A model generated the notes under the pieces. It was not told the DNA's origin and searched no databases. It saw nothing but the letters and a program-made list of their open reading frames with translations. This document shows positions 1 through 50,684 of a stretch of 50,684 nucleotides of DNA, piece by piece; the stretch's first letter is position 1, and each line of letters starts with the position of its first letter. The translations under genes and the position numbers were made by a program. This stretch comes from a virus, in the IMG/VR virus record IMGVR_UViG_3300042938_001669, positions 1 through 50,684 of that record, one strand, 5' to 3'.

Positions 1-296
1 TCAACTCCTTCTTTAGTTCCAAAGTAATACGAGAATATCATTAACACCAATGTTTTAATCAAATCAAATAATTGCCCATTCTGCTCATCACTCAATAGTT
101 TAACCTGCCAAGCAATTACCTTATCAACAATAAATAACGCAACCAATGAGGTGAATATTAATAAAATAAACCGAACCAATATTTCCTGAGTGTTATCAGC
201 AAACATTTTATTAACATAATAAACTGACCCACCTATAACAGCTAATCCCAATAGGATTCCTGCTACCATTACATAAACTCCACCTGCTGAAAACAT
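1..296 (-). CDS. Holin-like small membrane protein (3' end cut by window)
   Basis: Open reading frame from an ATG at 296 that runs off the window edge; about 98 residues are visible. Three hydrophobic segments lie at about residues 7-25, 39-58 and 79-92, and the last visible residues read YYFGTKEG, a type of ending common in small phage membrane proteins. The size and topology would suit a holin, but no family is certain. A TATTTATA-class motif lies 14-24 nt upstream, which would fit late expression. Confidence 0.6.
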   Translation of the reverse strand, partial: MFSAGGVYVMVAGILLGLAVIGGSVYYVNKMFADNTQEILVRFILLIFTSLVALFIVDKVIAWQVKLLSDEQNGQLFDLIKTLVLMIFSYYFGTKEGV

Positions 297-310
297 AATA
301 TATCTTTTAT

Positions 311-320
311 AATAAATATC
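311..320 (-). promoter_or_regulatory. Putative phage promoter motif GATATTTATT
   Basis: On the coding strand the motif GATATTTATT sits just upstream of the ATG at 296. It is one of about 20 similar motifs in the window that share orientation and position relative to start codons. Confidence 0.45.
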
Positions 321-340
321 CCCCAACTCCAAAATAAAAG

Positions 341-381
341 GGGCGGGGGGATTTGAAATCGACCGGAGGGAGTTCGGGTGG
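341..381. repeat. GC-rich dispersed repeat, copy 1
   Basis: About 41 nt, nearly identical to 2493-2533, sharing the cores GGGGCGGGGGGATTTGAA and CGACCGGAGGGAGTTCGGGT. It lies directly downstream of the stop codon of the gene at 384-833. On the minus strand ATCCCCC (copy) can pair with GGGGGAT at 319-325, so it may act as a 3' end structure. Confidence 0.75.
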
Positions 382-383
382 GG

Positions 384-833
384 TTACACCTTACCAAACA
401 ACTCAAAGAACTTGTCCTTAGTGGTCTTCTCGGGGGGAAAGATAAATGACTGAACGTGAAAGGATATAAAATCCATCTCACTACCGTATGTCATTTTAAA
501 ATAATCATCAATTTCCTTACTATATTCGTGTTTACCTTTTTTCATTCCATTATGATTATCAAAATATAAATCAACACCAACCAAATACTTGTATACCGGT
601 TCAAAGTTCATAGGGTTATAAACAGTTTGTTCTCTATACCCAACCGAAACAATATTCAAAATCTCGGGACACATCTTCTTAACAACATCCTTTAATTTTT
701 CGGGGACATCAATTTCCTTGTTATCCGGGAACTCATTAAAGGTGGGTTGAGGTGTTGCAATCCGAGATGGAACACCACCATAAGGTCCATCATAAAAGTT
801 GGCAAGGTTTATTATATTATCTTCGTTTTCCAT
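384..833 (-). CDS. Hypothetical protein, 149 aa
   Basis: ATG start at 833. A soluble, acidic protein with no signal peptide or membrane segment and no family I recognise. The N-terminal 35 residues are low in predicted order (many N, P and G); the rest alternates charged and hydrophobic residues. The 3' end abuts the GC-rich repeat at 341-381. The lipoprotein gene upstream ends 8 nt before this start, so the two are probably cotranscribed. Confidence 0.7.
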   Translation of the reverse strand: MENEDNIINLANFYDGPYGGVPSRIATPQPTFNEFPDNKEIDVPEKLKDVVKKMCPEILNIVSVGYREQTVYNPMNFEPVYKYLVGVDLYFDNHNGMKKGKHEYSKEIDDYFKMTYGSEMDFISFHVQSFIFPPEKTTKDKFFELFGKV

Positions 834-840
834 AATATCT

Positions 841-1266
841 CTATATTTGAATTGGTAATAATTTCTCAGGTAAATATTGTTCCGGACAAATAATGGTAAC
901 GGACTTTACGTTGTAATCGTATTCCAATAAGTAATCAACTGATTTATTTTCATCGTCCACATAATTCAAAACAATATATGGGGTGGTGACCTTATTATCA
1001 ATTTTGATTCTTGCTTTAGTAAAATCAAATTGCATAAAACGATATTCACCATTAACCTCACCCATAACTTTTATAACAGTTTGGGTTTCACTATCCGAAC
1101 TAACCGAACCGGCAATCAAAAAGAACGAACCCGAAGTATGAGTTTCCGTAACATCACGATTCACCAATTGTCTTAAATAAATTTTATCTGTGTGATATGT
1201 TTTATAAACAGGCATATTACACCCAATCATCAACAACAGAGCAAATAATAACAATAACTTTTTCAT
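841..1266 (-). CDS. Small lipoprotein, 141 aa
   Basis: I place the start at ATG 1266; a longer in-frame extension would run through the terminator at 1311-1338. The N-terminus MKKLLLLFALLLMIGC is a signal peptide with a lipobox ending at Cys16, so the mature protein should be lipidated and periplasmic or surface-facing. The remainder is rich in beta-type sequence. Phage lipoproteins often act in superinfection exclusion, but nothing here shows that directly. Confidence 0.75.
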   Translation of the reverse strand: MKKLLLLFALLLMIGCNMPVYKTYHTDKIYLRQLVNRDVTETHTSGSFFLIAGSVSSDSETQTVIKVMGEVNGEYRFMQFDFTKARIKIDNKVTTPYIVLNYVDDENKSVDYLLEYDYNVKSVTIICPEQYLPEKLLPIQI

Positions 1267-1310
1267 AATAACTTTTTTTCTTAAGTATAAACAATTAATT
1301 TCAAATAAAA

Positions 1311-1338
1311 AACCCCCAACCAATAAAAGCGGGGGGTT
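1311..1338 (-). terminator. Intrinsic terminator after the 358-aa gene
   Basis: Inverted repeat AACCCCC / GGGGGGTT with an A/T-rich tail (T-run on the minus strand), 9 nt past the stop of 1347-2423. Confidence 0.75.
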
Positions 1339-1346
1339 CAATATAT

Positions 1347-2423
1347 CTAATTCTCCAAAACCTGATAGTGTTTCAAATTAGGATACCTCAAATCAAAATA
1401 TACGGATAGATAATTCATAACATCCTTATAAGTTAAATTAAACTTTTCAGATATATCCTCAAGTACACTATCATATACAATGTAAGACCGGTTCTGATAA
1501 TAAAATAAAACCTCACCCATGTCATTCTCCCAATAAGATTCCCCTCTACTATATGAACTTTTCTTAATGTTACGGAATTTCTTGTAGATATACGGAATAA
1601 TGTCAATCTCATTGTCAATTACATAATCCTCAAAACCACGTTCACTAAAGAATAACTTAACCTCATCATTTATGATGTAATCATATTGTTCCTTTGTCAA
1701 CTTTGAACTATTTCTACGAACTTTACTACTTTGAATCTTACATACCTTGTTCAATCCCTCAAAACCTCCCGGTAACTCCCACTTCTTTAAACTATCTTCA
1801 ATATCAGAACCCTTCTTAACGTGAAACGATAAATGGGGGTTCTTTGTATCATTGTTAGATTCCTTAGTTCCGTGTTGGTGGTGCATCTTAAACTCCTTTA
1901 AATCCTCCTTCGGAATTGAAAGAAGTTTATAATTAAACGAATCCTCACAGTCAACCAATAAAACAATCAAGTTGTGATAATTCTGATATGTCCTAATGTT
2001 CCCAATTGTGTAGGAACCCTTATCATTCAAATAAGATGTCTTAATCTCATAGAAGGTTGAAACAATTTCAAAGAATCTTTGAATAATGTCATTTCTCATC
2101 TTTATCATAGATTTAGAATCCTTAACCTTAGTCTCCCCAATGATATAATCCAATTTCTTTAAAATCTTACTCAATAACTTATTCCCCTTGAATGATTCTA
2201 CACCCAACGCAAAGTCCCCACAGTTCCAAGTAGCCGGAATCGTAAGAACGTCTTTACCCAAATATTCGATAATCAACTTCTGAAGAGTATTCCCCCTCTT
2301 TGATGGGTCATACTTAATATAACATTTCATCAATAGGTCAATAATATTCCCCTCTAACTTAATGTCGTCATTCGATGTCTTAAATTTATTTGTTGCCTCA
2401 GCCAATAATTCCTGATTTATCAT
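1347..2423 (-). CDS. Putative PD-(D/E)XK-type nuclease, 358 aa
   Basis: ATG at 2423, preceded by a host-type promoter at 2444-2475. Around residues 115-165 the protein has a restriction-enzyme-like arrangement: a helix, FYEIKTSY (an E-x-K pair), then NLIVLLVDCEDSFNYKLLSIPKEDL. An upstream segment RGNTLQKLIIEYL could carry the first acidic helix. The C-terminal 100 residues look like a separate DNA-binding region rich in Tyr and Lys. A restriction-like or homing-type endonuclease is my best guess; no cognate methylase lies next to it. Confidence 0.45.
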   Translation of the reverse strand: MINQELLAEATNKFKTSNDDIKLEGNIIDLLMKCYIKYDPSKRGNTLQKLIIEYLGKDVLTIPATWNCGDFALGVESFKGNKLLSKILKKLDYIIGETKVKDSKSMIKMRNDIIQRFFEIVSTFYEIKTSYLNDKGSYTIGNIRTYQNYHNLIVLLVDCEDSFNYKLLSIPKEDLKEFKMHHQHGTKESNNDTKNPHLSFHVKKGSDIEDSLKKWELPGGFEGLNKVCKIQSSKVRRNSSKLTKEQYDYIINDEVKLFFSERGFEDYVIDNEIDIIPYIYKKFRNIKKSSYSRGESYWENDMGEVLFYYQNRSYIVYDSVLEDISEKFNLTYKDVMNYLSVYFDLRYPNLKHYQVLEN

Positions 2424-2443
2424 AGTAGTTTATTTTAATACCA

Positions 2444-2475
2444 CAAAGATAATATAAAAAGTTTATATTAACAAA
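2444..2475 (-). promoter_or_regulatory. Host-type promoter (TTTG-N20-TATCTTTG)
   Basis: On the minus strand TTTG (2475-2472) is followed after 20 nt by TATCTTTG (2451-2444), the Bacteroidota -33/-7 pattern. It serves the gene starting at 2423. Confidence 0.75.
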
Positions 2476-2492
2476 TATTTTTTCAAAAAAAG

Positions 2493-2533
2493 GGGGCGGG
2501 GGGATTTGAATACGACCGGAGGGAGTTCGGGTG
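2493..2533. repeat. GC-rich dispersed repeat, copy 2
   Basis: Second copy of the element at 341-381, 12 nt downstream of the stop of the cupin-like gene (2546-2953) and upstream of the promoter at 2444-2475. Differences from copy 1 are confined to one or two positions in the middle (AATAC for AAATC) and the G-run length. Confidence 0.75.
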
Positions 2534-2545
2534 GTCAGAGGTCCG

Positions 2546-2953
2546 TCATTCCCGACCCCAACCGTAGTGAACAACTTCCCCATTAACATATTCCTTCCAA
2601 GTCTTTTTCCAAGGACCCGAGAACAATACCGTCATACATCCATCACTATTAGATATCCGATGATACGAATCCCGGGGGAAGTAAACCAAGACCTTCTCAC
2701 GTCTAACAATATGATATTCCCCACCAACCTCGTCATCCAAGATGTGCTCATCATATCCCCCAAACAGTTTTACAGACCACGCGTTAAAAGCGTGGGTATG
2801 AAACCTATCCTGACTACCAAGAGATTTATGAAAATAAAAGAAGATGATTGAGAATAGCCACTTACATTCAAAGACCACGAATTGACTAACGATTTGTTCT
2901 CCGAACTCAAACCTATTGTATTTGAGAAACGAAATTGATTTTGTTTTTACCAT
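2546..2953 (-). CDS. Cupin-like phage protein, 135 aa
   Basis: ATG at 2953. The motif DRFHTHAFNAWSVKLFGGY (about residues 49-67) and the later FPRDSYHRI (92-100) followed by TVLFSGPWKKTW fit the two metal-binding motifs of a small cupin barrel (HxH and a distal His). Similar short cupin-like proteins are known from phages; the substrate is unknown. The GC-rich repeat lies immediately 3'. Confidence 0.55.
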   Translation of the reverse strand: MVKTKSISFLKYNRFEFGEQIVSQFVVFECKWLFSIIFFYFHKSLGSQDRFHTHAFNAWSVKLFGGYDEHILDDEVGGEYHIVRREKVLVYFPRDSYHRISNSDGCMTVLFSGPWKKTWKEYVNGEVVHYGWGRE

Positions 2954-3015
2954 AATTGTTATATACCTTATGGAATTAAAGAATAATCAATTATATCCCC
3001 AATGTCAAATAAAAA

Positions 3016-3039
3016 ACCCCCAACTACATAAGCGGGGGT
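3016..3039 (-). terminator. Intrinsic terminator after 3049-3804
   Basis: ACCCCC / GGGGGT stem with a T-run on the minus strand, 10 nt past the stop of the 251-aa gene. Confidence 0.7.
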
Positions 3040-3048
3040 ATATCAATA

Positions 3049-3804
3049 TTATTTATTTAAGTATTGTTCAAACTCTCTCTGTATATCTTCTCGTTTATCA
3101 GATAGGTAATCCTTTTTAGATAACCAATCAAATACCGAACTATAATGTATATGTTCAACTTCACCAAAATATTTCTTTGGAACCATAAGAGGTCTAACCA
3201 TACCATCGACAACCTTAATCCCAATCTTAGTGGTATAACCCAAATCCTCCTTTGGAAGATATCCATAATCAACTCCGGTACAATTAACACATCTCTCACA
3301 TTGAAAGTCACACTGTTCCCCATAGTCAACCTCATCCCCACAATAGAAATTCTTTTTCGGTTTCTCGTGTATATCGTAAATGTGATATCTCACTTCCCAC
3401 TTGTCCTCATATACATCAAGGAGTTTATTGGTTTTACCAATCTCAACTTCCTCACAGGTAGGATTCAAAACAAACCATCGGAAAAATAAATCCCCAATCT
3501 GTTGAATACCATTCTCAGTTAATTCCAAGTCATTGGTCATAACGATTTTCTTCCATTCTCTTCTATTAACCAATCCTTGAGCATCAACCAACTTTGGTGT
3601 TGCCTTAATTACCTCAAGTCCATCAGTTATATATTCATCTCTAACAAATTTCTCATCAGAGGTAATATACACATACTCATTGGAACACTTGGTACATTCA
3701 TTACTATTGGGTTTCGATAAATTTTCAAACGTCAATTTATTGGAATCCAAATCCCTCCACAATCTACTCTCCATTGAAGTGGGGATTAAAAATATATTTC
3801 TCAT
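3049..3804 (-). CDS. Conserved phage-type hypothetical protein with Cys clusters, 251 aa
   Basis: ATG at 3804. It contains CTKC near residue 38 and a dense cluster FYCGDEVDYGEQCDFQCERC (about 149-170), so it probably binds zinc. The central part, KIVMTNDLELTENGIQQIG with FFRWFVLNPTCEEVEI, matches a segment I recall from hypothetical proteins of large Bacteroidota phage contigs (the NPSCE-x-VE motif). Function unknown. It follows 3808-4056 by 3 nt and shares its promoter. Confidence 0.65.
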   Translation of the reverse strand: MRNIFLIPTSMESRLWRDLDSNKLTFENLSKPNSNECTKCSNEYVYITSDEKFVRDEYITDGLEVIKATPKLVDAQGLVNRREWKKIVMTNDLELTENGIQQIGDLFFRWFVLNPTCEEVEIGKTNKLLDVYEDKWEVRYHIYDIHEKPKKNFYCGDEVDYGEQCDFQCERCVNCTGVDYGYLPKEDLGYTTKIGIKVVDGMVRPLMVPKKYFGEVEHIHYSSVFDWLSKKDYLSDKREDIQREFEQYLNK

Positions 3805-3807
3805 ATC

Positions 3808-4056
3808 TTATTTATTAAATTGTTTGAATAAATCCGGAAGTATCTCATTAACCAAAATCTCAACATCAATTGAATTACCCTTATTGTAACCCCATTTAGA
3901 TAACTCCTTACCAAAGTCAATCCCCTCATCCATAGTTAAACCATTTTGTTCTTGTTCCCATTTAACCCCCAACTTAAATGAAGGAAAACAAAATTCAGTA
4001 AAATCCATTGAATCGTATATTCTATCAAACCCCTGCTCAACCGTTTCTTTTCCCAT
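3808..4056 (-). CDS. Hypothetical protein, 82 aa
   Basis: ATG at 4056, with a host-type promoter 14-45 nt upstream. A small soluble protein rich in Phe, Glu and Asp; FKLGVKWEQEQNGLT suggests a helix. Not recognised. First gene of a two-gene operon with 3049-3804. Confidence 0.65.
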   Translation of the reverse strand: MGKETVEQGFDRIYDSMDFTEFCFPSFKLGVKWEQEQNGLTMDEGIDFGKELSKWGYNKGNSIDVEILVNEILPDLFKQFNK

Positions 4057-4069
4057 ATCTTATTTTTTA

Positions 4070-4101
4070 CAAAGATAATACATTCCATAATTCCCACCAA
4101 A
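4070..4101 (-). promoter_or_regulatory. Host-type promoter (TTTG-N20-TATCTTTG)
   Basis: TTTG (4101-4098) and TATCTTTG (4077-4070) on the minus strand, 20 nt apart. Only about 13 nt separate the -7 box from the ATG at 4056. Confidence 0.75.
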
Positions 4102-4237
4102 TTTTTCCAAAAATTTTTTTTCACTATCCGGACACCCCATTAATTGGGGGGATTTTTTCCCAAAAATTTTTTTAGAAATTTTAAAACGATTTTCATATAA
4201 AGTTTTTTTTACCCTTAGACGTTGCAGAAGGGATTAT

Positions 4238-4364
4238 CCCCCCTATTTGGACTATTATAGGGGGAGGGAGGGGAGGGGGGATACCCCCACGGTAGTAAGG
4301 GAGGGGGTATGGGGGGTGTTTACCGGGGAGGGGTCAAAAAAACCCCCTATGTAATTATAGGGGG
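4238..4364. other. G-run cluster with G-quadruplex motif and three long-stem hairpins
   Basis: In an AT-rich genome this 130-bp stretch is packed with G-runs on the plus strand. Four runs at 4260-4280 (5, 3, 4 and 6 Gs) are separated by single A residues, an ideal parallel quadruplex motif. Around it are three perfect 8-bp stems: CCCCCTAT/ATAGGGGG at 4239-4264, ATACCCCC/GGGGGTAT at 4281-4310 and CCCCCTAT/ATAGGGGG at 4343-4364. The first and third stems have the same sequence. Function unknown; only the third looks like an ordinary terminator. Confidence 0.7.
4343..4364 (-). terminator. Intrinsic terminator after 4469-4951
   Basis: Stem CCCCCTAT/ATAGGGGG, then seven Ts on the minus strand (4342-4336). 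It is about 105 nt past the stop codon at 4469. Confidence 0.6.
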
Positions 4365-4396
4365 GTAGGGAGTGTATTCGATATATCCAAATAAAG

Positions 4397-4452
4397 TTAT
4401 CAACATGACAGGGTGACAGTTGTTAATAACTTATGATAAGAAGTTATCAACA
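4397..4452 (+). repeat. Two TTATCAACA boxes (DnaA-box-like)
   Basis: TTATCAACA at 4397-4405 and 4444-4452, each one mismatch from the DnaA consensus TTATCCACA. Two more lie at 5725-5733 and 5740-5748, on the other side of the 4469-5696 gene pair. Confidence 0.45.
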
Positions 4453-4468
4453 GGTTATGAACATGACC

Positions 4469-4951
4469 TTATGTCATAATGTATCCGTTAACCTTTAGAG
4501 TCACGGGGAGTGTCATAGGTTTGTCGGGGGCAAACTCAGAGGTGAACTCATAGAACAGTTTGTATTCCTCGGGGATGTATTCATATATAGATTCAAGTAG
4601 ATAGATTACATCCTTCCCCAATTTATATCCGGGATGGTTTGATATGTCTCTATCATATGTAACCTCAATTTCCTCGGGGAACTTCAGGTAGGACCATAAG
4701 GAGTATATCCTTCTATAGTCCGGATGACTTGCGAAGTTCACCCAATAGGGATTAACAGGAACATCCATATAGTCAGATAGTTTCTGTAGGTCTATTATTA
4801 AATCAATGTAGTGTGATGCTGCGTATTGGTCTCCCGGGTCATCCTCATACCCTATTACAAATGGATATGTCTTTCTTAGTCCATTGACTGCAATATCTAT
4901 TCCCCTTCTTTTCTTTGGGGTAATGTCCTTTGGTGTTTCTTCTTTTGCCAT
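4469..4951 (-). CDS. Hypothetical protein, 160 aa
   Basis: ATG at 4951 with TATATTTATC just upstream. The first 20 residues are Lys-rich and probably disordered. The middle has FASHPDYRRIYSLWSYLKF, which resembles RRHPDYRMYYLYWSY in the 112-aa protein at 37666-38004, so the two may be distant relatives. No catalytic motif is visible. The N-terminus lacks the x-E tag of many other genes under this motif. Confidence 0.6.
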   Translation of the reverse strand: MAKEETPKDITPKKRRGIDIAVNGLRKTYPFVIGYEDDPGDQYAASHYIDLIIDLQKLSDYMDVPVNPYWVNFASHPDYRRIYSLWSYLKFPEEIEVTYDRDISNHPGYKLGKDVIYLLESIYEYIPEEYKLFYEFTSEFAPDKPMTLPVTLKVNGYIMT

Positions 4952-4954
4952 ACA

Positions 4955-4964
4955 GATAAATATA
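4955..4964 (-). promoter_or_regulatory. Putative phage promoter motif TATATTTATC
   Basis: Coding-strand TATATTTATC, 4-13 nt upstream of the ATG at 4951. Confidence 0.4.
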
Positions 4965-4995
4965 TTGAAATAATATTAAATAATCCCCGGTTTTG

Positions 4996-5027
4996 TTTGG
5001 TGGTGTAAATTATTAGTCGTATATTTG
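4996..5027 (+). promoter_or_regulatory. Host-type promoter with no adjacent ORF
   Basis: TTTG (4996-4999), 20 nt, TATATTTG (5020-5027). The next plus-strand start codon I accept is at 5276, so about 245 nt of leader or a separate small RNA would be made. The leader holds a GC-rich stretch at 5051-5096 (GGGGGCGGACCGAGTGG) unlike its surroundings. Confidence 0.5.
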
Positions 5028-5222
5028 TATCACTGAATCGGTAATCAACCCGACAGGGGGCGGACCGAGTGGTGGAAGAGTAGACTCCAACCTGCTTTAT
5101 ATTTTTTATATAAATCCCCCATTTTATTACGAATCTCATAATCACACTAAGGGTTTATTTTTTTTATTTAATATTATTATTAAACAATCCCCCCTTTTGT
5201 TGAGAATGTCATAATTTATTTG

Positions 5223-5253
5223 TATCTTTACTAATTGACGGTGATTATCACCG
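5223..5253 (+). promoter_or_regulatory. Possible promoter and operator for the 51-aa membrane gene
   Basis: TATCTTTA at 5223-5230 resembles the -7 box with a final A. The inverted repeat CGGTGAT/ATCACCG at 5239-5253 is centred on one T and lies between that box and the ATG at 5276, where a repressor could bind. Confidence 0.35.
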
Positions 5254-5275
5254 GTAACTCTTAATAATATAAACT

Positions 5276-5431
5276 ATGTTGACATTTTTAATCTTCCTAA
5301 TGGTAATGGGTTCTCTATCCATCATAATGATATTGATAGACAAACTTATCATCCCCCACCTTTCTCCGGATAACAAGTTCCTGAAGTGGTGGAAGAGAAC
5401 TATTATAGATGAAGACTCTGACCATTTATAA
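5276..5431 (+). CDS. Small membrane protein, 51 aa
   Basis: ATG at 5276, stop at 5429-5431. The sequence starts MLTFLIFLMVMGSLSIIMIL (one membrane helix) and ends with FLKWWKRTIIDED, a basic-aromatic juxtamembrane segment followed by an acidic tail. I have the impression of similar one-helix proteins with a WW-R/K motif in T4-like phages. It converges on and overlaps the next gene by 29 nt. Confidence 0.6.
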   Translation: MLTFLIFLMVMGSLSIIMILIDKLIIPHLSPDNKFLKWWKRTIIDEDSDHL

Positions 5432-5696
5432 ACTCAGTCACATAACGTAGGGAATGATTCCGGATTTCCATATTGATATCCCTATAATCCCCCTCGTCTA
5501 ATTGGTTGTCCTCATTAATTAATGTAATCACCTTCCACATATCACATTTGATAAGTTGAAGGACCTCCTGTTTTATTCTTTTCCCCACCCTCGAATAGGT
5601 GTATACACATTCCCCTATCTCATAATCCACTATATATGTATCACCTGACACACTGACAGTAGGGGTAAATCCGGTTAAGTATTGTTTTGGTACCAT
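5403..5696 (-). CDS. Hypothetical protein, 97 aa
   Basis: ATG at 5696. A small beta-rich protein (SGDTYIVDYEIGECVYTYSR) with an acidic C-terminal half. No family recognised. Upstream is TATATTTAG plus TTATCAACA boxes. Its 3' end overlaps the convergent 51-aa gene, so antisense interference between the two is possible. Confidence 0.55.
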   Translation of the reverse strand: MVPKQYLTGFTPTVSVSGDTYIVDYEIGECVYTYSRVGKRIKQEVLQLIKCDMWKVITLINEDNQLDEGDYRDINMEIRNHSLRYVTEFINGQSLHL

Positions 5697-5724
5697 AATT
5701 GTTAATAACTTTTTCTAAATATAG

Positions 5725-5748
5725 TTATCAACAATCCACTTATCAACA
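5725..5748 (+). repeat. Two tandem TTATCAACA boxes
   Basis: TTATCAACA at 5725-5733 and 5740-5748, same strand, 15 nt apart; DnaA-box-like with one mismatch each. Confidence 0.45.
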
Positions 5749-6009
5749 CTGTCAGGGGGAATTGTTAATAACTTTTTATGTTAAAATTCTTGTTTTTGAC
5801 AAAATGTCAGTCTCTTTCGTCATTGGGGATAATCCTTTTCCCCCTTTTAATACCACAGACTTACCTTAGTTTACCACTTTCTCCCACCATTATTGTGTTC
5901 CAGCATAGTGAGAAGTCAATTTTTTCCCCCTGACGATACTCTCAGGACTAATTATTTTACTATAGGTGTTTCCCAGCGATAAATGTCAGTAATGGTGTAT
6001 GATGCGTGG

Positions 6010-6052
6010 GAACCGTTAGGTGTTAGGAAGATTACTTCAACGAACCGTTAGG
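6010..6052 (+). repeat. Direct repeat GAACCGTTAGG x2
   Basis: Identical 11-mers at 6010-6020 and 6042-6052, 32 nt apart. A third partial match (TGTTAGGAAG) lies between them. Confidence 0.6.
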
Positions 6053-6236
6053 GGACAATTAAATACCCTACAATGGACGAACTAAATGATTTATATATGG
6101 GACACCATAGAGACACAAAATACCATTAAAACTTATGTTTCGTATCACTCTTGTGAGTTTAAAACTGACTGTATTGATACAAAACATAACTTTTTAATCG
6201 ATACCGTAATACAAGTTACCGTAATATCCATTACAA

Positions 6237-6289
6237 TGTTCATTTAATCTTATTGTTCATTGCAAATGAACATTCATTAATAATGAACA
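6237..6289. repeat. Symmetric four-site array TGTTCAT/ATGAACA
   Basis: TGTTCAT at 6237 and 6254, then ATGAACA at 6266 and 6283. Within each orientation the sites are exactly 17 nt apart, and the whole array has two-fold symmetry. The inner pair forms an 8-bp inverted repeat with a 3-nt centre. This is the geometry of an initiator or repressor binding array. Confidence 0.7.
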
Positions 6290-6337
6290 CCATACCGGAT
6301 AACTAATCGTGTCCCTTTATTGTCCCCTTCTTCAGAG

Positions 6338-6356
6338 GGGGGAACTCTGTTCCCCC
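6338..6356. repeat. Perfect hairpin GGGGGAAC / GTTCCCCC
   Basis: Eight-bp stem with a TCT loop. No T-run follows on either strand, so it is not a typical terminator. Confidence 0.65.
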
Positions 6357-6374
6357 GGTATAAGTGGGGGGATT

Positions 6375-6401
6375 GTTTACTATTGACTGTTTATAGTAAA
6401 C
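6375..6401. repeat. Inverted repeat GTTTACTA / TAGTAAAC
   Basis: Eight-bp arms around an 11-nt spacer; a further GTAAAC follows at 6403-6408. Confidence 0.6.
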
Positions 6402-6582
6402 TGTAAACTGTTATGTATAAATTATTGAGTTTTTTATACATATGGAAGTTGACGTGTATAAATAAATGGATTTCTTATACATAAGAAAATAGTAAAGGAT
6501 GAAACTATGAGTGAATTCCGGAACGGAGTGTAGGACTATGAACGAATAGATTTATCGTTTAGTATTTTATCTTATAATAAAA

Positions 6583-6607
6583 AACCCCACCTTTAATTGG
6601 TGAGGTT
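6583..6607. terminator. Terminator between the noncoding region and nitroreductase
   Basis: AACCCCACC / GGTGAGGTT stem (one mismatch), flanked by A- and T-runs, 12 nt past the stop of 6619-7242. Confidence 0.7.
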
Positions 6608-6618
6608 CTTTCTATCTA

Positions 6619-7242
6619 TTATTTTCTGATGAATAGATTATCTCTTCTTATCTTCTTCATTGTAGATAATGAATCTCCTTCTGTATCTCTATATCCTAAT
6701 GTAAGAACTAATGTAGACTTTAATCCTAATTCTCTTAATCCTAATACCTCATCTACTTTATTAGGTAAGAATCCCTCCATTGGAGTTGAATCCACACCTT
6801 CTACTGCTGATGCTACTAATGAGAATCCTAATCCTATATACGTTTGTTTCTGAGCCCACGTTTGTTTTTGTTCCTCCGTCATATTGGAGATTGTCCCTAT
6901 CATCATTCCTTTGAAATCCTCTAATACATTTACCGGGATATTTCTTTGGTTTGCAATATCATTGATATAATTCTCCACCGCCCATTCAGTAATCTCGTCC
7001 CACACCGCAAATACCAATACAGCTGATGAATCCTTTAATTGAGTTTGTCCGTAACAAGCTCCCACCAATCTCTCCTTTAATTCTTGGTCCTCCACCACGA
7101 TTACCTGATACGGTGTTAACCCATATGAACTCGGAGCCAATCTTGTCGCCTCTAAGATTCTTTCTAATTTATCTTGTGGGATTTTGTCCCCATTCATTTT
7201 CTTGGTGGCATATCTCCACTGTAACGATTCTATTAATTCCAT
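6619..7242 (-). CDS. Nitroreductase family FMN-dependent oxidoreductase (NfsB-like)
   Basis: ATG at 7242, 207 aa, the usual family length. RYATKKMN near residue 10 and LAPSSYGLTPYQVIVV (about 36-51) are the FMN-phosphate and ring contacts. GLGFSLVASAVEGVDSTPMEGF (about 137-158) is the central active-site helix and loop, and KIRRDNLFIRK ends the protein like other NfsB members. The enzyme reduces nitroaromatics or quinones with NAD(P)H. It follows the 58-aa gene 7247-7423 by 4 nt. It is the most bacterium-like gene in the window and may be a recent acquisition. Confidence 0.9.
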   Translation of the reverse strand: MELIESLQWRYATKKMNGDKIPQDKLERILEATRLAPSSYGLTPYQVIVVEDQELKERLVGACYGQTQLKDSSAVLVFAVWDEITEWAVENYINDIANQRNIPVNVLEDFKGMMIGTISNMTEEQKQTWAQKQTYIGLGFSLVASAVEGVDSTPMEGFLPNKVDEVLGLRELGLKSTLVLTLGYRDTEGDSLSTMKKIRRDNLFIRK

Positions 7243-7246
7243 AGTA

Positions 7247-7423
7247 TTATTTATTTATTTGTTTTAGTTCGTTTTCTATTAACGCTTTTCTATATATTAA
7301 GTGTAACCTTCTACTTTCCTGTTGTATAACATCTTCCGCCATAAAAAGAAGTTGTTTTTCCTCCTCTGTGGCAAAACCTGTTCTCACAATACATAACGCT
7401 TCTAATAATGTTAATTCTTCCAT
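7247..7423 (-). CDS. Hypothetical helical protein, 58 aa
   Basis: ATG at 7423 and stop at 7247-7249. The sequence begins MEELTLLEALCIVRTGFA and is almost entirely helix-forming with many Glu, Leu and Gln residues, a possible small coiled coil. It sits 4 nt ahead of the nitroreductase and is probably cotranscribed with it. No family recognised. Confidence 0.6.
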   Translation of the reverse strand: MEELTLLEALCIVRTGFATEEEKQLLFMAEDVIQQESRRLHLIYRKALIENELKQINK

Positions 7424-7468
7424 ACTCTAATTATATATAATTCCCCCCGGATAATCAATAAAATGTTT

Positions 7469-7489
7469 TATCTTTGTTAGATATTTATT
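7469..7489 (+). promoter_or_regulatory. Combined host-type -7 box and phage motif
   Basis: TATCTTTG at 7469-7476, directly followed by GATATTTATT at 7480-7489, before the ATG at 7494. No good TTTG lies at -33. This is the only tagged lead gene with both signals. Confidence 0.45.
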
Positions 7490-7493
7490 TGAT

Positions 7494-7799
7494 ATGAAGA
7501 TTATAATCACAGAGAACAAACGAATCCGTCTCGCCATTAATTGGTTAGAAGAGGAATATCCCGACTTAAAAAAGATGATATTCCCCTCACACGAAGGAGT
7601 ATTCATATCCGATAAGGGAATGTTCAAAATGCTTTACAACAGTAGAGTAAAAGGATTCTATGTTTTAAATGAAATATGGGATTTTATCCGTAGTATGTTC
7701 GGATTTGATAACGATGAAGTTAGTGAGTTGTTATTGGATTGGGGTAATAAAAAGTTTGGGTTTAGAGCCAAGAAATGTCATAGAGTAGAACAAATATGA
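7494..7799 (+). CDS. Tagged small protein (MKIIITE), 101 aa
   Basis: ATG at 7494. Residues 1-8 MKIIITEN form the short N-terminal tag, followed by a helix (KRIRLAINWLEEEYPDL). After a beta segment comes a C-terminal helix ending LLLDWGNKKFGF. It shares this layout with the proteins at 7796, 13673, 13999, 14331, 14630 and 15605. If the tag is cut after ITE the mature protein starts at Asn8. Biochemical function unknown. It overlaps the next gene by ATGA. Confidence 0.75.
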   Translation: MKIIITENKRIRLAINWLEEEYPDLKKMIFPSHEGVFISDKGMFKMLYNSRVKGFYVLNEIWDFIRSMFGFDNDEVSELLLDWGNKKFGFRAKKCHRVEQI

Positions 7800-8149
7800 A
7801 AGTAATAATCACAGAGAACAAGAGAAAAAATGTCGTTACCAAATGGTTGGATATGGACTATGGTAACTTAAGGAAGTATTCCGTTGGTCATAGATTTATT
7901 ATCTATAAAGATAGTGGTGACGATATGTCTTTCACATTTAATCGTGATAATGGAATAGTTGAATTATCTGAGGAGATATCAAATCAATTAGTATCTATGT
8001 TTGGTGTTACAAGTGGTTATGATATAAACGATATCTTTATCCCTTGGTTTATGGAAAGATATAATCTACACGTTGAAAAGGTTGTATATACTACTTGGCA
8101 TTGTAATAAATGTGGTAGATATCATATCACTAAATATCATATTGATTAA
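7796..8149 (+). CDS. Tagged small protein with C-terminal zinc knuckle, 117 aa
   Basis: Start ATG overlaps the previous stop (ATGA). Tag MKVIITEN, then the same helix-beta-helix layout as its neighbour (KRKNVVTKWLDMDYGNL, later IFIPWFMERYNLHV). It differs by a C-terminal TTWHCNKCGRYHITKYH, a likely Cys2His2 zinc site. Transcribed with 7494-7799. Probable capsid-packaged effector by the tag argument; direct function unknown. Confidence 0.75.
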   Translation: MKVIITENKRKNVVTKWLDMDYGNLRKYSVGHRFIIYKDSGDDMSFTFNRDNGIVELSEEISNQLVSMFGVTSGYDINDIFIPWFMERYNLHVEKVVYTTWHCNKCGRYHITKYHID

Positions 8150-8155
8150 TCCCAC

Positions 8156-8210
8156 GTTTATAAGGTTTAGGACTTATATTAGTGGTTTATAAGGTTTAGG
8201 ACTTATATTA
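8156..8210 (+). repeat. Tandem direct repeat, 26 nt x2
   Basis: Identical 26-mers at 8156-8181 and 8185-8210 (each starts GTTTATAAGG and ends ACTTATATTA), period 29. They lie between the convergent genes ending at 8149 and 8208. Only two copies, no spacers, so not CRISPR. Confidence 0.85.
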
Positions 8211-8465
8211 TGAGTATTCGTAGAAATTGTCCCCCTCTGTAGTGAATCTAAATAAAAATCTGTAGGGTATTGAACCAAGTGTACTTAAAACGGTCCAACA
8301 TTCTTCCACAATCTCCTCCTCAACTTCCGATTCGGTTCCTGCCATCCAAAATGTAATCTCTATTGTATCATCATATGATGTTATGTGATATTCCATAATA
8401 TCATCATCCATAGGTAATATGAATTTATCTATTAACTTATCTACTATTTTTAATACTGCCTCCAT
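8208..8465 (-). CDS. Hypothetical acidic protein, 85 aa
   Basis: ATG at 8465. No tag; acidic (VEEEIVEECW) with an N-terminal helix MEAVLKIVDKLIDKF. The promoter region has TACATTTA and a pair of AT-rich palindromes (8473-8533), so it may be separately regulated. Last codons overlap repeat copy 2 at 8185-8210. Confidence 0.6.
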   Translation of the reverse strand: MEAVLKIVDKLIDKFILPMDDDIMEYHITSYDDTIEITFWMAGTESEVEEEIVEECWTVLSTLGSIPYRFLFRFTTEGDNFYEYS

Positions 8466-8472
8466 AGTGTTA

Positions 8473-8533
8473 AATGTATACTATAATATACATTATCCCC
8501 GTTTTTATTGTGTTTTGTATATTATAATATACA
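8473..8533. promoter_or_regulatory. Two AT-rich palindromes upstream of the 85-aa gene
   Basis: TGTATATTATAATATACA at 8516-8533 is a perfect 18-bp palindrome. A second, imperfect 22-bp palindrome at 8473-8494 has the arms AATGTATA/TATACATT. Both share the half-site TATACAT and flank the start of 8208-8465: a likely dimeric-regulator operator pair, or in part an AT-rich terminator for 8534-8947. Confidence 0.45.
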
Positions 8534-8947
8534 TTAATAACTTTTCCCCGTTCCTTTATATAATAATCTAAGACAGTCCGGTGATATGTTCTCGAATGTA
8601 ACTATATGATGTTTGTAATATCCACCATCAAAATGTTTGTCTTTATACCAAGTAACCCCGGCACATTCCGTATTGATAATCCAAATGTCATCGTCATATG
8701 TGGAATCAAACATATCTTTTTCATCTAATGAATCTGTTGCAAATATGGATGGTTTACATTCTTCATCGTCACCGACGTGTGATTGATAACATTCCCCCAC
8801 CGATGTTTGTAATCCGGTAAGTTCTATGTTGTCTCTCCATATAGGATTTGATTTATGAACAATATATTCCCCCGGAGTATATTCATCACTCGCCGGAGAA
8901 TAGGATTCCTCTCTTAATATTCTTCTTATGGTATCTTGTAAACTCAT
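8534..8947 (-). CDS. Tagged protein, possibly ADP-ribosyltransferase-like, 137 aa
   Basis: ATG at 8947. The long tag MSLQDTIRRILRE is followed by a linker and a domain containing YIVHKSNPIWRDNIELTGL (about 28-46), PSIFATDS (66-73) and HHIVTFENISPDCLRLL (about 113-129). The order of a YxVH start, an 'R..I...GL' helix, an 'ifAt.s' strand and a late acidic strand recalls small ART/KptA-like folds. T4 Alt, an ART, is also packaged by an N-terminal peptide, but fold assignment here is tentative. Last gene of the 11455-8534 tagged operon. Confidence 0.6.
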   Translation of the reverse strand: MSLQDTIRRILREESYSPASDEYTPGEYIVHKSNPIWRDNIELTGLQTSVGECYQSHVGDDEECKPSIFATDSLDEKDMFDSTYDDDIWIINTECAGVTWYKDKHFDGGYYKHHIVTFENISPDCLRLLYKGTGKSY

Positions 8948-8949
8948 AT

Positions 8950-9408
8950 CTATTTGTAGTGTTCTACTGCGTCAACCATAAACAGGAAAACCTCATCTAA
9001 TGTATTATCATCCAAATCCTCATATCGTTCAGTATAACTACTTCTGTGTCTTTCATACTCTTCACCACCATAAACATCTATGGTAACATACTCCGGGTTG
9101 AAATACTCAATTTGATGTAACTCCTCATCAGGAGAACCATATGGAATAGAATTCATATTTAATTCATACGTAGATATCCCGGTTGAATTATGTTTGTAAG
9201 CTAAATGTTTTATAGCCTCTCTAATAAAATCAATCATTTCTTCATTTGAGAACACATAATCCCCCATTAATTTTGTAACTTTGTCATAACCCCCAAAATA
9301 ACGAGTGGCTTGGTATAACCCCATTTCTTGAACAACATCAACCACTTTATTCTCATTGATAATCCCCATCATCTGATGGATTCTATGTATGTTCTCGTTT
9401 AAATTCAT
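8950..9408 (-). CDS. Tagged paralogue A (YFGGY family), 152 aa
   Basis: ATG at 9408. Long tag MNLNENIHRIHQMMGIINE. After it, LYQATRYFGGYDKV, then MIDFIREAIKHLAY, STYELN and an acidic C-terminal helix (LDEVFLFMVDAVEH). Two neighbours (9411-9956 and 9960-10685) share the layout. The first 44 nt of the coding region are identical to those of the next gene. Function unknown; very acidic. Confidence 0.75.
   Translation of the reverse strand: MNLNENIHRIHQMMGIINENKVVDVVQEMGLYQATRYFGGYDKVTKLMGDYVFSNEEMIDFIREAIKHLAYKHNSTGISTYELNMNSIPYGSPDEELHQIEYFNPEYVTIDVYGGEEYERHRSSYTERYEDLDDNTLDEVFLFMVDAVEHYK
9365..9408. repeat. 44-nt tag-coding repeat, copy 1
   Basis: Identical to 9913-9956. It encodes residues 1-14 plus two bases of the next codon of the long tag. 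The sequences downstream of it diverge strongly. Confidence 0.85.
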
Positions 9409-9410
9409 AA

Positions 9411-9956
9411 TTAAATTTTTTTAGCTATAAACTCAAATGCGTTATTAATCATATCATCCGGTAAATCCTCATATTTAATTGTTTCACTATGGTCATCATT
9501 TTCGGTTTGAGATGAAAACTCACCATTCTCATTTCTATAAAATGTTGTTACATTTAATTCATCAGTATAGTATGTAAATGCTACCTTTTCATAAGTTTCA
9601 GTACTCTCTAACACAGAATAATCACTCTCGTCCCAACCTTCATCTCCATAAGTAAACAATCCGTAGTATTGAGTAAAAATTGTATCCTTAATAAACTCAA
9701 TCTTATCTTCTCTTGATGTAATAGTATTTAAATCAACAGGATTGGTCTGTAATGTACTCGCGTGCACCCATTTACCACTCTTCCTATCATAAACCAAATT
9801 TAGATATTTTTTAAGGTTCTCATAACCCCCATAATAATTAATAGCATCTCTAATACCTAATATATCAATTATTGTTTTAACAGTGTTTGGACTCACATCT
9901 TCACTCACTACACCCATCATCTGATGGATTCTATGTATGTTCTCGTTTAAATTCAT
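9411..9956 (-). CDS. Tagged paralogue B (YYGGY family), 181 aa
   Basis: ATG at 9956. Tag MNLNENIHRIHQMMGVVSE, then VKTIIDILGIRDAINYYGGYENLKKYL, a longer middle, KIEFIKDTIF and an acidic C-terminal helix PDDMINNAFEFIAKK. Paralogous to 8950-9408 by the GGY segment and end helix. Two nt separate it from that gene. Function unknown. Confidence 0.75.
   Translation of the reverse strand: MNLNENIHRIHQMMGVVSEDVSPNTVKTIIDILGIRDAINYYGGYENLKKYLNLVYDRKSGKWVHASTLQTNPVDLNTITSREDKIEFIKDTIFTQYYGLFTYGDEGWDESDYSVLESTETYEKVAFTYYTDELNVTTFYRNENGEFSSQTENDDHSETIKYEDLPDDMINNAFEFIAKKI
9913..9956. repeat. 44-nt tag-coding repeat, copy 2
   Basis: Perfect copy of 9365-9408, located at the 5' end of the next gene in the operon. 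Confidence 0.85.
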
Positions 9957-9959
9957 ATC

Positions 9960-10685
9960 TTAGTGGTTTAATAATATCTCAACCAATTCCTCAATTATTT
10001 GCACAGGTAAACTTTCATACTTAGAATAATAGTCCCTTAAATGACCACTATACTCATCTTCATATACACTAATGTCTACACTTGTTAGTCCTAACCATTC
10101 TATTTGATGTTCCTCCCCATCTTCATCACTATAATGAAGTGGCTCTTCATTTATCTCGTGTAAACCAACACCACTACCATCATCACTTAATTCTCTAACT
10201 TTTTCTTTAATAAAATTAACTTTATCAACCACTTTTAAGTATGGCTCAATTGTGTAGTAATTCCCAAAATACTTAATGGCATCAGAAACCCCCAAAGTTT
10301 TTATCATATCAGAAATACTATTATCTTTACTCTCTTTTATAATATCGTCACAACTCTTTACGTGTTTGGTAAACATATCTAATTTCTGTCCGGTATAATT
10401 ATATACCAAATCCCACACCTCATTCATTACGTTATCCATCAATTGAGCTCTTGTTGTTGAATACCCACCTTTATGAGCAATTAAATAAAATGTTGCTCTG
10501 TAATTCTCATAAACATTATCCGAATGTGGTAGTTTGGTTCTCTTGTCCGGGTGCTTAACCTCAACCTTACAAAGAATGTCTTTGTGGTCATTAACAAATC
10601 CCTCTAATAACATTTCTATTACCGAAGTTAAATCTTTATTTGTTTCTTCCCTTAATATTCTTTTTATGTCATGTCGTAAGTTCAT
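9960..10685 (-). CDS. Tagged paralogue C with extra N-terminal domain, 241 aa
   Basis: ATG at 10685. The tag MNLRHDIKRILRE differs in sequence but matches the long type. Residues about 18-110 form an inserted domain (IEMLLEGFVNDHKDILCKVEV ... LMDNVMNEVWDLVYNYTG) absent from paralogues A and B. Then ISDMIKTLGVSDAIKYFGNY, NFIKEKVREL, GVGLHEIN and the usual acidic C-terminal helix. A mosaic: one tag, one extra domain, one family domain. Overlaps 10685-11455 by 1 nt. Confidence 0.7.
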   Translation of the reverse strand: MNLRHDIKRILREETNKDLTSVIEMLLEGFVNDHKDILCKVEVKHPDKRTKLPHSDNVYENYRATFYLIAHKGGYSTTRAQLMDNVMNEVWDLVYNYTGQKLDMFTKHVKSCDDIIKESKDNSISDMIKTLGVSDAIKYFGNYYTIEPYLKVVDKVNFIKEKVRELSDDGSGVGLHEINEEPLHYSDEDGEEHQIEWLGLTSVDISVYEDEYSGHLRDYYSKYESLPVQIIEELVEILLNH

Positions 10686-11455
10686 TATTTATCTTCAGGT
10701 AATTTTGTATCTTTAATAAACTTCTTGTGTGAATCCTTATATGATTTTTGAGTTTCATCATTCACATCTTTGGTATATTGCCAATTCCAATACAAGTCAT
10801 TGTTTGGTTTGAATCCATAAAACTTATGAACTTCTTTCTGTGTTTCAGTTACGTTCTCACCATTCCAATTCTGTCCAACACAAATGAATCCTGTCTCAAT
10901 ATCTTTAACAAGATTTGATTCCCCCAATGTTGCGTGTCTGTTCTCAATCCAAGTCAATCGCTCAATTAAATTCTGATAGAACATATTGGTTTGTCCCCAT
11001 CTAATTGAACTAAAGAATACAACAGCATCTGACTCAAATAACTCTTTGGATATCTTCCATAACTCATCCTTTGGATTGTTATAACTTGCCCAACATCTAT
11101 GGTCTCCGGATGGATTCTTTTTCTTATCTTTGAGCATAGATTTAAGTAATCCACAACTGTTCCCGTCTTTTCTTGATACATTCCCCTCACAAGGAACAAT
11201 GTTAAGTTCGGAAACATCAATTAACACTGAGTCTTTTAACTCATCGTTAAGATACATTGCAATCATCTTTGATTTTGGTATGTCAAGGTTTTTTTCATCC
11301 CAATTATATCTATTGGAACAACTTAAGATTAAAACTTTCTTTTTCTTTTTAAGAATGTCTAATGTTTTTTTGATTGATTTCCACGCATCTGATTGGACCA
11401 TCTCCTCAGAAATCATCATTTGTCTTATTCTTTGTATATCTTCGTGTAAGTTCAT
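10685..11455 (-). CDS. Tagged flavodoxin-fold NAD(P)H-dependent reductase, 256 aa
   Basis: ATG at 11455. Tag MNLHEDIQRIRQMMISE, then a flavodoxin-like domain: KKVLILSCSNRYNWDE (first strand and FMN-phosphate loop, about 39-54), VLIDVSELNIVPCEG (metal- or disulfide-like Cys), SDAVVFFSSIRWGQTNMFYQNLIERL (about 140-165, the family signature with W-G-x-x-x-x-x-x-Q-N), and TGFICVGQNWNGEN. Members reduce quinones, azo or metal compounds through bound FMN. First gene of the tagged operon, with a TATATTTATA motif 4 nt upstream. An enzyme carrying this tag is strong evidence for protein targeting. Confidence 0.75.
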   Translation of the reverse strand: MNLHEDIQRIRQMMISEEMVQSDAWKSIKKTLDILKKKKKVLILSCSNRYNWDEKNLDIPKSKMIAMYLNDELKDSVLIDVSELNIVPCEGNVSRKDGNSCGLLKSMLKDKKKNPSGDHRCWASYNNPKDELWKISKELFESDAVVFFSSIRWGQTNMFYQNLIERLTWIENRHATLGESNLVKDIETGFICVGQNWNGENVTETQKEVHKFYGFKPNNDLYWNWQYTKDVNDETQKSYKDSHKKFIKDTKLPEDK

Positions 11456-11458
11456 AAC

Positions 11459-11468
11459 TATAAATATA
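11459..11468 (-). promoter_or_regulatory. Putative phage promoter motif TATATTTATA
   Basis: Exact TATATTTATA, 4 nt before the ATG at 11455; heads the operon of five tagged genes. Confidence 0.6.
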
Positions 11469-11475
11469 AAAAAAA

Positions 11476-11493
11476 GGGAAAAATTACTTTCCC
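11476..11493 (-). terminator. Terminator after 11504-11785
   Basis: GGGAAA/TTTCCC stem followed by a long T-run on the minus strand. Confidence 0.65.
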
Positions 11494-11503
11494 TCGTTTA
11501 ATT

Positions 11504-11785
11504 TTATCTCCCCTCGTATTGCCATAGAACGGCATTACAATAACTATGGACGGCACCTTCAGTCATATTAGTCTTATGACAATGTTGAAGATGGATTGGG
11601 TGGTCTAAAAATCCCGGAGGAAATAAACCCCAAGTAATTGGTTTTTTTGTTATTCTTTCGGGTGCGCCTTCATATAATGTTTCACCACAATACATACAAA
11701 GATTATTCTGTTCCTTGATATATTGTAGTCTAACTTCCCTCCTTTGTGGTTGGGTTAATTTTGTGTAGTCAGCAGGTAATATCAT
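11504..11785 (-). CDS. Phage HNH-type endonuclease-like protein, 93 aa
   Basis: I choose ATG 11785 (MILPADYTKL); a GTG 18 nt earlier is possible. CMYCGETL (about 30-37) and HLQHCHKTNMTEGAVHSYCNAVLWQ (about 65-89) form a Cys4/His HNH zinc site like that of T4 endonuclease VII relatives. Similar short proteins are common in phages. It overlaps the PTH2 stop codon (TAATG), so the pair is translationally coupled. Confidence 0.75.
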   Translation of the reverse strand: MILPADYTKLTQPQRREVRLQYIKEQNNLCMYCGETLYEGAPERITKKPITWGLFPPGFLDHPIHLQHCHKTNMTEGAVHSYCNAVLWQYEGR

Positions 11786-12033
11786 TATTGTATTTCTATC
11801 CACGCCGCCGCGGTTTGTGTTCCCGACTCCACCTCGGTCATACCTTTATCTGTTTGAATGTAACAATCATTCTGTGATGTTAACTCATCAAACTTCTTAT
11901 CTGACACCTTTAATACTATGATATCACTATCAACCGGTGTTATTCCCAAATTCTTAACTGCGTGAGCAATCTGTGCCGCCACTTTACCCTCACTCATCTT
12001 TAAGTTTTTCTTATATATCGCTTTAATTCTCAT
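11785..12033 (-). CDS. Compact peptidyl-tRNA hydrolase 2-like protein, 82 aa
   Basis: ATG at 12033. The family signature KMSEGKVAAQIAHAV sits at residues 12-26, with IVLKVSDKKFDEL at about 39-51 and the closing VESGTQTAAAW in the expected order. At 82 aa it is about 30 residues shorter than cellular PTH2. It may recycle peptidyl-tRNAs or act as a binding module. Promoter-like TTG-N-TAACTTTC upstream. Confidence 0.75.
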   Translation of the reverse strand: MRIKAIYKKNLKMSEGKVAAQIAHAVKNLGITPVDSDIIVLKVSDKKFDELTSQNDCYIQTDKGMTEVESGTQTAAAWIEIQ

Positions 12034-12060
12034 ACAACAATAATAATCATTGAAAGTTAT

Positions 12061-12091
12061 TTTGTCAAATAAAAATATAATTGTATCTTTG
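12061..12091 (+). promoter_or_regulatory. Host-type promoter (TTTG-N19-TATCTTTG)
   Basis: TTTG 12061-12064, TATCTTTG 12084-12091, ATG at 12111. Confidence 0.8.
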
Positions 12092-12110
12092 TAATCTAAA
12101 TGATATTATT

Positions 12111-12359
12111 ATGAACACTACCGAACTATACATCAGCCCTAACTTCGATAAAAACGAAAGATTACAAAAGGATGGACACACCGAGAGATGTGTTTGTTGT
12201 AACAAACCTATGAAACCGGAACAAGTAAAGTTTATGGTTCATATGACTACTGATTGGCTTGCTGTTGACTGTGAAGATGTTTCTAATAGTCAAGGTATGT
12301 TCCCAATCGGAACTGAGTGTAAAAAGAATATGTCTAAAGAATTTATCTTCAAAGTGTAA
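12111..12359 (+). CDS. Zinc-binding hypothetical protein, 82 aa
   Basis: Start taken at ATG 12111, 19 nt past the -7 box; an upstream in-frame ATG would overlap the promoter. RCVCCNKPMKPEQVKF near residue 27 and GMFPIGTECKKNM near 62 give a CxxC plus a distal Cys, as in small phage proteins with split zinc ribbons. No tag. Its stop overlaps the next start (TAATG). Confidence 0.65.
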   Translation: MNTTELYISPNFDKNERLQKDGHTERCVCCNKPMKPEQVKFMVHMTTDWLAVDCEDVSNSQGMFPIGTECKKNMSKEFIFKV

Positions 12360-12760
12360 TGTTGGACCAACTTAAAATAATAGACAAATACATTAGTGTA
12401 TTCTATCCTAAAATTAACGAGATAACCTCGTTGGAAGAAGTATTGGTTGTCAGTATGAATGGTTATTTTTTATTTTCTTATGGGAAACAATCAATTATCG
12501 GAATTAAACGACGTAAGAAAAAAATATTTGGGACCGGTCAGAATGTAACATATATAAATGATGGTTATACTGTCAAAGGTATTTACGGATTCTCAAACCT
12601 ACTTGCACCTATGTTATCTTTACCTTCTGACAAATTTAATATTGTTATGATGGAATGGATTAAAAATAAACACCCCGAGATTGATAGTGTTATAAAACTA
12701 TATGATTTTTGTATGGATAACAATAAAAGTTATAACGATGTTAAACATTTATTGGAATAA
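12359..12760 (+). CDS. Hypothetical protein, 133 aa
   Basis: ATG overlaps the previous stop (TAATG), so translation is coupled. Basic patch IIGIKRRKKKIFGTG in the middle, helical C-terminus. No tag, signal or known motif. Under the host-type promoter at 12061, it is probably early. Confidence 0.6.
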   Translation: MLDQLKIIDKYISVFYPKINEITSLEEVLVVSMNGYFLFSYGKQSIIGIKRRKKKIFGTGQNVTYINDGYTVKGIYGFSNLLAPMLSLPSDKFNIVMMEWIKNKHPEIDSVIKLYDFCMDNNKSYNDVKHLLE

Positions 12761-12765
12761 TTTCA

Positions 12766-13173
12766 TTAGTAACTTACTAAACTCGCAGCCGTTAGTTCTC
12801 TAACACCATAGTCCGGGAAATGTTTTTTGAAGAAGTCCTGAAGTCCGTATTTAAAATGTCTTGATAAATAACCGTATGGTATATAACCTTCCAAATTTTC
12901 TTGTAAGGAATAATCATACCATAATCTTTCATTTATTTTATCATATTTAATTAGATTTTTGTCAAGGTTTTTCCCATTAAGCAAAACTATTATTTTACCA
13001 TTGTTAATTTCTGCCTTTGAATCTATTTCCATCTCTAAAAGTTTAATTATAGTTTTTTTCCATTTTGGATATTCTTCCTCATACTCTTGGTCAGAACGAG
13101 CTCTTGAGACATAAGCGTCCTTACCTTCAGTCATTATTTGTTTAATTCTATATACGTTTTCCTGTATGTCCAT
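12766..13173 (-). CDS. Tagged hypothetical protein, 135 aa
   Basis: ATG at 13173. Tag MDIQENVYRIKQIMTE, with Met instead of Ile/Leu at the -3 position. The body is moderately charged (KKTIIKLLEMEID, a beta segment, then LSRHFKYGLQDFFKKHFPDYGV). Single-gene unit with its own GATATTTATC motif 3 nt upstream. Function unknown. Confidence 0.7.
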   Translation of the reverse strand: MDIQENVYRIKQIMTEGKDAYVSRARSDQEYEEEYPKWKKTIIKLLEMEIDSKAEINNGKIIVLLNGKNLDKNLIKYDKINERLWYDYSLQENLEGYIPYGYLSRHFKYGLQDFFKKHFPDYGVRELTAASLVSY

Positions 13174-13176
13174 AGT

Positions 13177-13186
13177 GATAAATATC
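13177..13186 (-). promoter_or_regulatory. Putative phage promoter motif GATATTTATC
   Basis: On the coding strand GATATTTATC ends 3 nt before the ATG at 13173. Confidence 0.5.
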
Positions 13187-13217
13187 TTGTGAGAACAAAA
13201 AATATGTTGTATCTTTG
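13186..13217 (+). promoter_or_regulatory. Host-type promoter giving a near-leaderless start
   Basis: TTG (13187-13189), about 20 nt, TATCTTTG (13210-13217), and the ATG at 13222 only 4 nt later. Confidence 0.65.
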
Positions 13218-13221
13218 AAAT

Positions 13222-13500
13222 ATGAAACTACTTAAATACTTAATCATTCGTCTAACCACTAAGGGGTCCGATAATGCCATCAAGGTATATAATACGTTAT
13301 ACCCTAACGTGACTCCTCCCGTTTATCAACCACAAGTTGTTAAACAGTCTATTAATGTTCCAAACTCCCCTTTCAAACCTATGGATAAAAAACAGGAGAT
13401 GGTTGAGTCGTTGGAGTATCTTAATTCTAAGTCAGTGAAATCAAAAAAAGATAAGGAATCTATCTCTATGTTGGAGGCTGTGTTAAAGAATATGAAGTAA
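13222..13500 (+). CDS. Hypothetical basic protein, 92 aa
   Basis: ATG at 13222, so close to the -7 box that the mRNA is likely leaderless. The N-terminus MKLLKYLIIRLTTKG is amphipathic but lacks the x-E end of the tags. Pro-rich middle, Lys/Ser-rich helical end. Unknown. Confidence 0.55.
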   Translation: MKLLKYLIIRLTTKGSDNAIKVYNTLYPNVTPPVYQPQVVKQSINVPNSPFKPMDKKQEMVESLEYLNSKSVKSKKDKESISMLEAVLKNMK

Positions 13501-13563
13501 TATTCTGTTTGCGTTCCACTACACATTGTGTGGAGTTATACAAATGAAATATATTTGTTGATT

Positions 13564-13621
13564 ACACTTTTACGTAGGAATAAATGTAATTGGCAACACT
13601 TTTACGTAGGAATAAATGTAA
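13564..13621 (+). repeat. Direct repeat, 26 nt x2
   Basis: Identical 26-mers beginning ACACTTTTACGTAGG at 13564-13589 and 13596-13621, period 32, in the short gap between convergent genes. Same size class as the pair at 8156-8210 but a different sequence. Confidence 0.8.
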
Positions 13622-13641
13622 ATGTCCGTTATTACGGACAT
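13622..13641. terminator. Bidirectional terminator hairpin
   Basis: Perfect 8-bp stem ATGTCCGT/ACGGACAT with a TATT loop, then a T-rich run on the plus strand. Sits between the convergent ends at 13500 and 13673. Confidence 0.7.
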
Positions 13642-13672
13642 TATTATTGTTTTTGTTCAGAATAAAAGACAT

Positions 13673-14002
13673 TTAATAATAGTCACCAATTAAATTAATC
13701 TCCTCCGGTTCTATTCTTAATCTATTTTTAACCCACCAATGAATAACTCTTTCAAGTTCTTCTCCACTGAATGAGAACAATCTTAGTGGTTCCCACATAA
13801 CTTTATTAACTTCCAATAAATCGTATTTTTCGGACCACCACATAAAAATGTCATCGCTGTTATCTCTGAATATTATTTGTTGGTTACTAAATACGGAATC
13901 CTTATTTAAATCAATGTCCTCACGAGTCAATCCATTCAAAATATCGTCTAATATCTTGTAGGCTAATTGGTATCTTTTATTTTCTGTGATTAATATTTTC
14001 AT
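13673..14002 (-). CDS. Tagged small protein (MKILITE), 109 aa
   Basis: ATG at 14002. Tag MKILITEN + helix KRYQLAYKILDDILNGL, beta region with FMWWSEKYD, then a helix ELERVIHWWVKNRLRI and a short end. Same layout as the 7494 protein. Last gene of the 16128-13673 run of tagged genes. Confidence 0.75.
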   Translation of the reverse strand: MKILITENKRYQLAYKILDDILNGLTREDIDLNKDSVFSNQQIIFRDNSDDIFMWWSEKYDLLEVNKVMWEPLRLFSFSGEELERVIHWWVKNRLRIEPEEINLIGDYY

Positions 14003-14328
14003 AACTCATTATCTATCCAAATCCAAGAATATCTAACTATTTTATCAGTTAATTCCTCATAACATATTCCTATCATTTCCTTTAGTTCTTCTTCAGATGA
14101 AACAAACATTCTTAAACTAATAAAGTAATCCGGATATATAATTAATTGACGATTACTTGGTCTATATACCAACCCTGTAACCGCATTATCATCATATACC
14201 TCATCAAAGTATATGTAGATAATGTTCTCGGTATGTCCGGCTCTTGTTGGAGTTAATTTATTAAACAGGTTTTTAAACTCCTCTCTAAATAACATATCTC
14301 TTTTATTTTCTGTGATTACTATTCTCAT
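13999..14328 (-). CDS. Tagged small protein (MRIVITE), 109 aa
   Basis: ATG at 14328, 4-nt overlap with the next gene. Tag MRIVITEN, helix KRDMLFREEFKNLFNKL, central strands IIYIYFDEVYDD and QLIIYPDYF, C-terminal helix SEEELKEMIGICYEEL. Member of the short-tag paralogous set; function unknown. Confidence 0.75.
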   Translation of the reverse strand: MRIVITENKRDMLFREEFKNLFNKLTPTRAGHTENIIYIYFDEVYDDNAVTGLVYRPSNRQLIIYPDYFISLRMFVSSEEELKEMIGICYEELTDKIVRYSWIWIDNEL

Positions 14329-14330
14329 AC

Positions 14331-14630
14331 TTACAACATTTTATACTCAATACCCCAATGTGAACCTGACATATCAATATCCAAACCAAACATACGATTA
14401 ATATCAGCTCTAATTTCTCTTAATGTTCGTGTTGGACTATTCTGCATCTCACCTCCTCTAAACCCAACATTAATGATGTTTCTTTGAATTGTTCTTCTCT
14501 CACTTTTATTACCACTAGCCAAGTAAACATCCTTTGTTGTAAATGTCACGTTTTTAACTACAGGATAACCATTGAGGATATAGTTCTCAATTAAATTATT
14601 ATACTTACTTTCCTTTATTAATACTTTCAT
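14331..14630 (-). CDS. Tagged small protein (MKVLIKE), 99 aa
   Basis: ATG at 14630. Tag MKVLIKES + helix KYNNLIENYILNGYP, Arg-rich middle (NKSERRTIQRNIINVGFRGG), C-terminal RADINRMFGLDIDMSGSHWG. More basic than its neighbours, so its target may be nucleic acid. Overlaps 14630-15010 by 1 nt. Confidence 0.7.
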   Translation of the reverse strand: MKVLIKESKYNNLIENYILNGYPVVKNVTFTTKDVYLASGNKSERRTIQRNIINVGFRGGEMQNSPTRTLREIRADINRMFGLDIDMSGSHWGIEYKML

Positions 14631-15010
14631 TATATGAAATTTGTTGTTAATTGAGTAACCTCTAACCCTGTATTATCTTCAAACCATTTCTTGAATATTG
14701 GTTTCCATATGTCACCAAAAGTAGAATCCAATCTTTGAGTTATAAGGGGGTATATTGACAGTAAAGGACATTTATAATTATGTAGATGACCATAACCCGC
14801 AAAGAACTCATCTTCCGGACCGGCGTTTGCATTACAACCATAATAAATATAAGATTCTCGGTCATCAACAAAGAAAAGAACATCACCATATTGTTTAACA
14901 TCTTTTTGATAAACATCAGGATTTGCCCACCCATAATCAGGGTAATACGAATCATTTAAGTAATCAATGATTAAACTTTCTAATCTGCTCTCAGTTATTA
15001 ATACTTTCAT
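14630..15010 (-). CDS. Tagged small protein (MKVLITE), 126 aa
   Basis: ATG at 15010. Tag MKVLITES + helix RLESLIIDYLNDSYYPD, acidic strands VLFFVDDRESYIYYG, C-terminal helix IWKPIFKKWFEDNTGLEV. Same architecture as 7494 and 15605. One-nt overlaps on both sides show tight coupling. Confidence 0.75.
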   Translation of the reverse strand: MKVLITESRLESLIIDYLNDSYYPDYGWANPDVYQKDVKQYGDVLFFVDDRESYIYYGCNANAGPEDEFFAGYGHLHNYKCPLLSIYPLITQRLDSTFGDIWKPIFKKWFEDNTGLEVTQLTTNFI

Positions 15011-15603
15011 TACTTATTTAATTGGATATTATAAACACTTCGGTATTTTCTTTCTAACTCATCATCAGGTAGTTTTTCCAATTCACTAAGTTTATATAAA
15101 GTATTTGTATCAATATAATCAATCATATATTCTCTACTTAGGTTTGAAGTATTAATCATTTTATAACATTTATGGTCACTATCCGTTTCGTGAGTCTCAT
15201 CAATCTCCAATTCCGGGTGTCCGGTTTCTTGACCAAACTTGGTAGCGTATTTCTCATCATACCATTCGGTAATTACATTAAGTAAATAGGGTTTTCTAAC
15301 CTGTAACATTTGAGATAAAAAATCAATTTCTTCTTTATTAACATATAAATCACCACCAAAAAACTTTTCTTCATCACTATCTTCACTACTGAAAAAGTAT
15401 CTTGCCTGCATAATAATTTTATCACCTTTACACCACTCCTCATTAAAGTTTCCATAATTCTCTTCAGGTGGGACAACAACTCTATTTGTTTCGGATATTA
15501 AAGACTCCATCTGTTTAATAATAAGACGCTCAAAACTTTGATTAGATTTTGTAAATCTCTTCTGAACTTCCTCTCGTAATATTTTTTTAATTAACTCTTT
15601 CAT
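15010..15603 (-). CDS. Tagged hypothetical protein, 197 aa
   Basis: ATG at 15603. Long tag MKELIKKILRE, then EVQKRFTKSNQSFERLI. The body has an acidic N-terminal half, a central YFFSSEDSDEEKFFGGDLYV and the end helix LSELEKLPDDELERKYR. The N-terminal tag matches that of 19432 (MKELIRQILRE) and 39748 (MKDLIRRILKE) although the bodies are unrelated. Confidence 0.75.
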   Translation of the reverse strand: MKELIKKILREEVQKRFTKSNQSFERLIIKQMESLISETNRVVVPPEENYGNFNEEWCKGDKIIMQARYFFSSEDSDEEKFFGGDLYVNKEEIDFLSQMLQVRKPYLLNVITEWYDEKYATKFGQETGHPELEIDETHETDSDHKCYKMINTSNLSREYMIDYIDTNTLYKLSELEKLPDDELERKYRSVYNIQLNK

Positions 15604-15604
15604 A

Positions 15605-15934
15605 TTAGTTTAACACTGATTTATTTACGTGATGAATATATTGAACCGGTAATTCAAAAAACTCTGAGAACCATTCACCAATAACATCTTTAAGTTGTTT
15701 TGGTGTGTAACTAAGTAGATTAAGTGGACGAGTGACATCTTCACAGATATATAAAATATTATCAGTATTACCGTAAATCATTATGATTCCTTCACCATTA
15801 CGGTATTCGATTGTTTTGTGTTCCCCCCGTGAATCTGTCATATAATTAACATCTTCATACATTCCGGAGAATTCCTCAGTTAATAACCGTTTGGCAATTC
15901 TATCTCTTTTATCTTCTTTAATCAATATCTTCAT
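15605..15934 (-). CDS. Tagged small protein (MKILIKE), 109 aa
   Basis: ATG at 15934. Tag MKILIKED + helix KRDRIAKRLLTEEFSGMY, strands TIEYRNGEGIIMIYG, C-terminal LKDVIGEWFSEFFELPVQYIHH. Paralogue of the 7494/14630 type. Follows 15934-16128 by overlap. Confidence 0.75.
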   Translation of the reverse strand: MKILIKEDKRDRIAKRLLTEEFSGMYEDVNYMTDSRGEHKTIEYRNGEGIIMIYGNTDNILYICEDVTRPLNLLSYTPKQLKDVIGEWFSEFFELPVQYIHHVNKSVLN

Positions 15935-16128
15935 TATTCTATGATTCTAAAACGTAACAATGGTTTACCGTTTATTGTAATATCCCCCTTTTCATTCTTG
16001 TCGATTGTCTTCACAACAACCTTCTTGTTCTTAAATTTTCCACCCATAATGGTATCACCTACCTTAATGTTAAGTTTAATCATCTCGTTGATGGTTTCAT
16101 ATTGTGACTCTGTTATAATTAACTTCAT
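15934..16128 (-). CDS. Tagged short SH3/KOW-like protein, 64 aa
   Basis: I take ATG 16128, giving MKLIITESQYETINEM; a longer form from an earlier codon would cross the promoter motif. After the tag, LNIKVGDTIMGGKFKNKKVVVKTI and an all-beta end resemble a small SH3-like or KOW domain. First gene of the tagged operon 16128-13673. Confidence 0.65.
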   Translation of the reverse strand: MKLIITESQYETINEMIKLNIKVGDTIMGGKFKNKKVVVKTIDKNEKGDITINGKPLLRFRIIE

Positions 16129-16131
16129 AAC

Positions 16132-16141
16132 AATAAATATC
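16132..16141 (-). promoter_or_regulatory. Putative phage promoter motif GATATTTATT
   Basis: Coding-strand GATATTTATT, 3 nt before the ATG at 16128; heads seven tagged genes. Confidence 0.55.
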
Positions 16142-16153
16142 ATATAAATTAAA

Positions 16154-16176
16154 AACCCCCAATCATTGTGGGGGTT
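16154..16176 (-). terminator. Terminator after 16181-16381
   Basis: AACCCCCA/TGGGGGTT perfect stem, then T-rich sequence on the minus strand. It separates the untagged operon (18637-16181) from the tagged one. Confidence 0.8.
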
Positions 16177-16180
16177 ATTA

Positions 16181-16381
16181 TTATCTTATCTCAATTTCGG
16201 TGTATTCATCATCGGCACCATCATATTCTTCCTTTGTGGATTTGATTAAAACGTATCCATTATCTGCAACATAATCTAACACCGCCACTTCATTCTCTGT
16301 GTCAATCTCCATAGCAATATACCCTACAAGTTCACCATCCGGAGTCTCTATCTTTGCGTAGTTAAACTTAGTCATTTTCAT
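16181..16381 (-). CDS. Hypothetical acidic protein, 66 aa
   Basis: ATG at 16381. Small beta-rich protein (YAKIETPDGELVGYIAMEID) ending in a very acidic tail. Overlaps 16368-16577 by 14 nt. No tag; last gene of the operon under the promoter at 18642. Confidence 0.65.
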   Translation of the reverse strand: MKMTKFNYAKIETPDGELVGYIAMEIDTENEVAVLDYVADNGYVLIKSTKEEYDGADDEYTEIEIR

Positions 16382-16577
16382 ATTCCTTTACTTCATTCAC
16401 AACAAAGAAGTTATGACCAAAATATTCCCAATCCGGATTGTCTCCAAACCCCATATCTTCCATCATATACTCAATATCTCTATTTAACATAGACTTAAAA
16501 ACCTCATCAGACATCTTTGACTGAATTAATTTAATTGCTTCTTCACGACTAATATCAATTGTTGATTTCCACCCCAT
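16368..16577 (-). CDS. Hypothetical protein, 69 aa
   Basis: ATG at 16577. Helical N-terminus (ISREEAIKLIQSKMSDEVF), then DMGFGDNPDWEYFGHNFFVV. Not recognised. Tightly packed in the untagged operon. Confidence 0.65.
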   Translation of the reverse strand: MGWKSTIDISREEAIKLIQSKMSDEVFKSMLNRDIEYMMEDMGFGDNPDWEYFGHNFFVVNEVKEYEND

Positions 16578-16581
16578 AATA

Positions 16582-16917
16582 CTATAATACTTCAGTTAGT
16601 ATTCTCCAACTCTTTAACATATTACCATCAAAGGTTACCTCAACCGGTTTTCCTTTTAATTGGTCAACTGAGTTAACCTTAGCGTCTTTTAGTAACGATG
16701 AAACATATCTCATAATTTCAGCATACCAACCGTCTCTATCTTCTTCTGTCCATTTGCTATGTTCGGACCACTTTATTTGCTCCGCATCCCAATTGGCTCT
16801 TGAATCTCCAACACCCCAACTTCCATTACCTAATGTAACGTGAAGACCAATCATTGCTCCCTGATAACCACCAAGACCAAAACTTATTGACTCAATCTTT
16901 CCTAATTTCTTTTCCAT
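16582..16917 (-). CDS. Conserved phage hypothetical protein, 111 aa
   Basis: ATG at 16917. KIESISFGLGGYQGAMIGL followed by LGNGSWGVGD and WTEEDRDGWYAEIM matches a hypothetical family I remember from many phages (GGYQ...GW/GVGD pattern). Probably a small beta protein of unknown role. Untagged. Confidence 0.7.
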   Translation of the reverse strand: MEKKLGKIESISFGLGGYQGAMIGLHVTLGNGSWGVGDSRANWDAEQIKWSEHSKWTEEDRDGWYAEIMRYVSSLLKDAKVNSVDQLKGKPVEVTFDGNMLKSWRILTEVL

Positions 16918-16919
16918 AA

Positions 16920-17528
16920 TTAATCTTTTAAACGCTCACCCGTTAATTTAAATTTAAATTGTGATAGGTTATTTGTTCCACTACCACCTTTAACACCTTT
17001 AACAAACTTTACCACCCCATTATTGTATAACTTATTTGGTGTGTCAAATGACTCCCCATTGAATACCAACATGCCTTTCGTTGTAAGGGTCACTTCATAG
17101 TCATTACCTAAATAAGTTCTAATTAATATTGTATCGTTACATAATTTGTTTGCCAAATCAATTAATCTTGTATCAGGAGTAGATTCTAAAAATTCTTTTG
17201 ATTCTTTAATCTCACTAATACTTGATACTACACCACCATAAGAAATCATAAAGTTAATAAAGTCACCGGTTAATGTATCTTCATCATCTCTAAACCACTC
17301 CCCAACTAACCTACGGCTATCCAATATGGAATGTAACATTTTTTCAACCTTATTCATATTATCAACCTTATAAACTTCAAGAACTCTATATCCAATCGGA
17401 GACTTAGTTCTATTGAGTTGATATTCTCTTGAAACCGGAACTTTAGAAAACCCTATTTTTTTATCCGGTAAAGCAACAGGTCTACCAATCACATCGTAAT
17501 ATTCCCCTAAATAAATGTATCCTTCCAT
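16920..17528 (-). CDS. GIY-YIG-like protein of the T5orf172/MUG113 type, 202 aa
   Basis: ATG at 17528. GYIYLGEYYDVIGRPVALPD (about 3-22) gives the YIY start. KKIGFSKVPVSREYQLNRT follows, with the conserved K-I-G and R. NKVEKMLHSILDSRRLVGEWFRDD (about 59-82) carries the family's E...H...R..GEWF signature. Members are compact nucleases in phages and eukaryotic viruses. The C-terminal 100 residues include a short DNA-binding-like module (MLVFNGESFDTPNKL). Untagged, so probably expressed in the cell rather than packaged. Confidence 0.75.
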   Translation of the reverse strand: MEGYIYLGEYYDVIGRPVALPDKKIGFSKVPVSREYQLNRTKSPIGYRVLEVYKVDNMNKVEKMLHSILDSRRLVGEWFRDDEDTLTGDFINFMISYGGVVSSISEIKESKEFLESTPDTRLIDLANKLCNDTILIRTYLGNDYEVTLTTKGMLVFNGESFDTPNKLYNNGVVKFVKGVKGGSGTNNLSQFKFKLTGERLKD

Positions 17529-17728
17529 TATTTCCCTCTGTTTTTACTTACAAAATCTATTAACTCATTTGCCAATCTTAACGCCTCATCATAAGACATA
17601 TACAATCTTGCCGAACCCGGTTCTTCAACCTCAACAATATTTAAGACAATTGCGTTTTGTGTTTCATTTTGTGAGATGATTGCCTCTTGGTAACCACCAT
17701 CCATCACTATTTTAGTTTCTACCCACAT
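17528..17728 (-). CDS. Hypothetical protein, 66 aa
   Basis: I take ATG 17728 (MWVETKIVMDGG); a TTG 9 nt earlier is possible. Beta-rich start, C-terminal helix YDEALRLANELIDFVSKN. Overlaps the GIY-YIG start by 1 nt. Unknown. Confidence 0.6.
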   Translation of the reverse strand: MWVETKIVMDGGYQEAIISQNETQNAIVLNIVEVEEPGSARLYMSYDEALRLANELIDFVSKNRGK

Positions 17729-17729
17729 A

Positions 17730-18149
17730 TTATTCAATTGATTTACTTAATTTATCTTTATACTCGTTGTCTTTCTTGTTAATAAGATATACTCTCATTA
17801 CATCCATCGCTCTTCTTAATCTTCTTGACTTGTCACTAAATGGGTTATGATACATCCAAAATGGAATTTCCCAAGCAGGTCTCCCATCAATATGAGCTTT
17901 GGCATATTCCTTGTCCGAGAATTGTAAAGTTCCTCCATCTTTAGTTGAATATTTTGGACTATAATAATCCACAAAACATCCTCCCATTCCACACATGACT
18001 TCTCTCACCCAAAGTTCTTTGTCATTCTCTAATGACTCAATAATACGATTAACATATTTCTCGTTAATCTCTTTCATAGTCAACTCTTTCGGTTTATCAC
18101 CCATTTCATTTCCTGTATAAGAATCGTTATTCATCATAATCGTCTTCAC
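17730..18149 (-). CDS. Hypothetical protein, 139 aa
   Basis: A GTG at 18149 overlaps the previous stop (GTGA) and suggests coupling; ATGs at 18137 and 18134 are alternatives. The core MCGMGGCFVDYYSPKY and AHIDGRPAWEIPFWMYHNPFSDKSRRLRRAMD suggests a compact globular domain. Not recognised. Confidence 0.6.
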   Translation of the reverse strand: MKTIMMNNDSYTGNEMGDKPKELTMKEINEKYVNRIIESLENDKELWVREVMCGMGGCFVDYYSPKYSTKDGGTLQFSDKEYAKAHIDGRPAWEIPFWMYHNPFSDKSRRLRRAMDVMRVYLINKKDNEYKDKLSKSIE

Positions 18150-18637
18150 TTTTTTTTAATTGAAACGGGCTCTTCATAATCCCACTCAATTGTTTCTAAT
18201 TCATTTCTCCACCCAAGGATATCTTGTTCTGTCCACATCGGAGCAAAGGTTGGTCTTGAATGGAATGGGATGTTATCTCTATCATTCCATTTCGCCAACT
18301 TATCTTCCGCACTTTTTATCTGAGAGATTAATGTCTCACTCTGTTTCCACTTACGGTATTGGTCCTCAGATTTAATGTAATTAACCTCACCATAGTTACT
18401 AATGTTAGCGTCCGGATTGGTTGTATATACATCCACGATACCATCATAACCATCGTAATCAGCACACAAATCATTCACAGCAAGTTCATTGGTGTATTTA
18501 TTCACCCAATTTTTACCATACGACCTAATCTCACAGATATAAACAAAATCATCATTACGAGTTTGTAAATAATAACCAATCTTGTTTTGAAGTTCTCTTA
18601 ATTCTTCTACCGAGTATTTTGTAAAGTCCATTTCCAT
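18146..18637 (-). CDS. Hypothetical protein, 163 aa
   Basis: Start placed at ATG 18637 (MEMDFTKYSVEELRELQ); the longer frame would run through the promoter and the upstream terminator. Coiled-coil-like N-terminus, Trp/Tyr-rich middle, C-terminal Lys tail. First gene of the untagged operon down to 16181. Confidence 0.6.
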   Translation of the reverse strand: MEMDFTKYSVEELRELQNKIGYYLQTRNDDFVYICEIRSYGKNWVNKYTNELAVNDLCADYDGYDGIVDVYTTNPDANISNYGEVNYIKSEDQYRKWKQSETLISQIKSAEDKLAKWNDRDNIPFHSRPTFAPMWTEQDILGWRNELETIEWDYEEPVSIKKK

Positions 18638-18641
18638 TCGA

Positions 18642-18673
18642 CAAAAGTAGGCATAAAAAAAGGAAGTAACAAC
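18642..18673 (-). promoter_or_regulatory. Host-type promoter with near-leaderless start
   Basis: GTTG (18673-18670), 20 nt, TACTTTTG (18649-18642), then only 4 nt to the ATG at 18637. The -33 region overlaps the terminator hairpin at 18662-18680. Confidence 0.65.
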
Positions 18674-18680
18674 TACTTCC
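18662..18680 (-). terminator. Terminator after 18693-19061
   Basis: GGAAGTA/TACTTCC stem with T-run (minus strand), 12 nt past the stop. Confidence 0.7.
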
Positions 18681-18692
18681 TTCTTTTTTTTA

Positions 18693-19061
18693 TTAAACTT
18701 TATTAAAATCCTTATCAACAAATTTAATTGATTTAGGCTCCTCTTTATATATTGATTTATATTTCTTGGTATACACCTTAAAAATTCTCTTAATTAAATC
18801 TTCTTTAATTACATCATAAACTTTCCGAGAAACCCAAGGTTTAACCAAATCATAAAACTTATCATCAAACACAATTATGTAATTCCACTCAAAATCATAT
18901 TTAGCAACCATTTCTCGTCTTGTTGTTACAGAAGCTAAAAATTCTAAATAACTCATTCTTACTTGGAAATTGTGTGATAGACGATTGACATCTACACCCA
19001 AACCATCAAAGATAGTATCCATTAAAAACTCTAACTTCCCCTCACTAATTTTAACATCCAT
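18693..19061 (-). CDS. Tagged hypothetical protein (MDVKISE), 122 aa
   Basis: ATG at 19061. MDVKISEG is a short tag variant with Asp2 instead of Lys; a helix (KLEFLMDTIFDGL) follows. The rest is basic and helical (SRKVYDVIKEDLIKRIFKVYTKKYKS). Its own TATATTTATA motif is 3 nt upstream. Single-gene unit. Function unknown. Confidence 0.7.
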   Translation of the reverse strand: MDVKISEGKLEFLMDTIFDGLGVDVNRLSHNFQVRMSYLEFLASVTTRREMVAKYDFEWNYIIVFDDKFYDLVKPWVSRKVYDVIKEDLIKRIFKVYTKKYKSIYKEEPKSIKFVDKDFNKV

Positions 19062-19064
19062 ATC

Positions 19065-19074
19065 TATAAATATA
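19065..19074 (-). promoter_or_regulatory. Putative phage promoter motif TATATTTATA
   Basis: Exact motif, 3 nt before the ATG at 19061. Confidence 0.6.
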
Positions 19075-19086
19075 ACAAGAAGGTAA

Positions 19087-19122
19087 AAATTACTCTCGTT
19101 TATATTACGAGGGTAATTTTAT
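19087..19122. repeat. Long inverted repeat upstream of 18693-19061
   Basis: AAAATTACTCTCGT and ACGAGGGTAATTTT pair over about 14 bp (one G:T). Two further partial copies of TTACTCTCGTT/CGAAGGTAATT lie at 19147-19180. Possible RNA structure or attachment-like sequence. Confidence 0.5.
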
Positions 19123-19187
19123 CAATTTTTTACTCCCCAAAATAAAACGAAGGTAATTATTTTAACTTTTTACTCTCGTTAAATAAA

Positions 19188-19209
19188 AAACCCATCCGGA
19201 GATGGGTTT
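19188..19209 (-). terminator. Terminator after the 37-aa gene
   Basis: AAACCCATC/GATGGGTTT stem, CGGA loop, T-run on the minus strand. Confidence 0.75.
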
Positions 19210-19213
19210 GATA

Positions 19214-19327
19214 TTAGTACTTATCTTTATTGTGTTTTGGTTTTCTGTTGTAAGCTTTTTTACTTTTTTGAACAGATGGACGAGAAGCCGCCCATATCTC
19301 TTGCATTGTGAAGGTAATTGTTTTCAT
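19214..19327 (-). CDS. Micro-protein, basic, 37 aa
   Basis: ATG at 19327, stop 19214-19216, flanked by its own host-type promoter and terminator. It begins MKTITFTMQEIWAASRPSVQ and ends in a strongly basic tail (KSKKAYNRKPKHNKDKY). Too short to assign; perhaps a nucleic-acid or host-factor binder. Confidence 0.6.
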   Translation of the reverse strand: MKTITFTMQEIWAASRPSVQKSKKAYNRKPKHNKDKY

Positions 19328-19369
19328 AGTTTCTGTATGTGTTAAGGTTATTGTTTCAGTTTGATAGGA

Positions 19370-19400
19370 CAAAAGTAACACATTTACTTTAATTGCACAA
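19370..19400 (-). promoter_or_regulatory. Host-type promoter for the 37-aa gene
   Basis: TTG (19400-19398), 20 nt, TACTTTTG (19377-19370) on the minus strand. Confidence 0.65.
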
Positions 19401-19418
19401 GCATTTATTGAAAAAATA

Positions 19419-19428
19419 TATATTTATT
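19419..19428 (+). promoter_or_regulatory. Putative phage promoter motif TATATTTATT
   Basis: Exact nine-base core, 3 nt before the ATG at 19432. Confidence 0.6.
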
Positions 19429-19431
19429 ACT

Positions 19432-19917
19432 ATGAAGGAATTAATTAGACAGATATTAAGGGAATATACAGAACCAAAACCAATTTTAATATATGAAATT
19501 GTTGTAAATAATATCTTAGGTGAACAAGATTTTATTAGAAGATTACATAGAAGTGAAAATAGTTTAATTAACTTGTATAAAAACCCCCATTCTCAGGAGT
19601 CTGTCGGTTCTAGTAGTTCATTTCAAAGAGTTGACCCAGATGAAATTAACGATTCTATAATGGATATAGAATCAACAATAATACAATCAGCAAGAAGAAT
19701 AATGCAAGAATGTGTTGTTAGATGTTCAATTAATGTTATCGACAATGTAGCGGGTATTGATTATCATATGTGGTTAAATGGAACACATAATAGGATTAAA
19801 ATAATTATAAATACATCAATTCAACACCCTAACCATCTTAAATTTAGAGTTAACGAATCCCCAACAATTATTGTTGATAGATATGGTGATGTGTTTACAA
19901 GAAATATGCCCAATTAA
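19432..19917 (+). CDS. Tagged hypothetical protein (MKELIRQILRE), 161 aa
   Basis: Start set at ATG 19432 (a longer in-frame TTG start crosses the motif). Tag MKELIRQILREY, then a mixed alpha/beta body with SIQHPNHLKFRVNESPTIIVD near the end. One of few tagged genes on the plus strand; its motif keeps the same orientation relative to the gene. Function unknown. Confidence 0.7.
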   Translation: MKELIRQILREYTEPKPILIYEIVVNNILGEQDFIRRLHRSENSLINLYKNPHSQESVGSSSSFQRVDPDEINDSIMDIESTIIQSARRIMQECVVRCSINVIDNVAGIDYHMWLNGTHNRIKIIINTSIQHPNHLKFRVNESPTIIVDRYGDVFTRNMPN

Positions 19918-19941
19918 AAAGGTTCCCGAAGGAACCTTTTT
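19916..19941. terminator. Bidirectional terminator
   Basis: AAGGTTCC/GGAACCTT stem with CGAA loop and A/T runs on both sides. Ends the plus-strand gene and the minus-strand RNA from 20101. Confidence 0.85.
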
Positions 19942-20097
19942 TTGTTTCACCATAAGTTGAGGTTGTTAACCCGAATCATAACACTTGATTCTTAGCAGTT
20001 AGGTTTTAGGATTGCCTAACATTCCTTGTCACCATCTTTCGACGTATTTGGGTTTCCGCCCCTCTTTTTCGACATAATCTTTTATTCCTTATTTGTT
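19942..20097 (-). ncRNA. Candidate small RNA, about 150 nt
   Basis: A strong host-type promoter (20101-20131) and a strong terminator (19916-19941) bracket a segment without a normal gene. Inside, GTTAGG/CCTAAC and GAATC/GATTC can form hairpins. A 19-codon ORF (20075-20016, starting MSKKRGGNPNTSK) is the only reading frame close to the promoter, so a dual-function RNA or a micro-peptide is also possible. Confidence 0.45.
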
Positions 20098-20100
20098 TGA

Positions 20101-20131
20101 CAAAGATAACACTTTTTTTAATACTACCAAA
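20101..20131 (-). promoter_or_regulatory. Host-type promoter (TTTG-N19-TATCTTTG)
   Basis: TTTG 20131-20128, TATCTTTG 20108-20101, with no conventional gene downstream. Confidence 0.75.
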
Positions 20132-20219
20132 CTTTTTTAAAGTTTTTTTTATTTATTATCTCATCAACTTTATTGTCAGTTATTATACGTAACAGACATC
20201 AAAAAAGTTACACAATCAT

Positions 20220-20393
20220 TCATTTTTTCTTAATTAGTTCTTTAACAAATTCTTGAAGTTCAAATAATTCAGGGTCGGTTTCCAAAACATAACGAGATTT
20301 CATATCACCGTAGTTCTCTCGGATATCTGATACACACCATCCAAGGAACACAAATAATAATTTAACTCTTATCTTTATCTTTTTTAAACTCAT
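20220..20393 (-). CDS. Hypothetical protein, 57 aa
   Basis: ATG 20393 to TGA 20220. Basic hydrophobic start MSLKKIKIRVKLLFVFLGW, then an acidic helical end (TDPELFELQEFVKELIKKK). It overlaps the 3' end of 20362-20472 in another frame. Probably membrane associated. Confidence 0.5.
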   Translation of the reverse strand: MSLKKIKIRVKLLFVFLGWCVSDIRENYGDMKSRYVLETDPELFELQEFVKELIKKK

Positions 20394-20472
20394 CTCTCAA
20401 CACTATTATCACAAACAAACAAATCACACCGATTAATAACGGTAGTGGTGCGGAAGGGTCAGGTGTTACCAT
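20362..20472 (-). CDS. Micro membrane protein, 36 aa
   Basis: ATG 20472 overlaps the stop of the 52-aa gene (TAATG). One membrane helix (PLPLLIGVICLFVIIVL) followed by a basic/acidic tail. Third-smallest member of a run of coupled micro-proteins. Confidence 0.5.
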   Translation of the reverse strand: MVTPDPSAPLPLLIGVICLFVIIVLRDEFKKDKDKS

Positions 20473-20630
20473 TATACCTTCTTTGTTTTCTTTTTATACA
20501 CTCTTTTCTTCTTCACCGGTGGTTCAATAACCACTTCCTCTGAAACAATTTGTTTAGGTTTTTTCTTTACTAAATAAAGAGCTAGCGACACTAAAATCAC
20601 TAGAATTGCGACAGGTGCAATGAATTTCAT
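20472..20630 (-). CDS. Micro membrane protein, 52 aa
   Basis: ATG 20630. Starts MKFIAPVAILVILVSLALYL (one helix), then a Lys/Pro/Val-rich cytoplasmic tail ending KKTKKV. Its VEVVIPE-like tail resembles the tail of 21091-21606 (KPVEVVIPES), so the two may be related. Confidence 0.55.
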   Translation of the reverse strand: MKFIAPVAILVILVSLALYLVKKKPKQIVSEEVVIEPPVKKKRVYKKKTKKV

Positions 20631-20645
20631 TTTTGTTGGAATTAC

Positions 20646-20963
20646 TTATAGATTAGGGAAGATTAATACATCTTCATCGGATAAATATTCATCTATTTTG
20701 TTTTGTTTCCTATTTTGATAATATTTCCCAACTTTTCTTATATTTTCACACTCTTCTTCCGAATATTCGTGCGTTATCTTATAAATAAGTCCATCTTCTC
20801 TAAGATTTAATACAATTCCATTCTCATTTCTAACGTGGGGAACTTCATACGCAACACAGTTTTTAGTATCAATACAATGTGTATTAAAAAATTCACTAAC
20901 AACACCTTTATTTATCCCACCATACTTGGTAAAGTGGATATACTTATCACCCTCTTTAAACAT
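20646..20963 (-). CDS. Hypothetical protein, 105 aa
   Basis: ATG 20963. KEGDKYIHFTKYGGINKGVVSEF suggests a small SH3-like beta domain; the C-terminus is charged and helical. No tag. Coupled to 20956-21075 by an 8-nt overlap. Confidence 0.65.
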   Translation of the reverse strand: MFKEGDKYIHFTKYGGINKGVVSEFFNTHCIDTKNCVAYEVPHVRNENGIVLNLREDGLIYKITHEYSEEECENIRKVGKYYQNRKQNKIDEYLSDEDVLIFPNL

Positions 20964-21075
20964 CTTTTTTTTCTTTTAATCGTCTAACAATATTTCTAAA
21001 TAACTCAAACATTATATACAACCAAGACCCAACACCTAAACCAACAAATATTACAATTAAAATATAGAACCACAT
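20956..21075 (-). CDS. Micro membrane protein, 39 aa
   Basis: ATG 21075 to TAA 20956. MWFYILIVIFVGLGVGSWLYIMF is one membrane helix, followed by a basic amphipathic tail. Overlaps the start of 20646-20963. Confidence 0.55.
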   Translation of the reverse strand: MWFYILIVIFVGLGVGSWLYIMFELFRNIVRRLKEKKDV

Positions 21076-21090
21076 ACAAATAATAGTTTT

Positions 21091-21606
21091 TTAATTTATA
21101 ATTGTTTCAATAATTGATGTTAATATAATACCAACAATAACCCCAATTACAAATCCTCTAACAAAAGTGTTTGGGTTAGTTGATTCCGGAATCACAACCT
21201 CAACAGGTTTTGGTTTGTTGTATTTTTTTCTGTAGTATGGTTTTTTCTTTTTAACCGGTTTATCCTCAACTGACCCCAATACAGATTCTTTACGGATTAC
21301 AGGTGTTGTTTTAATAACTTTTTTAGGGTCAACTCCTTCGTTTAATTTCACTCTGTATTCAGGTGAAACACTTGGTATAACTCTTTTTTCTTTGTCGAAT
21401 AATTCTTGTTCGACGTGTTCGCTTAATTTTTTTGAACTCATTTCTTTTGTTTTTTTGATTAATGTTAATGGTGGTAAAGGGATGAACTTACTTCCACCTT
21501 TGGATGGTTTTAAGAAACTCCAATAATTCTTTTGGAAGTTAACTAATTGTTCCCGGTATTCATCCATAGATTGACCGGGATATGGTACAGGTAATAACTT
21601 ACCCAT
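21091..21606 (-). CDS. Tail-anchored membrane protein, 171 aa
   Basis: ATG 21606. A soluble, basic and Pro-rich N-terminal region (KKKKPYYRKKYNKPKPVEV) is followed by a C-terminal membrane helix FVRGFVIGVIVGIILTSII. The helix at the extreme C-terminus suggests a tail-anchored topology. Untagged. Confidence 0.65.
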   Translation of the reverse strand: MGKLLPVPYPGQSMDEYREQLVNFQKNYWSFLKPSKGGSKFIPLPPLTLIKKTKEMSSKKLSEHVEQELFDKEKRVIPSVSPEYRVKLNEGVDPKKVIKTTPVIRKESVLGSVEDKPVKKKKPYYRKKYNKPKPVEVVIPESTNPNTFVRGFVIGVIVGIILTSIIETIIN

Positions 21607-21752
21607 TAATTTTTTGATTCACTTACTCCGATTACAAGAAAAACAAGTGATGGTATGGCAAATACCGCACTAACAGAGAACATTAAAATTATACAACCTA
21701 AAGATAAAAAGTCGTATTTATTATTTACTATAAAGTTTTTTAAATTATCCAT
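21606..21752 (-). CDS. Small membrane protein, 48 aa
   Basis: ATG 21752 (MDNLKNFIVNNKYDFLSLG); the longer reading frame runs back through a terminator. Two close hydrophobic stretches (LGCIILMFSVSAVFAIPSLVFLVIGV). Host-type promoter upstream. Overlaps 21091-21606 by 1 nt. Confidence 0.6.
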   Translation of the reverse strand: MDNLKNFIVNNKYDFLSLGCIILMFSVSAVFAIPSLVFLVIGVSESKN

Positions 21753-21756
21753 AGCA

Positions 21757-21788
21757 CAAATATAAATAAAAAACCCCAAGAATTCAAC
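21757..21788 (-). promoter_or_regulatory. Host-type promoter (GTTG-N20-TATATTTG)
   Basis: TATATTTG at 21764-21757, GTTG at 21788-21785; ATG at 21752 is 4 nt past the -7 box. Confidence 0.6.
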
Positions 21789-21798
21789 TCTTAGGGTT
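21772..21798 (-). terminator. Terminator after 21806-21985
   Basis: AACCC/GGGTT plus AAGA/TCTT stem; the promoter of the next gene overlaps it. Confidence 0.55.
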
Positions 21799-21805
21799 AT
21801 TTTTT

Positions 21806-21985
21806 TTAACATTTACAAATTCCGTCACCACCTTTGGATGGATTACAGACACATTCCTTCTTGAATATACCTGTAATTAGGGTATAGTCAGGGAATAAAG
21901 TCATCAATGATTTAATCTCATCAACTCTTCCAGCACTATCAGTTATTGTGATAGTTTTATTTTCGGTATTTATCTTATATTCCAT
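21806..21985 (-). CDS. Cys-rich hypothetical protein, 59 aa
   Basis: ATG 21985, stop 21806-21808. The last 16 residues, ECVCNPSKGGDGICKC, hold four Cys in two CxC pairs, a small metal-binding or disulfide element. Preceded directly by the metallophosphoesterase (stop 21987), so it is the last gene of the 25005 operon. Confidence 0.65.
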   Translation of the reverse strand: MEYKINTENKTITITDSAGRVDEIKSLMTLFPDYTLITGIFKKECVCNPSKGGDGICKC

Positions 21986-21986
21986 T

Positions 21987-22706
21987 TTATTTTTTGTGAA
22001 ACTCTATTATTTTCCACGTTCCTTTTTTTGTTTCCACTAATGAGGTACAGTTTTCACACCAATCCCCGCTATTCATATAATTGTCTTTTAACTCCGGTTG
22101 ATGAATGTGTCCACATACGGCAACATCACATCCTTTTTTGTAAGCCAATAGTATTGCGTTATGTTCAAAATCATTTATGAAATTAACGGCTTTCTTAACC
22201 CCACTTTTAATATCTTTGGAGATGGAATAATAAGGTAACCCTCTCATCTCACGATATTTGTTGTAAACTCTATTCATCCATAATGCTATATCATAACCTA
22301 TTGAACCGATGTGAGCTAAAAATTTTGCTTTGGTAATGAATACATCCAATACATCTCCGTGAAACACATACATCTTACGACCATCTATGGATGTGAAGGT
22401 ATAATCCTCCGTGATTGTTAGATTGGATAAATGAAATGGAATGAAATCTTTTAGGAACTCATCGTGATTTCCTCTAAGCCAAATAACATTCACACCTTTC
22501 TCACTCATCTTCATTATCTTTCTCAATACTTTGGTATGACTTTCGGTCCATTTACCACCTCTTTTGAGTGCCCAACCATCAACGATATCCCCATTTAATA
22601 TTAATGTCTCTGTGGTGTTGTTTTCAAGAAATTCTATAACATCGTTGGCTCTACTTGATTTGGAACCCAAGTGAATGTCTGATAGAATTATTGTTTTGTA
22701 TTTCAT
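21987..22706 (-). CDS. Calcineurin-like metallophosphoesterase (LpxH-like), 239 aa
   Basis: ATG 22706, 1-nt overlap with the glycosyltransferase. All metal-binding blocks are present: SDIHLG (D10, H12), GDIVDGW (D40), RGNHDEF (N80, H81), HGD (H116) and GHIHQPE (H200, H202). The order and the length match COG2908/LpxH-type pyrophosphatases, which act on UDP-2,3-diacylglucosamine or similar diphosphates. Beside a glycosyltransferase and under the promoter of a tagged gene, it could modify host lipid A or sugar-nucleotide pools; that is an inference. Confidence 0.8.
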   Translation of the reverse strand: MKYKTIILSDIHLGSKSSRANDVIEFLENNTTETLILNGDIVDGWALKRGGKWTESHTKVLRKIMKMSEKGVNVIWLRGNHDEFLKDFIPFHLSNLTITEDYTFTSIDGRKMYVFHGDVLDVFITKAKFLAHIGSIGYDIALWMNRVYNKYREMRGLPYYSISKDIKSGVKKAVNFINDFEHNAILLAYKKGCDVAVCGHIHQPELKDNYMNSGDWCENCTSLVETKKGTWKIIEFHKK

Positions 22707-23416
22707 TATGTCCAGTAATTATGTTCCTTTGTGAAGAACTCATCATTATTTCTATTAAACCAAGATTTAATCATCATCTTAACCATATAGAATAAACCTT
22801 TGTTCTTGAATCGTCTTGATGTGGTATAAACAATTTTGTTTGCCACATAAAACTTATTTGGTTTTATTTTTGAACTTAAATGATAATCCTCAGCGAACTT
22901 GTCATCCGGATTAAATCCTCCCAATGAATTGAATTCCTCTAAATTAAATAACATAAATCCTCCAACCGCAAAGGGTGTGGAGAATTTGGTTAAGTATTGG
23001 ATAACATCAAATGATTTGTACACATAATTGTAATCACCATCGTCAGTTCTCATTTTAGTTGTTGACAAATGATAATCATTTTCTTTCATAACTTCAACCA
23101 TACAATTTAATAAACAATATTGGTTGATGAATATGTCGGCATCCAAAAATAAAACATAAGGAGTTTTTATCTTTTTGACACCATTGTTTCTGGCTTCAGC
23201 CGGAAATCCCCCTTTAACTATTTTTACATTGATGTTGGTATGGTATGAACCAAGAATACATTTCTGTGTGAATCCATCGTCCGTTGAAGAATCGGCAACC
23301 ATTACATTTACACCTTTAATATTATTTTGCAAGTTTAACAATCCTAAAGTTTTCTTTATGATTAATCCCTCATTTTTGCAGGGGATTACAATTGTTAAAT
23401 CCTTACTTAAACTCAT
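22706..23416 (-). CDS. Family 2 glycosyltransferase, 236 aa
   Basis: ATG 23416. LTIVIPCKNEGLIIKKTL (7-24) is the GT-A start. LFLDADIFIN (89-98) holds the DxD motif and FAEDYHLSSKI (174-184) holds the catalytic ED. NKIVYTTSRRF suggests the acceptor side. No membrane domain; soluble or peripheral. It probably transfers a sugar from a nucleotide donor to a surface or DNA acceptor. Overlaps the tagged 530-aa gene by 4 nt (ATGA). Confidence 0.8.
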   Translation of the reverse strand: MSLSKDLTIVIPCKNEGLIIKKTLGLLNLQNNIKGVNVMVADSSTDDGFTQKCILGSYHTNINVKIVKGGFPAEARNNGVKKIKTPYVLFLDADIFINQYCLLNCMVEVMKENDYHLSTTKMRTDDGDYNYVYKSFDVIQYLTKFSTPFAVGGFMLFNLEEFNSLGGFNPDDKFAEDYHLSSKIKPNKFYVANKIVYTTSRRFKNKGLFYMVKMMIKSWFNRNNDEFFTKEHNYWT

Positions 23417-25005
23417 ATACTTATATCATCTAATCTATAATTAACATTTTCATTTACGACACTATCATCAGGTGATGGATACCATCTGTCATCGGGGTCA
23501 AAGTCAGGTTTATCAATATGACTTTCAGATAATAATTCATTAAATATTCCTTCTAAATCATACTTACCATCCCTATTCATATGATTTTCAAATATTTCAT
23601 CAACCCAACCCTCATCAATATCAACCAAATTAGCTAAATCAACTTGGATTTTGGCTCCGGTATCATTAAATTCATATACATTACCATAGAATTCTAACGC
23701 CGATTCAATTTGTTTTTGTAAGTAATCAACATAATCATTTGCGTCAGCGTCATTTATTGCACCACCAATAGCATTTCTTATTTCCCAATCATCATCCACT
23801 TGTTTAATAGAATCTTCTAAATCTAAATCCTCATCTAATTCAACACCATCTCTTTCTGTCATTTTTCTAACAATATCCCACAATCTTTCTTCGGTTGGTT
23901 TGTCTACTGTATATTGGAAGTAACTACCAAAATCTTCGTAACCGTCTTGATTCCACAAATCCCAAGCGTCACCAGCCATTATTTCAACAAAAATACTTGT
24001 TCTTGTTTGTTTTCCGGTTGTTCTATTGGTATATGTATTATAAGTTCCACCATCAATATAATCATCAAAATCCTCAGGTTTAATTTCTAATGAGAATCCT
24101 GTTGGTAATGGTTCCATTTCAATAATACCCATCTTATCTAACAATCGTTGCATAGGTCTTGACGAGAACAACTCCGGTCTATTTTGATACAATTCTTTGA
24201 TTGTTTGTTCCGGTAAGTCAGACAATTTAAAATCCTGTTCAGATGCGTATTCCGTTCCAAAACCTTGAATTAGATAATCATCTTCTTCACCTTCACCACC
24301 TAACACATAGAATAACGGTTGAATGTATTGATGGTATTCATCTTTTGGTTTTGAGTTCTTAACACCCTTCAACTGATACATAATACCATCCTCACCAATT
24401 GCCGCAGTTAGAACTGATTTGTTTAATTTATATTTGTTGTTAATCGGAATTACTTGTCTTAATGAATAAAGATATCCATAAGAACTTCTTCCACAATGTC
24501 CCATTCTATTACATTCTTCTGATGAGTTTTTTGTATTCAAATCAGCCCAATAAAACCCATTTCCATTTTCATCAGTGAAATCTAATATAGTTGGGTTTTG
24601 TTCTTTATAATTAATATCACCCTGTCCAATTTCCAAATTATCGTGCCATTCTTTTGACTGTAAAACCAAGTCAACAAAAGGTAAATCTTTATATTCGCCC
24701 AAATTACCGTTTAAACCAACCCGAACCCAATCCATAATAGATTGGATACCACTCTGTTTCATTCTTAAAACACCATTGTTATTCATTTGGTCTATTAATT
24801 CAGAACCCGTTTTTACTTGATTACCCAACCTTCCACTACTATATTGTTGGAACTCCATCATTTTTTTTGCCATCCAAACCGATAACGGACCACACAATTT
24901 ATCTAATAGGTCAGCATTATCCTCATTAAAACCAATCTTATCCATTAAGATTTTTTTCTTTGAAGCCTCAGTAATAATTTGTTTTATACTTTCTAATAAT
25001 TTCAT
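23413..25005 (-). CDS. Tagged large protein, 530 aa
   Basis: ATG 25005. Long tag MKLLESIKQIITEA, then LDKLCGPLSVWMAKKMMEFQ. A central cluster EECNRMGHCGRSSYGYLYSLR (about 157-177) with a Cys-His-Cys arrangement, next to ILDFTDENGNGFYWADLN, looks like a catalytic or metal site. I recall similar MGHCG-containing proteins from phage metagenomes but no named function. The C-terminal third is very acidic. It is the largest tagged protein here and heads the operon with the glycosyltransferase and phosphoesterase. Confidence 0.65.
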   Translation of the reverse strand: MKLLESIKQIITEASKKKILMDKIGFNEDNADLLDKLCGPLSVWMAKKMMEFQQYSSGRLGNQVKTGSELIDQMNNNGVLRMKQSGIQSIMDWVRVGLNGNLGEYKDLPFVDLVLQSKEWHDNLEIGQGDINYKEQNPTILDFTDENGNGFYWADLNTKNSSEECNRMGHCGRSSYGYLYSLRQVIPINNKYKLNKSVLTAAIGEDGIMYQLKGVKNSKPKDEYHQYIQPLFYVLGGEGEEDDYLIQGFGTEYASEQDFKLSDLPEQTIKELYQNRPELFSSRPMQRLLDKMGIIEMEPLPTGFSLEIKPEDFDDYIDGGTYNTYTNRTTGKQTRTSIFVEIMAGDAWDLWNQDGYEDFGSYFQYTVDKPTEERLWDIVRKMTERDGVELDEDLDLEDSIKQVDDDWEIRNAIGGAINDADANDYVDYLQKQIESALEFYGNVYEFNDTGAKIQVDLANLVDIDEGWVDEIFENHMNRDGKYDLEGIFNELLSESHIDKPDFDPDDRWYPSPDDSVVNENVNYRLDDISI

Positions 25006-25010
25006 ACCTC

Positions 25011-25020
25011 TATAAATATA
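25011..25020 (-). promoter_or_regulatory. Putative phage promoter motif TATATTTATA
   Basis: Exact motif, 5 nt before the ATG at 25005. Confidence 0.6.
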
Positions 25021-25041
25021 ACAAAAACAAATAATGGTTAC

Positions 25042-25051
25042 GATATTTATA
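25042..25051 (+). promoter_or_regulatory. Putative phage promoter motif GATATTTATA
   Basis: 13 nt before the ATG at 25065; divergent from the motif at 25011-25020. Confidence 0.5.
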
Positions 25052-25064
25052 GTAAAACATTATT

Positions 25065-25652
25065 ATGAAAAACATTTTATTAGTATTAATTACCCTAATC
25101 ACATTCACATCATTTTCACAAAAAGTATTAAGAGATAGTATTGTGGTTAAAACACCAATGTTTGAGATTGTATATTCAGAGAAGTTGGAACAACCTAAAT
25201 TTATTCGTTACACCGTTCAATGTCCAAATGGAACTGCGTCAAGAACCGGGATGGACTTTTATGTTTGTGATTCAATTAAAACATCTGACGCTAAAGATTA
25301 CGAAAAAAACCCTTACGATAAAGGTCATTTAGCTCCCGCGGCCGACTTTAATTGTGATAAAGAAACTCTATTCAAAACATTCACTTACCTGAATTGTTCT
25401 CTACAACAAGAGAACCTTAACAGAACAACGTGGAGATTACTTGAAGTAAGAGAACGAGAACTATCAAAAACACATAAAGTAGTTGTAGTTGAAATCAGAT
25501 GTATCTTCGGTCCAAAATCAATTAAGTTACCGTCCGGAGCAACCGTTCCAACAGCATATAGAAAAACAATTAACTATGATGGGAAGATAGAAGTATATTA
25601 CTTCAAAAATGAAAAACCAACTTCAACTGACTTTACAAAATATAAGATATAA
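25065..25652 (+). CDS. Secreted DNA/RNA non-specific endonuclease (NUC1 family), 195 aa
   Basis: ATG 25065. Signal peptide MKNILLVLITLITFTSFSQ with a likely cleavage near residue 19. YDKGHLAPAADF (84-95) carries the DRGH-type catalytic motif, with Lys replacing the usual Arg; Asp85, His88 and later Asn119 in NCSLQQENLNRTTW are the expected active-site set. The enzyme cleaves DNA and RNA and should act outside the cytoplasm. Roles could be host DNA scavenging after lysis or entry. Preceded by a phage-type motif but untagged. Confidence 0.8.
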   Translation: MKNILLVLITLITFTSFSQKVLRDSIVVKTPMFEIVYSEKLEQPKFIRYTVQCPNGTASRTGMDFYVCDSIKTSDAKDYEKNPYDKGHLAPAADFNCDKETLFKTFTYLNCSLQQENLNRTTWRLLEVRERELSKTHKVVVVEIRCIFGPKSIKLPSGATVPTAYRKTINYDGKIEVYYFKNEKPTSTDFTKYKI

Positions 25653-25654
25653 AA

Positions 25655-25676
25655 AAACCCTCCATAATGAGGGTTT
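25655..25676. terminator. Bidirectional terminator
   Basis: AAACCCTC/GAGGGTTT stem with A/T runs on both sides, between convergent genes. Confidence 0.8.
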
Positions 25677-25677
25677 T

Positions 25678-25980
25678 TTATACTGTAAATTTAAAATGAT
25701 TAGTTCCGTTAAAATCAAATGAAGCTATTACATCAACGTTTCCACCCCATAGATAATCCACATAAAAACACATATCGTAATATAATGAATCAACATTGGG
25801 AAATGAAATTACAATTTCACATTTTTGTGGGATATAATTAAGTTCCGCTCTCATTCTACCATCCACCCCTCGACATTGATAATAGTTAGAGACTAACTCA
25901 GCACTAATACCAACTCTATGATAGAGGTTAGGGTGTTGGTGTTCCAACATTTTTTTAAAGTAATTAATCTTTTGATTCAT
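25678..25980 (-). CDS. Hypothetical protein, 100 aa
   Basis: Start placed at ATG 25980 (MNQKINYFKKML). Alpha-beta protein with NYYQCRGVDGRMRAELNYIP and SFPNVDSLYYDMCFYVDYLW. Unknown. Overlaps the end of 25964-26521 by 17 nt. Confidence 0.6.
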   Translation of the reverse strand: MNQKINYFKKMLEHQHPNLYHRVGISAELVSNYYQCRGVDGRMRAELNYIPQKCEIVISFPNVDSLYYDMCFYVDYLWGGNVDVIASFDFNGTNHFKFTV

Positions 25981-26521
25981 TACTAACCCAATCAATCTTA
26001 GGACAATATTTATTATACTTCGCCTTAATAAATTCTGTAGTTAGATTAACTTTGGTTTTTTCATAAATCCATTTCTTTTCTGTTTCAGAATAATAGGACT
26101 TATCAGTTGTAGAATATTCTCTCAAATGTTTAACACCTTCAATCACTCCGATAACAATAAGACCTGTCCAAAATAAACAACCACCAACTACCAAAAATTC
26201 AAACAAAGTGTTTTTCTCAACTTTAATGAATAAGGCAAGTATTGCCGAGATTAAAGTCGCAAGAATAAATAATGCAATGTAAACACCAACACTAATACCT
26301 AATCTTTCACCGGTCTTTCTATCCCCATTGCTATAATTTTTATCAAACAAATCATAAACAACCACCGGGATTGATATTAATGTGTATGGAATGATTGTTA
26401 AATACATCAACACTACTTTCCAAAAGTATGGACATAAGTTGTTTGGTAACCCTTGGTATTCACTAACACCATAAAACCATTTGTATAGTCTTGAACTAAC
26501 TGAATTTTTATTTAATCTCAT
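25964..26521 (-). CDS. Conserved phage membrane protein, 185 aa
   Basis: ATG 26521. Starts with SRLYKWFYGVSEYQGLPNN and LCPYFWKVVLMYLTIIPY, a segment I recall from phage membrane proteins (YxWFYG...LPxNLCPYFWK). Three membrane segments at about 35-55, 74-100 and 107-128, and a charged C-terminal tail. Probably an inner-membrane phage protein of unknown role. Coupled (ATGA) to the two paralogues upstream. Confidence 0.65.
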   Translation of the reverse strand: MRLNKNSVSSRLYKWFYGVSEYQGLPNNLCPYFWKVVLMYLTIIPYTLISIPVVVYDLFDKNYSNGDRKTGERLGISVGVYIALFILATLISAILALFIKVEKNTLFEFLVVGGCLFWTGLIVIGVIEGVKHLREYSTTDKSYYSETEKKWIYEKTKVNLTTEFIKAKYNKYCPKIDWVSNESKD

Positions 26522-26886
26522 AATCCTAATTTTTCTCTTGTTGTTATTTTATACTTAGACTTTGCAATTTTGTCTTTAAATAATTGTTCAATTATTTTTG
26601 TGGATTTATACCAAATTGGTACTAAACCTACATCACTTATGTAGTATGGAAATATAATACTATACTGTGTTTGATTTATATTAGGAGTGTTTGACCTATA
26701 AGAAGCTTTAAGTTTAAACTTATCGTTCCATTTTTTATCTACCTCGTACTCAACCTCATACTTTTCCACCATCTCTAAAATGTCAGAATCGTTTGGGGGT
26801 ATACCAAATTCAAATAAATTAACTATTTCCACCGCCACTAAAACTATTGACACAATAATTACTAATATTACTAAAAGTGTTATCAT
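26518..26886 (-). CDS. Membrane-anchored paralogue 1, 122 aa
   Basis: ATG 26886. N-terminal membrane helix, then FEFGIPPNDSDILEMVEKYE and the end ISDVGLVPIWYKSTKIIEQLF ... KLGL. About 40% of positions in the conserved blocks match 26883-27242. Overlaps its neighbours by ATGA on both sides. Confidence 0.7.
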   Translation of the reverse strand: MITLLVILVIIVSIVLVAVEIVNLFEFGIPPNDSDILEMVEKYEVEYEVDKKWNDKFKLKASYRSNTPNINQTQYSIIFPYYISDVGLVPIWYKSTKIIEQLFKDKIAKSKYKITTREKLGL

Positions 26887-27242
26887 AATCCTAATTTTTC
26901 TTTTTTTGTTTTACTACTATTCGCACCCAACTCAACATATAATTTTTGAATCTCACCATACGACTTATACCATCTTGGTATTGTACCGACATCATTAATA
27001 TAACAACCCATTAAAACAGTTTTTAAACTATTTGAGATAAACGGGTTACCATTTGAACGTAACATACTATCCGGTTTAGCACCATCTAAAAGTGATGGGT
27101 TACTTTTTTTAACTTTCTCAAGGAACTCTAAAACATCCTCATCTTTTGGTGGGTACCCACATACGTTAATGTTGACTAACTCAAACGACACGAAGAGAAT
27201 TAAATCTATAATCAATAATCCTACCAATACTAATCCTAACAT
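26883..27242 (-). CDS. Membrane-anchored paralogue 2, 119 aa
   Basis: ATG 27242. Same layout as paralogue 1: N-terminal helix (LVLVGLLIIDLILFVSF), CGYPPKDEDVLEFLEKVK, INDVGTIPRWYKSYGEIQKLY, and the same last residues KLGL. A tandem duplication followed by divergence. Function unknown. Confidence 0.7.
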   Translation of the reverse strand: MLGLVLVGLLIIDLILFVSFELVNINVCGYPPKDEDVLEFLEKVKKSNPSLLDGAKPDSMLRSNGNPFISNSLKTVLMGCYINDVGTIPRWYKSYGEIQKLYVELGANSSKTKKEKLGL

Positions 27243-27264
27243 AATTTTTTTTTATTTTATTATA

Positions 27265-27295
27265 GGAAAAGGAGTAATTATCTCACCCCTTTTCC
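27265..27295 (-). terminator. Terminator after the SPFH gene
   Basis: GGAAAAGG/CCTTTTCC stem with a T-rich minus-strand tail. Confidence 0.6.
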
Positions 27296-27305
27296 ATTAT
27301 TAATA

Positions 27306-28145
27306 TTATTTTAATCCGTACATTGTGTTTGCTCCGGAAGCCAATTGAGTACTTGGAAGTGCTCCATCCCATTTCTCAATCCATTGTTGTTGTAACAACA
27401 TTGGTGTTAAAGTAGATTGTCTCAACTTGTTTGATTCTGCCTCAGCTCTTGCGTTTGTTAACAAAGCCTCAGCGTCCCCTTGTGCTTTCGCCACTTTAAT
27501 CTTAGCTTGAGCTGTCGCAGTCTGTACTTGATTCTCCGCGGTTAATGCCGCCTGTACCGCGTTGTTCTTAGCGTTAATTGCATTCTTGAACGATGTTGGG
27601 TATTCTAAATTAGACGTAAATTGATTCACAATAAATCCTTCTTTAACAACCTGTGATTCTAACAACTTTCTTACTTCAACTTCAAACAGTGCTCTATTAG
27701 AGATTAATTGTTCTGCGGTATACTTATTGGTCGCCAATCGGAATGCGTCGTAAATAGCCGTCTTTAAGAAACCTTCCTCTAACTCCGGTAACGTTCTTCT
27801 ATACTTCGCAAAGATTGAAGGAGCTTTATCGGCACTTACAGAGTAGTTTAAGATAGGAGATACTCTGAACTCGGAACCATCTTTTGTATTAACCGTGAAA
27901 GAGTTGTCCCCATCCTCAGTATTCTTATACTCTTTGTGTTGGATAAAAGTTGGAAACTCATAAACCTTTGTTGTAACAGGATTATAAAATACCCATCCTG
28001 TACACGCTGTTACGTTATTGACACCTTTACCGGAACCATACATATCAACTTTAACCCCTACGTGTCCTGCATCAATTACTTCACACGAATTAAATACTGC
28101 TAAAAACAATACCACTACACCCACAATCGCTAAAATTCTTTTCAT
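27306..28145 (-). CDS. SPFH/prohibitin-like lipoprotein, 279 aa
   Basis: ATG 28145. N-terminal hydrophobic signal with lipobox-like FNSC (Cys20), then VIDAGHVGVKVDMYG, the Band-7 start. A long Ala-rich coiled coil (NAVQAALTAENQVQTATAQA to about residue 245) is typical of prohibitin oligomers. C-terminal helix LLQQQWIEKWDGALP. Such proteins form membrane rings that gather or protect proteases and receptors; phage SPFH proteins are known, but their role is unsettled. Host-type promoter upstream, untagged. Confidence 0.85.
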   Translation of the reverse strand: MKRILAIVGVVVLFLAVFNSCEVIDAGHVGVKVDMYGSGKGVNNVTACTGWVFYNPVTTKVYEFPTFIQHKEYKNTEDGDNSFTVNTKDGSEFRVSPILNYSVSADKAPSIFAKYRRTLPELEEGFLKTAIYDAFRLATNKYTAEQLISNRALFEVEVRKLLESQVVKEGFIVNQFTSNLEYPTSFKNAINAKNNAVQAALTAENQVQTATAQAKIKVAKAQGDAEALLTNARAEAESNKLRQSTLTPMLLQQQWIEKWDGALPSTQLASGANTMYGLK

Positions 28146-28184
28146 TTTTTTACTTTTTTAAATTATTATTTTTTAATTAGAGTA

Positions 28185-28214
28185 CAAAGATACTCAATTT
28201 TGTTTAACATACAA
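28185..28214 (-). promoter_or_regulatory. Host-type promoter (TTG-N19-TATCTTTG)
   Basis: TATCTTTG at 28192-28185, TTG at 28214-28212; serves the SPFH gene. Confidence 0.7.
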
Positions 28215-28220
28215 TTTTTT

Positions 28221-28451
28221 TTATTCTTTTTTTTCCTCACTACTAAAAACACCTTTCATATTCTTCAAGAACATTACAATGTTATCCCCAAAATAAAGGA
28301 TTGGTCCAACTGTTATCAACGCCAACAATAAAACCCCACCATAGAAAATATAGGTGTCAGATAAATCCATAAGATAGAACGATAAGTTAATCAATTCAAC
28401 CCAAACAAACAACACAACTAATACTCCTAAAAACTTTAATAAACTTTTCAT
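28221..28451 (-). CDS. Small membrane protein, 76 aa
   Basis: ATG 28451. Two membrane helices (LKFLGVLVVLFVWVELINLSF and YGGVLLLALITVGPILYFG) and a charged C-terminal tail. 5 nt separate it from the next small membrane gene. Unknown. Confidence 0.65.
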   Translation of the reverse strand: MKSLLKFLGVLVVLFVWVELINLSFYLMDLSDTYIFYGGVLLLALITVGPILYFGDNIVMFLKNMKGVFSSEEKKE

Positions 28452-28456
28452 ATCTT

Positions 28457-28705
28457 TTATTTTTTAAACATTTTTTTTAAATACACCACCATTTTTGATA
28501 AATTATCTTTTACAACATTTAATAGTGTGTGGAAATTATTTTTAACATAATAAACAACACACAATAGAGATAGACAAAGGATAAAAACACCCAAATAGTT
28601 TTGCCAATCAACTTTTTGATTAAGAAGATTAAGACCAATAATTGTGGTCGTAAACCAAGCCATCCATAACACAAATCTAAATACAAACTTTAATAAATCT
28701 TCCAT
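28457..28705 (-). CDS. Small membrane protein, 82 aa
   Basis: ATG 28705. Two hydrophobic helices and a basic tail (VVYLKKMFKK). Resembles 28221-28451 in size and topology, not clearly in sequence. Follows the HD protein by 4 nt. Confidence 0.65.
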   Translation of the reverse strand: MEDLLKFVFRFVLWMAWFTTTIIGLNLLNQKVDWQNYLGVFILCLSLLCVVYYVKNNFHTLLNVVKDNLSKMVVYLKKMFKK

Positions 28706-28709
28706 ATTT

Positions 28710-29225
28710 TTAATCTCTAAATAAATTATTCAAATAATGGAACACATCCCCATATACATTGTACTCGTTCATATCATACCCCAACTGACGGATGAACTCG
28801 GGGTTTTCTTTTTTATACATCTCAAACATACGAGATTTAGTCATCTTACCATACTGAACGTTCGCAATTCTATCACATAGTTTCACAAACACAGCTCCCG
28901 GAGTATTTCTAATACCCTCATAGTATCTGTCTCCCGCTCTCTCTTTACGATTCTTACCTTTGTCGTTGGTAACTGCGTAAACGATATCAGCAACTTCATC
29001 TCCTAATTGATTTTTTACATCATTATAAGATACTCGTGTGTCTTCTATTGTATCGTGAGCCCAAACAGCTTTACCACAATAATCATTTAACTCCTCATCT
29101 AATAGGTGTTGAAAATCCTCATACACATTGTTCACCATTCGTAGGTGAAATTCATACGGCAAATATCTGTCGTAGAAATGATTTGTTTTACGGTGTTGTT
29201 CAATACACCAATCTACGTAGTTCAT
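28710..29225 (-). CDS. HD-domain (p)ppGpp-hydrolase-like protein (MESH1/SpoT type), 171 aa
   Basis: ATG 29225. Motifs fit the MESH1/RelA-SpoT hydrolase fold: an early H (around H11 or H27), AVWAHDTIEDT with the HD pair at 57-58 and ED at 61-62, TNDKGKNRKERAGDRYYE (about 86-103), and VKLCDRIANV with D118. It should remove the 3'-pyrophosphate from (p)ppGpp or a related signal. Phages could use it to blunt the stringent response or nucleotide-based defence. Untagged; first of an operon with two membrane proteins. Confidence 0.8.
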   Translation of the reverse strand: MNYVDWCIEQHRKTNHFYDRYLPYEFHLRMVNNVYEDFQHLLDEELNDYCGKAVWAHDTIEDTRVSYNDVKNQLGDEVADIVYAVTNDKGKNRKERAGDRYYEGIRNTPGAVFVKLCDRIANVQYGKMTKSRMFEMYKKENPEFIRQLGYDMNEYNVYGDVFHYLNNLFRD

Positions 29226-29226
29226 A

Positions 29227-29439
29227 TTATTTTTGAATTAACATATTCGTATTCGCCATTGGTACTCTTAACACCGGAACTTTTTGTTCTCCTTGTATTT
29301 GCATTACCTCGTAATACCCGTTCTCAACTTTTACTGTTGGAACATCTTTAAAGTTTAGTAATTCCATTCCTCTAAACCCTTCTTTAAGTACAGCTGTTTT
29401 CTCTGTACTATTAAACACTAATGTTTGCATATTTACCAT
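29227..29439 (-). CDS. Hypothetical protein, 70 aa
   Basis: ATG 29439 (or 29430). Small beta-rich protein with TVKVENGYYEVMQIQGEQKV and PVLRVPMANTNMLI, reminiscent of short conserved phage proteins I cannot name. Overlaps 29433-30164 by 7 nt. Confidence 0.6.
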   Translation of the reverse strand: MVNMQTLVFNSTEKTAVLKEGFRGMELLNFKDVPTVKVENGYYEVMQIQGEQKVPVLRVPMANTNMLIQK

Positions 29440-30164
29440 TTTATTTTATTTTTTATTCTTGTTATTAAACTTTCTTTTTCAACTCTTTGTCTTTGTTCTA
29501 TAGAATAACTCATTTGTTGTCCACCACCAATATATTGATTCATCGTTTCTCTCTTTCTAGAATCAACATCATACCTTAATTGTAGAATTTCACCGTGTTC
29601 TCCATTTTTTTCCATTCTAGAATATGGGTGGTCACTCAAAACAGTTTTTCTTGTTACTCTATCATATTCTCTATATCTTGTAACCCATTCTTTCATTTGT
29701 TGAATTCTTGGGTGATTAAGAATCACATCTTGAGCTGAGAAAAATCTACCGTTAGCCGCCATAGTAACATATTCATATAACAAATCCAAATAAGTTTTTC
29801 TAATTGTTCTATGTGGTGTGATGATAATAATATTGAAATTAATCATAGTAGTCAAGTCATACCATCTTAATACTTCATCCGTTGATTCCATAATAGCCCC
29901 AATAAGAACTTCAGTTTGATTATATTCTTCTTTCATTTTATAAACAAAACAATAGTTCCCAACACCCCAATACTTTGTGAAATAAAACTCTGACAACATT
30001 GTTCTTTCTTGGTTAATGTAAGGTCCTAAATTCATATCCAAAATTCCATTAACTACTTTGGTTACCTTATCTTGGTCCTCACGGAAATTCCTGTTCCAAT
30101 CGGGGTTAATTCTATAACCTCGGGAAACTAAATCTAAATCATCATATAATGCTTGTCGTGCCAT
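29433..30164 (-). CDS. Hypothetical protein, 243 aa
   Basis: Start placed at ATG 30164 (MARQALYDDLDLVSRGYR); the first reported codon is a TTG inside the promoter. Aromatic-rich globular protein (FYFTKYWGVGNYCFVYKMKEE), basic C-terminus. ATG lies 6 nt past the -7 box. Unknown. Confidence 0.6.
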   Translation of the reverse strand: MARQALYDDLDLVSRGYRINPDWNRNFREDQDKVTKVVNGILDMNLGPYINQERTMLSEFYFTKYWGVGNYCFVYKMKEEYNQTEVLIGAIMESTDEVLRWYDLTTMINFNIIIITPHRTIRKTYLDLLYEYVTMAANGRFFSAQDVILNHPRIQQMKEWVTRYREYDRVTRKTVLSDHPYSRMEKNGEHGEILQLRYDVDSRKRETMNQYIGGGQQMSYSIEQRQRVEKESLITRIKNKIKW

Positions 30165-30170
30165 ATGAGG

Positions 30171-30178
30171 CAAATATA
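30171..30178 (-). promoter_or_regulatory. Host-type -7 box TATATTTG
   Basis: TATATTTG at 30178-30171, 6 nt before the ATG at 30164; no clear -33 TTTG. Confidence 0.5.
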
Positions 30179-30198
30179 GACATTTTTTTTTAATCCGT

Positions 30199-30208
30199 CA
30201 TATTTATT
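30199..30208 (+). promoter_or_regulatory. Putative phage promoter motif CATATTTATT
   Basis: About 13 nt before the ATG at 30222. Confidence 0.4.
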
Positions 30209-30221
30209 ATAAAAAACTTTT

Positions 30222-30716
30222 ATGAGCGCAAGTATCTTTGACACAATACCCGACAAAACCCTATTTAAGTTCATTAAAATGGTGATGGAAGAGGTTGATT
30301 TTGAAACGTTGGAATCATCCCAAGATTATGAATTACAAGAAGGTGTTGAAACTATTGAATCGACTCTTGGAATTAGAGGTAACGATAGCTCACTTGATTG
30401 TGATTACATTTATAATGTTTGGAAATTGAATGAAGATTTGTTTGAAGAAGATAGATTAACCAACAACCTTAATAAACCAACATTTAAAAAAGTAGAATTT
30501 GATTGGTATTTGTGGGAAACTCAGTGGGTTAAACAAACATATAGACATCAAATTGAAACTTATAGCTCAGAAAAAGGTGATATATTTAACTACGCTCGTG
30601 GAATGAATCAAGAGGGTGACTACTCAGTTTGGGATGGAGATTTGATTGACACCGACATTTATAATTCTGAGACTACTGACGATTCTATTGATGACACTAC
30701 CTTTAGAATTGTTTAA
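30222..30716 (+). CDS. Hypothetical acidic protein, 164 aa
   Basis: ATG 30222. The first 24 residues end FIKMVMEE, which might be a weak tag (V-M-E), but I do not count it. The body is strongly acidic with many Trp and Tyr residues and ends in a run of Asp and Thr. Converges on 30713-31798 with a 4-nt overlap. Unknown. Confidence 0.6.
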   Translation: MSASIFDTIPDKTLFKFIKMVMEEVDFETLESSQDYELQEGVETIESTLGIRGNDSSLDCDYIYNVWKLNEDLFEEDRLTNNLNKPTFKKVEFDWYLWETQWVKQTYRHQIETYSSEKGDIFNYARGMNQEGDYSVWDGDLIDTDIYNSETTDDSIDDTTFRIV

Positions 30717-31798
30717 GGTTTGTAATGTCTTTGATATGATTTAAATCTTTGTTGACTAATATCATCCGTATCAACTATATTAAAATACCTCTCAACATCC
30801 GGATTGTTAATTAATTTAAGAAAGTAATCATTTACCTGACTTCGAGCAATCGATAATCTTTTTAATTTTGTGTATCGTCTGATAGATAATTCTGTAGACA
30901 TTTTCTTATACAACCAATAAGGTATTTTAATAAATTCAAAACCTTCTTTACCTTCAACCGGACCTAACATTTCTATTTGAGATTTTGGTAACTTACTAAA
31001 GAATATATGAATGTTGTATGATTCCGCACCATCCATAAACAAACCAGCATTATCCAATTGTTCGTGAATGTTTAATACATCAATCATCTTCCCACTATCC
31101 CCGGTAATCATATAGGCACCAATCATAGCTTTCTCTTCAGGTAGATAAACTAATTTATTAAAGTTGGGTGTTGTATCCACAATTTCCTCTTGTTCGTTTA
31201 ACCTTGATGATAATGGTGGGTCCAATAAAAACTTATCGTTAACCCAATGTCTTAACTCATTCTCAACAAAATACTCAGGAACTTCTTCGTCATCCGGTTT
31301 GTTTGAAGCAATTTCTGCAATATGTCTAGCAAACCTAATTTTATATTTATCATCCATCATAGTCATTAAACCATCGGATATGAAGAATATCTTAGAGAAG
31401 GGGTCACTTAAATGTAAATCACCCTCAGCAACCTGAAATGATTTAAGAATTACTTTACCCCAAAAAGTTTTATAATTTTCAGTTTCAGTTAAACTTGGTT
31501 TTAATATTTTGTTAACGGCTCTAATAACTCCACCAACAATACCAGGAATCATAAGTTGTGGTAAGAACCAAGGCAATAATCTAATTGTCGCTTTAACACC
31601 ACCTTCACCAACGTGTTTAAATATTCTTTGTTTTGTAGCACTCTCAACAATTGCTCGTAACTGACCAAAGGTAATCTTACCTTGGGCTTTACAGAACTTC
31701 TCACTATCACAAATGTTTTTAATAGTTGTTTTTGACGGTTCTATATCAGTATTCTCTAATATTTTAAAATATTGGTTTTCTTTAATTATAATTCTCAT
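30713..31798 (-). CDS. Tagged protein with central membrane-like segment, 361 aa
   Basis: ATG 31798. Short tag MRIIIKEN + QYFKILEN. Around 95-112 the segment LLPWFLPQLMIPGIVGGVI is hydrophobic enough for membrane insertion, followed by a long charged region. If packaged and delivered, it could insert into the host membrane. Own TATATTTATA motif 3 nt upstream. No enzyme motif seen. Confidence 0.65.
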   Translation of the reverse strand: MRIIIKENQYFKILENTDIEPSKTTIKNICDSEKFCKAQGKITFGQLRAIVESATKQRIFKHVGEGGVKATIRLLPWFLPQLMIPGIVGGVIRAVNKILKPSLTETENYKTFWGKVILKSFQVAEGDLHLSDPFSKIFFISDGLMTMMDDKYKIRFARHIAEIASNKPDDEEVPEYFVENELRHWVNDKFLLDPPLSSRLNEQEEIVDTTPNFNKLVYLPEEKAMIGAYMITGDSGKMIDVLNIHEQLDNAGLFMDGAESYNIHIFFSKLPKSQIEMLGPVEGKEGFEFIKIPYWLYKKMSTELSIRRYTKLKRLSIARSQVNDYFLKLINNPDVERYFNIVDTDDISQQRFKSYQRHYKP

Positions 31799-31801
31799 AT
31801 T

Positions 31802-31811
31802 TATAAATATA
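31802..31811 (-). promoter_or_regulatory. Putative phage promoter motif TATATTTATA
   Basis: Exact motif, 3 nt before the ATG at 31798; overlaps the divergent host-type -7 box TATATTTG at 31808-31815 that faces the plus strand. Confidence 0.55.
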
Positions 31812-31815
31812 TTTG
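31808..31815 (+). promoter_or_regulatory. Host-type -7 box TATATTTG
   Basis: 14 nt before the ATG at 31830; shares bases with the opposite phage-type motif. Confidence 0.45.
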
Positions 31816-31829
31816 TAATCTAAAATATT

Positions 31830-32648
31830 ATGGAAAAACACAAATTACTTTCATTAGTTAAGAAAACGGCAAACTACTTTGATGACTACTCATCACCTAA
31901 CTCCGTATACCAATCTTTATGGAATGATAAACACTTCAAACCATTATTAGATAGAATGTCACCTGAAGATGTTATTTTTTATAGTTTCTTAATTCCTATT
32001 AATAATAAGGAACAAGACATTGATGAAGCTTATGACAGAATTGAAACCAATATGTATTCCGTTGAGTTAATTGAAATCTACAATACCGAACCTGAAGTTG
32101 ATTGTCCTGATTGTCATAACGGACGCGAACCTTGTGATTATTGTGATGGAACAGGTGAAACAGAATGTAATCGTTGCGATGGTAATGGTGAAGAAGATTG
32201 TGACTATTGTGGTGGTTCAGGTATGGATGAAGATGCCGGTGAAGAATGTGATATGTGTGAAGGTTCCGGAAGAATGACTTGTGGAAGATGTAATGGTAGT
32301 GGAGAAGAATCTTGCAATTATTGTGGTGGCGATGGAGACGTAAATTGTTCAAATTGTGACGCAACAGGAAATATATATAGTGATGAACAAGTTGAGATTC
32401 AATATTTAGATTATATATCTTGGAGTGGTCGTTGGAAAGATTATTTCTTCAAAGCAAAACCTGACGAACAATTAGATGGAGAAGATGCTAAAAATTTTGG
32501 GTTTAATTCCCAAACAATATTGTTGGGTATGTCTGAGGAAATTGTTGATGATTACACAGAATATGACAATGGTGACGTATTATTATATGTAACTAAAGAC
32601 ACAAAAGATTTATATCTAAAGAAAACAGACGAGAGAATTTTAATTTAA
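31830..32648 (+). CDS. DnaJ-like zinc-finger protein without J domain, 272 aa
   Basis: ATG 31830. Residues 92-176 contain eight CxxC motifs (CPDC, CDYC, CNRC, CDYC, CDMC, CGRC, CNYC, CSNC), several followed by G-x-G, i.e. twice the four CxxCxGxG repeats of DnaJ. No HPD J domain is present. Acidic flanks. It could bind unfolded protein or nucleic acid. The N-terminus MEKHKLLSLVKKT resembles MNKDKLLRLFLKT of 33233-33889, suggesting a second shared leader type. Confidence 0.75.
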   Translation: MEKHKLLSLVKKTANYFDDYSSPNSVYQSLWNDKHFKPLLDRMSPEDVIFYSFLIPINNKEQDIDEAYDRIETNMYSVELIEIYNTEPEVDCPDCHNGREPCDYCDGTGETECNRCDGNGEEDCDYCGGSGMDEDAGEECDMCEGSGRMTCGRCNGSGEESCNYCGGDGDVNCSNCDATGNIYSDEQVEIQYLDYISWSGRWKDYFFKAKPDEQLDGEDAKNFGFNSQTILLGMSEEIVDDYTEYDNGDVLLYVTKDTKDLYLKKTDERILI

Positions 32649-33190
32649 TCTTCGTAATTACGATAATTATCCAAATGTTGTGAGATTGCTTCATAAACGT
32701 TAGGTAAGTAAAATCTTCTTATCCACATACTGTATGAGGCAAGATTATCAAATTTTTTATTCCACTCAATAGAAGTGTAAGATTGACTATTATCCAAATC
32801 ATCAGGTCCTAATAAAATCCCATTATTATTTGAATCCACCGCCTTATATAATTCAGTGTCAACGGGAATATTACCATAACCATCCCAAAATGGTGTCGCC
32901 ATACTAGATGTTGTTTCATCATTATAATCATTATAAAAATCACCACTCCAATCACAGTCCCAATTAACTACACCACTAAACCCATCATAACTTAATTGAC
33001 ATTTTTTATATTTCCAAGGAAATAGTTTTTCCCTAAATAAATAATCAAGAATATAATTTGCCATCTCAAAATCTATTTGACAATCACTTTTCTGAATTAA
33101 TTCTATTGTGGTTAAACCCAACATTGACTTAGCCTCGTCAAATCCTTCTTTTTCAATTAAATTTTGCAACCAACTTTCAAATTTTCCCAT
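32645..33190 (-). CDS. Hypothetical acidic protein, possible tag, 181 aa
   Basis: ATG 33190. The start MGKFESWLQNLIEKE contains L-I-E in a helical leader, so it may be a weak long tag, and a TATATTTATA motif lies 20 nt upstream. The body is acidic with WDCDWSGDFYNDYND. I treat it as a candidate only. Confidence 0.6.
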   Translation of the reverse strand: MGKFESWLQNLIEKEGFDEAKSMLGLTTIELIQKSDCQIDFEMANYILDYLFREKLFPWKYKKCQLSYDGFSGVVNWDCDWSGDFYNDYNDETTSSMATPFWDGYGNIPVDTELYKAVDSNNNGILLGPDDLDNSQSYTSIEWNKKFDNLASYSMWIRRFYLPNVYEAISQHLDNYRNYED

Positions 33191-33209
33191 AAACTATATT
33201 CATTATTTA

Positions 33210-33219
33210 TATAAATATA
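33210..33219 (-). promoter_or_regulatory. Putative phage promoter motif TATATTTATA
   Basis: Exact motif, 19 nt before the ATG at 33190. Confidence 0.45.
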
Positions 33220-33229
33220 TATATTTATT
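33220..33229 (+). promoter_or_regulatory. Putative phage promoter motif TATATTTATT
   Basis: Three nt before the ATG at 33233; back-to-back with the divergent motif at 33210-33219. Confidence 0.5.
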
Positions 33230-33232
33230 GTT

Positions 33233-33889
33233 ATGAACAAAGATAAATTATTACGACTATTTCTTAAAACCATAGATACGCCCCTTAATATCAATGGATT
33301 ATTATTATATCCTCAACTTAACGAGGACTCTATTGAATGGGATATAGAAAACCCTAACGATATATCTTACAGTAATTTTGTTGTTGATGGACACCTTGAG
33401 GAATCACTATACGACTTTATGGTAATGACCGGAACCAAAGATTTACCAGAGTGGGGAAAAGACATTTATGAAAAATATTGTAGAGTAGGTAACATAAGAT
33501 ACTTTTATATTAACCAAGAATTAAGACAGAAAATTAATGACAAGTGTAGTAATTTTACATCTATTGAGTTACATGATGAAGAAAAACTTAATTCGGAATG
33601 TTACGTATTGAATTGGGATATTGGTTACGAAGACCATGAAATGTTTAATTTTTATTTATCGTTGGAATTAACTAACCCAATGATTAACGGTGGAGAAATT
33701 GATGATGACGCACTTGGGGAATTTATTGAAAGCTTTGTCTATAACGAGAGTGCTCAAGAACAAGAATTAGACTTGGTTTGGCACATTATAACAGAAATAA
33801 TTAATAATAAAAATATGTATGATAGCACATATATGTATTCAAACGCTGTTATTGGATATTTCGATAGATTTGGAAATGGTTTGACTTAA
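33233..33889 (+). CDS. Hypothetical acidic protein, 218 aa
   Basis: ATG 33233. Leader MNKDKLLRLFLKT resembles the start of 31830-32648. Acidic body with LDLVWHIITEIINNK. No [I/L]-x-E tag within the first 20 residues. Converges with 33886-34251 over 4 nt. Confidence 0.6.
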   Translation: MNKDKLLRLFLKTIDTPLNINGLLLYPQLNEDSIEWDIENPNDISYSNFVVDGHLEESLYDFMVMTGTKDLPEWGKDIYEKYCRVGNIRYFYINQELRQKINDKCSNFTSIELHDEEKLNSECYVLNWDIGYEDHEMFNFYLSLELTNPMINGGEIDDDALGEFIESFVYNESAQEQELDLVWHIITEIINNKNMYDSTYMYSNAVIGYFDRFGNGLT

Positions 33890-34251
33890 TAAGAAAAATC
33901 AACATCCGCACAAACATTGGGAAACCAAGTTTCAACCTCATCAAGAATTGAATCTTTAATTTCATCTTCAATCCAACTTGGTAAATCTGTGATGTATTTC
34001 ATATATTCCCAATCACCTTCAAACCCAACCTTAATTTCAATTGGATTAAGATATATGGTCCCACCATATTGACAACGTTTATATCGTGTGACGTTCCAAA
34101 GACTAATTTTATCAATCTTATAAGTAACAGACCAATCCGCATAATCCTCACCACTAGAATAAGGCATACCATATTGACCTTCTATAACCATAACCTCATC
34201 AAACAATTTAACGATGTTTTTTTTAATTGATTCTATTTTTCTATCTTCCAT
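33886..34251 (-). CDS. Hypothetical protein, 121 aa
   Basis: ATG 34251. Lys-rich helix at the start, then beta-rich YGMPYSSGEDYADWSVTYKI and RYKRCQYGGTIYLNP. C-terminal acidic region. Last gene of the 35802 tagged operon; itself untagged. Confidence 0.6.
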   Translation of the reverse strand: MEDRKIESIKKNIVKLFDEVMVIEGQYGMPYSSGEDYADWSVTYKIDKISLWNVTRYKRCQYGGTIYLNPIEIKVGFEGDWEYMKYITDLPSWIEDEIKDSILDEVETWFPNVCADVDFSY

Positions 34252-35282
34252 TATATGTAGTCAGGAAATATTTCATTTATGTATTTATCAACTAAACCAC
34301 TATCCGGGTAATCCGGCATTCTAAAGTCAAGCCAAGGTTCATCACCATTGTCCATAAAAGTATTCATCATATTTAACCAACTAGTAACATAATCAAGGTT
34401 ATTCGCATAATACCCCCAATTACTAGTATCCGCAACAAATTTCTTAATAGAATTAACAACCTCGTTTGGATTAAATTTTATTATATAGGTTTCAATAAGT
34501 TTGTCAGGATTATGACTTGTTGGTCTTGATTCCCATTTACCCGATTTCACATCAAAGAATGTTTCTAATTCACTCATAGCGTCATTATATATTTCTGTTT
34601 CATACGCATTGTTATAAGCATTGGAATGAATACTATATAAGTCACCGGTTACATCAGGTAAATAATCATTATCAAGTAAATACATAAATGATTCTTCATC
34701 ACCAATAACATCACCAACATTCTCCGGTGTTAAATAAAAAATACCTTCTTCAGAATAATTGTTAAATAAATCAGGTGAACTATCATCAACCTCAATTTTC
34801 CAATTAGTTAACACATCTAACATATGTTGTTTTAATCGTTCTATGTTCTCGGGGTTCAACTCTTCAATAACATCTCTATATACATCATCGGTAGTATTGC
34901 TGTAATGTTCCCAATTATCTTCACCAAATATGGCTTTAACATAATCTCTTGCAGTTAAATTTCTTCCATTATTATCAAACAACTCAGCTAAGTCTTCTTT
35001 ATCTGTAATTCTTAAATAACATCCATCATCTTTAAATTCTATATCATCTAATTGAGCTATACAATATTTTAATGTTTCTTTATCGTTTAAGACGTTTAAT
35101 AAGTAATTCAGTATCTCTAGTTGATAATCACTTAAATTATCGTCAAAAGGGTCAATATATTGTAATAGATTTTGTTTATGGAAGAACTTAAGTATTTGTT
35201 CCATACTACCAAAGAATCCAAGTAAATCTTCAAATTCTCCGGAATTAAATTCGTCTATATATTCTTGTAAATGTGGCTTCAT
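34251..35282 (-). CDS. Large acidic hypothetical protein, 343 aa
   Basis: Start placed at ATG 35282 (MKPHLQEYIDEFNSGEFED), which follows the previous stop. Very rich in Asp, Glu, Asn, Leu and Tyr, with helical repeats. No motif. Overlaps 33886-34251 by 1 nt. Second gene behind a tagged lead gene. Confidence 0.6.
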   Translation of the reverse strand: MKPHLQEYIDEFNSGEFEDLLGFFGSMEQILKFFHKQNLLQYIDPFDDNLSDYQLEILNYLLNVLNDKETLKYCIAQLDDIEFKDDGCYLRITDKEDLAELFDNNGRNLTARDYVKAIFGEDNWEHYSNTTDDVYRDVIEELNPENIERLKQHMLDVLTNWKIEVDDSSPDLFNNYSEEGIFYLTPENVGDVIGDEESFMYLLDNDYLPDVTGDLYSIHSNAYNNAYETEIYNDAMSELETFFDVKSGKWESRPTSHNPDKLIETYIIKFNPNEVVNSIKKFVADTSNWGYYANNLDYVTSWLNMMNTFMDNGDEPWLDFRMPDYPDSGLVDKYINEIFPDYI

Positions 35283-35283
35283 A

Positions 35284-35802
35284 TTATTGTTGACTAATAT
35301 ATTCTGAATCAAATATTACTTTAATTCCTGTTTTTGATGTTATGTTCTCCTTGAAATAATCATTTATACCCCACTGAACCTCGTCACTAACTTCCCACCC
35401 ATAATCATCATCATTTAACGCATCTTCTAATGTTCTATTCTCACCATTTGAAACGGTAACTGTTCCCGACAAATCATTAACTTTTACACTAACAACAACA
35501 TTTGGTTGTTTTTCATCCAATTCCCAATAGTCAATGTCATCCACCTCAAAGAAGAAATCGTATCCACCATACTCATCTATATGATGGGGATTCTGAAGTA
35601 ATAAAGTTTTGGCAAGTTCTTTTGATTCTTCCTCACCTCTCCACTCAATTAAGTATTTGTAAGCATCATCATAACTAACCATACCAGTTCTATCATCCAA
35701 CTTAAACATATTGATGAATTGATTATCTACCTCACCCCCAAACTTATCAAAGTATTTGAATACGACGCTCTTATGTTTGGATTCCGTTATTATTAATTTC
35801 AT
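35284..35802 (-). CDS. Tagged hypothetical protein (MKLIITE), 172 aa
   Basis: ATG 35802. Tag MKLIITES, then a helix KHKSVVFKYFDKFGG and an acidic body with VVVSVKVNDLSGTVTVSNGE (a beta sandwich-like strand pair). TATTTATA motif 30 nt upstream. Lead gene of a three-gene unit. Confidence 0.7.
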   Translation of the reverse strand: MKLIITESKHKSVVFKYFDKFGGEVDNQFINMFKLDDRTGMVSYDDAYKYLIEWRGEEESKELAKTLLLQNPHHIDEYGGYDFFFEVDDIDYWELDEKQPNVVVSVKVNDLSGTVTVSNGENRTLEDALNDDDYGWEVSDEVQWGINDYFKENITSKTGIKVIFDSEYISQQ

Positions 35803-35832
35803 TCTTTTCTATGTGGTAATTTTAATTATAAT

Positions 35833-35840
35833 TATAAATA
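35833..35840 (-). promoter_or_regulatory. Putative phage promoter motif TATTTATA
   Basis: Eight-base core only, about 30 nt before the ATG at 35802. Confidence 0.35.
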
Positions 35841-35868
35841 GTTAATAACCAAATAAAATATCAAATTT

Positions 35869-36219
35869 ATGGCACATTCAGTAATCCACGCAAAATCATC
35901 CGCAAAAAAATATGGCGGACTATACACCGACTATCTATTCCTTCACGAATGGCTAGACGAAAGCAAACTTTGGGTGCCACACTCAATACACAGAATGTTC
36001 AGACATCATAGTATGGGTATTCACGAAGCAGAACAAAGGTTTGGTAGTCACTTTACCAACTCAGATGGGAAAGTTGTTTATACACGATATATATTAACCG
36101 ACCATATAAAAGAAGATTGTTTCAATTACGTTCCAACACCTCGTGAATGGTTACAAGCAATAGAATCCAAAGAAAAACCTATGTGGATGATAAGAACACT
36201 AGACATTAATGTAGATTAA
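35869..36219 (+). CDS. DUF6915-like phage protein, 116 aa
   Basis: ATG 35869. SVIHAKSSAKKYGGLYTDYL, FLHEWLDESK, HRMFRHHSMGIHEAEQRFG and ILTDHIKEDCFNYVPTPREWL reproduce a conserved phage family with many His residues, probably metal binding. It is found in diverse phages and prophages without known function. No TATTTATA in the forward orientation upstream. Confidence 0.8.
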   Translation: MAHSVIHAKSSAKKYGGLYTDYLFLHEWLDESKLWVPHSIHRMFRHHSMGIHEAEQRFGSHFTNSDGKVVYTRYILTDHIKEDCFNYVPTPREWLQAIESKEKPMWMIRTLDINVD

Positions 36220-36229
36220 TATATTTATA
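36220..36229 (+). promoter_or_regulatory. Putative phage promoter motif TATATTTATA
   Basis: Exact motif, 12 nt before the ATG at 36242. Confidence 0.5.
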
Positions 36230-36241
36230 ATAAAAAGATTT

Positions 36242-36943
36242 ATGCAACCACAAGTAACTGACGAACAATTAAAATCATTAAAACATTTCTCGTTTTATCT
36301 ACAATCATATGGAGCTGAAACCGCTTATAAAGAATACTATATAGAATCGTGTGGTTTAGATTGGGAAGATGAACAGTTTCACTCACCACAAACAAACATA
36401 TCTATAGAAACTTACGCAAAAATTGATGAAGTTCTTACTGAAATAATTGAATCTAATGAACTATTTGAAAACACTACCACAGATTGTGACCTTAGAGGAC
36501 AATTAACCCTTGAAATTGATTGTATTGAAAGAACATTAACAGCGTCCGCAACTCAATGGGAATTTGAAAGTAACGGATTTGAGTTTTCAAAAACTTTAGA
36601 AGAAATTTCTGAAGATTATAGTGAAGAAACATATAACGAAGTTTTAAGGATATTTGAACTGATTGGTGAAAATGGTGAAGGTATGGTACAATTTCAAGGT
36701 GGAGGTGATGAGGGGTCTTTAGATGGTGATATGTCTATTAACGGGTCATCTGAAGATATGCCAAAACTTATTGAAGATATGTTATATCACTGGTTAGAAG
36801 AAACTGATGTAGATTGGTATAACAACGAAGGTGGTCAAGGTAGTTTTATATTTAATCCATCAGATTCCCAAATTTATTTAAATTTAGAACAAAACTACGA
36901 AGAAAATGTTAACGTTCCGATAAACTTTGAAATAAAATTCTAA
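36242..36943 (+). CDS. Hypothetical acidic protein, 233 aa
   Basis: ATG 36242. Leader MQPQVTDEQLKSLKHFSFYL is not a tag by my rule. Acidic and Gly-rich middle (VQFQGGGDEGSLDGDMSING). No family recognised. Confidence 0.6.
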   Translation: MQPQVTDEQLKSLKHFSFYLQSYGAETAYKEYYIESCGLDWEDEQFHSPQTNISIETYAKIDEVLTEIIESNELFENTTTDCDLRGQLTLEIDCIERTLTASATQWEFESNGFEFSKTLEEISEDYSEETYNEVLRIFELIGENGEGMVQFQGGGDEGSLDGDMSINGSSEDMPKLIEDMLYHWLEETDVDWYNNEGGQGSFIFNPSDSQIYLNLEQNYEENVNVPINFEIKF

Positions 36944-36948
36944 AATAC

Positions 36949-36976
36949 AAAACCCCCTGATTTATCAAGGGGTTTT
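36949..36976 (+). terminator. Intrinsic terminator
   Basis: AAAACCCC/GGGGTTTT stem followed by Ts, just past the stop at 36943. The next 190 nt to 37170 show nothing recognisable. Confidence 0.75.
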
Positions 36977-37169
36977 TTTATAGTCAGGTTGGAAGTTCAA
37001 TAAGTAAGTTAAAAAGAGTTTTAAGTTTTGACAAATTAATTTTGAACTGCTGAGTGTTGAGGTTTGAGTACTTAATCATCATCAAAACGTCGAGGACTCT
37101 GTTAATAGTTTGTATGTTGAATATTGATAGTCAATATTACATTACATTAAATCCCTCCCGGACACTGAA

Positions 37170-37607
37170 CTATATATTGGTGATTTGGTTATGGTTGTCC
37201 AAAATATCCTGAATTTCTTCAATTTGGTTTTCCATATGTTTAACCATCTCGTCTCTCTCAACAATTGAGATTTCCGTCACTTTTACTAATGGTGTCTCAC
37301 GATTTCTTGAGTAGTAATCTTGAACACTTCCTTCGTTACAATCCAAGTTTTTGATTCTTGTAATCATAGATTTCAATTCCGATAATCTAAAAATGTGATT
37401 ATATACCGGACCATTTGCTCTGTGGATGTTTGTTTTAAGTTCCACCAACTCATTACTTTTTTGGTTGATTTGCTCCATACATTCTTTAGCCGAATATGGT
37501 CTAACATTACCAACCTCAACTGAGTTGTATGTCGCCACTCTAACGTGCAAATCTTGAATCTCTTTAACCAATCGGTTTTTCTCTTTTAAAGCTTTCTTTA
37601 TATTCAT
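37170..37607 (-). CDS. Coiled-coil protein, DIP1984/DUF6847-like, 145 aa
   Basis: ATG 37607. Two long coiled-coil segments: MNIKKALKEKNRLVKEIQDL at the start and VERDEMVKHMENQIEEIQDI at the end. In the middle VELKTNIHRANGPVYNH and LSELKSMITRI fit the septicolysin/DIP1984-type pattern I remember. Function unknown. Single-gene unit. Confidence 0.6.
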   Translation of the reverse strand: MNIKKALKEKNRLVKEIQDLHVRVATYNSVEVGNVRPYSAKECMEQINQKSNELVELKTNIHRANGPVYNHIFRLSELKSMITRIKNLDCNEGSVQDYYSRNRETPLVKVTEISIVERDEMVKHMENQIEEIQDILDNHNQITNI

Positions 37608-37665
37608 AATAAAATTGTTTTGTTCTTTGTTTGTATAGTATAATCATTTTTTACCGGAAGTCAAA

Positions 37666-38004
37666 TCACCAAACCTCGTATCCACAAGTTTTAAACTCAC
37701 TACCCCTTAATTCTTTAATGGAATCTTCAATGGGGGTTTTAATATATTTATCAAAATCATCCGGTTTCATTAAAACCCCCTCCACAAATCCAAATGTCTT
37801 AGCAAGACTATTAATTATTGATACCATATTGTCACTTCCATAATCATCAGGTATTGAATTTGTTAAAACAATAAAATATTCCCTTTCATTAGGATATGAC
37901 CAATACAAATAATACATACGATAGTCCGGGTGTCTCCTTAATTCAGGAAACTCTTTATAAACTTCTTTTAAAAGTAGTTGTAATCGTTTAGGATATGGGT
38001 TCAT
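37666..38004 (-). CDS. Hypothetical protein, 112 aa
   Basis: ATG 38004. RRHPDYRMYYLYWSYPNERE resembles part of 4469-4951. Otherwise unknown. Ends within 2 nt of 38006. Confidence 0.6.
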   Translation of the reverse strand: MNPYPKRLQLLLKEVYKEFPELRRHPDYRMYYLYWSYPNEREYFIVLTNSIPDDYGSDNMVSIINSLAKTFGFVEGVLMKPDDFDKYIKTPIEDSIKELRGSEFKTCGYEVW

Positions 38005-38005
38005 A

Positions 38006-38746
38006 TTACATTATGTATTTCAAAACCCATTCACCATCCCACTTTTTAACTTGAGATTTAGGAACCCAAAATTCCATTTCACCAATCTCTTCAACTCTTC
38101 TCAAGTAATCCTCACGGAATCTGTCGGCTTGATTTATGTCAGTGATGTAAGGGATTCTCATATGTTTAGCACAAGTCTTTCCAACACCTGTTAACATTGA
38201 AAACTCATCAGTCAATGTTTTAGCACAACATCTACAAACTTTACTTCTTCCTGTTGTCATTTTTCCTGAGAACTTGAACGCCTTTGGAGAAACTGCCAAC
38301 AACTTAGTAATGTCAATAACCATTGGATTAAATTCTAATCCGTAAGTCTCTTTCATTTGTTGACCAATTTTACGTCCAACAGTTACCGTATCACCCGGAG
38401 TAGGAATTTTGAAATTGCGAGTATCCTCTTTATCAATATCCTTTTGGATTTGAGTTAACGTAGCGTTTACTTGTTTGTCAGACAATGTTCCGTATTTAAG
38501 TAACTTACCTTTTATTTCATTGACGAAACTATTTGGTCCATCATACTTAGCAATCTTTTGTAAGTTTTCAGACATTGTTTCAACATTAACGGTTTGAACA
38601 CTTTTAAGTGCTTTCTCAGCGAATTCCACTTGTTTAGGTGTTAAGTTTCCCCATTTTTCCAAAGATGATTTAATACTTAATAAAAATTTGTTAGAACCTT
38701 GGTAATTTCTAACTTTTGATGTCGTTGATGTGGTGGTAGTTGTCAT
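38006..38746 (-). CDS. Zinc-finger protein with two repeated helical modules, 246 aa
   Basis: Start taken at ATG 38746 (MTTTTTSTTSKVRNYQGSNK); the longer frame crosses the promoter. Two related modules (KFLLSIKSSLEKWGNLTPKQ and SFVNEIKGKLLKYGTLSDKQ) are followed by VCRCCAKTLTDEFSMLTGVG and CAKHM, a Cys4-type zinc site with Cys at about 190, 192, 193 and 211. Probably DNA or RNA binding. Similar proteins occur in phages. Host-type promoter, untagged. Confidence 0.65.
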   Translation of the reverse strand: MTTTTTSTTSKVRNYQGSNKFLLSIKSSLEKWGNLTPKQVEFAEKALKSVQTVNVETMSENLQKIAKYDGPNSFVNEIKGKLLKYGTLSDKQVNATLTQIQKDIDKEDTRNFKIPTPGDTVTVGRKIGQQMKETYGLEFNPMVIDITKLLAVSPKAFKFSGKMTTGRSKVCRCCAKTLTDEFSMLTGVGKTCAKHMRIPYITDINQADRFREDYLRRVEEIGEMEFWVPKSQVKKWDGEWVLKYIM

Positions 38747-38767
38747 AGTATATCTGTTTTGTGAGTA

Positions 38768-38798
38768 CAAAGATAATACTATTTTTGATATAAACAAA
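38768..38798 (-). promoter_or_regulatory. Host-type promoter (TTTG-N19-TATCTTTG)
   Basis: Almost identical, base for base, to the promoter at 44754-44784 over 30 nt. Confidence 0.8.
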
Positions 38799-38824
38799 AA
38801 AAAGGAACTAAATGTCCCTCTTTT

Positions 38825-39748
38825 TTAATTTAATAATTCTATTTCCGTGTTATCATCCGTTAAGTGAGTCGGATAAGTTCTCAGTATGTCTTGTTTAATA
38901 GTTTTCATAATGTTATTCAATAATTCGGGGTCATCTTTAAAATTGGAATCCGGAGACATTTTTCTACCAATCATTTTACCTGCCTTAAGAATTTCAACAG
39001 ATATTTTAATTTTACCATCAACATCTTCAATATCTTTAATCATAAAATTAACTCTATGAGCATTATCACCATAACCTCCACTAATTAATTTTGATTGATT
39101 AGTCTTATTATCTTTATGTGTTACAAAACTTGTTACCCTATCAGATTTAACTCTATCAATATTATAACTACCATTTATAAGACGTTCCATCTCACCTTTA
39201 GTTATACTCATAACATTTGCTCGTAAATTTGAATCGTATTTAACCGGGTCAATTTGACTCATTTGTTTTCTAGTAGAACTTGAATAGGTATCTAATGTTC
39301 TATACCATTGGTTATTAATAAATAAAAATACCGGATACCAACCATATGACTCAATAACATAATACCAATCATTGTTATTGTTTACATTCCATTGTCCTTC
39401 AATGTTTGAACCTTTAAACGGCATCTTAGCTGTCGCATATTCATAGGCGGTATTGTTGGTAACTTTTCTTTGTTTGAATTGTCTATAGTCTTTGAAATTG
39501 TCCTTTGTTAAACTTTTATAGTCCCCGTCCGGTCTGAAGTTAGCGGTATATATTTCGTAATACATAGTGGCATCACTTTGTGGGAAACCAAAATATCCTA
39601 ACATATCTTTAATAAGTCGAATCATTTCAGTTTTGGTTCCTGATTTCTGCTTATTATCGTTAATAAATTTAAACAACAAAATCTCCTTCTTACTTAAGAC
39701 AGGTTCTTCTTCTTGTTCTTTTAATATACGTCTGATTAAATCTTTCAT
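38825..39748 (-). CDS. Tagged hypothetical protein (MKDLIRRILKE), 307 aa
   Basis: Start set at ATG 39748. Long tag MKDLIRRILKEQ, then SKKEILLFKFINDNKQKSGT and a central basic region. KMPFKGSNIEGQWNVNNNND and WYYVIESYGWYPVFLFINNQ suggest a small globular domain. Third gene behind 40668, after the ferritin-like gene. Function unknown. Confidence 0.7.
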   Translation of the reverse strand: MKDLIRRILKEQEEEPVLSKKEILLFKFINDNKQKSGTKTEMIRLIKDMLGYFGFPQSDATMYYEIYTANFRPDGDYKSLTKDNFKDYRQFKQRKVTNNTAYEYATAKMPFKGSNIEGQWNVNNNNDWYYVIESYGWYPVFLFINNQWYRTLDTYSSSTRKQMSQIDPVKYDSNLRANVMSITKGEMERLINGSYNIDRVKSDRVTSFVTHKDNKTNQSKLISGGYGDNAHRVNFMIKDIEDVDGKIKISVEILKAGKMIGRKMSPDSNFKDDPELLNNIMKTIKQDILRTYPTHLTDDNTEIELLN

Positions 39749-39749
39749 T

Positions 39750-40346
39750 TTAGAAATAAGTTTGTTCAAAGTATAACACTTGGAACTTATCTGTTTTATC
39801 AACCAAATCAATTGCGTTGATTAAATCATTATATTCTACAACAGCACTTTTTTGAAATTCTCTATACGCCTTTAAGAAATCATATGTAGTAATATCAGTA
39901 CTAAATAAATCTTGAGAATTTTTGTTATACTCTTTCATAAGAGCTAATTCAACTTTATACGCTCCGTAAATGATATCAACCAAACTATCAAAACTATGTG
40001 ATGTTGGTGCTTGAGGTATTACCGGAATGATATTAAAATCTGTCATATACTCTTGAATCCCTTTAGCGTGAACTAATTCATCATCAGCCTCATTATTAAA
40101 AAACTCAGCAGCCTTTTTATAATTCTTATCTTGACACCAATTTGCCGCCGCTCTGTAATAGTAATGAGCAATATACTCATCTTTAATTCTGTCAGTCAAT
40201 ATTTGAATTGTCTTAGAATCCAATTTATATAACTCAACACCACTTGTTTTTGTTTCAGTTGGTTTAGTTTCTTCTTTGGTTTCTTTTGATGAATCCATTT
40301 TTTTAATGTTGTCCATAAATTTGTCTTTTAATGTATCTTCTGCCAT
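39750..40346 (-). CDS. Ferritin-like protein, 198 aa
   Basis: ATG 40346. After a 45-residue charged leader comes a four-helix ferritin-like fold. IKDEYIAHYYYRAAANWCQ (about 54-72) gives the first Glu; FFNNEADDELVHA (about 82-94) gives the E-x-x-H pair; VELALMKEYN (about 131-140) and FQKSAVVEYNDL give the last two Glu positions. It may store or oxidise iron, or bind DNA as Dps does. It lacks the N-terminal tag but lies between two tagged genes, a hint that it is used late. Confidence 0.7.
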   Translation of the reverse strand: MAEDTLKDKFMDNIKKMDSSKETKEETKPTETKTSGVELYKLDSKTIQILTDRIKDEYIAHYYYRAAANWCQDKNYKKAAEFFNNEADDELVHAKGIQEYMTDFNIIPVIPQAPTSHSFDSLVDIIYGAYKVELALMKEYNKNSQDLFSTDITTYDFLKAYREFQKSAVVEYNDLINAIDLVDKTDKFQVLYFEQTYF

Positions 40347-40347
40347 T

Positions 40348-40668
40348 TTATTTTCCTATTATCAGGTCGTCAAACCCTAGTTTATTCATTCCCCCAACTT
40401 CTTCATCATCTTTCAATTCGTCATACATATATGCTCTAACAACAGATGTAATACTTTGTTCTACCTGAGCTATTTTACTTTCCATCCAATCGTCAAGTTG
40501 GTCGTTTTCTTCTTCTTCCATCTTTTCCCACATCTTTTCAGCTAACTTAACAATAGTATATAATTGTTGTTTTGCCATATATGAACCACGACCTTCATCT
40601 TCTTTAATGGTTTTCATTTTGGTAACCAACTTTTCAAGTTGTTTTTCTGTTAATATAATATCCTTCAT
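40348..40668 (-). CDS. Tagged hypothetical protein (MKDIILTE), 106 aa
   Basis: Start set at ATG 40668. Tag MKDIILTEKQLEKLVTKM, then an acidic helical body (KMWEKMEEEENDQLDDWMES). Coiled-coil-like; could be scaffolding-type. Leads the operon with ferritin and the 307-aa tagged gene. Confidence 0.65.
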   Translation of the reverse strand: MKDIILTEKQLEKLVTKMKTIKEDEGRGSYMAKQQLYTIVKLAEKMWEKMEEEENDQLDDWMESKIAQVEQSITSVVRAYMYDELKDDEEVGGMNKLGFDDLIIGK

Positions 40669-40680
40669 ATTCAGTTTATT

Positions 40681-40690
40681 TATAAATATC
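40681..40690 (-). promoter_or_regulatory. Putative phage promoter motif GATATTTATA
   Basis: 12 nt before the ATG at 40668. Confidence 0.5.
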
Positions 40691-40703
40691 ATATAAAACA
40701 AAA

Positions 40704-40725
40704 AACCCCCACTATTGTGAGGGTT
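40704..40725 (-). terminator. Terminator after 40780-41280
   Basis: AACCC/GGGTT stem with T-run on the minus strand, about 55 nt past the stop at 40780. Confidence 0.6.
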
Positions 40726-40779
40726 AATTTTGGACCGACTGAAATGTCGGCGACTCCACCATCCTATCTTTAAAGAGAA

Positions 40780-41280
40780 CTAGGAAAACTCAGCTGTTGA
40801 TGATACTCTAAGTCCGTCAACTTCTTTATCATAATACTTGGACATATCGGTGAAAGGTTTATAATGAGCCAACCTACTTTGTTCGTCCATATAATTCTTA
40901 TCCAACACATAACCATCAGGTTGTCCCCACCCCAAAGCCATCTTAATGAACTCTTCGGTGTCTTGTAATTCACCATATTCGTCCACAACTCTACCTGAAC
41001 GGATGAACTTAAAAAGTTCTTCCTTATTAGTGTAGAATTTATTATCCTGAAAGTTCCATAGGAATTTCCACCCTGAACTTCTTTTACCAATATGAATCTT
41101 CAATCCATCAATGAACACATCCCACGGAGACCATCTCTCAAAACCTCTTTCAATGTCACTAAACTCATTCATTATGTTATCCGGACTCCATATATCCAAA
41201 TCATTTATTCTTTCAACCAAGTCAAGGTATTTGATTCTAACCTCACTAGCTTTCGGTATTCTGTAGTAATTTGTACTCAT
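40780..41280 (-). CDS. Conserved phage hypothetical protein, 166 aa
   Basis: ATG 41280. DGLKIHIGKRSSGWKFLWNF (about 59-78) and LGWGQPDGYVLDKNY match a hypothetical protein family I know from phages (HIGKRS-x-GWKF-x-W). Untagged although TACATTTATA lies upstream. Confidence 0.65.
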   Translation of the reverse strand: MSTNYYRIPKASEVRIKYLDLVERINDLDIWSPDNIMNEFSDIERGFERWSPWDVFIDGLKIHIGKRSSGWKFLWNFQDNKFYTNKEELFKFIRSGRVVDEYGELQDTEEFIKMALGWGQPDGYVLDKNYMDEQSRLAHYKPFTDMSKYYDKEVDGLRVSSTAEFS

Positions 41281-41282
41281 TG

Positions 41283-41474
41283 TTATTGTTTATAAATGTA
41301 TAATGTGTCTACCGTTTTTCCATCTGTTGTTAATCTTTTCTCCGGTTGAATTATTTTGTTTGATTGAATCTCTGTTGGTTTGTCTGAACATAACATAAGA
41401 AACACCATAAAAAATGTTAACATCCCAATCCAAAACCCCACCATAAATACCCCAGCAAGTTTATCTATATTCAT
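41283..41474 (-). CDS. Small membrane protein, 63 aa
   Basis: ATG 41474. Two short hydrophobic stretches (LAGVFMVGFWIGMLTFFMVF) and a polar tail with KTVDTLYIY. Overlaps 41471-41725 by ATGA. Unknown. Confidence 0.6.
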   Translation of the reverse strand: MNIDKLAGVFMVGFWIGMLTFFMVFLMLCSDKPTEIQSNKIIQPEKRLTTDGKTVDTLYIYKQ

Positions 41475-41725
41475 AACCCTAATTTATTAATTTCTTCATC
41501 ACTAACCGATGATGTTTCTTTATTTATATTATCATTAATTTTATCAACCTGTTCGATACTATCTGTTTTAACATCATCTGTCGTTAAACCCGTAATGATT
41601 TTGTTAACTTCATTAACGGAAAATATAAATCCAAGAGCAACGACAATCATAATTATTAAAACAATCTTTTTCCACAGCTTATACACTATGTACCCAACAA
41701 TAATCAGCGAAATTATTAAACTCAT
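41471..41725 (-). CDS. Small membrane protein ending KLGL, 84 aa
   Basis: ATG 41725. N-terminal membrane helices (SLIISLIIVGYIVYKLWKK and IVLIIMIVVALGFIF), an acidic tail and the last residues NKLGL, the same ending as the two paralogues at 26518 and 26883. Overlaps the next start by ATGA. Confidence 0.6.
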   Translation of the reverse strand: MSLIISLIIVGYIVYKLWKKIVLIIMIVVALGFIFSVNEVNKIITGLTTDDVKTDSIEQVDKINDNINKETSSVSDEEINKLGL

Positions 41726-41734
41726 AACTTAAAT

Positions 41735-42010
41735 TTACTTAGTTACTAATGCTTCTACTTTACTTCTCATATGGTCAGCCAACGACATTTCAAATGTTGA
41801 TGTAACAATAAACGAATCCACCAAGTATTTGTATGGAACGTGAATTAAGAAATCACTCCCGTTGAAGAAAGTCAAATCGTTTTTTAATTCAAGACAACCC
41901 TGAACCATCTTCAAGAATAATTTGAATTGGATTGCGTCAGCAAATGTCTCACCTAATAGTTTTCCAAACTTCTCGTTCTCAATTCTGATTGTATAATTTG
42001 TTGTTGTCAT
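41735..42010 (-). CDS. Hypothetical protein, 91 aa
   Basis: ATG 42010, host-type promoter upstream. Alternating charged/hydrophobic sequence with FADAIQFKLFLKMVQGCLEL. Not recognised. Confidence 0.6.
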   Translation of the reverse strand: MTTTNYTIRIENEKFGKLLGETFADAIQFKLFLKMVQGCLELKNDLTFFNGSDFLIHVPYKYLVDSFIVTSTFEMSLADHMRSKVEALVTK

Positions 42011-42030
42011 ATCTATATGTTTTGTGATTA

Positions 42031-42038
42031 CAAAGATA
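42031..42038 (-). promoter_or_regulatory. Host-type -7 box TATCTTTG
   Basis: TATCTTTG on the minus strand, with the flanking ACACTATTTTTTT shared with other early promoters (38768, 44754, 20101). Confidence 0.6.
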
Positions 42039-42067
42039 ACACTATTTTTTTAATATAAAAACTTTTT

Positions 42068-42712
42068 TTACTTTATCTCATCAATTTTTGTTAATTCTAA
42101 TGTAATCTTATTCAACTTATACACACCGAAAGGAATTTTAACTTCGTAATAGTCAAAATTATATCTACTGTCAAGGTATAGACATTCAACACCTACAATT
42201 ACTGAAGATGGTCTGTAACAAATCTTCTCGCCGGTAAGTAAATTATAGTAGTAATTACCAACCGAACCCACATTACCACCAACGTGATATGGATAATCAA
42301 GACCAGTACGAGATAAACAAATCTTACCTTTGGTATCGATAATTACCGAATCACCAAAACTAAATCCACTATCACTCTTCTTAGGTTCCTTTGTTCTTAT
42401 ATAATGAATTAATCCACAATACCCCTCCTTAAATCCGTGACACAAACCACCTTTCCGGAATATTTCATCAGAAACCTTCACATCATCTTTATATAGATGC
42501 GAGTATTTTGACTCAACAATCCTTGGATTTTCAGATTCTTTCTTTAACAACTTAATTGGTCTAAGTTCAAACCCATCATTTAAGGACTGATAAGGATTAA
42601 CCGGTTTTGGTTTTTTAGTCAACCCACCAAATATACTATAAAGTCCTCCGTTGGAAATCATCTCTGATGCTAACGTCATTACGTCCAACATTTGTTTTGT
42701 TTCTTTATCCAT
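42068..42712 (-). CDS. Hypothetical protein, 214 aa
   Basis: ATG 42712. Short helical start, then a Gly- and Tyr-rich region of repeated beta-type sequences (GFSFGDSVIIDTKGKI; NVGSVGNYYYNLLTGEKICY). No family recognised. Confidence 0.6.
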   Translation of the reverse strand: MDKETKQMLDVMTLASEMISNGGLYSIFGGLTKKPKPVNPYQSLNDGFELRPIKLLKKESENPRIVESKYSHLYKDDVKVSDEIFRKGGLCHGFKEGYCGLIHYIRTKEPKKSDSGFSFGDSVIIDTKGKICLSRTGLDYPYHVGGNVGSVGNYYYNLLTGEKICYRPSSVIVGVECLYLDSRYNFDYYEVKIPFGVYKLNKITLELTKIDEIK

Positions 42713-42719
42713 ACTAATA

Positions 42720-43457
42720 TTATTGTTCCATTGTTGGTTTTAACCACAACAGATTGTTTTTGAAAATGTATCTTTTTAATCTTGGAATGTTATCTAAAAT
42801 TTCCAAAGTTTTTAATGTATCATATTTGAAACACTTTAACAATTCTTCCCTGATTCTTTCAGTTGAAACCACCCCCATTTTAGATTCGTAATCGTATTCT
42901 TGAATGTCGTCCATAATGTAACCCATTCTAAACCCTTTTGTAATAGAGAAACGTACCGCTCTCAAAATTCTTAATGGGTCATCATCAAATGTTTTCTTTG
43001 TTTCCAATGGTGTAACTAATCTACCATCCGCCAAATCTCTTAACCCTTCAAAGTAATCAATGATTGTTCCATCCTCATCTTTCGCTAACGCGTTTAATGT
43101 GAAGTCACGTCTTTCCAAATCATCATATAAGGTCCCCGGTTTAACGATTGGTGTTCTTGTTCCCGGAATGTAGCCAATCTCCTTACGAGCCATTACAAAG
43201 TCAGCAACACCACTATACTTGTGGTTCTTTGGGAACTTAGCTCTGATAGTAAAACAATCTGCTGTGATTAAGAAAATTTCAAACTTCTCATCTTTTAAGT
43301 ATTGTTCCAACATAGAGAACATAGATTCCGCAGTATCAAAGTCCTGTAACAATTTTTTGTTGGGAACTGCAACGTAATCCACGTCCTTAGATTCAAGACC
43401 TAAAATCTCGTCTCTAACTTTTCCCCCGACCTCGTAAAACTTAAACATATTTTCCAT
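42720..43457 (-). CDS. CCA-adding/poly(A)-polymerase-type nucleotidyltransferase, 245 aa
   Basis: ATG 43457. YEVGGKVRDEILG (about 8-20), DVDYVAV (25-31), RRDFTLNALAKD (about 116-127), DPLRILRAVRFS (about 158-169) and RIREELLK (about 202-209) are the class II CCA-enzyme signatures in order. At 245 aa it lacks the C-terminal half of cellular enzymes. Phages that meet tRNA-cleaving defences could use it to repair tRNA ends. Host-type promoter; untagged. Confidence 0.85.
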   Translation of the reverse strand: MENMFKFYEVGGKVRDEILGLESKDVDYVAVPNKKLLQDFDTAESMFSMLEQYLKDEKFEIFLITADCFTIRAKFPKNHKYSGVADFVMARKEIGYIPGTRTPIVKPGTLYDDLERRDFTLNALAKDEDGTIIDYFEGLRDLADGRLVTPLETKKTFDDDPLRILRAVRFSITKGFRMGYIMDDIQEYDYESKMGVVSTERIREELLKCFKYDTLKTLEILDNIPRLKRYIFKNNLLWLKPTMEQ

Positions 43458-43475
43458 TTTTCCTAAATTATTCTA

Positions 43476-43504
43476 CAAAGATATAATAAAAAACCCCAAA
43501 CAAA
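43476..43504 (-). promoter_or_regulatory. Host-type promoter
   Basis: TATCTTTG at 43483-43476; TTTG at 43504-43501, slightly short spacing (17 nt). Confidence 0.6.
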
Positions 43505-43519
43505 AAATTATTTGGGGTT
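43492..43519 (-). terminator. Terminator after 43525-43782
   Basis: Perfect AACCCCAAA/TTTGGGGTT stem with T-run; it overlaps the promoter of the next gene. Confidence 0.75.
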
Positions 43520-43524
43520 AAATT

Positions 43525-43782
43525 TTATTTATTATTTCTCATCGGGATTAAAATTGTTTCTAAAGTTGATTTGTAAGCCGCAAAAGCAAATGGGTTATTC
43601 CTATTCGGAGTTTCCTTACATTCAATATAAGCATTTTCAAATAATTCAATTGCGTAATCAATCCCGTTATATTCCACAATCAATTTACCTGCGGATGGAA
43701 CAGTTAAAGGTTGTTTTAAATTGTTCTGTGCACAAATAATATCAACCGCTTGTTTAATTTTGTTGATGTGTGTTTTTTCCAT
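43525..43782 (-). CDS. Hypothetical protein, 85 aa
   Basis: Start placed at ATG 43782 (MEKTHINKIKQAVDIICAQ). Amphipathic helix, then beta segment with KLIVEYNGIDYAIELFENAY. Not recognised. Coupled to the membrane protein before it. Confidence 0.6.
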   Translation of the reverse strand: MEKTHINKIKQAVDIICAQNNLKQPLTVPSAGKLIVEYNGIDYAIELFENAYIECKETPNRNNPFAFAAYKSTLETILIPMRNNK

Positions 43783-43783
43783 C

Positions 43784-44038
43784 TTAATACTCTGTAATGT
43801 TATACATACCACATATTCTATGTGACCTACCAAACTCATCCTTGAATGTTATACACCCATCTTTCTCCACATACTTTTCAGTGTAGAAACTTGTCTCTTG
43901 ACGTTTGTTACCCGGAATGGATATTTCATATAGGTGTCCACCTTTTTTTATTTCACCAATCAAATACCCTCTATAACCAACAATACCAATAACAACCGCA
44001 AAAACAACTATTACAAACACAAATACCCAATTTCTCAT
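43784..44038 (-). CDS. Small membrane-anchored protein, 84 aa
   Basis: ATG 44038. MRNWVFVFVIVVFAVVIGIV is one membrane helix, then a charged extracytoplasmic part with KDGCITFKDEFGRSHRICGM (two Cys that may form a disulfide). Confidence 0.6.
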   Translation of the reverse strand: MRNWVFVFVIVVFAVVIGIVGYRGYLIGEIKKGGHLYEISIPGNKRQETSFYTEKYVEKDGCITFKDEFGRSHRICGMYNITEY

Positions 44039-44039
44039 C

Positions 44040-44222
44040 TTAATCTAATTTATTATTAATAATTGACGCTAAAACTCCACAACAAGCACCAACACCTATA
44101 AATACTCCGGTTGGAATCTGATGTATATTACCTCCACATACTATAACACTAACACACACTAAACCAATAACCACACTATAAATCAGTATGGACAAAAACA
44201 TCCCTCTTAACATTTCTCTCAT
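44040..44222 (-). CDS. Small membrane protein, 60 aa
   Basis: ATG 44222. Two hydrophobic helices with a Gly-rich turn (GGNIHQIPTGVFIGVGACCG). Unknown, in an operon of three membrane genes. Confidence 0.6.
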   Translation of the reverse strand: MREMLRGMFLSILIYSVVIGLVCVSVIVCGGNIHQIPTGVFIGVGACCGVLASIINNKLD

Positions 44223-44223
44223 A

Positions 44224-44730
44224 TTATCTAAATTTTTCCATTCTTTTTTTAATTAACTCAGCTGTATCATAATCTTCATTTTCTAATGATTGTTTCAAAT
44301 ACACCTCACACTCAATTTCATTCATTAAGTCAATTGGTTTACCATCAACTTTTTTACCGGTAGATTTACTACCTTCTCCAACACCACCTGTAAATCCGGG
44401 TTCACAACCCATTACTTTCTTAGCATCTTCATAATTTTTTCTCCAAGTTGCTGATTTGTTAAAATTCATTACAGACCAATTAACTTGATATGTCATATTA
44501 TTACCACAACTAATATAAAGATTATTCAAATCCCACCCTTCAAGGGTTGCAAACTCTTTACTGTTTTGTTCTAAAATTCTATGGTAATCACCTCTAATCA
44601 AAGATAATTTATCACCAACTTTCCAATTTTTACATCTAGCCTTTCTGTTTTTGTTTTGGACAGAACTATAAACACCAATTAAAACAACTATTGCCAAAAT
44701 AATACCTAAAATAATACCTAATACTTCCAT
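44224..44730 (-). CDS. Membrane-anchored protein with UVR-like motif, 168 aa
   Basis: Start set at ATG 44730. N-terminal membrane helix (MEVLGIILGIILAIVVLIGV), soluble middle, and C-terminal LKQSLENEDYDTAELIKKRM, which matches the UVR (UvrB/C, ClpC) helical hairpin pattern. May bridge a membrane site with a host complex. Host-type promoter; untagged. Confidence 0.6.
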   Translation of the reverse strand: MEVLGIILGIILAIVVLIGVYSSVQNKNRKARCKNWKVGDKLSLIRGDYHRILEQNSKEFATLEGWDLNNLYISCGNNMTYQVNWSVMNFNKSATWRKNYEDAKKVMGCEPGFTGGVGEGSKSTGKKVDGKPIDLMNEIECEVYLKQSLENEDYDTAELIKKRMEKFR

Positions 44731-44753
44731 AATTTTATAAATTAAATTCCCGA

Positions 44754-44784
44754 CAAAGATAACACTATTTTTGATATAAACAAA
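44754..44784 (-). promoter_or_regulatory. Host-type promoter (TTTG-N19-TATCTTTG)
   Basis: Matches the promoter at 38768-38798 over 30 nt with one difference. Confidence 0.8.
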
Positions 44785-44788
44785 AAAA

Positions 44789-44819
44789 AACCTCAACAAA
44801 ATTTACTCTGTTGAGGGTT
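44789..44819 (-). terminator. Terminator of the 44.8-kb small transcript
   Basis: AACCTCAACA/TGTTGAGGGTT stem with T-run on the minus strand; lies next to the promoter at 44754. Confidence 0.75.
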
Positions 44820-44863
44820 TTAATAATACCAACCGTAGAAAGGGGTTGTTGGCTGAATGAGAT
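44820..44863 (-). ncRNA. Candidate late small RNA, about 75 nt with terminator
   Basis: A TATATTTATA motif (44864-44873) faces a strong terminator (44789-44819) with no ORF in between. The transcript would carry CCAAC/GTTGG hairpin arms followed by the terminator stem. Alternatively this is only the leader of nothing, and the motif is chance. Confidence 0.4.
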
Positions 44864-44873
44864 TATAAATATA
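44864..44873 (-). promoter_or_regulatory. Putative phage promoter motif TATATTTATA
   Basis: Exact motif that precedes no protein gene. Confidence 0.45.
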
Positions 44874-44890
44874 TCGTAAAATTAGAAAAG

Positions 44891-45316
44891 TCAATCTTTT
44901 TTTAATATTCTTGTAATTAATCTACATAATTGGTCACTTTTATCATCAAATGGTAGATTTTCAAGGTTAAAATAACCACATTCCGTATGTTCCTCACCAT
45001 CTCTAGCATTTTCCAAGTCCGGATTTATCTTCTCGTCCGTCTCCATCATAAAGACATACATCAACCCTTTAACCTCAGAACCATCACGATTATATCGTTT
45101 AACAAACCCAACTAAATTTAATTTATTATCTAACGTATAATTTGTTTCTTCTTCAAATTCTCTTTGAATACCATCCAAAGGATGTTCATTTTTTTCCAAA
45201 TTACCACCCGGTATACTCCACTGCCCCGGTAAACTACCCGTAGCGTTTCTTTTACACAACAATACCTCATCACCACATTTGACAATTACACCGGAATATC
45301 GTTTTACTTTTTTCAT
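44891..45316 (-). CDS. NUDIX hydrolase, 141 aa
   Basis: ATG 45316. The Nudix box runs from G38 to about 60: GGNLEKNEHPLDGIQREFEE, with G, E44, R52, E53, E55 and E56 in place. A sugar-nucleotide, NAD or cap-like substrate is possible. Ends near the small-RNA promoter. Untagged. Confidence 0.9.
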   Translation of the reverse strand: MKKVKRYSGVIVKCGDEVLLCKRNATGSLPGQWSIPGGNLEKNEHPLDGIQREFEEETNYTLDNKLNLVGFVKRYNRDGSEVKGLMYVFMMETDEKINPDLENARDGEEHTECGYFNLENLPFDDKSDQLCRLITRILKKD

Positions 45317-45331
45317 TTTATATTTTTTTGT

Positions 45332-45340
45332 GTATTTATA
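45332..45340 (+). promoter_or_regulatory. Putative phage promoter motif GTATTTATA
   Basis: Five nt before the ATG at 45346. Confidence 0.45.
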
Positions 45341-45345
45341 AGTAT

Positions 45346-45693
45346 ATGGAATTAACTATAAACAAAAATAAATTCAAAGTCAAAACTGTCATCTCATCCA
45401 AAGACACTAGTCAAGGTATGATGAATAAAAGATTTGATGATACCTTTAATGGTATGTTATTTATTATGTCCGAAGGTCAACACTGTTTTTGGATGAAAAA
45501 TTGTATAATACCATTGGACATCATTATGATTGAAGATGATATTATAACAAAAATTCACCACAACTGTCCCCCTTGTAAAACCAAAGATTGTAGAAACTAT
45601 TGTGGTGAAGGTGATATGATACTTGAACTTCAAGGTGGAACCTGTAAAAAATTAGGTGTTAAATCGGGTGATAAAGTTATTCACTACGATTGA
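45346..45693 (+). CDS. DUF192 family protein, 115 aa
   Basis: Start placed at ATG 45346 (MELTINKNKFKVKT). GMMNKRFDDTFNGMLFIM and CFWMKNCIIPLDIIMI with IIKIHHN-type strand are the DUF192 signature. Members are small periplasmic or cytosolic beta proteins, many with a signal peptide; this one has none. Function not settled. Converges and overlaps the DHH gene by 10 nt. Confidence 0.85.
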   Translation: MELTINKNKFKVKTVISSKDTSQGMMNKRFDDTFNGMLFIMSEGQHCFWMKNCIIPLDIIMIEDDIITKIHHNCPPCKTKDCRNYCGEGDMILELQGGTCKKLGVKSGDKVIHYD

Positions 45694-47090
45694 TTTATCT
45701 TTTCCTGTAATAATTTCACAAACTCATTCTGAATCATTTTAGTAAACTTAATGTAAGGAGCATCTTCCGATTCTCTATTATAACCACCGGTCCCTTTTGG
45801 TGGACGATTACTTCTACCCATAAAATTTAACCCCGATATATTTGTAATACATTTGTGTCCCCCACTATTTGCCTGAATAAAATCCCAAGCATTTACCTTA
45901 ATGTTATCTAACATTTGTCTATGTTCTTCAGGTAACTCAGAGAAAGGTTTTTCCATCATCTCACCGATGTGAATTAATTCCTCTTTACCATCTTCCTTAT
46001 TTTTATATTCCTTACCATACAACGCAACAAAATCTTTAAAGGTAAATCCTGTTGATTCCGAATTAAAATCTTTTGATGATTCTGAAATCCATTTAATTGT
46101 TGAAAGGGTTATCTCTCTTTGTTTTAATTGGTCCTCCCATTTTGATAATACCTCTTGGGCAATCTCACCTAAATTCACACCTTTTAATTGACGTTCTCCT
46201 TTGAATGGGTTACAAGACGCTTGAACTAACCCTAACGGCCAAGCAATAACAATAAAGTCAGCCTCAGGATTATTTTTGAATGGTGTGTATCTATCGTAAG
46301 AACCTGGCTTAAACATTGAACCCCCACCATATTGAACAATAACATTACCTAATACTTTAACATTAGGGTTAGTTTGCATTGATGTGACATAGTCTTCTTT
46401 ATTCTTTTCAAGTTGGTCCGGTTTCGCGTATCCTTTCTCAACCATTATTCGTTTAATGGTGTGAAGTATATTTAATAACGATGGAGAACATTCCATAACC
46501 AATGTCTCTAAGAACCCTGGTTTGTTTTTAAACGCTAATAATAGTTTGTTAACAACTAACCCCATTAACATTTTATTCTTTTCTAACGATTTCTCTTTAT
46601 CTAATCTGAATAAGTAAGAGATTACTTGGTCCACTGAAATATCGTTAACCGCATAGTTTGCAGAATCTACAGTAGAAATAAGTAATATGTCTGAGGATGG
46701 GAATAATTCTTTTGGAGAAACTACCTGAGAGATTGTCTCAACATTTGAACGGGAACTTCTAAATGATGTTGATTTAGTGTCTTCAGCTCCGGCTTGTCTA
46801 TCGTGGTGGTCTGTGTGAATCACAAACATTGGTTTTCCGTGAGCAAAATCAACTAAAACAGGCATCACGTCCCCTTTAGCGTCATTCTTCTTTACAGCGA
46901 ACTCTTTATCACCATATTGGATGATATGAGAATCTATTACATCAATACCATTATTCTTAAGATATTCTTTCATCGCAATAGCCGTAGTTACACCATCTAA
47001 ATCTTGGTGAAAATATATTTCAGCTTTAGGGTATCTTTTAGCAAGAGCGTTAATGTCTCTTAATCCACTTTCTTTTATAAGTTTTTTCAT
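45684..47090 (-). CDS. Tagged DHH-family phosphoesterase, 468 aa
   Basis: ATG 47090, overlapping the previous stop (TAATG). Short tag MKKLIKES, then AEIYFHQDLDGVTTAIAMKE with the D-x-D-G motif (28-33), VLVDFAHG, FVIHTDHHDRQAG with the DHH motif (92-97) and GGHKCITNISGLNF (410-423) from the DHHA1-like C-terminus. These are metal-dependent phosphodiesterases that attack short nucleic acids, cyclic dinucleotides or pAp. Delivered with the genome it could degrade host alarm nucleotides used in antiviral signalling; that is an inference. Confidence 0.75.
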   Translation of the reverse strand: MKKLIKESGLRDINALAKRYPKAEIYFHQDLDGVTTAIAMKEYLKNNGIDVIDSHIIQYGDKEFAVKKNDAKGDVMPVLVDFAHGKPMFVIHTDHHDRQAGAEDTKSTSFRSSRSNVETISQVVSPKELFPSSDILLISTVDSANYAVNDISVDQVISYLFRLDKEKSLEKNKMLMGLVVNKLLLAFKNKPGFLETLVMECSPSLLNILHTIKRIMVEKGYAKPDQLEKNKEDYVTSMQTNPNVKVLGNVIVQYGGGSMFKPGSYDRYTPFKNNPEADFIVIAWPLGLVQASCNPFKGERQLKGVNLGEIAQEVLSKWEDQLKQREITLSTIKWISESSKDFNSESTGFTFKDFVALYGKEYKNKEDGKEELIHIGEMMEKPFSELPEEHRQMLDNIKVNAWDFIQANSGGHKCITNISGLNFMGRSNRPPKGTGGYNRESEDAPYIKFTKMIQNEFVKLLQEKINQS

Positions 47091-47446
47091 TAATCTAAAC
47101 CAAACATATGTAAACCTTTATCAATGAAACTACCTTCATCGGATACACATTGTTTAAAAAGTTGAACGTCTTTATCAGACATTTTATTTTGTGTTTCAGG
47201 ACCCCAAACACCATCTGCGGTAACACCAATCTTAGATTGATATTTACTTAAAGCTTCCGCTGTTTTACCCGCTAGTAATCCGTCAACTTTTAATGGTTGA
47301 TTCGCATCATCTTTATAACCTTTTTTGTTAAGGAAACATTGTATCCCTTTTTTAAGTTCAAAACCATCATTTTGTTCATTAACTAAACCATATCTTGAAC
47401 GGATATCTCTTTTTTCATCTTCCGAAATTATAAATCTTTTTGCCAT
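47090..47446 (-). CDS. Tagged peptidoglycan-binding protein, 118 aa
   Basis: ATG 47446. Leader MAKRFIISED with I-S-E, an Ala-Lys variant of the short tag. LKKGIQCFLNKKGY, DGLLAGKTAEALSKYQSKIG and ADGVWGPETQNKM form a PG-binding type-1 domain (about 32-93). No catalytic domain. In a virion it could hold the DHH enzyme or the particle to the cell wall. Confidence 0.75.
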   Translation of the reverse strand: MAKRFIISEDEKRDIRSRYGLVNEQNDGFELKKGIQCFLNKKGYKDDANQPLKVDGLLAGKTAEALSKYQSKIGVTADGVWGPETQNKMSDKDVQLFKQCVSDEGSFIDKGLHMFGLD

Positions 47447-47461
47447 AGTAATTGTTTTAGT

Positions 47462-47471
47462 TATAAATATA
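47462..47471 (-). promoter_or_regulatory. Putative phage promoter motif TATATTTATA
   Basis: Exact motif, 15 nt before the ATG at 47446; heads two tagged genes. Confidence 0.55.
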
Positions 47472-47483
47472 CAGAAAATAAAA

Positions 47484-47503
47484 AAGAGGTTATTACACCT
47501 CTT
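47484..47503 (-). terminator. Terminator overlapping the methyltransferase stop
   Basis: AAGAGGT/ACCTCTT stem with T-run on the minus strand; the stop codon of 47493-48353 lies in the hairpin. Confidence 0.6.
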
Positions 47504-48353
47504 CTTTTAATTCTAATTTTGTTTGTTTTCGTTCATCAATTAATGATTGAACTCTTTTCCTTGCAATTTCTGTATAATCCGGAGATAACTCAATTCCAAT
47601 CCATCGTCTATCTAATAACTCAGCCGCAAAAGCTGAAGTCCCACTTCCCATAAAAGGGTCAAGAACAATATCATTTTTATAAGACAATATCTTAATCGCC
47701 TTTGATGGAATGTCCATTGAGAATGTGGCTTTAGTTAATGACCTAGTATCCGCAAAATATTCCCATCTACCAAACACCAAATTCATAAATTCTTTTTTAT
47801 CTTCGTCCTGATAAATCATTTTGTTTTTAACCTTACCATCTTCAGTAGTAACCTCAGTTGATATTCCCATCCATTGTGAAACTCCTTTAGTTAATTTTTT
47901 ACTACTTTTCTTATAAGCCAATATGATACACTCTTTAGGATTATAGATATAAGGTGCTGACGCACTCATCCAAGAACCCCAAGCCGTTTGTCGAACTCTA
48001 TGTGGACTATCTTCCGTAAGGTCGACTAACCCACTAAATTTAAACCCAACTTCTTTCATTAACATCCAAAACTCGGCAACGAATAATATTCTCCCACCTC
48101 TTTCTTGGACATTCAATTCATTTGGGACATTCACAGCAATTCGACCATCATCTTTTAATACTCGGAACGCCTCTCTCAACCAATCCTTTGACCACTCGTA
48201 ATATTCCTCCATTGGTAAATCATCCTTATGAACATCATACGAAATGTTTACATTATATGGTGGTGATGTTACTAGTAAATCAATTGAACCTTCAGGAAAT
48301 GTTTTCATTACCTCAATACAATCTCCATTAATTATCTTTCCTGTTTCTATCAT
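47493..48353 (-). CDS. Beta-class DNA (N4/N6) methyltransferase, 286 aa
   Basis: ATG 48353. VTSPPYNV (28-35) is motif IV; LDPFMGSGTSAFAAELLDRR near residue 240 is motif I, followed by IGIELSPDY. The catalytic motif preceding the SAM motif makes it beta class. It methylates exocyclic amines of A or C and may protect phage DNA or alter its expression. No restriction partner adjacent. Untagged. Confidence 0.9.
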   Translation of the reverse strand: MIETGKIINGDCIEVMKTFPEGSIDLLVTSPPYNVNISYDVHKDDLPMEEYYEWSKDWLREAFRVLKDDGRIAVNVPNELNVQERGGRILFVAEFWMLMKEVGFKFSGLVDLTEDSPHRVRQTAWGSWMSASAPYIYNPKECIILAYKKSSKKLTKGVSQWMGISTEVTTEDGKVKNKMIYQDEDKKEFMNLVFGRWEYFADTRSLTKATFSMDIPSKAIKILSYKNDIVLDPFMGSGTSAFAAELLDRRWIGIELSPDYTEIARKRVQSLIDERKQTKLELKEEV

Positions 48354-48357
48354 TTTA

Positions 48358-48663
48358 TTATTTTACGTGGTATTCCCACTCGTTTTCTTCATTTTTAATT
48401 GGTTCTAAACCTTGGTCTAAAAACACTGCGTTCTGTTCACCAGCATATAATCCTAATATATTATAATCGTAAAACTCTTCCGCTTCACCCATAGTCATTA
48501 AGTCTCTTTCTTGTAAGATGTTTAATATCTCTCGTTTTGAATATAATATCTTTCTTCCCGGAGAACCAAAGTCCTCAACAATACCAATAATTGCACTCTC
48601 TAAACCATCCAATAAAATCGCACCTTCCGCGTATTGGTCAATATCTACTGTTACTTTATACAT
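48358..48663 (-). CDS. Hypothetical protein, 101 aa
   Basis: ATG 48663. Beta-rich start (YKVTVDIDQYAEGAILLDGL), acidic C-terminal half (EFYDYNILGLYAGEQNAVFL). Unknown. Shares a few nt with the 55-aa gene before it. Confidence 0.6.
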   Translation of the reverse strand: MYKVTVDIDQYAEGAILLDGLESAIIGIVEDFGSPGRKILYSKREILNILQERDLMTMGEAEEFYDYNILGLYAGEQNAVFLDQGLEPIKNEENEWEYHVK

Positions 48664-48823
48664 CTACTTTATCTATTTTTATTGAAATGTTAATATATTT
48701 GGGTAATACCTTAGGTTTAACTTTAACATTTATAATGTCTTCGTCGTCTATTAATTCCTCTACTTTGAAATCATCAATTTCAAGTCCTATTATTGATTCA
48801 ATATATTCTTTATTGATTTCCAC
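48656..48823 (-). CDS. GTG-start hypothetical protein, 55 aa
   Basis: The frame starts at a GTG (48823) inside the last codons of DUF3310 and ends at 48656 in the start of the next gene. MEINKEYIESIIGLEIDDFK then an acidic and Lys/Val-rich end. The overlaps on both sides support a real gene. Confidence 0.5.
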   Translation of the reverse strand: MEINKEYIESIIGLEIDDFKVEELIDDEDIINVKVKPKVLPKYINISIKIDKVDV

Positions 48824-49043
48824 TTTCTAATCTTTCAATTTTACGATTTAAATACCACAACGCTTTCTTCATATCCTGAAGTTCTTTATCGGTATCTTTC
48901 TTACCCGCTCTTGCAACATATTTAACAACGTTGAAGATGTAAGCGTCTTTATCAAGACCCCAAGCTTCACAAACTTTTACAACCTCATAAGGATTGTCCT
49001 GACCTCCGTAATGTTCCGGGTGGTTCACCATTTCTTTATTCAT
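48810..49043 (-). CDS. DUF3310 phage protein, 77 aa
   Basis: ATG 49043. NHPEHYGGQDNPYEVVKVCE and FNVVKYVARAGKKD with LKKALWYLNR give the DUF3310 pattern, found almost only in phages, often with nucleotide metabolism genes. It is one of the best phage markers in this window. Confidence 0.9.
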   Translation of the reverse strand: MNKEMVNHPEHYGGQDNPYEVVKVCEAWGLDKDAYIFNVVKYVARAGKKDTDKELQDMKKALWYLNRKIERLESGNQ

Positions 49044-49422
49044 CTTTCTTAATATCTTGACATAATAGGTTAATATCTACCGGTTTAACAACAAATCTAA
49101 ATTTAACAATTAATAATTCACCATCACCATAATCACCCTCGATTTCCATATTGGAACCTTTAACTAACATATGTAACCCTCCAACTAAATCACCAACCGG
49201 ACCTAAAAATTTAAGAATGATATCCGTAATTTTTGTCAAATCAGATGGGTTAAATGTGTATTCCACGGTTTGATAAATTTCTGTTGTAAAAATAAAATCC
49301 TCACCAATATTTTCAATATGGAATTTACGGAACAGATATTCCGGAATGTTAACATCCTCATTAACATTTATAGTGAACCTATTTTTAAACAGAGGTTCAA
49401 TTGATTTAAATAATTCGTTCAT
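49036..49422 (-). CDS. Hypothetical protein, 128 aa
   Basis: ATG 49422. Mixed alpha/beta with SIEPLFKNRFTINVNEDVNI and FTTEIYQTVEYTFNPSDL. Overlaps DUF3310 by 8 nt. Unknown. Confidence 0.6.
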   Translation of the reverse strand: MNELFKSIEPLFKNRFTINVNEDVNIPEYLFRKFHIENIGEDFIFTTEIYQTVEYTFNPSDLTKITDIILKFLGPVGDLVGGLHMLVKGSNMEIEGDYGDGELLIVKFRFVVKPVDINLLCQDIKKDE

Positions 49423-49649
49423 AATTTTACTAAATAATATCTACCCAATTTAATGGATTTTTTATACCCATTTCTAACCGAAAAGAGTGGTTTTGTGGTA
49501 ACATTAATACCAACCCCATCATTAATCCTAAGTGACCAACCTGATGGTGATTTACTAAACAATATTGATTGTTTAAATATTCTAATTACCGTTTGACTAC
49601 ACCCAATACCAATGTGATAAGTTTTTTTAGATAGCCACATAGTAACCAT
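49419..49649 (-). CDS. Hypothetical basic protein, 76 aa
   Basis: I start it at ATG 49649; GTG 49652 and ATG 49640 (MWLSKKTYHIG) also fit. Basic beta-rich sequence with IRIFKQSILFSKSPSGWSLR, possibly nucleic-acid binding. Overlaps both neighbours. Confidence 0.5.
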   Translation of the reverse strand: MVTMWLSKKTYHIGIGCSQTVIRIFKQSILFSKSPSGWSLRINDGVGINVTTKPLFSVRNGYKKSIKLGRYYLVKL

Positions 49650-49809
49650 CACTTAGTGAACTTTTCTGAATATATCCTTCTGAGATTAATACATCTAATT
49701 GTTTTTGTGACTCATCAATACTCTGTTTAAGAATGTATTTTGAGATGTAACTAATATGGATTGGTTGTCTTAACTTATCCATCAAATTTTTAATTTGTTT
49801 CTTGTCCAT
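49627..49809 (-). CDS. Small winged-helix-like protein, 60 aa
   Basis: ATG 49809. Helix-turn-helix layout: KQIKNLMDKLRQPIHISYIS, then LKQSIDESQKQLDVLISEGY and a final YYVAI strand, as in the wing. May regulate its operon. The stop of 49809-50576 overlaps its start by 1 nt. Confidence 0.55.
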   Translation of the reverse strand: MDKKQIKNLMDKLRQPIHISYISKYILKQSIDESQKQLDVLISEGYIQKSSLSDGYYVAI

Positions 49810-50576
49810 TATGATATTAATTTTCTTGTTATAATAACGTTTTGATTGACATACGATAATATTTTTCTTTTAAAGATTGGAACTAAAGTCTGCTCTAATG
49901 GAAATATATCACTACAAAACACCTCAAAGATTGGATAACCAACTTCATTGTTTTTCTCGTATGTTTTTGAAAAAGTAGAGATAATTTCCGGGATAGTCAA
50001 ATCATCTTGTTGACCTTTAAAAATTAATTTTAAAGATGTTTTTGTTTGGTTTTTAGTTTTATAGACTTTTCTTGTAGTATATTGCCAAACATATAAAATT
50101 TCCGGTGTCTTATATGAAAAAAAACCTGATTTACTTTGTAGATTGTTTTTATTTTTCTTTACAACAATATCTATGGAATCATAAACAATACTCCATATTG
50201 ATTTTGCAAAGTTGAAATAGTCGTGTAATTGTGGTTGACTATTTTTTAATATTTTTTGATATTCAATTACTTCTTCATCGTCAAGTACCGGGATGTCCCT
50301 AACCTTTAAATCGTTTAATACCAATTCATCATCAGTAGATGTTAATTTTTTATCAACATATAAGATTTTGTTTTGGGTTAGTAAAGTTTGTATATTACCT
50401 AAATGTAATGAAAGCTCAATAAACATTGGGTAGACCTCCATTCTCTCAAGATGTTTGTTCATCTTTTGAAAGTAATCTAATAACACGTATTGTTTTTGTT
50501 CAGCATCTAAAATACCGTCAAACAACCAATCCGTGTCCATTATAAATTTATTCTTATTTTTCTGTCTCATTTCCAT
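49809..50576 (-). CDS. Conserved phage hypothetical protein, 255 aa
   Basis: ATG 50576. KFIMDTDWLFDGILDAEQKQ, YVLLDYFQKMNKHLERMEVY and YFNFAKSIWSIVYDSIDI match a family I have seen in large phage genomes but cannot name. First gene of the operon 50576-47493, with the -7 box TATATTTG at 50589-50596. Untagged. Confidence 0.65.
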   Translation of the reverse strand: MEMRQKNKNKFIMDTDWLFDGILDAEQKQYVLLDYFQKMNKHLERMEVYPMFIELSLHLGNIQTLLTQNKILYVDKKLTSTDDELVLNDLKVRDIPVLDDEEVIEYQKILKNSQPQLHDYFNFAKSIWSIVYDSIDIVVKKNKNNLQSKSGFFSYKTPEILYVWQYTTRKVYKTKNQTKTSLKLIFKGQQDDLTIPEIISTFSKTYEKNNEVGYPIFEVFCSDIFPLEQTLVPIFKRKILSYVNQNVIITRKLIS

Positions 50577-50588
50577 ATTCTATTATTT

Positions 50589-50596
50589 CAAATATA
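50589..50596 (-). promoter_or_regulatory. Host-type -7 box TATATTTG
   Basis: 13 nt before the ATG at 50576; no good -33 TTTG. Confidence 0.5.
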
Positions 50597-50624
50597 CAGG
50601 AAAAGATTGGAAAAAGGAATAGTT

Positions 50625-50684
50625 TTAGTTAACTCTCATTACGTAATAAGACTCACCACCTATATCAATACTGTCATAAGTACC
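50625..50684 (-). CDS. C-terminal end of a cut gene
   Basis: The last 19 residues, GTYDSIDIGGESYYVMRVN, followed by a stop at 50625-50627. The ending recalls GroES-type proteins (G-T-x-V ... D-G-E-x-Y-x-I-M-R), so it might be a phage co-chaperonin, but the stretch is too short for a firm call. Confidence 0.35.
   Translation of the reverse strand, partial: GTYDSIDIGGESYYVMRVN

Follow-up and report, generated by a model that had tools for sequence, protein, structure and literature searches.

Leader-bearing genes of the window

The window, a 50,684-nucleotide fragment of a phage genome, had been described in a first-pass annotation as encoding 24 proteins with dissimilar bodies that begin with a short leader ending in [I/L/V/M]-x-E. 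All 24 listed positions proved to be ATG starts of open frames with such a leader, the motif opening with I or L in 22 of the 24, with V at 9956 and with M at 13173. The frames encode 64–530 aa, three on the plus and 21 on the minus strand. Both the gene caller and the leader patterns used below are conservative: 19 of the 24 genes were typed and no typed gene lay beyond the 24, the starts at 7494, 9408, 9956 and 35802 were missed by the caller, and the short-like leader MDVKISE (19041–19061, gene 18693–19061, TATTTAT at 19066–19072) fails the strict pattern. The 19 typed genes fall into 16 body clusters.

On the plus strand, short-type leaders open genes 7494–7799 (MKIIITE, 7494–7514; 101 aa; TATTTAT at 7482–7488, 5 nt upstream) and 7796–8149 (MKVIITE, 7796–7816; 117 aa), and a long-type leader opens gene 19432–19917 (MKELIRQILRE, 19432–19464; TATTTAT at 19421–19427). 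Short-type leaders on the minus strand are MKILITE (13982–14002, gene 13673–14002), MRIVITE (14308–14328, gene 13999–14328), MKVLIKE (14610–14630, gene 14331–14630), MKVLITE (14990–15010, gene 14630–15010), MKILIKE (15914–15934, gene 15605–15934), MKLIITE (16108–16128, gene 15934–16128, TATTTAT at 16133–16139, and again at 35782–35802, gene 35284–35802), MRIIIKE (31778–31798, gene 30713–31798, 361 aa, TATTTAT at 31803–31809) and, with one extra residue, MKDIILTE (40645–40668, gene 40348–40668, TATTTAT at 40682–40688). Long-type leaders on this strand are MSLQDTIRRILRE (8909–8947, gene 8534–8947), MNLRHDIKRILRE (10647–10685, gene 9960–10685), MKELIKKILRE (15571–15603, gene 15010–15603), MKLLESIKQIITE (24967–25005, gene 23413–25005, 530 aa, TATTTAT at 25012–25018) and MKDLIRRILKE (39716–39748, gene 38825–39748); for the 530-aa protein, neither Pfam nor PHROG gave a family at E 0.1. 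Three minus-strand genes carry the MMG type, namely 8950–9408 (MNLNENIHRIHQMMGIINE, 9352–9408; the same protein as L090:7715–8173), 9411–9956 (MNLNENIHRIHQMMGVVSE, 9900–9956) and 10685–11455 (MNLHEDIQRIRQMMISE, 11405–11455; TATTTAT at 11460–11466), and gene 12766–13173 begins with MDIQENVYRIKQIMTE (13126–13173; TATTTAT at 13178–13184). Two further minus-strand genes encode proteins with domain calls: 45684–47090 (MKKLIKE, 47070–47090; 468 aa), with a DHH domain called at E 5.7e-5, under the curated cut-off, and 47090–47446 (MAKRFIISE, 47420–47446; TATTTAT at 47463–47469), with a peptidoglycan-binding domain. In some leaders, among them that at 47446, cleavage may take place at a further [ILV]xE beyond the first; the leader of this gene would then be MAKRFIISEDEKRDIRSRYGLVNE. 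Predicted leaders span 7–16 residues in the short and long types, and MMG-type leaders reach 19.

Specific leader patterns exceed chance in the window and in related records

Since bare [IL]xE is frequent near N-termini (31/97 called window genes with Glu at residues 6–20, against 21.7 in shuffled N-termini, z 2.4), 24 matches of the bare motif alone are modest, and a proof by this count was dropped. The specific patterns are not due to chance: the short form occurred 9 times in the window against 0.09 in shuffles, the long form 7 times against 0.00, and any leader type in 19/97 genes, with 0/234 in an internal-Met control. Over nine pooled records, 238/2410 genes were typed, compared with about 16 expected (summed shuffle means), and these form 107 body clusters (single linkage, blastp 1e-4). 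When the patterns were drafted, the leaders of G001, G005 and the window had already been viewed; records unseen at that stage gave 34/337 (G002), 32/381 (G003), 40/369 (G004), 15/197 (G009) and 24/182 (G010), G002 and G004 being near relatives of the window. Five records of at least 272 kb had 32–40 matches each. As the [IL]xE end is partly built into the patterns, the pooled set is no independent test of it, and [IL]xK likewise peaks near residues 6–7 (103 and 87), in part via the same leaders. The residue after Glu was S, N or E in 139/193 leaders. A short leader followed by Asn-Lys was found in 89 stretches of viral contigs versus 6 in genomes of bacterial and archaeal species.

Leaders are depleted from core functions and occur on varied bodies

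Homologues of core replication, packaging and tail proteins were tagged in only 1/122 cases, compared with 238/2410 overall (p 6e-5). The first-pass annotation had named an even spread of the same leader over non-packaged proteins of many unrelated genomes as contrary to its reading; this depletion, and the 89 viral against 6 bacterial and archaeal stretches given above, speak against such a spread. The tagged bodies include DHH and peptidoglycan-binding proteins and several long proteins that matched nothing in Pfam, and a Pfam scan covering 97 of the 107 tagged cluster representatives left most of them without a hit. A PHROG scan of the same 97 returned, among the 25 of 53 families listed, HNH endonuclease, endonuclease VII, exonuclease, DNA-binding, endolysin, baseplate hub and head-tail families; some of these representatives probably matched the leader patterns falsely (about 16 false matches are expected among 238), and others may be real exceptions.

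After trimming of the leaders, bodies with different leader types still matched each other (short–long at E 8e-43 and 52% identity, long–MMG at 3e-12, short–MMG at 7e-8). In the window, the body of gene 9960–10685 has relatives with short, long or MMG leaders, and that of gene 35284–35802 has relatives with long leaders too. By these alignments, leader types are interchangeable on related bodies. Iterative HMM searches with two families of small tagged bodies gave 155 and 121 hits; many small tagged bodies are therefore distant homologues, and the 107 clusters overstate the number of independent families.

In an AF2 model of the 117-aa protein (gene 7796–8149), residues 1–4 had pLDDT below 50, residues 1–6 lay outside the fold and the first helix started at residue 7, which rules out the leader as a strand of the fold in this protein. 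Despite the low pLDDT of the leader, MKIIITENK was the longest majority run in the protein's alignment. Conservation was incomplete, with residues 1–4 absent in three homologues and Lys replacing Glu in one. A fold search with this model gave no PDB match at E ≤0.001 and eight viral matches at that threshold, all uncharacterised and from uncultured phages. The model of the DHH protein was poor (mean pLDDT 64, with low confidence over residues 1–11); among 80 homologues of this protein, the Glu of the leader was constant and the preceding residue variable. Leader codons showed synonymous variation and the Ser after Glu was drawn from both codon boxes, which argues for selection at the protein level.

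Tagged and structural genes have a common upstream element

Among genes with at least 40 free nt upstream, TATTTAT preceded 84/85 tagged, 22/26 structural, 2/25 replication and 286/870 other genes, a test made on the very genes in which the element had been discovered. It stood 4–6 nt from the ATG in 60 of the 116 tagged genes that have it. This distribution is consistent with late expression of the tagged genes together with virion genes. The T4 late promoter TATAAATA was rejected as the common element, its enrichment being only modest (frequency 0.15 in structural, 0.05 in tagged, 0.05 in other and 0.00 in replication genes). In T4 itself, TATAAATA was present within 70 nt upstream of alt, gp22 and gp18 and absent from ipI, ipII, ipIII and gp23, so this positive control was mixed.

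A gp21-type protease and a matching capsid-boundary motif in relatives

The first-pass annotation had pointed to a T4 gp21- or HK97-type prohead protease and to the same cleavage motif in the major capsid protein as checks of its reading. No S77 or T4 head homologue was found within the window; in relatives, both checks were positive. Related records of 126–322 kb encode a T4 gp21-type prohead protease and a gp23-type capsid protein. Among 16 chosen large records the protease was found in 9 and gp23 in 8, and among further records reached via the long leader the protease was found in 6/11; several of the 7/16 and 5/11 records in which it was not found are probably fragments. The head genes have a T4-like order, and the His and Ser motifs of gp21 are retained. 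At the maturation boundary, the capsid protein reads FLINE/A in seven aligned jumbo capsid proteins and IVSE/A in Immutovirus (slash, boundary), the T4 counterparts being FLTE/A in gp23 and LLRE/S in gp24. G002, which encodes one window protein at 100% identity, is among the relatives with both the protease and a motif-bearing capsid protein.

Among cultured phages, Microcystis phage Mel-JY01 and Flavobacterium Immutovirus had the closest capsid proteins. For two tagged families, a search of 50,697 phage records gave no match; matches to the DHH family came from uncultured huge phages only, and the 530-aa protein had one cultured-phage match, Salicola SCTP-2 (25% of length, 32%). No cultured relatives with virion proteomics were found. 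The head cluster of G001 contains an oppositely oriented S21 gene, an arrangement also described for the bS21 jumbo phages of freshwater Bacteroidetes, and the available excerpts of those descriptions make no mention of leaders or internal proteins. The phages examined here probably belong to this wider group, and the host of the window phage, a jumbo phage, is probably a member of the Bacteroidetes.

Comparison with known internal proteins

In T4, according to excerpts of two sources, the non-homologous proteins Ip1, Ip2 and Ip3 have in common a short N-terminal capsid targeting sequence (CTS) that ends in [IL]xE, targets them for packaging and is cleaved off by gp21, and the injected proteins inhibit type IV restriction enzymes of the host (PMC12373910, PMC9026906). 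The window leaders are alike in being a common N-terminal segment ending in [I/L]xE on dissimilar proteins. They differ from the T4 Ip leader MKTYQEFIAE in sequence and spacing and in comprising several interchangeable types; only 1/258 T4 proteins matched our patterns, which are blind to T4's own leaders. They also differ in number, three internal proteins being described for T4 and at least ten for related phages in the excerpts available, compared with 32–40 leader matches per record of at least 272 kb here. The propeptide of T4 Alt is given as 7 residues in its source excerpt, and its first residues, MELITE, resemble the short form MKLIITE, but no ADP-ribosyltransferase family was found among the 97 tagged representatives scanned.

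The jumbo phages phiKZ and SPN3US, with their inner body and ejection proteins, are described as packing many head proteins, some of which are cut by a prohead protease and ejected (PMC10052503, PMC13282480); the excerpts list nine substrates for SPN3US, with 6 of 8 N-terminal propeptides spanning 111–254 residues and 42 head proteins uncleaved. Propeptides described there are thus mostly long, in contrast to the 7–19 residues predicted here. For P1 DarB, the N-terminal 30 residues reportedly suffice for delivery of a reporter to the capsid (PMC9024508); this is a single large protein of a different phage, with no leader repeated across dozens of proteins.

Packaging into the head as the most probable explanation

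We consider it probable (about 0.8) that the leaders, which are of new types, serve as capsid-targeting propeptides on internal proteins of the T4 kind. The first-pass reading, in which the tagged proteins are packed in the capsid and injected, is supported by the protease, the capsid motif and the distribution of leaders, and further by leader swapping, the disordered leader in one good model and the element common with virion genes. The residue after Glu, mostly S, N or E as opposed to A in T4 gp23, IPII and IPIII, counts against a T4-type process. Judging from the upstream element, the tagged proteins would be made late alongside virion proteins; by analogy with T4, the leader would dock each protein onto the prohead core. 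A gp21-type prohead protease would then cut after the Glu of [I/L/V]-x-E and free the protein inside the head, as suggested by the protease and the capsid-protein motif of the relatives. Like T4 Alt and Ip1–3, the proteins would be injected along with the DNA into the next host, where they would have early roles such as countering its defences. The leader counts suggest that a complete jumbo genome encodes at least 30 proteins of this kind, most of them without a family assignment.

The leader could instead be an uncleaved docking or sorting peptide, or send proteins elsewhere in the cell (membrane, replication compartment) and not to the head. A short, conserved segment outside the fold in the one good model would suit any linear sorting motif, as would a post-Glu residue unlike the A of the gp23 and IPIII sites. 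We nevertheless regard this as unlikely: the motif that closes the leader recurs at the boundary of the capsid protein in these phages, TATTTAT links tagged genes to virion genes, and the DHH family holds Glu constant while the preceding residue varies. Moreover, replication proteins are without the leader, so that import into a replication compartment fits poorly.

Descent of all tagged proteins from one old paralogous family, with the N-terminal segment merely inherited, would account for the many small bodies joined by the HMM searches (155 and 121 hits) but not for bodies as different as the DHH, peptidoglycan-binding and long Pfam-less proteins, for different leader types on related bodies, or for a modelled fold that excludes the leader; it is disfavoured as very improbable. 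Equally hard to credit is a DNA or translation effect in which the closeness of TATTTAT to the ATG constrains the first codons. The element is indeed often 4–6 nt away, but structural genes have it without a leader, leader codons vary synonymously and the Glu ranges from position 7 to 16.

T4-type capsid-targeted internal proteins are already known; the leader types and the number of leaders are new here. If the packaging reading is true, leader and TATTTAT together would predict, from sequence alone, which proteins large phages deliver to their hosts, suggesting several times more delivered protein kinds than in T4 and giving about a hundred protein clusters a likely site of action (the virion, then the newly infected cell). 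These clusters would form a list to screen for anti-restriction or other counter-defence activity, and the leaders would be candidate packaging tags.

Possible lineage-specific leader sets

More broadly, and with somewhat better than even odds in our estimate, large T4-type phages may have a modular injected proteome with lineage-specific leader sets, in which a protein that acquires the leader of its lineage would be admitted to the head. If so, dozens of proteins per virion, probably with anti-defence or takeover roles, would be readable from sequence. The DHH protein has the leader MKKLIKE in the window group, a longer, two-site leader in L327, and MISKYNQFINE or MLRKYGQFINE, by eye similar to that of T4 IPIII, in LR745206 and LR756502, where its neighbours have a related aromatic leader style. 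A fixed-spacing test of IPIII likeness (Y or F at 4, F at 7) was marginal for these huge-phage leaders, with 6/192 against 2.3 in LR745206 (maximum of 200 shuffles 5) and 3/62 against 0.9 in LR756502 (maximum 4); the window gave 0/97, and G001–G005, G009 and G010 were at shuffle level. A broader T-type pattern was discarded as it fails on T4's own IP leaders. ART domains were sought in six proteins beside the capsid gene of LR756508, with no significant Pfam or PDB match. An E-type pattern drawn from LR756508 was also found in G003 (21/381 against 2.1) and in Immutovirus (9/208 against 0.7), and is thus not private to LR756508.

Leader-bearing proteins in the window and in related viral records

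The first-pass annotation had listed 24 starts of proteins carrying a short N-terminal leader that ends in [I/L/V/M]-x-E, and all 24 proved to be ATG frames with endings as claimed. The bare [IL]xE motif near N-termini was in mild excess in the window (z 2.4), and seven larger records showed a stronger excess (z 3.9–6.7; 2.1 in the relative G015 and 2.8 in T4). Among 2292 pooled proteins, the motif was found 178 times at residue 7 and 111 times at residue 9, with about 40–50 occurrences at later positions; [IL]xK likewise peaked at residues 6 and 7 (103 and 87). Specific patterns for the short (e.g. MKIIITE), long (e.g. MKELIKKILRE) and MMG leaders were drafted after inspection of the window and its relatives G001 and G005, with the leaders of G002, G003, G004, G009 and G010 not listed beforehand. 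These patterns matched 19 of 97 window genes, all within the 24 (the other five were missed through start choice or pattern), and 238 of 2410 genes over nine records versus approximately 16 expected by shuffling (summed). The internal-methionine control gave 0–1.6 expected matches per record, and T4 gave 1/258. A further style, MKK[VT]I[TR]L[TK]E.[DE]L..., accompanied by TATTTAT (G010:46843, G009:28805 and G005:151394), falls outside these patterns, so that the tag counts are low estimates.

As a DNA pattern, the short leader followed by Asn-Lys matched 89 viral-contig stretches versus 6 in species genomes. This pattern brought in 80 new loci holding 96 matches. Of these, 89 open a frame that either extends for 50 aa or more or leaves the locus, and for every one of the 96 an in-frame stop or the end of the locus lies no more than 30 codons upstream. 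The long-leader pattern matched 55 viral stretches. Among 122 homologues of chosen T4 or Immutovirus proteins a single one was tagged (Fisher p 6e-5); it is related to a head-completion protein, and its leader matched only weakly. One tagged protein family is present in four tandem copies in G005 (160894–163323, MKIIITENQYELLK...), suggesting recent amplification.

Homologous bodies bear leaders of different types

The family of the window protein starting at 10685 (n = 39) comprised 25 long, 6 MMG, 6 short and 2 untyped members, that of 35802 (n = 29) 19 short, 8 long and 2 untyped, and that of 7796 (n = 155) 123 short, 9 long and 23 untyped. Because the family profiles had included the leader, the comparison was redone by blastp with leaders cut off; short and long members remained linked through their bodies in the families of 7796 (E 8e-43), 10685 (4e-22) and 35802 (2e-11), with further long-MMG (3e-12) and short-MMG (7e-8) links. 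Homologues in three loci (L036, L038 and L040) begin at leader residue 5 (MIE, MIK or MNK, then Asn-Lys) with stops upstream, and in another L038 homologue Lys replaces the leader Glu. The DHH gene and the adjoining peptidoglycan-binding gene (45684–47446) each have a separate leader, and their relatives at L327:6046–9033 are joined in a single 995-aa protein with one leader. Across 80 DHH homologues (42 distinct N-termini) the leader Glu was constant, allowing one listing shifted by a residue, and was preceded by K, N, T, S, V or I. The model of the 117-aa protein at 7796–8149 was good (mean pLDDT 84), with residues 1–4 below 50 and the first helix starting at residue 7; that of the DHH protein was weak (mean pLDDT 64, residues 1–11 below 50).

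Relatives encode a T4-type prohead protease and capsid

The window (a 50,684-base IMG/VR virus record, G+C 32%) encodes a 361-aa protein (30713–31798) with 100% identical copies in G002 (272 kb) and G015, and T4-type head genes are present in G002 and other members of the group. In the window itself, no tRNA gene was found, nudE was the sole T4 homologue among called genes, and Peptidase S77 was not found by a search whose own positive controls also gave no signal. S77 and gp23 were searched in 16 of the larger related records: S77 was present in 9 (9/11 of those reached via the short leader and 0/5 of those reached via the DHH protein only) and gp23 in 8. Of 11 larger records found through the long leader, 6 also had S77. 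The relatives' protease shares the gp21 motifs LNHP and SSRG with T4, and head genes follow a T4-like order: portal, core protein, unknown gene, protease, unknown gene, acidic scaffold and capsid (core protein and scaffold named by position only). In an alignment of seven capsid proteins, the maturation boundary agreed with that of T4 gp23 and gp24, which lose 65 and 10 residues, respectively, at maturation (PMC9958956). We consider it highly likely that the leader system operates like the T4 capsid-targeting system. The window proteins fall outside the strict T4 Ip family because their leader differs, and a search of titles and abstracts found no description of such leaders in these phages.

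The record G001 has tagged genes similar to those of the window, in similar order, and within its head cluster the gene for ribosomal protein S21 is encoded on the opposite strand (L227:3328–3522). Jumbo phages whose predicted hosts are freshwater Bacteroidetes are described as having S21 placed in this way (PMC9723584), which points to Bacteroidetes as the probable host of the window phage.

A TATTTAT element precedes tagged and structural genes

Upstream regions were compared without prior plan, and TATTTAT stood out close to the starts of tagged and structural genes. In eight records (G015 excluded) it preceded 116/231 tagged and 34/59 structural genes, 4/51 replication and nucleotide metabolism genes and 425/1951 others, p-values being optimistic because the same genes of related records served for discovery and test. 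With a filter of at least 40 free nt upstream, set after a first look, the counts were 84/85 tagged, 22/26 structural, 2/25 replication and 286/870 other genes. After duplicate N-termini were dropped, 76/77 tagged genes carried it; the only one lacking it, MNPYPKRLQLILKEVYKEFP, appears to have been picked up falsely by the leader pattern. The opposite orientation was without bias (37/231, 11/59, 6/51 and 270/1951, respectively). We infer that TATTTAT is a putative late promoter; for many tagged genes of the window (elements at 7482–7488, 11460–11466, 13178–13184, 16133–16139, 19066–19072, 19421–19427 and 31803–31809) and its relatives it lies just 4–5 nt from the ATG, which suggests that late mRNAs may be nearly leaderless.

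Predicted functions of the tagged proteins

A Pfam scan (E 0.001) of 97 tagged representatives out of 107 clusters returned 15 families with one member each, including DHH, LysM, peptidoglycan-binding, SLT, glycosyl- and methyltransferases, so that at least 82/97 had no Pfam family; some of the matched proteins were probably tagged falsely by the leader patterns. Such a shortage of Pfam families would fit fast-evolving counter-defence proteins, a reading by analogy with Ip1-3 of T4, which act as inhibitors of type IV restriction enzymes (PMC12373910).

Leaders in other phage lineages

In LR745206 and LR756502, the DHH body carries the leaders MISKYNQFINE and MLRKYGQFINE, which by eye resemble MKTYQEFIAE of T4 IPIII. 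Neighbouring genes have a broader aromatic style in common, found in 15/192 and 13/62 genes versus 1.8 and 0.8 in shuffles, and in 7/52 and 5/84 versus 0.5 and 0.6 in stretches unseen when the pattern was written; the exact IPIII spacing was only marginally enriched. LR756508 has a different style (28/142 versus 0.7; held-out 7/42 and 3/43 versus 0.2), which also occurs around its head genes and partly coincides with the long type seen in G003. S77 scored over the cut-off in LR756508 and under it in LR745206 and LR756502 (E 1e-4 and 2e-5).

An insertion of intein-like and LAGLIDADG type lies within the LR756508 prohead protease gene (L369:4499–6223), its intein part scoring under the curated cut-off. 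Six proteins adjacent to the LR756508 capsid gene (L369:25715–31594) have similar leaders and an invariant R, with RGT in 4/6; this motif raised the suspicion of ADP-ribosyltransferases, for which Pfam and PDB searches gave no support. In T4 (L232–L235), one frame beyond IPI-III starts with the CTS-like MKTFKEFIKEDMVA. In Flavobacterium phage immuto (L303–L305; 1803, 103806, 117631 and 118632), four genes open with variants of ENFDLKKFLVENKLTxNSK, a further repeat resembling a leader, here in a phage that is in culture.
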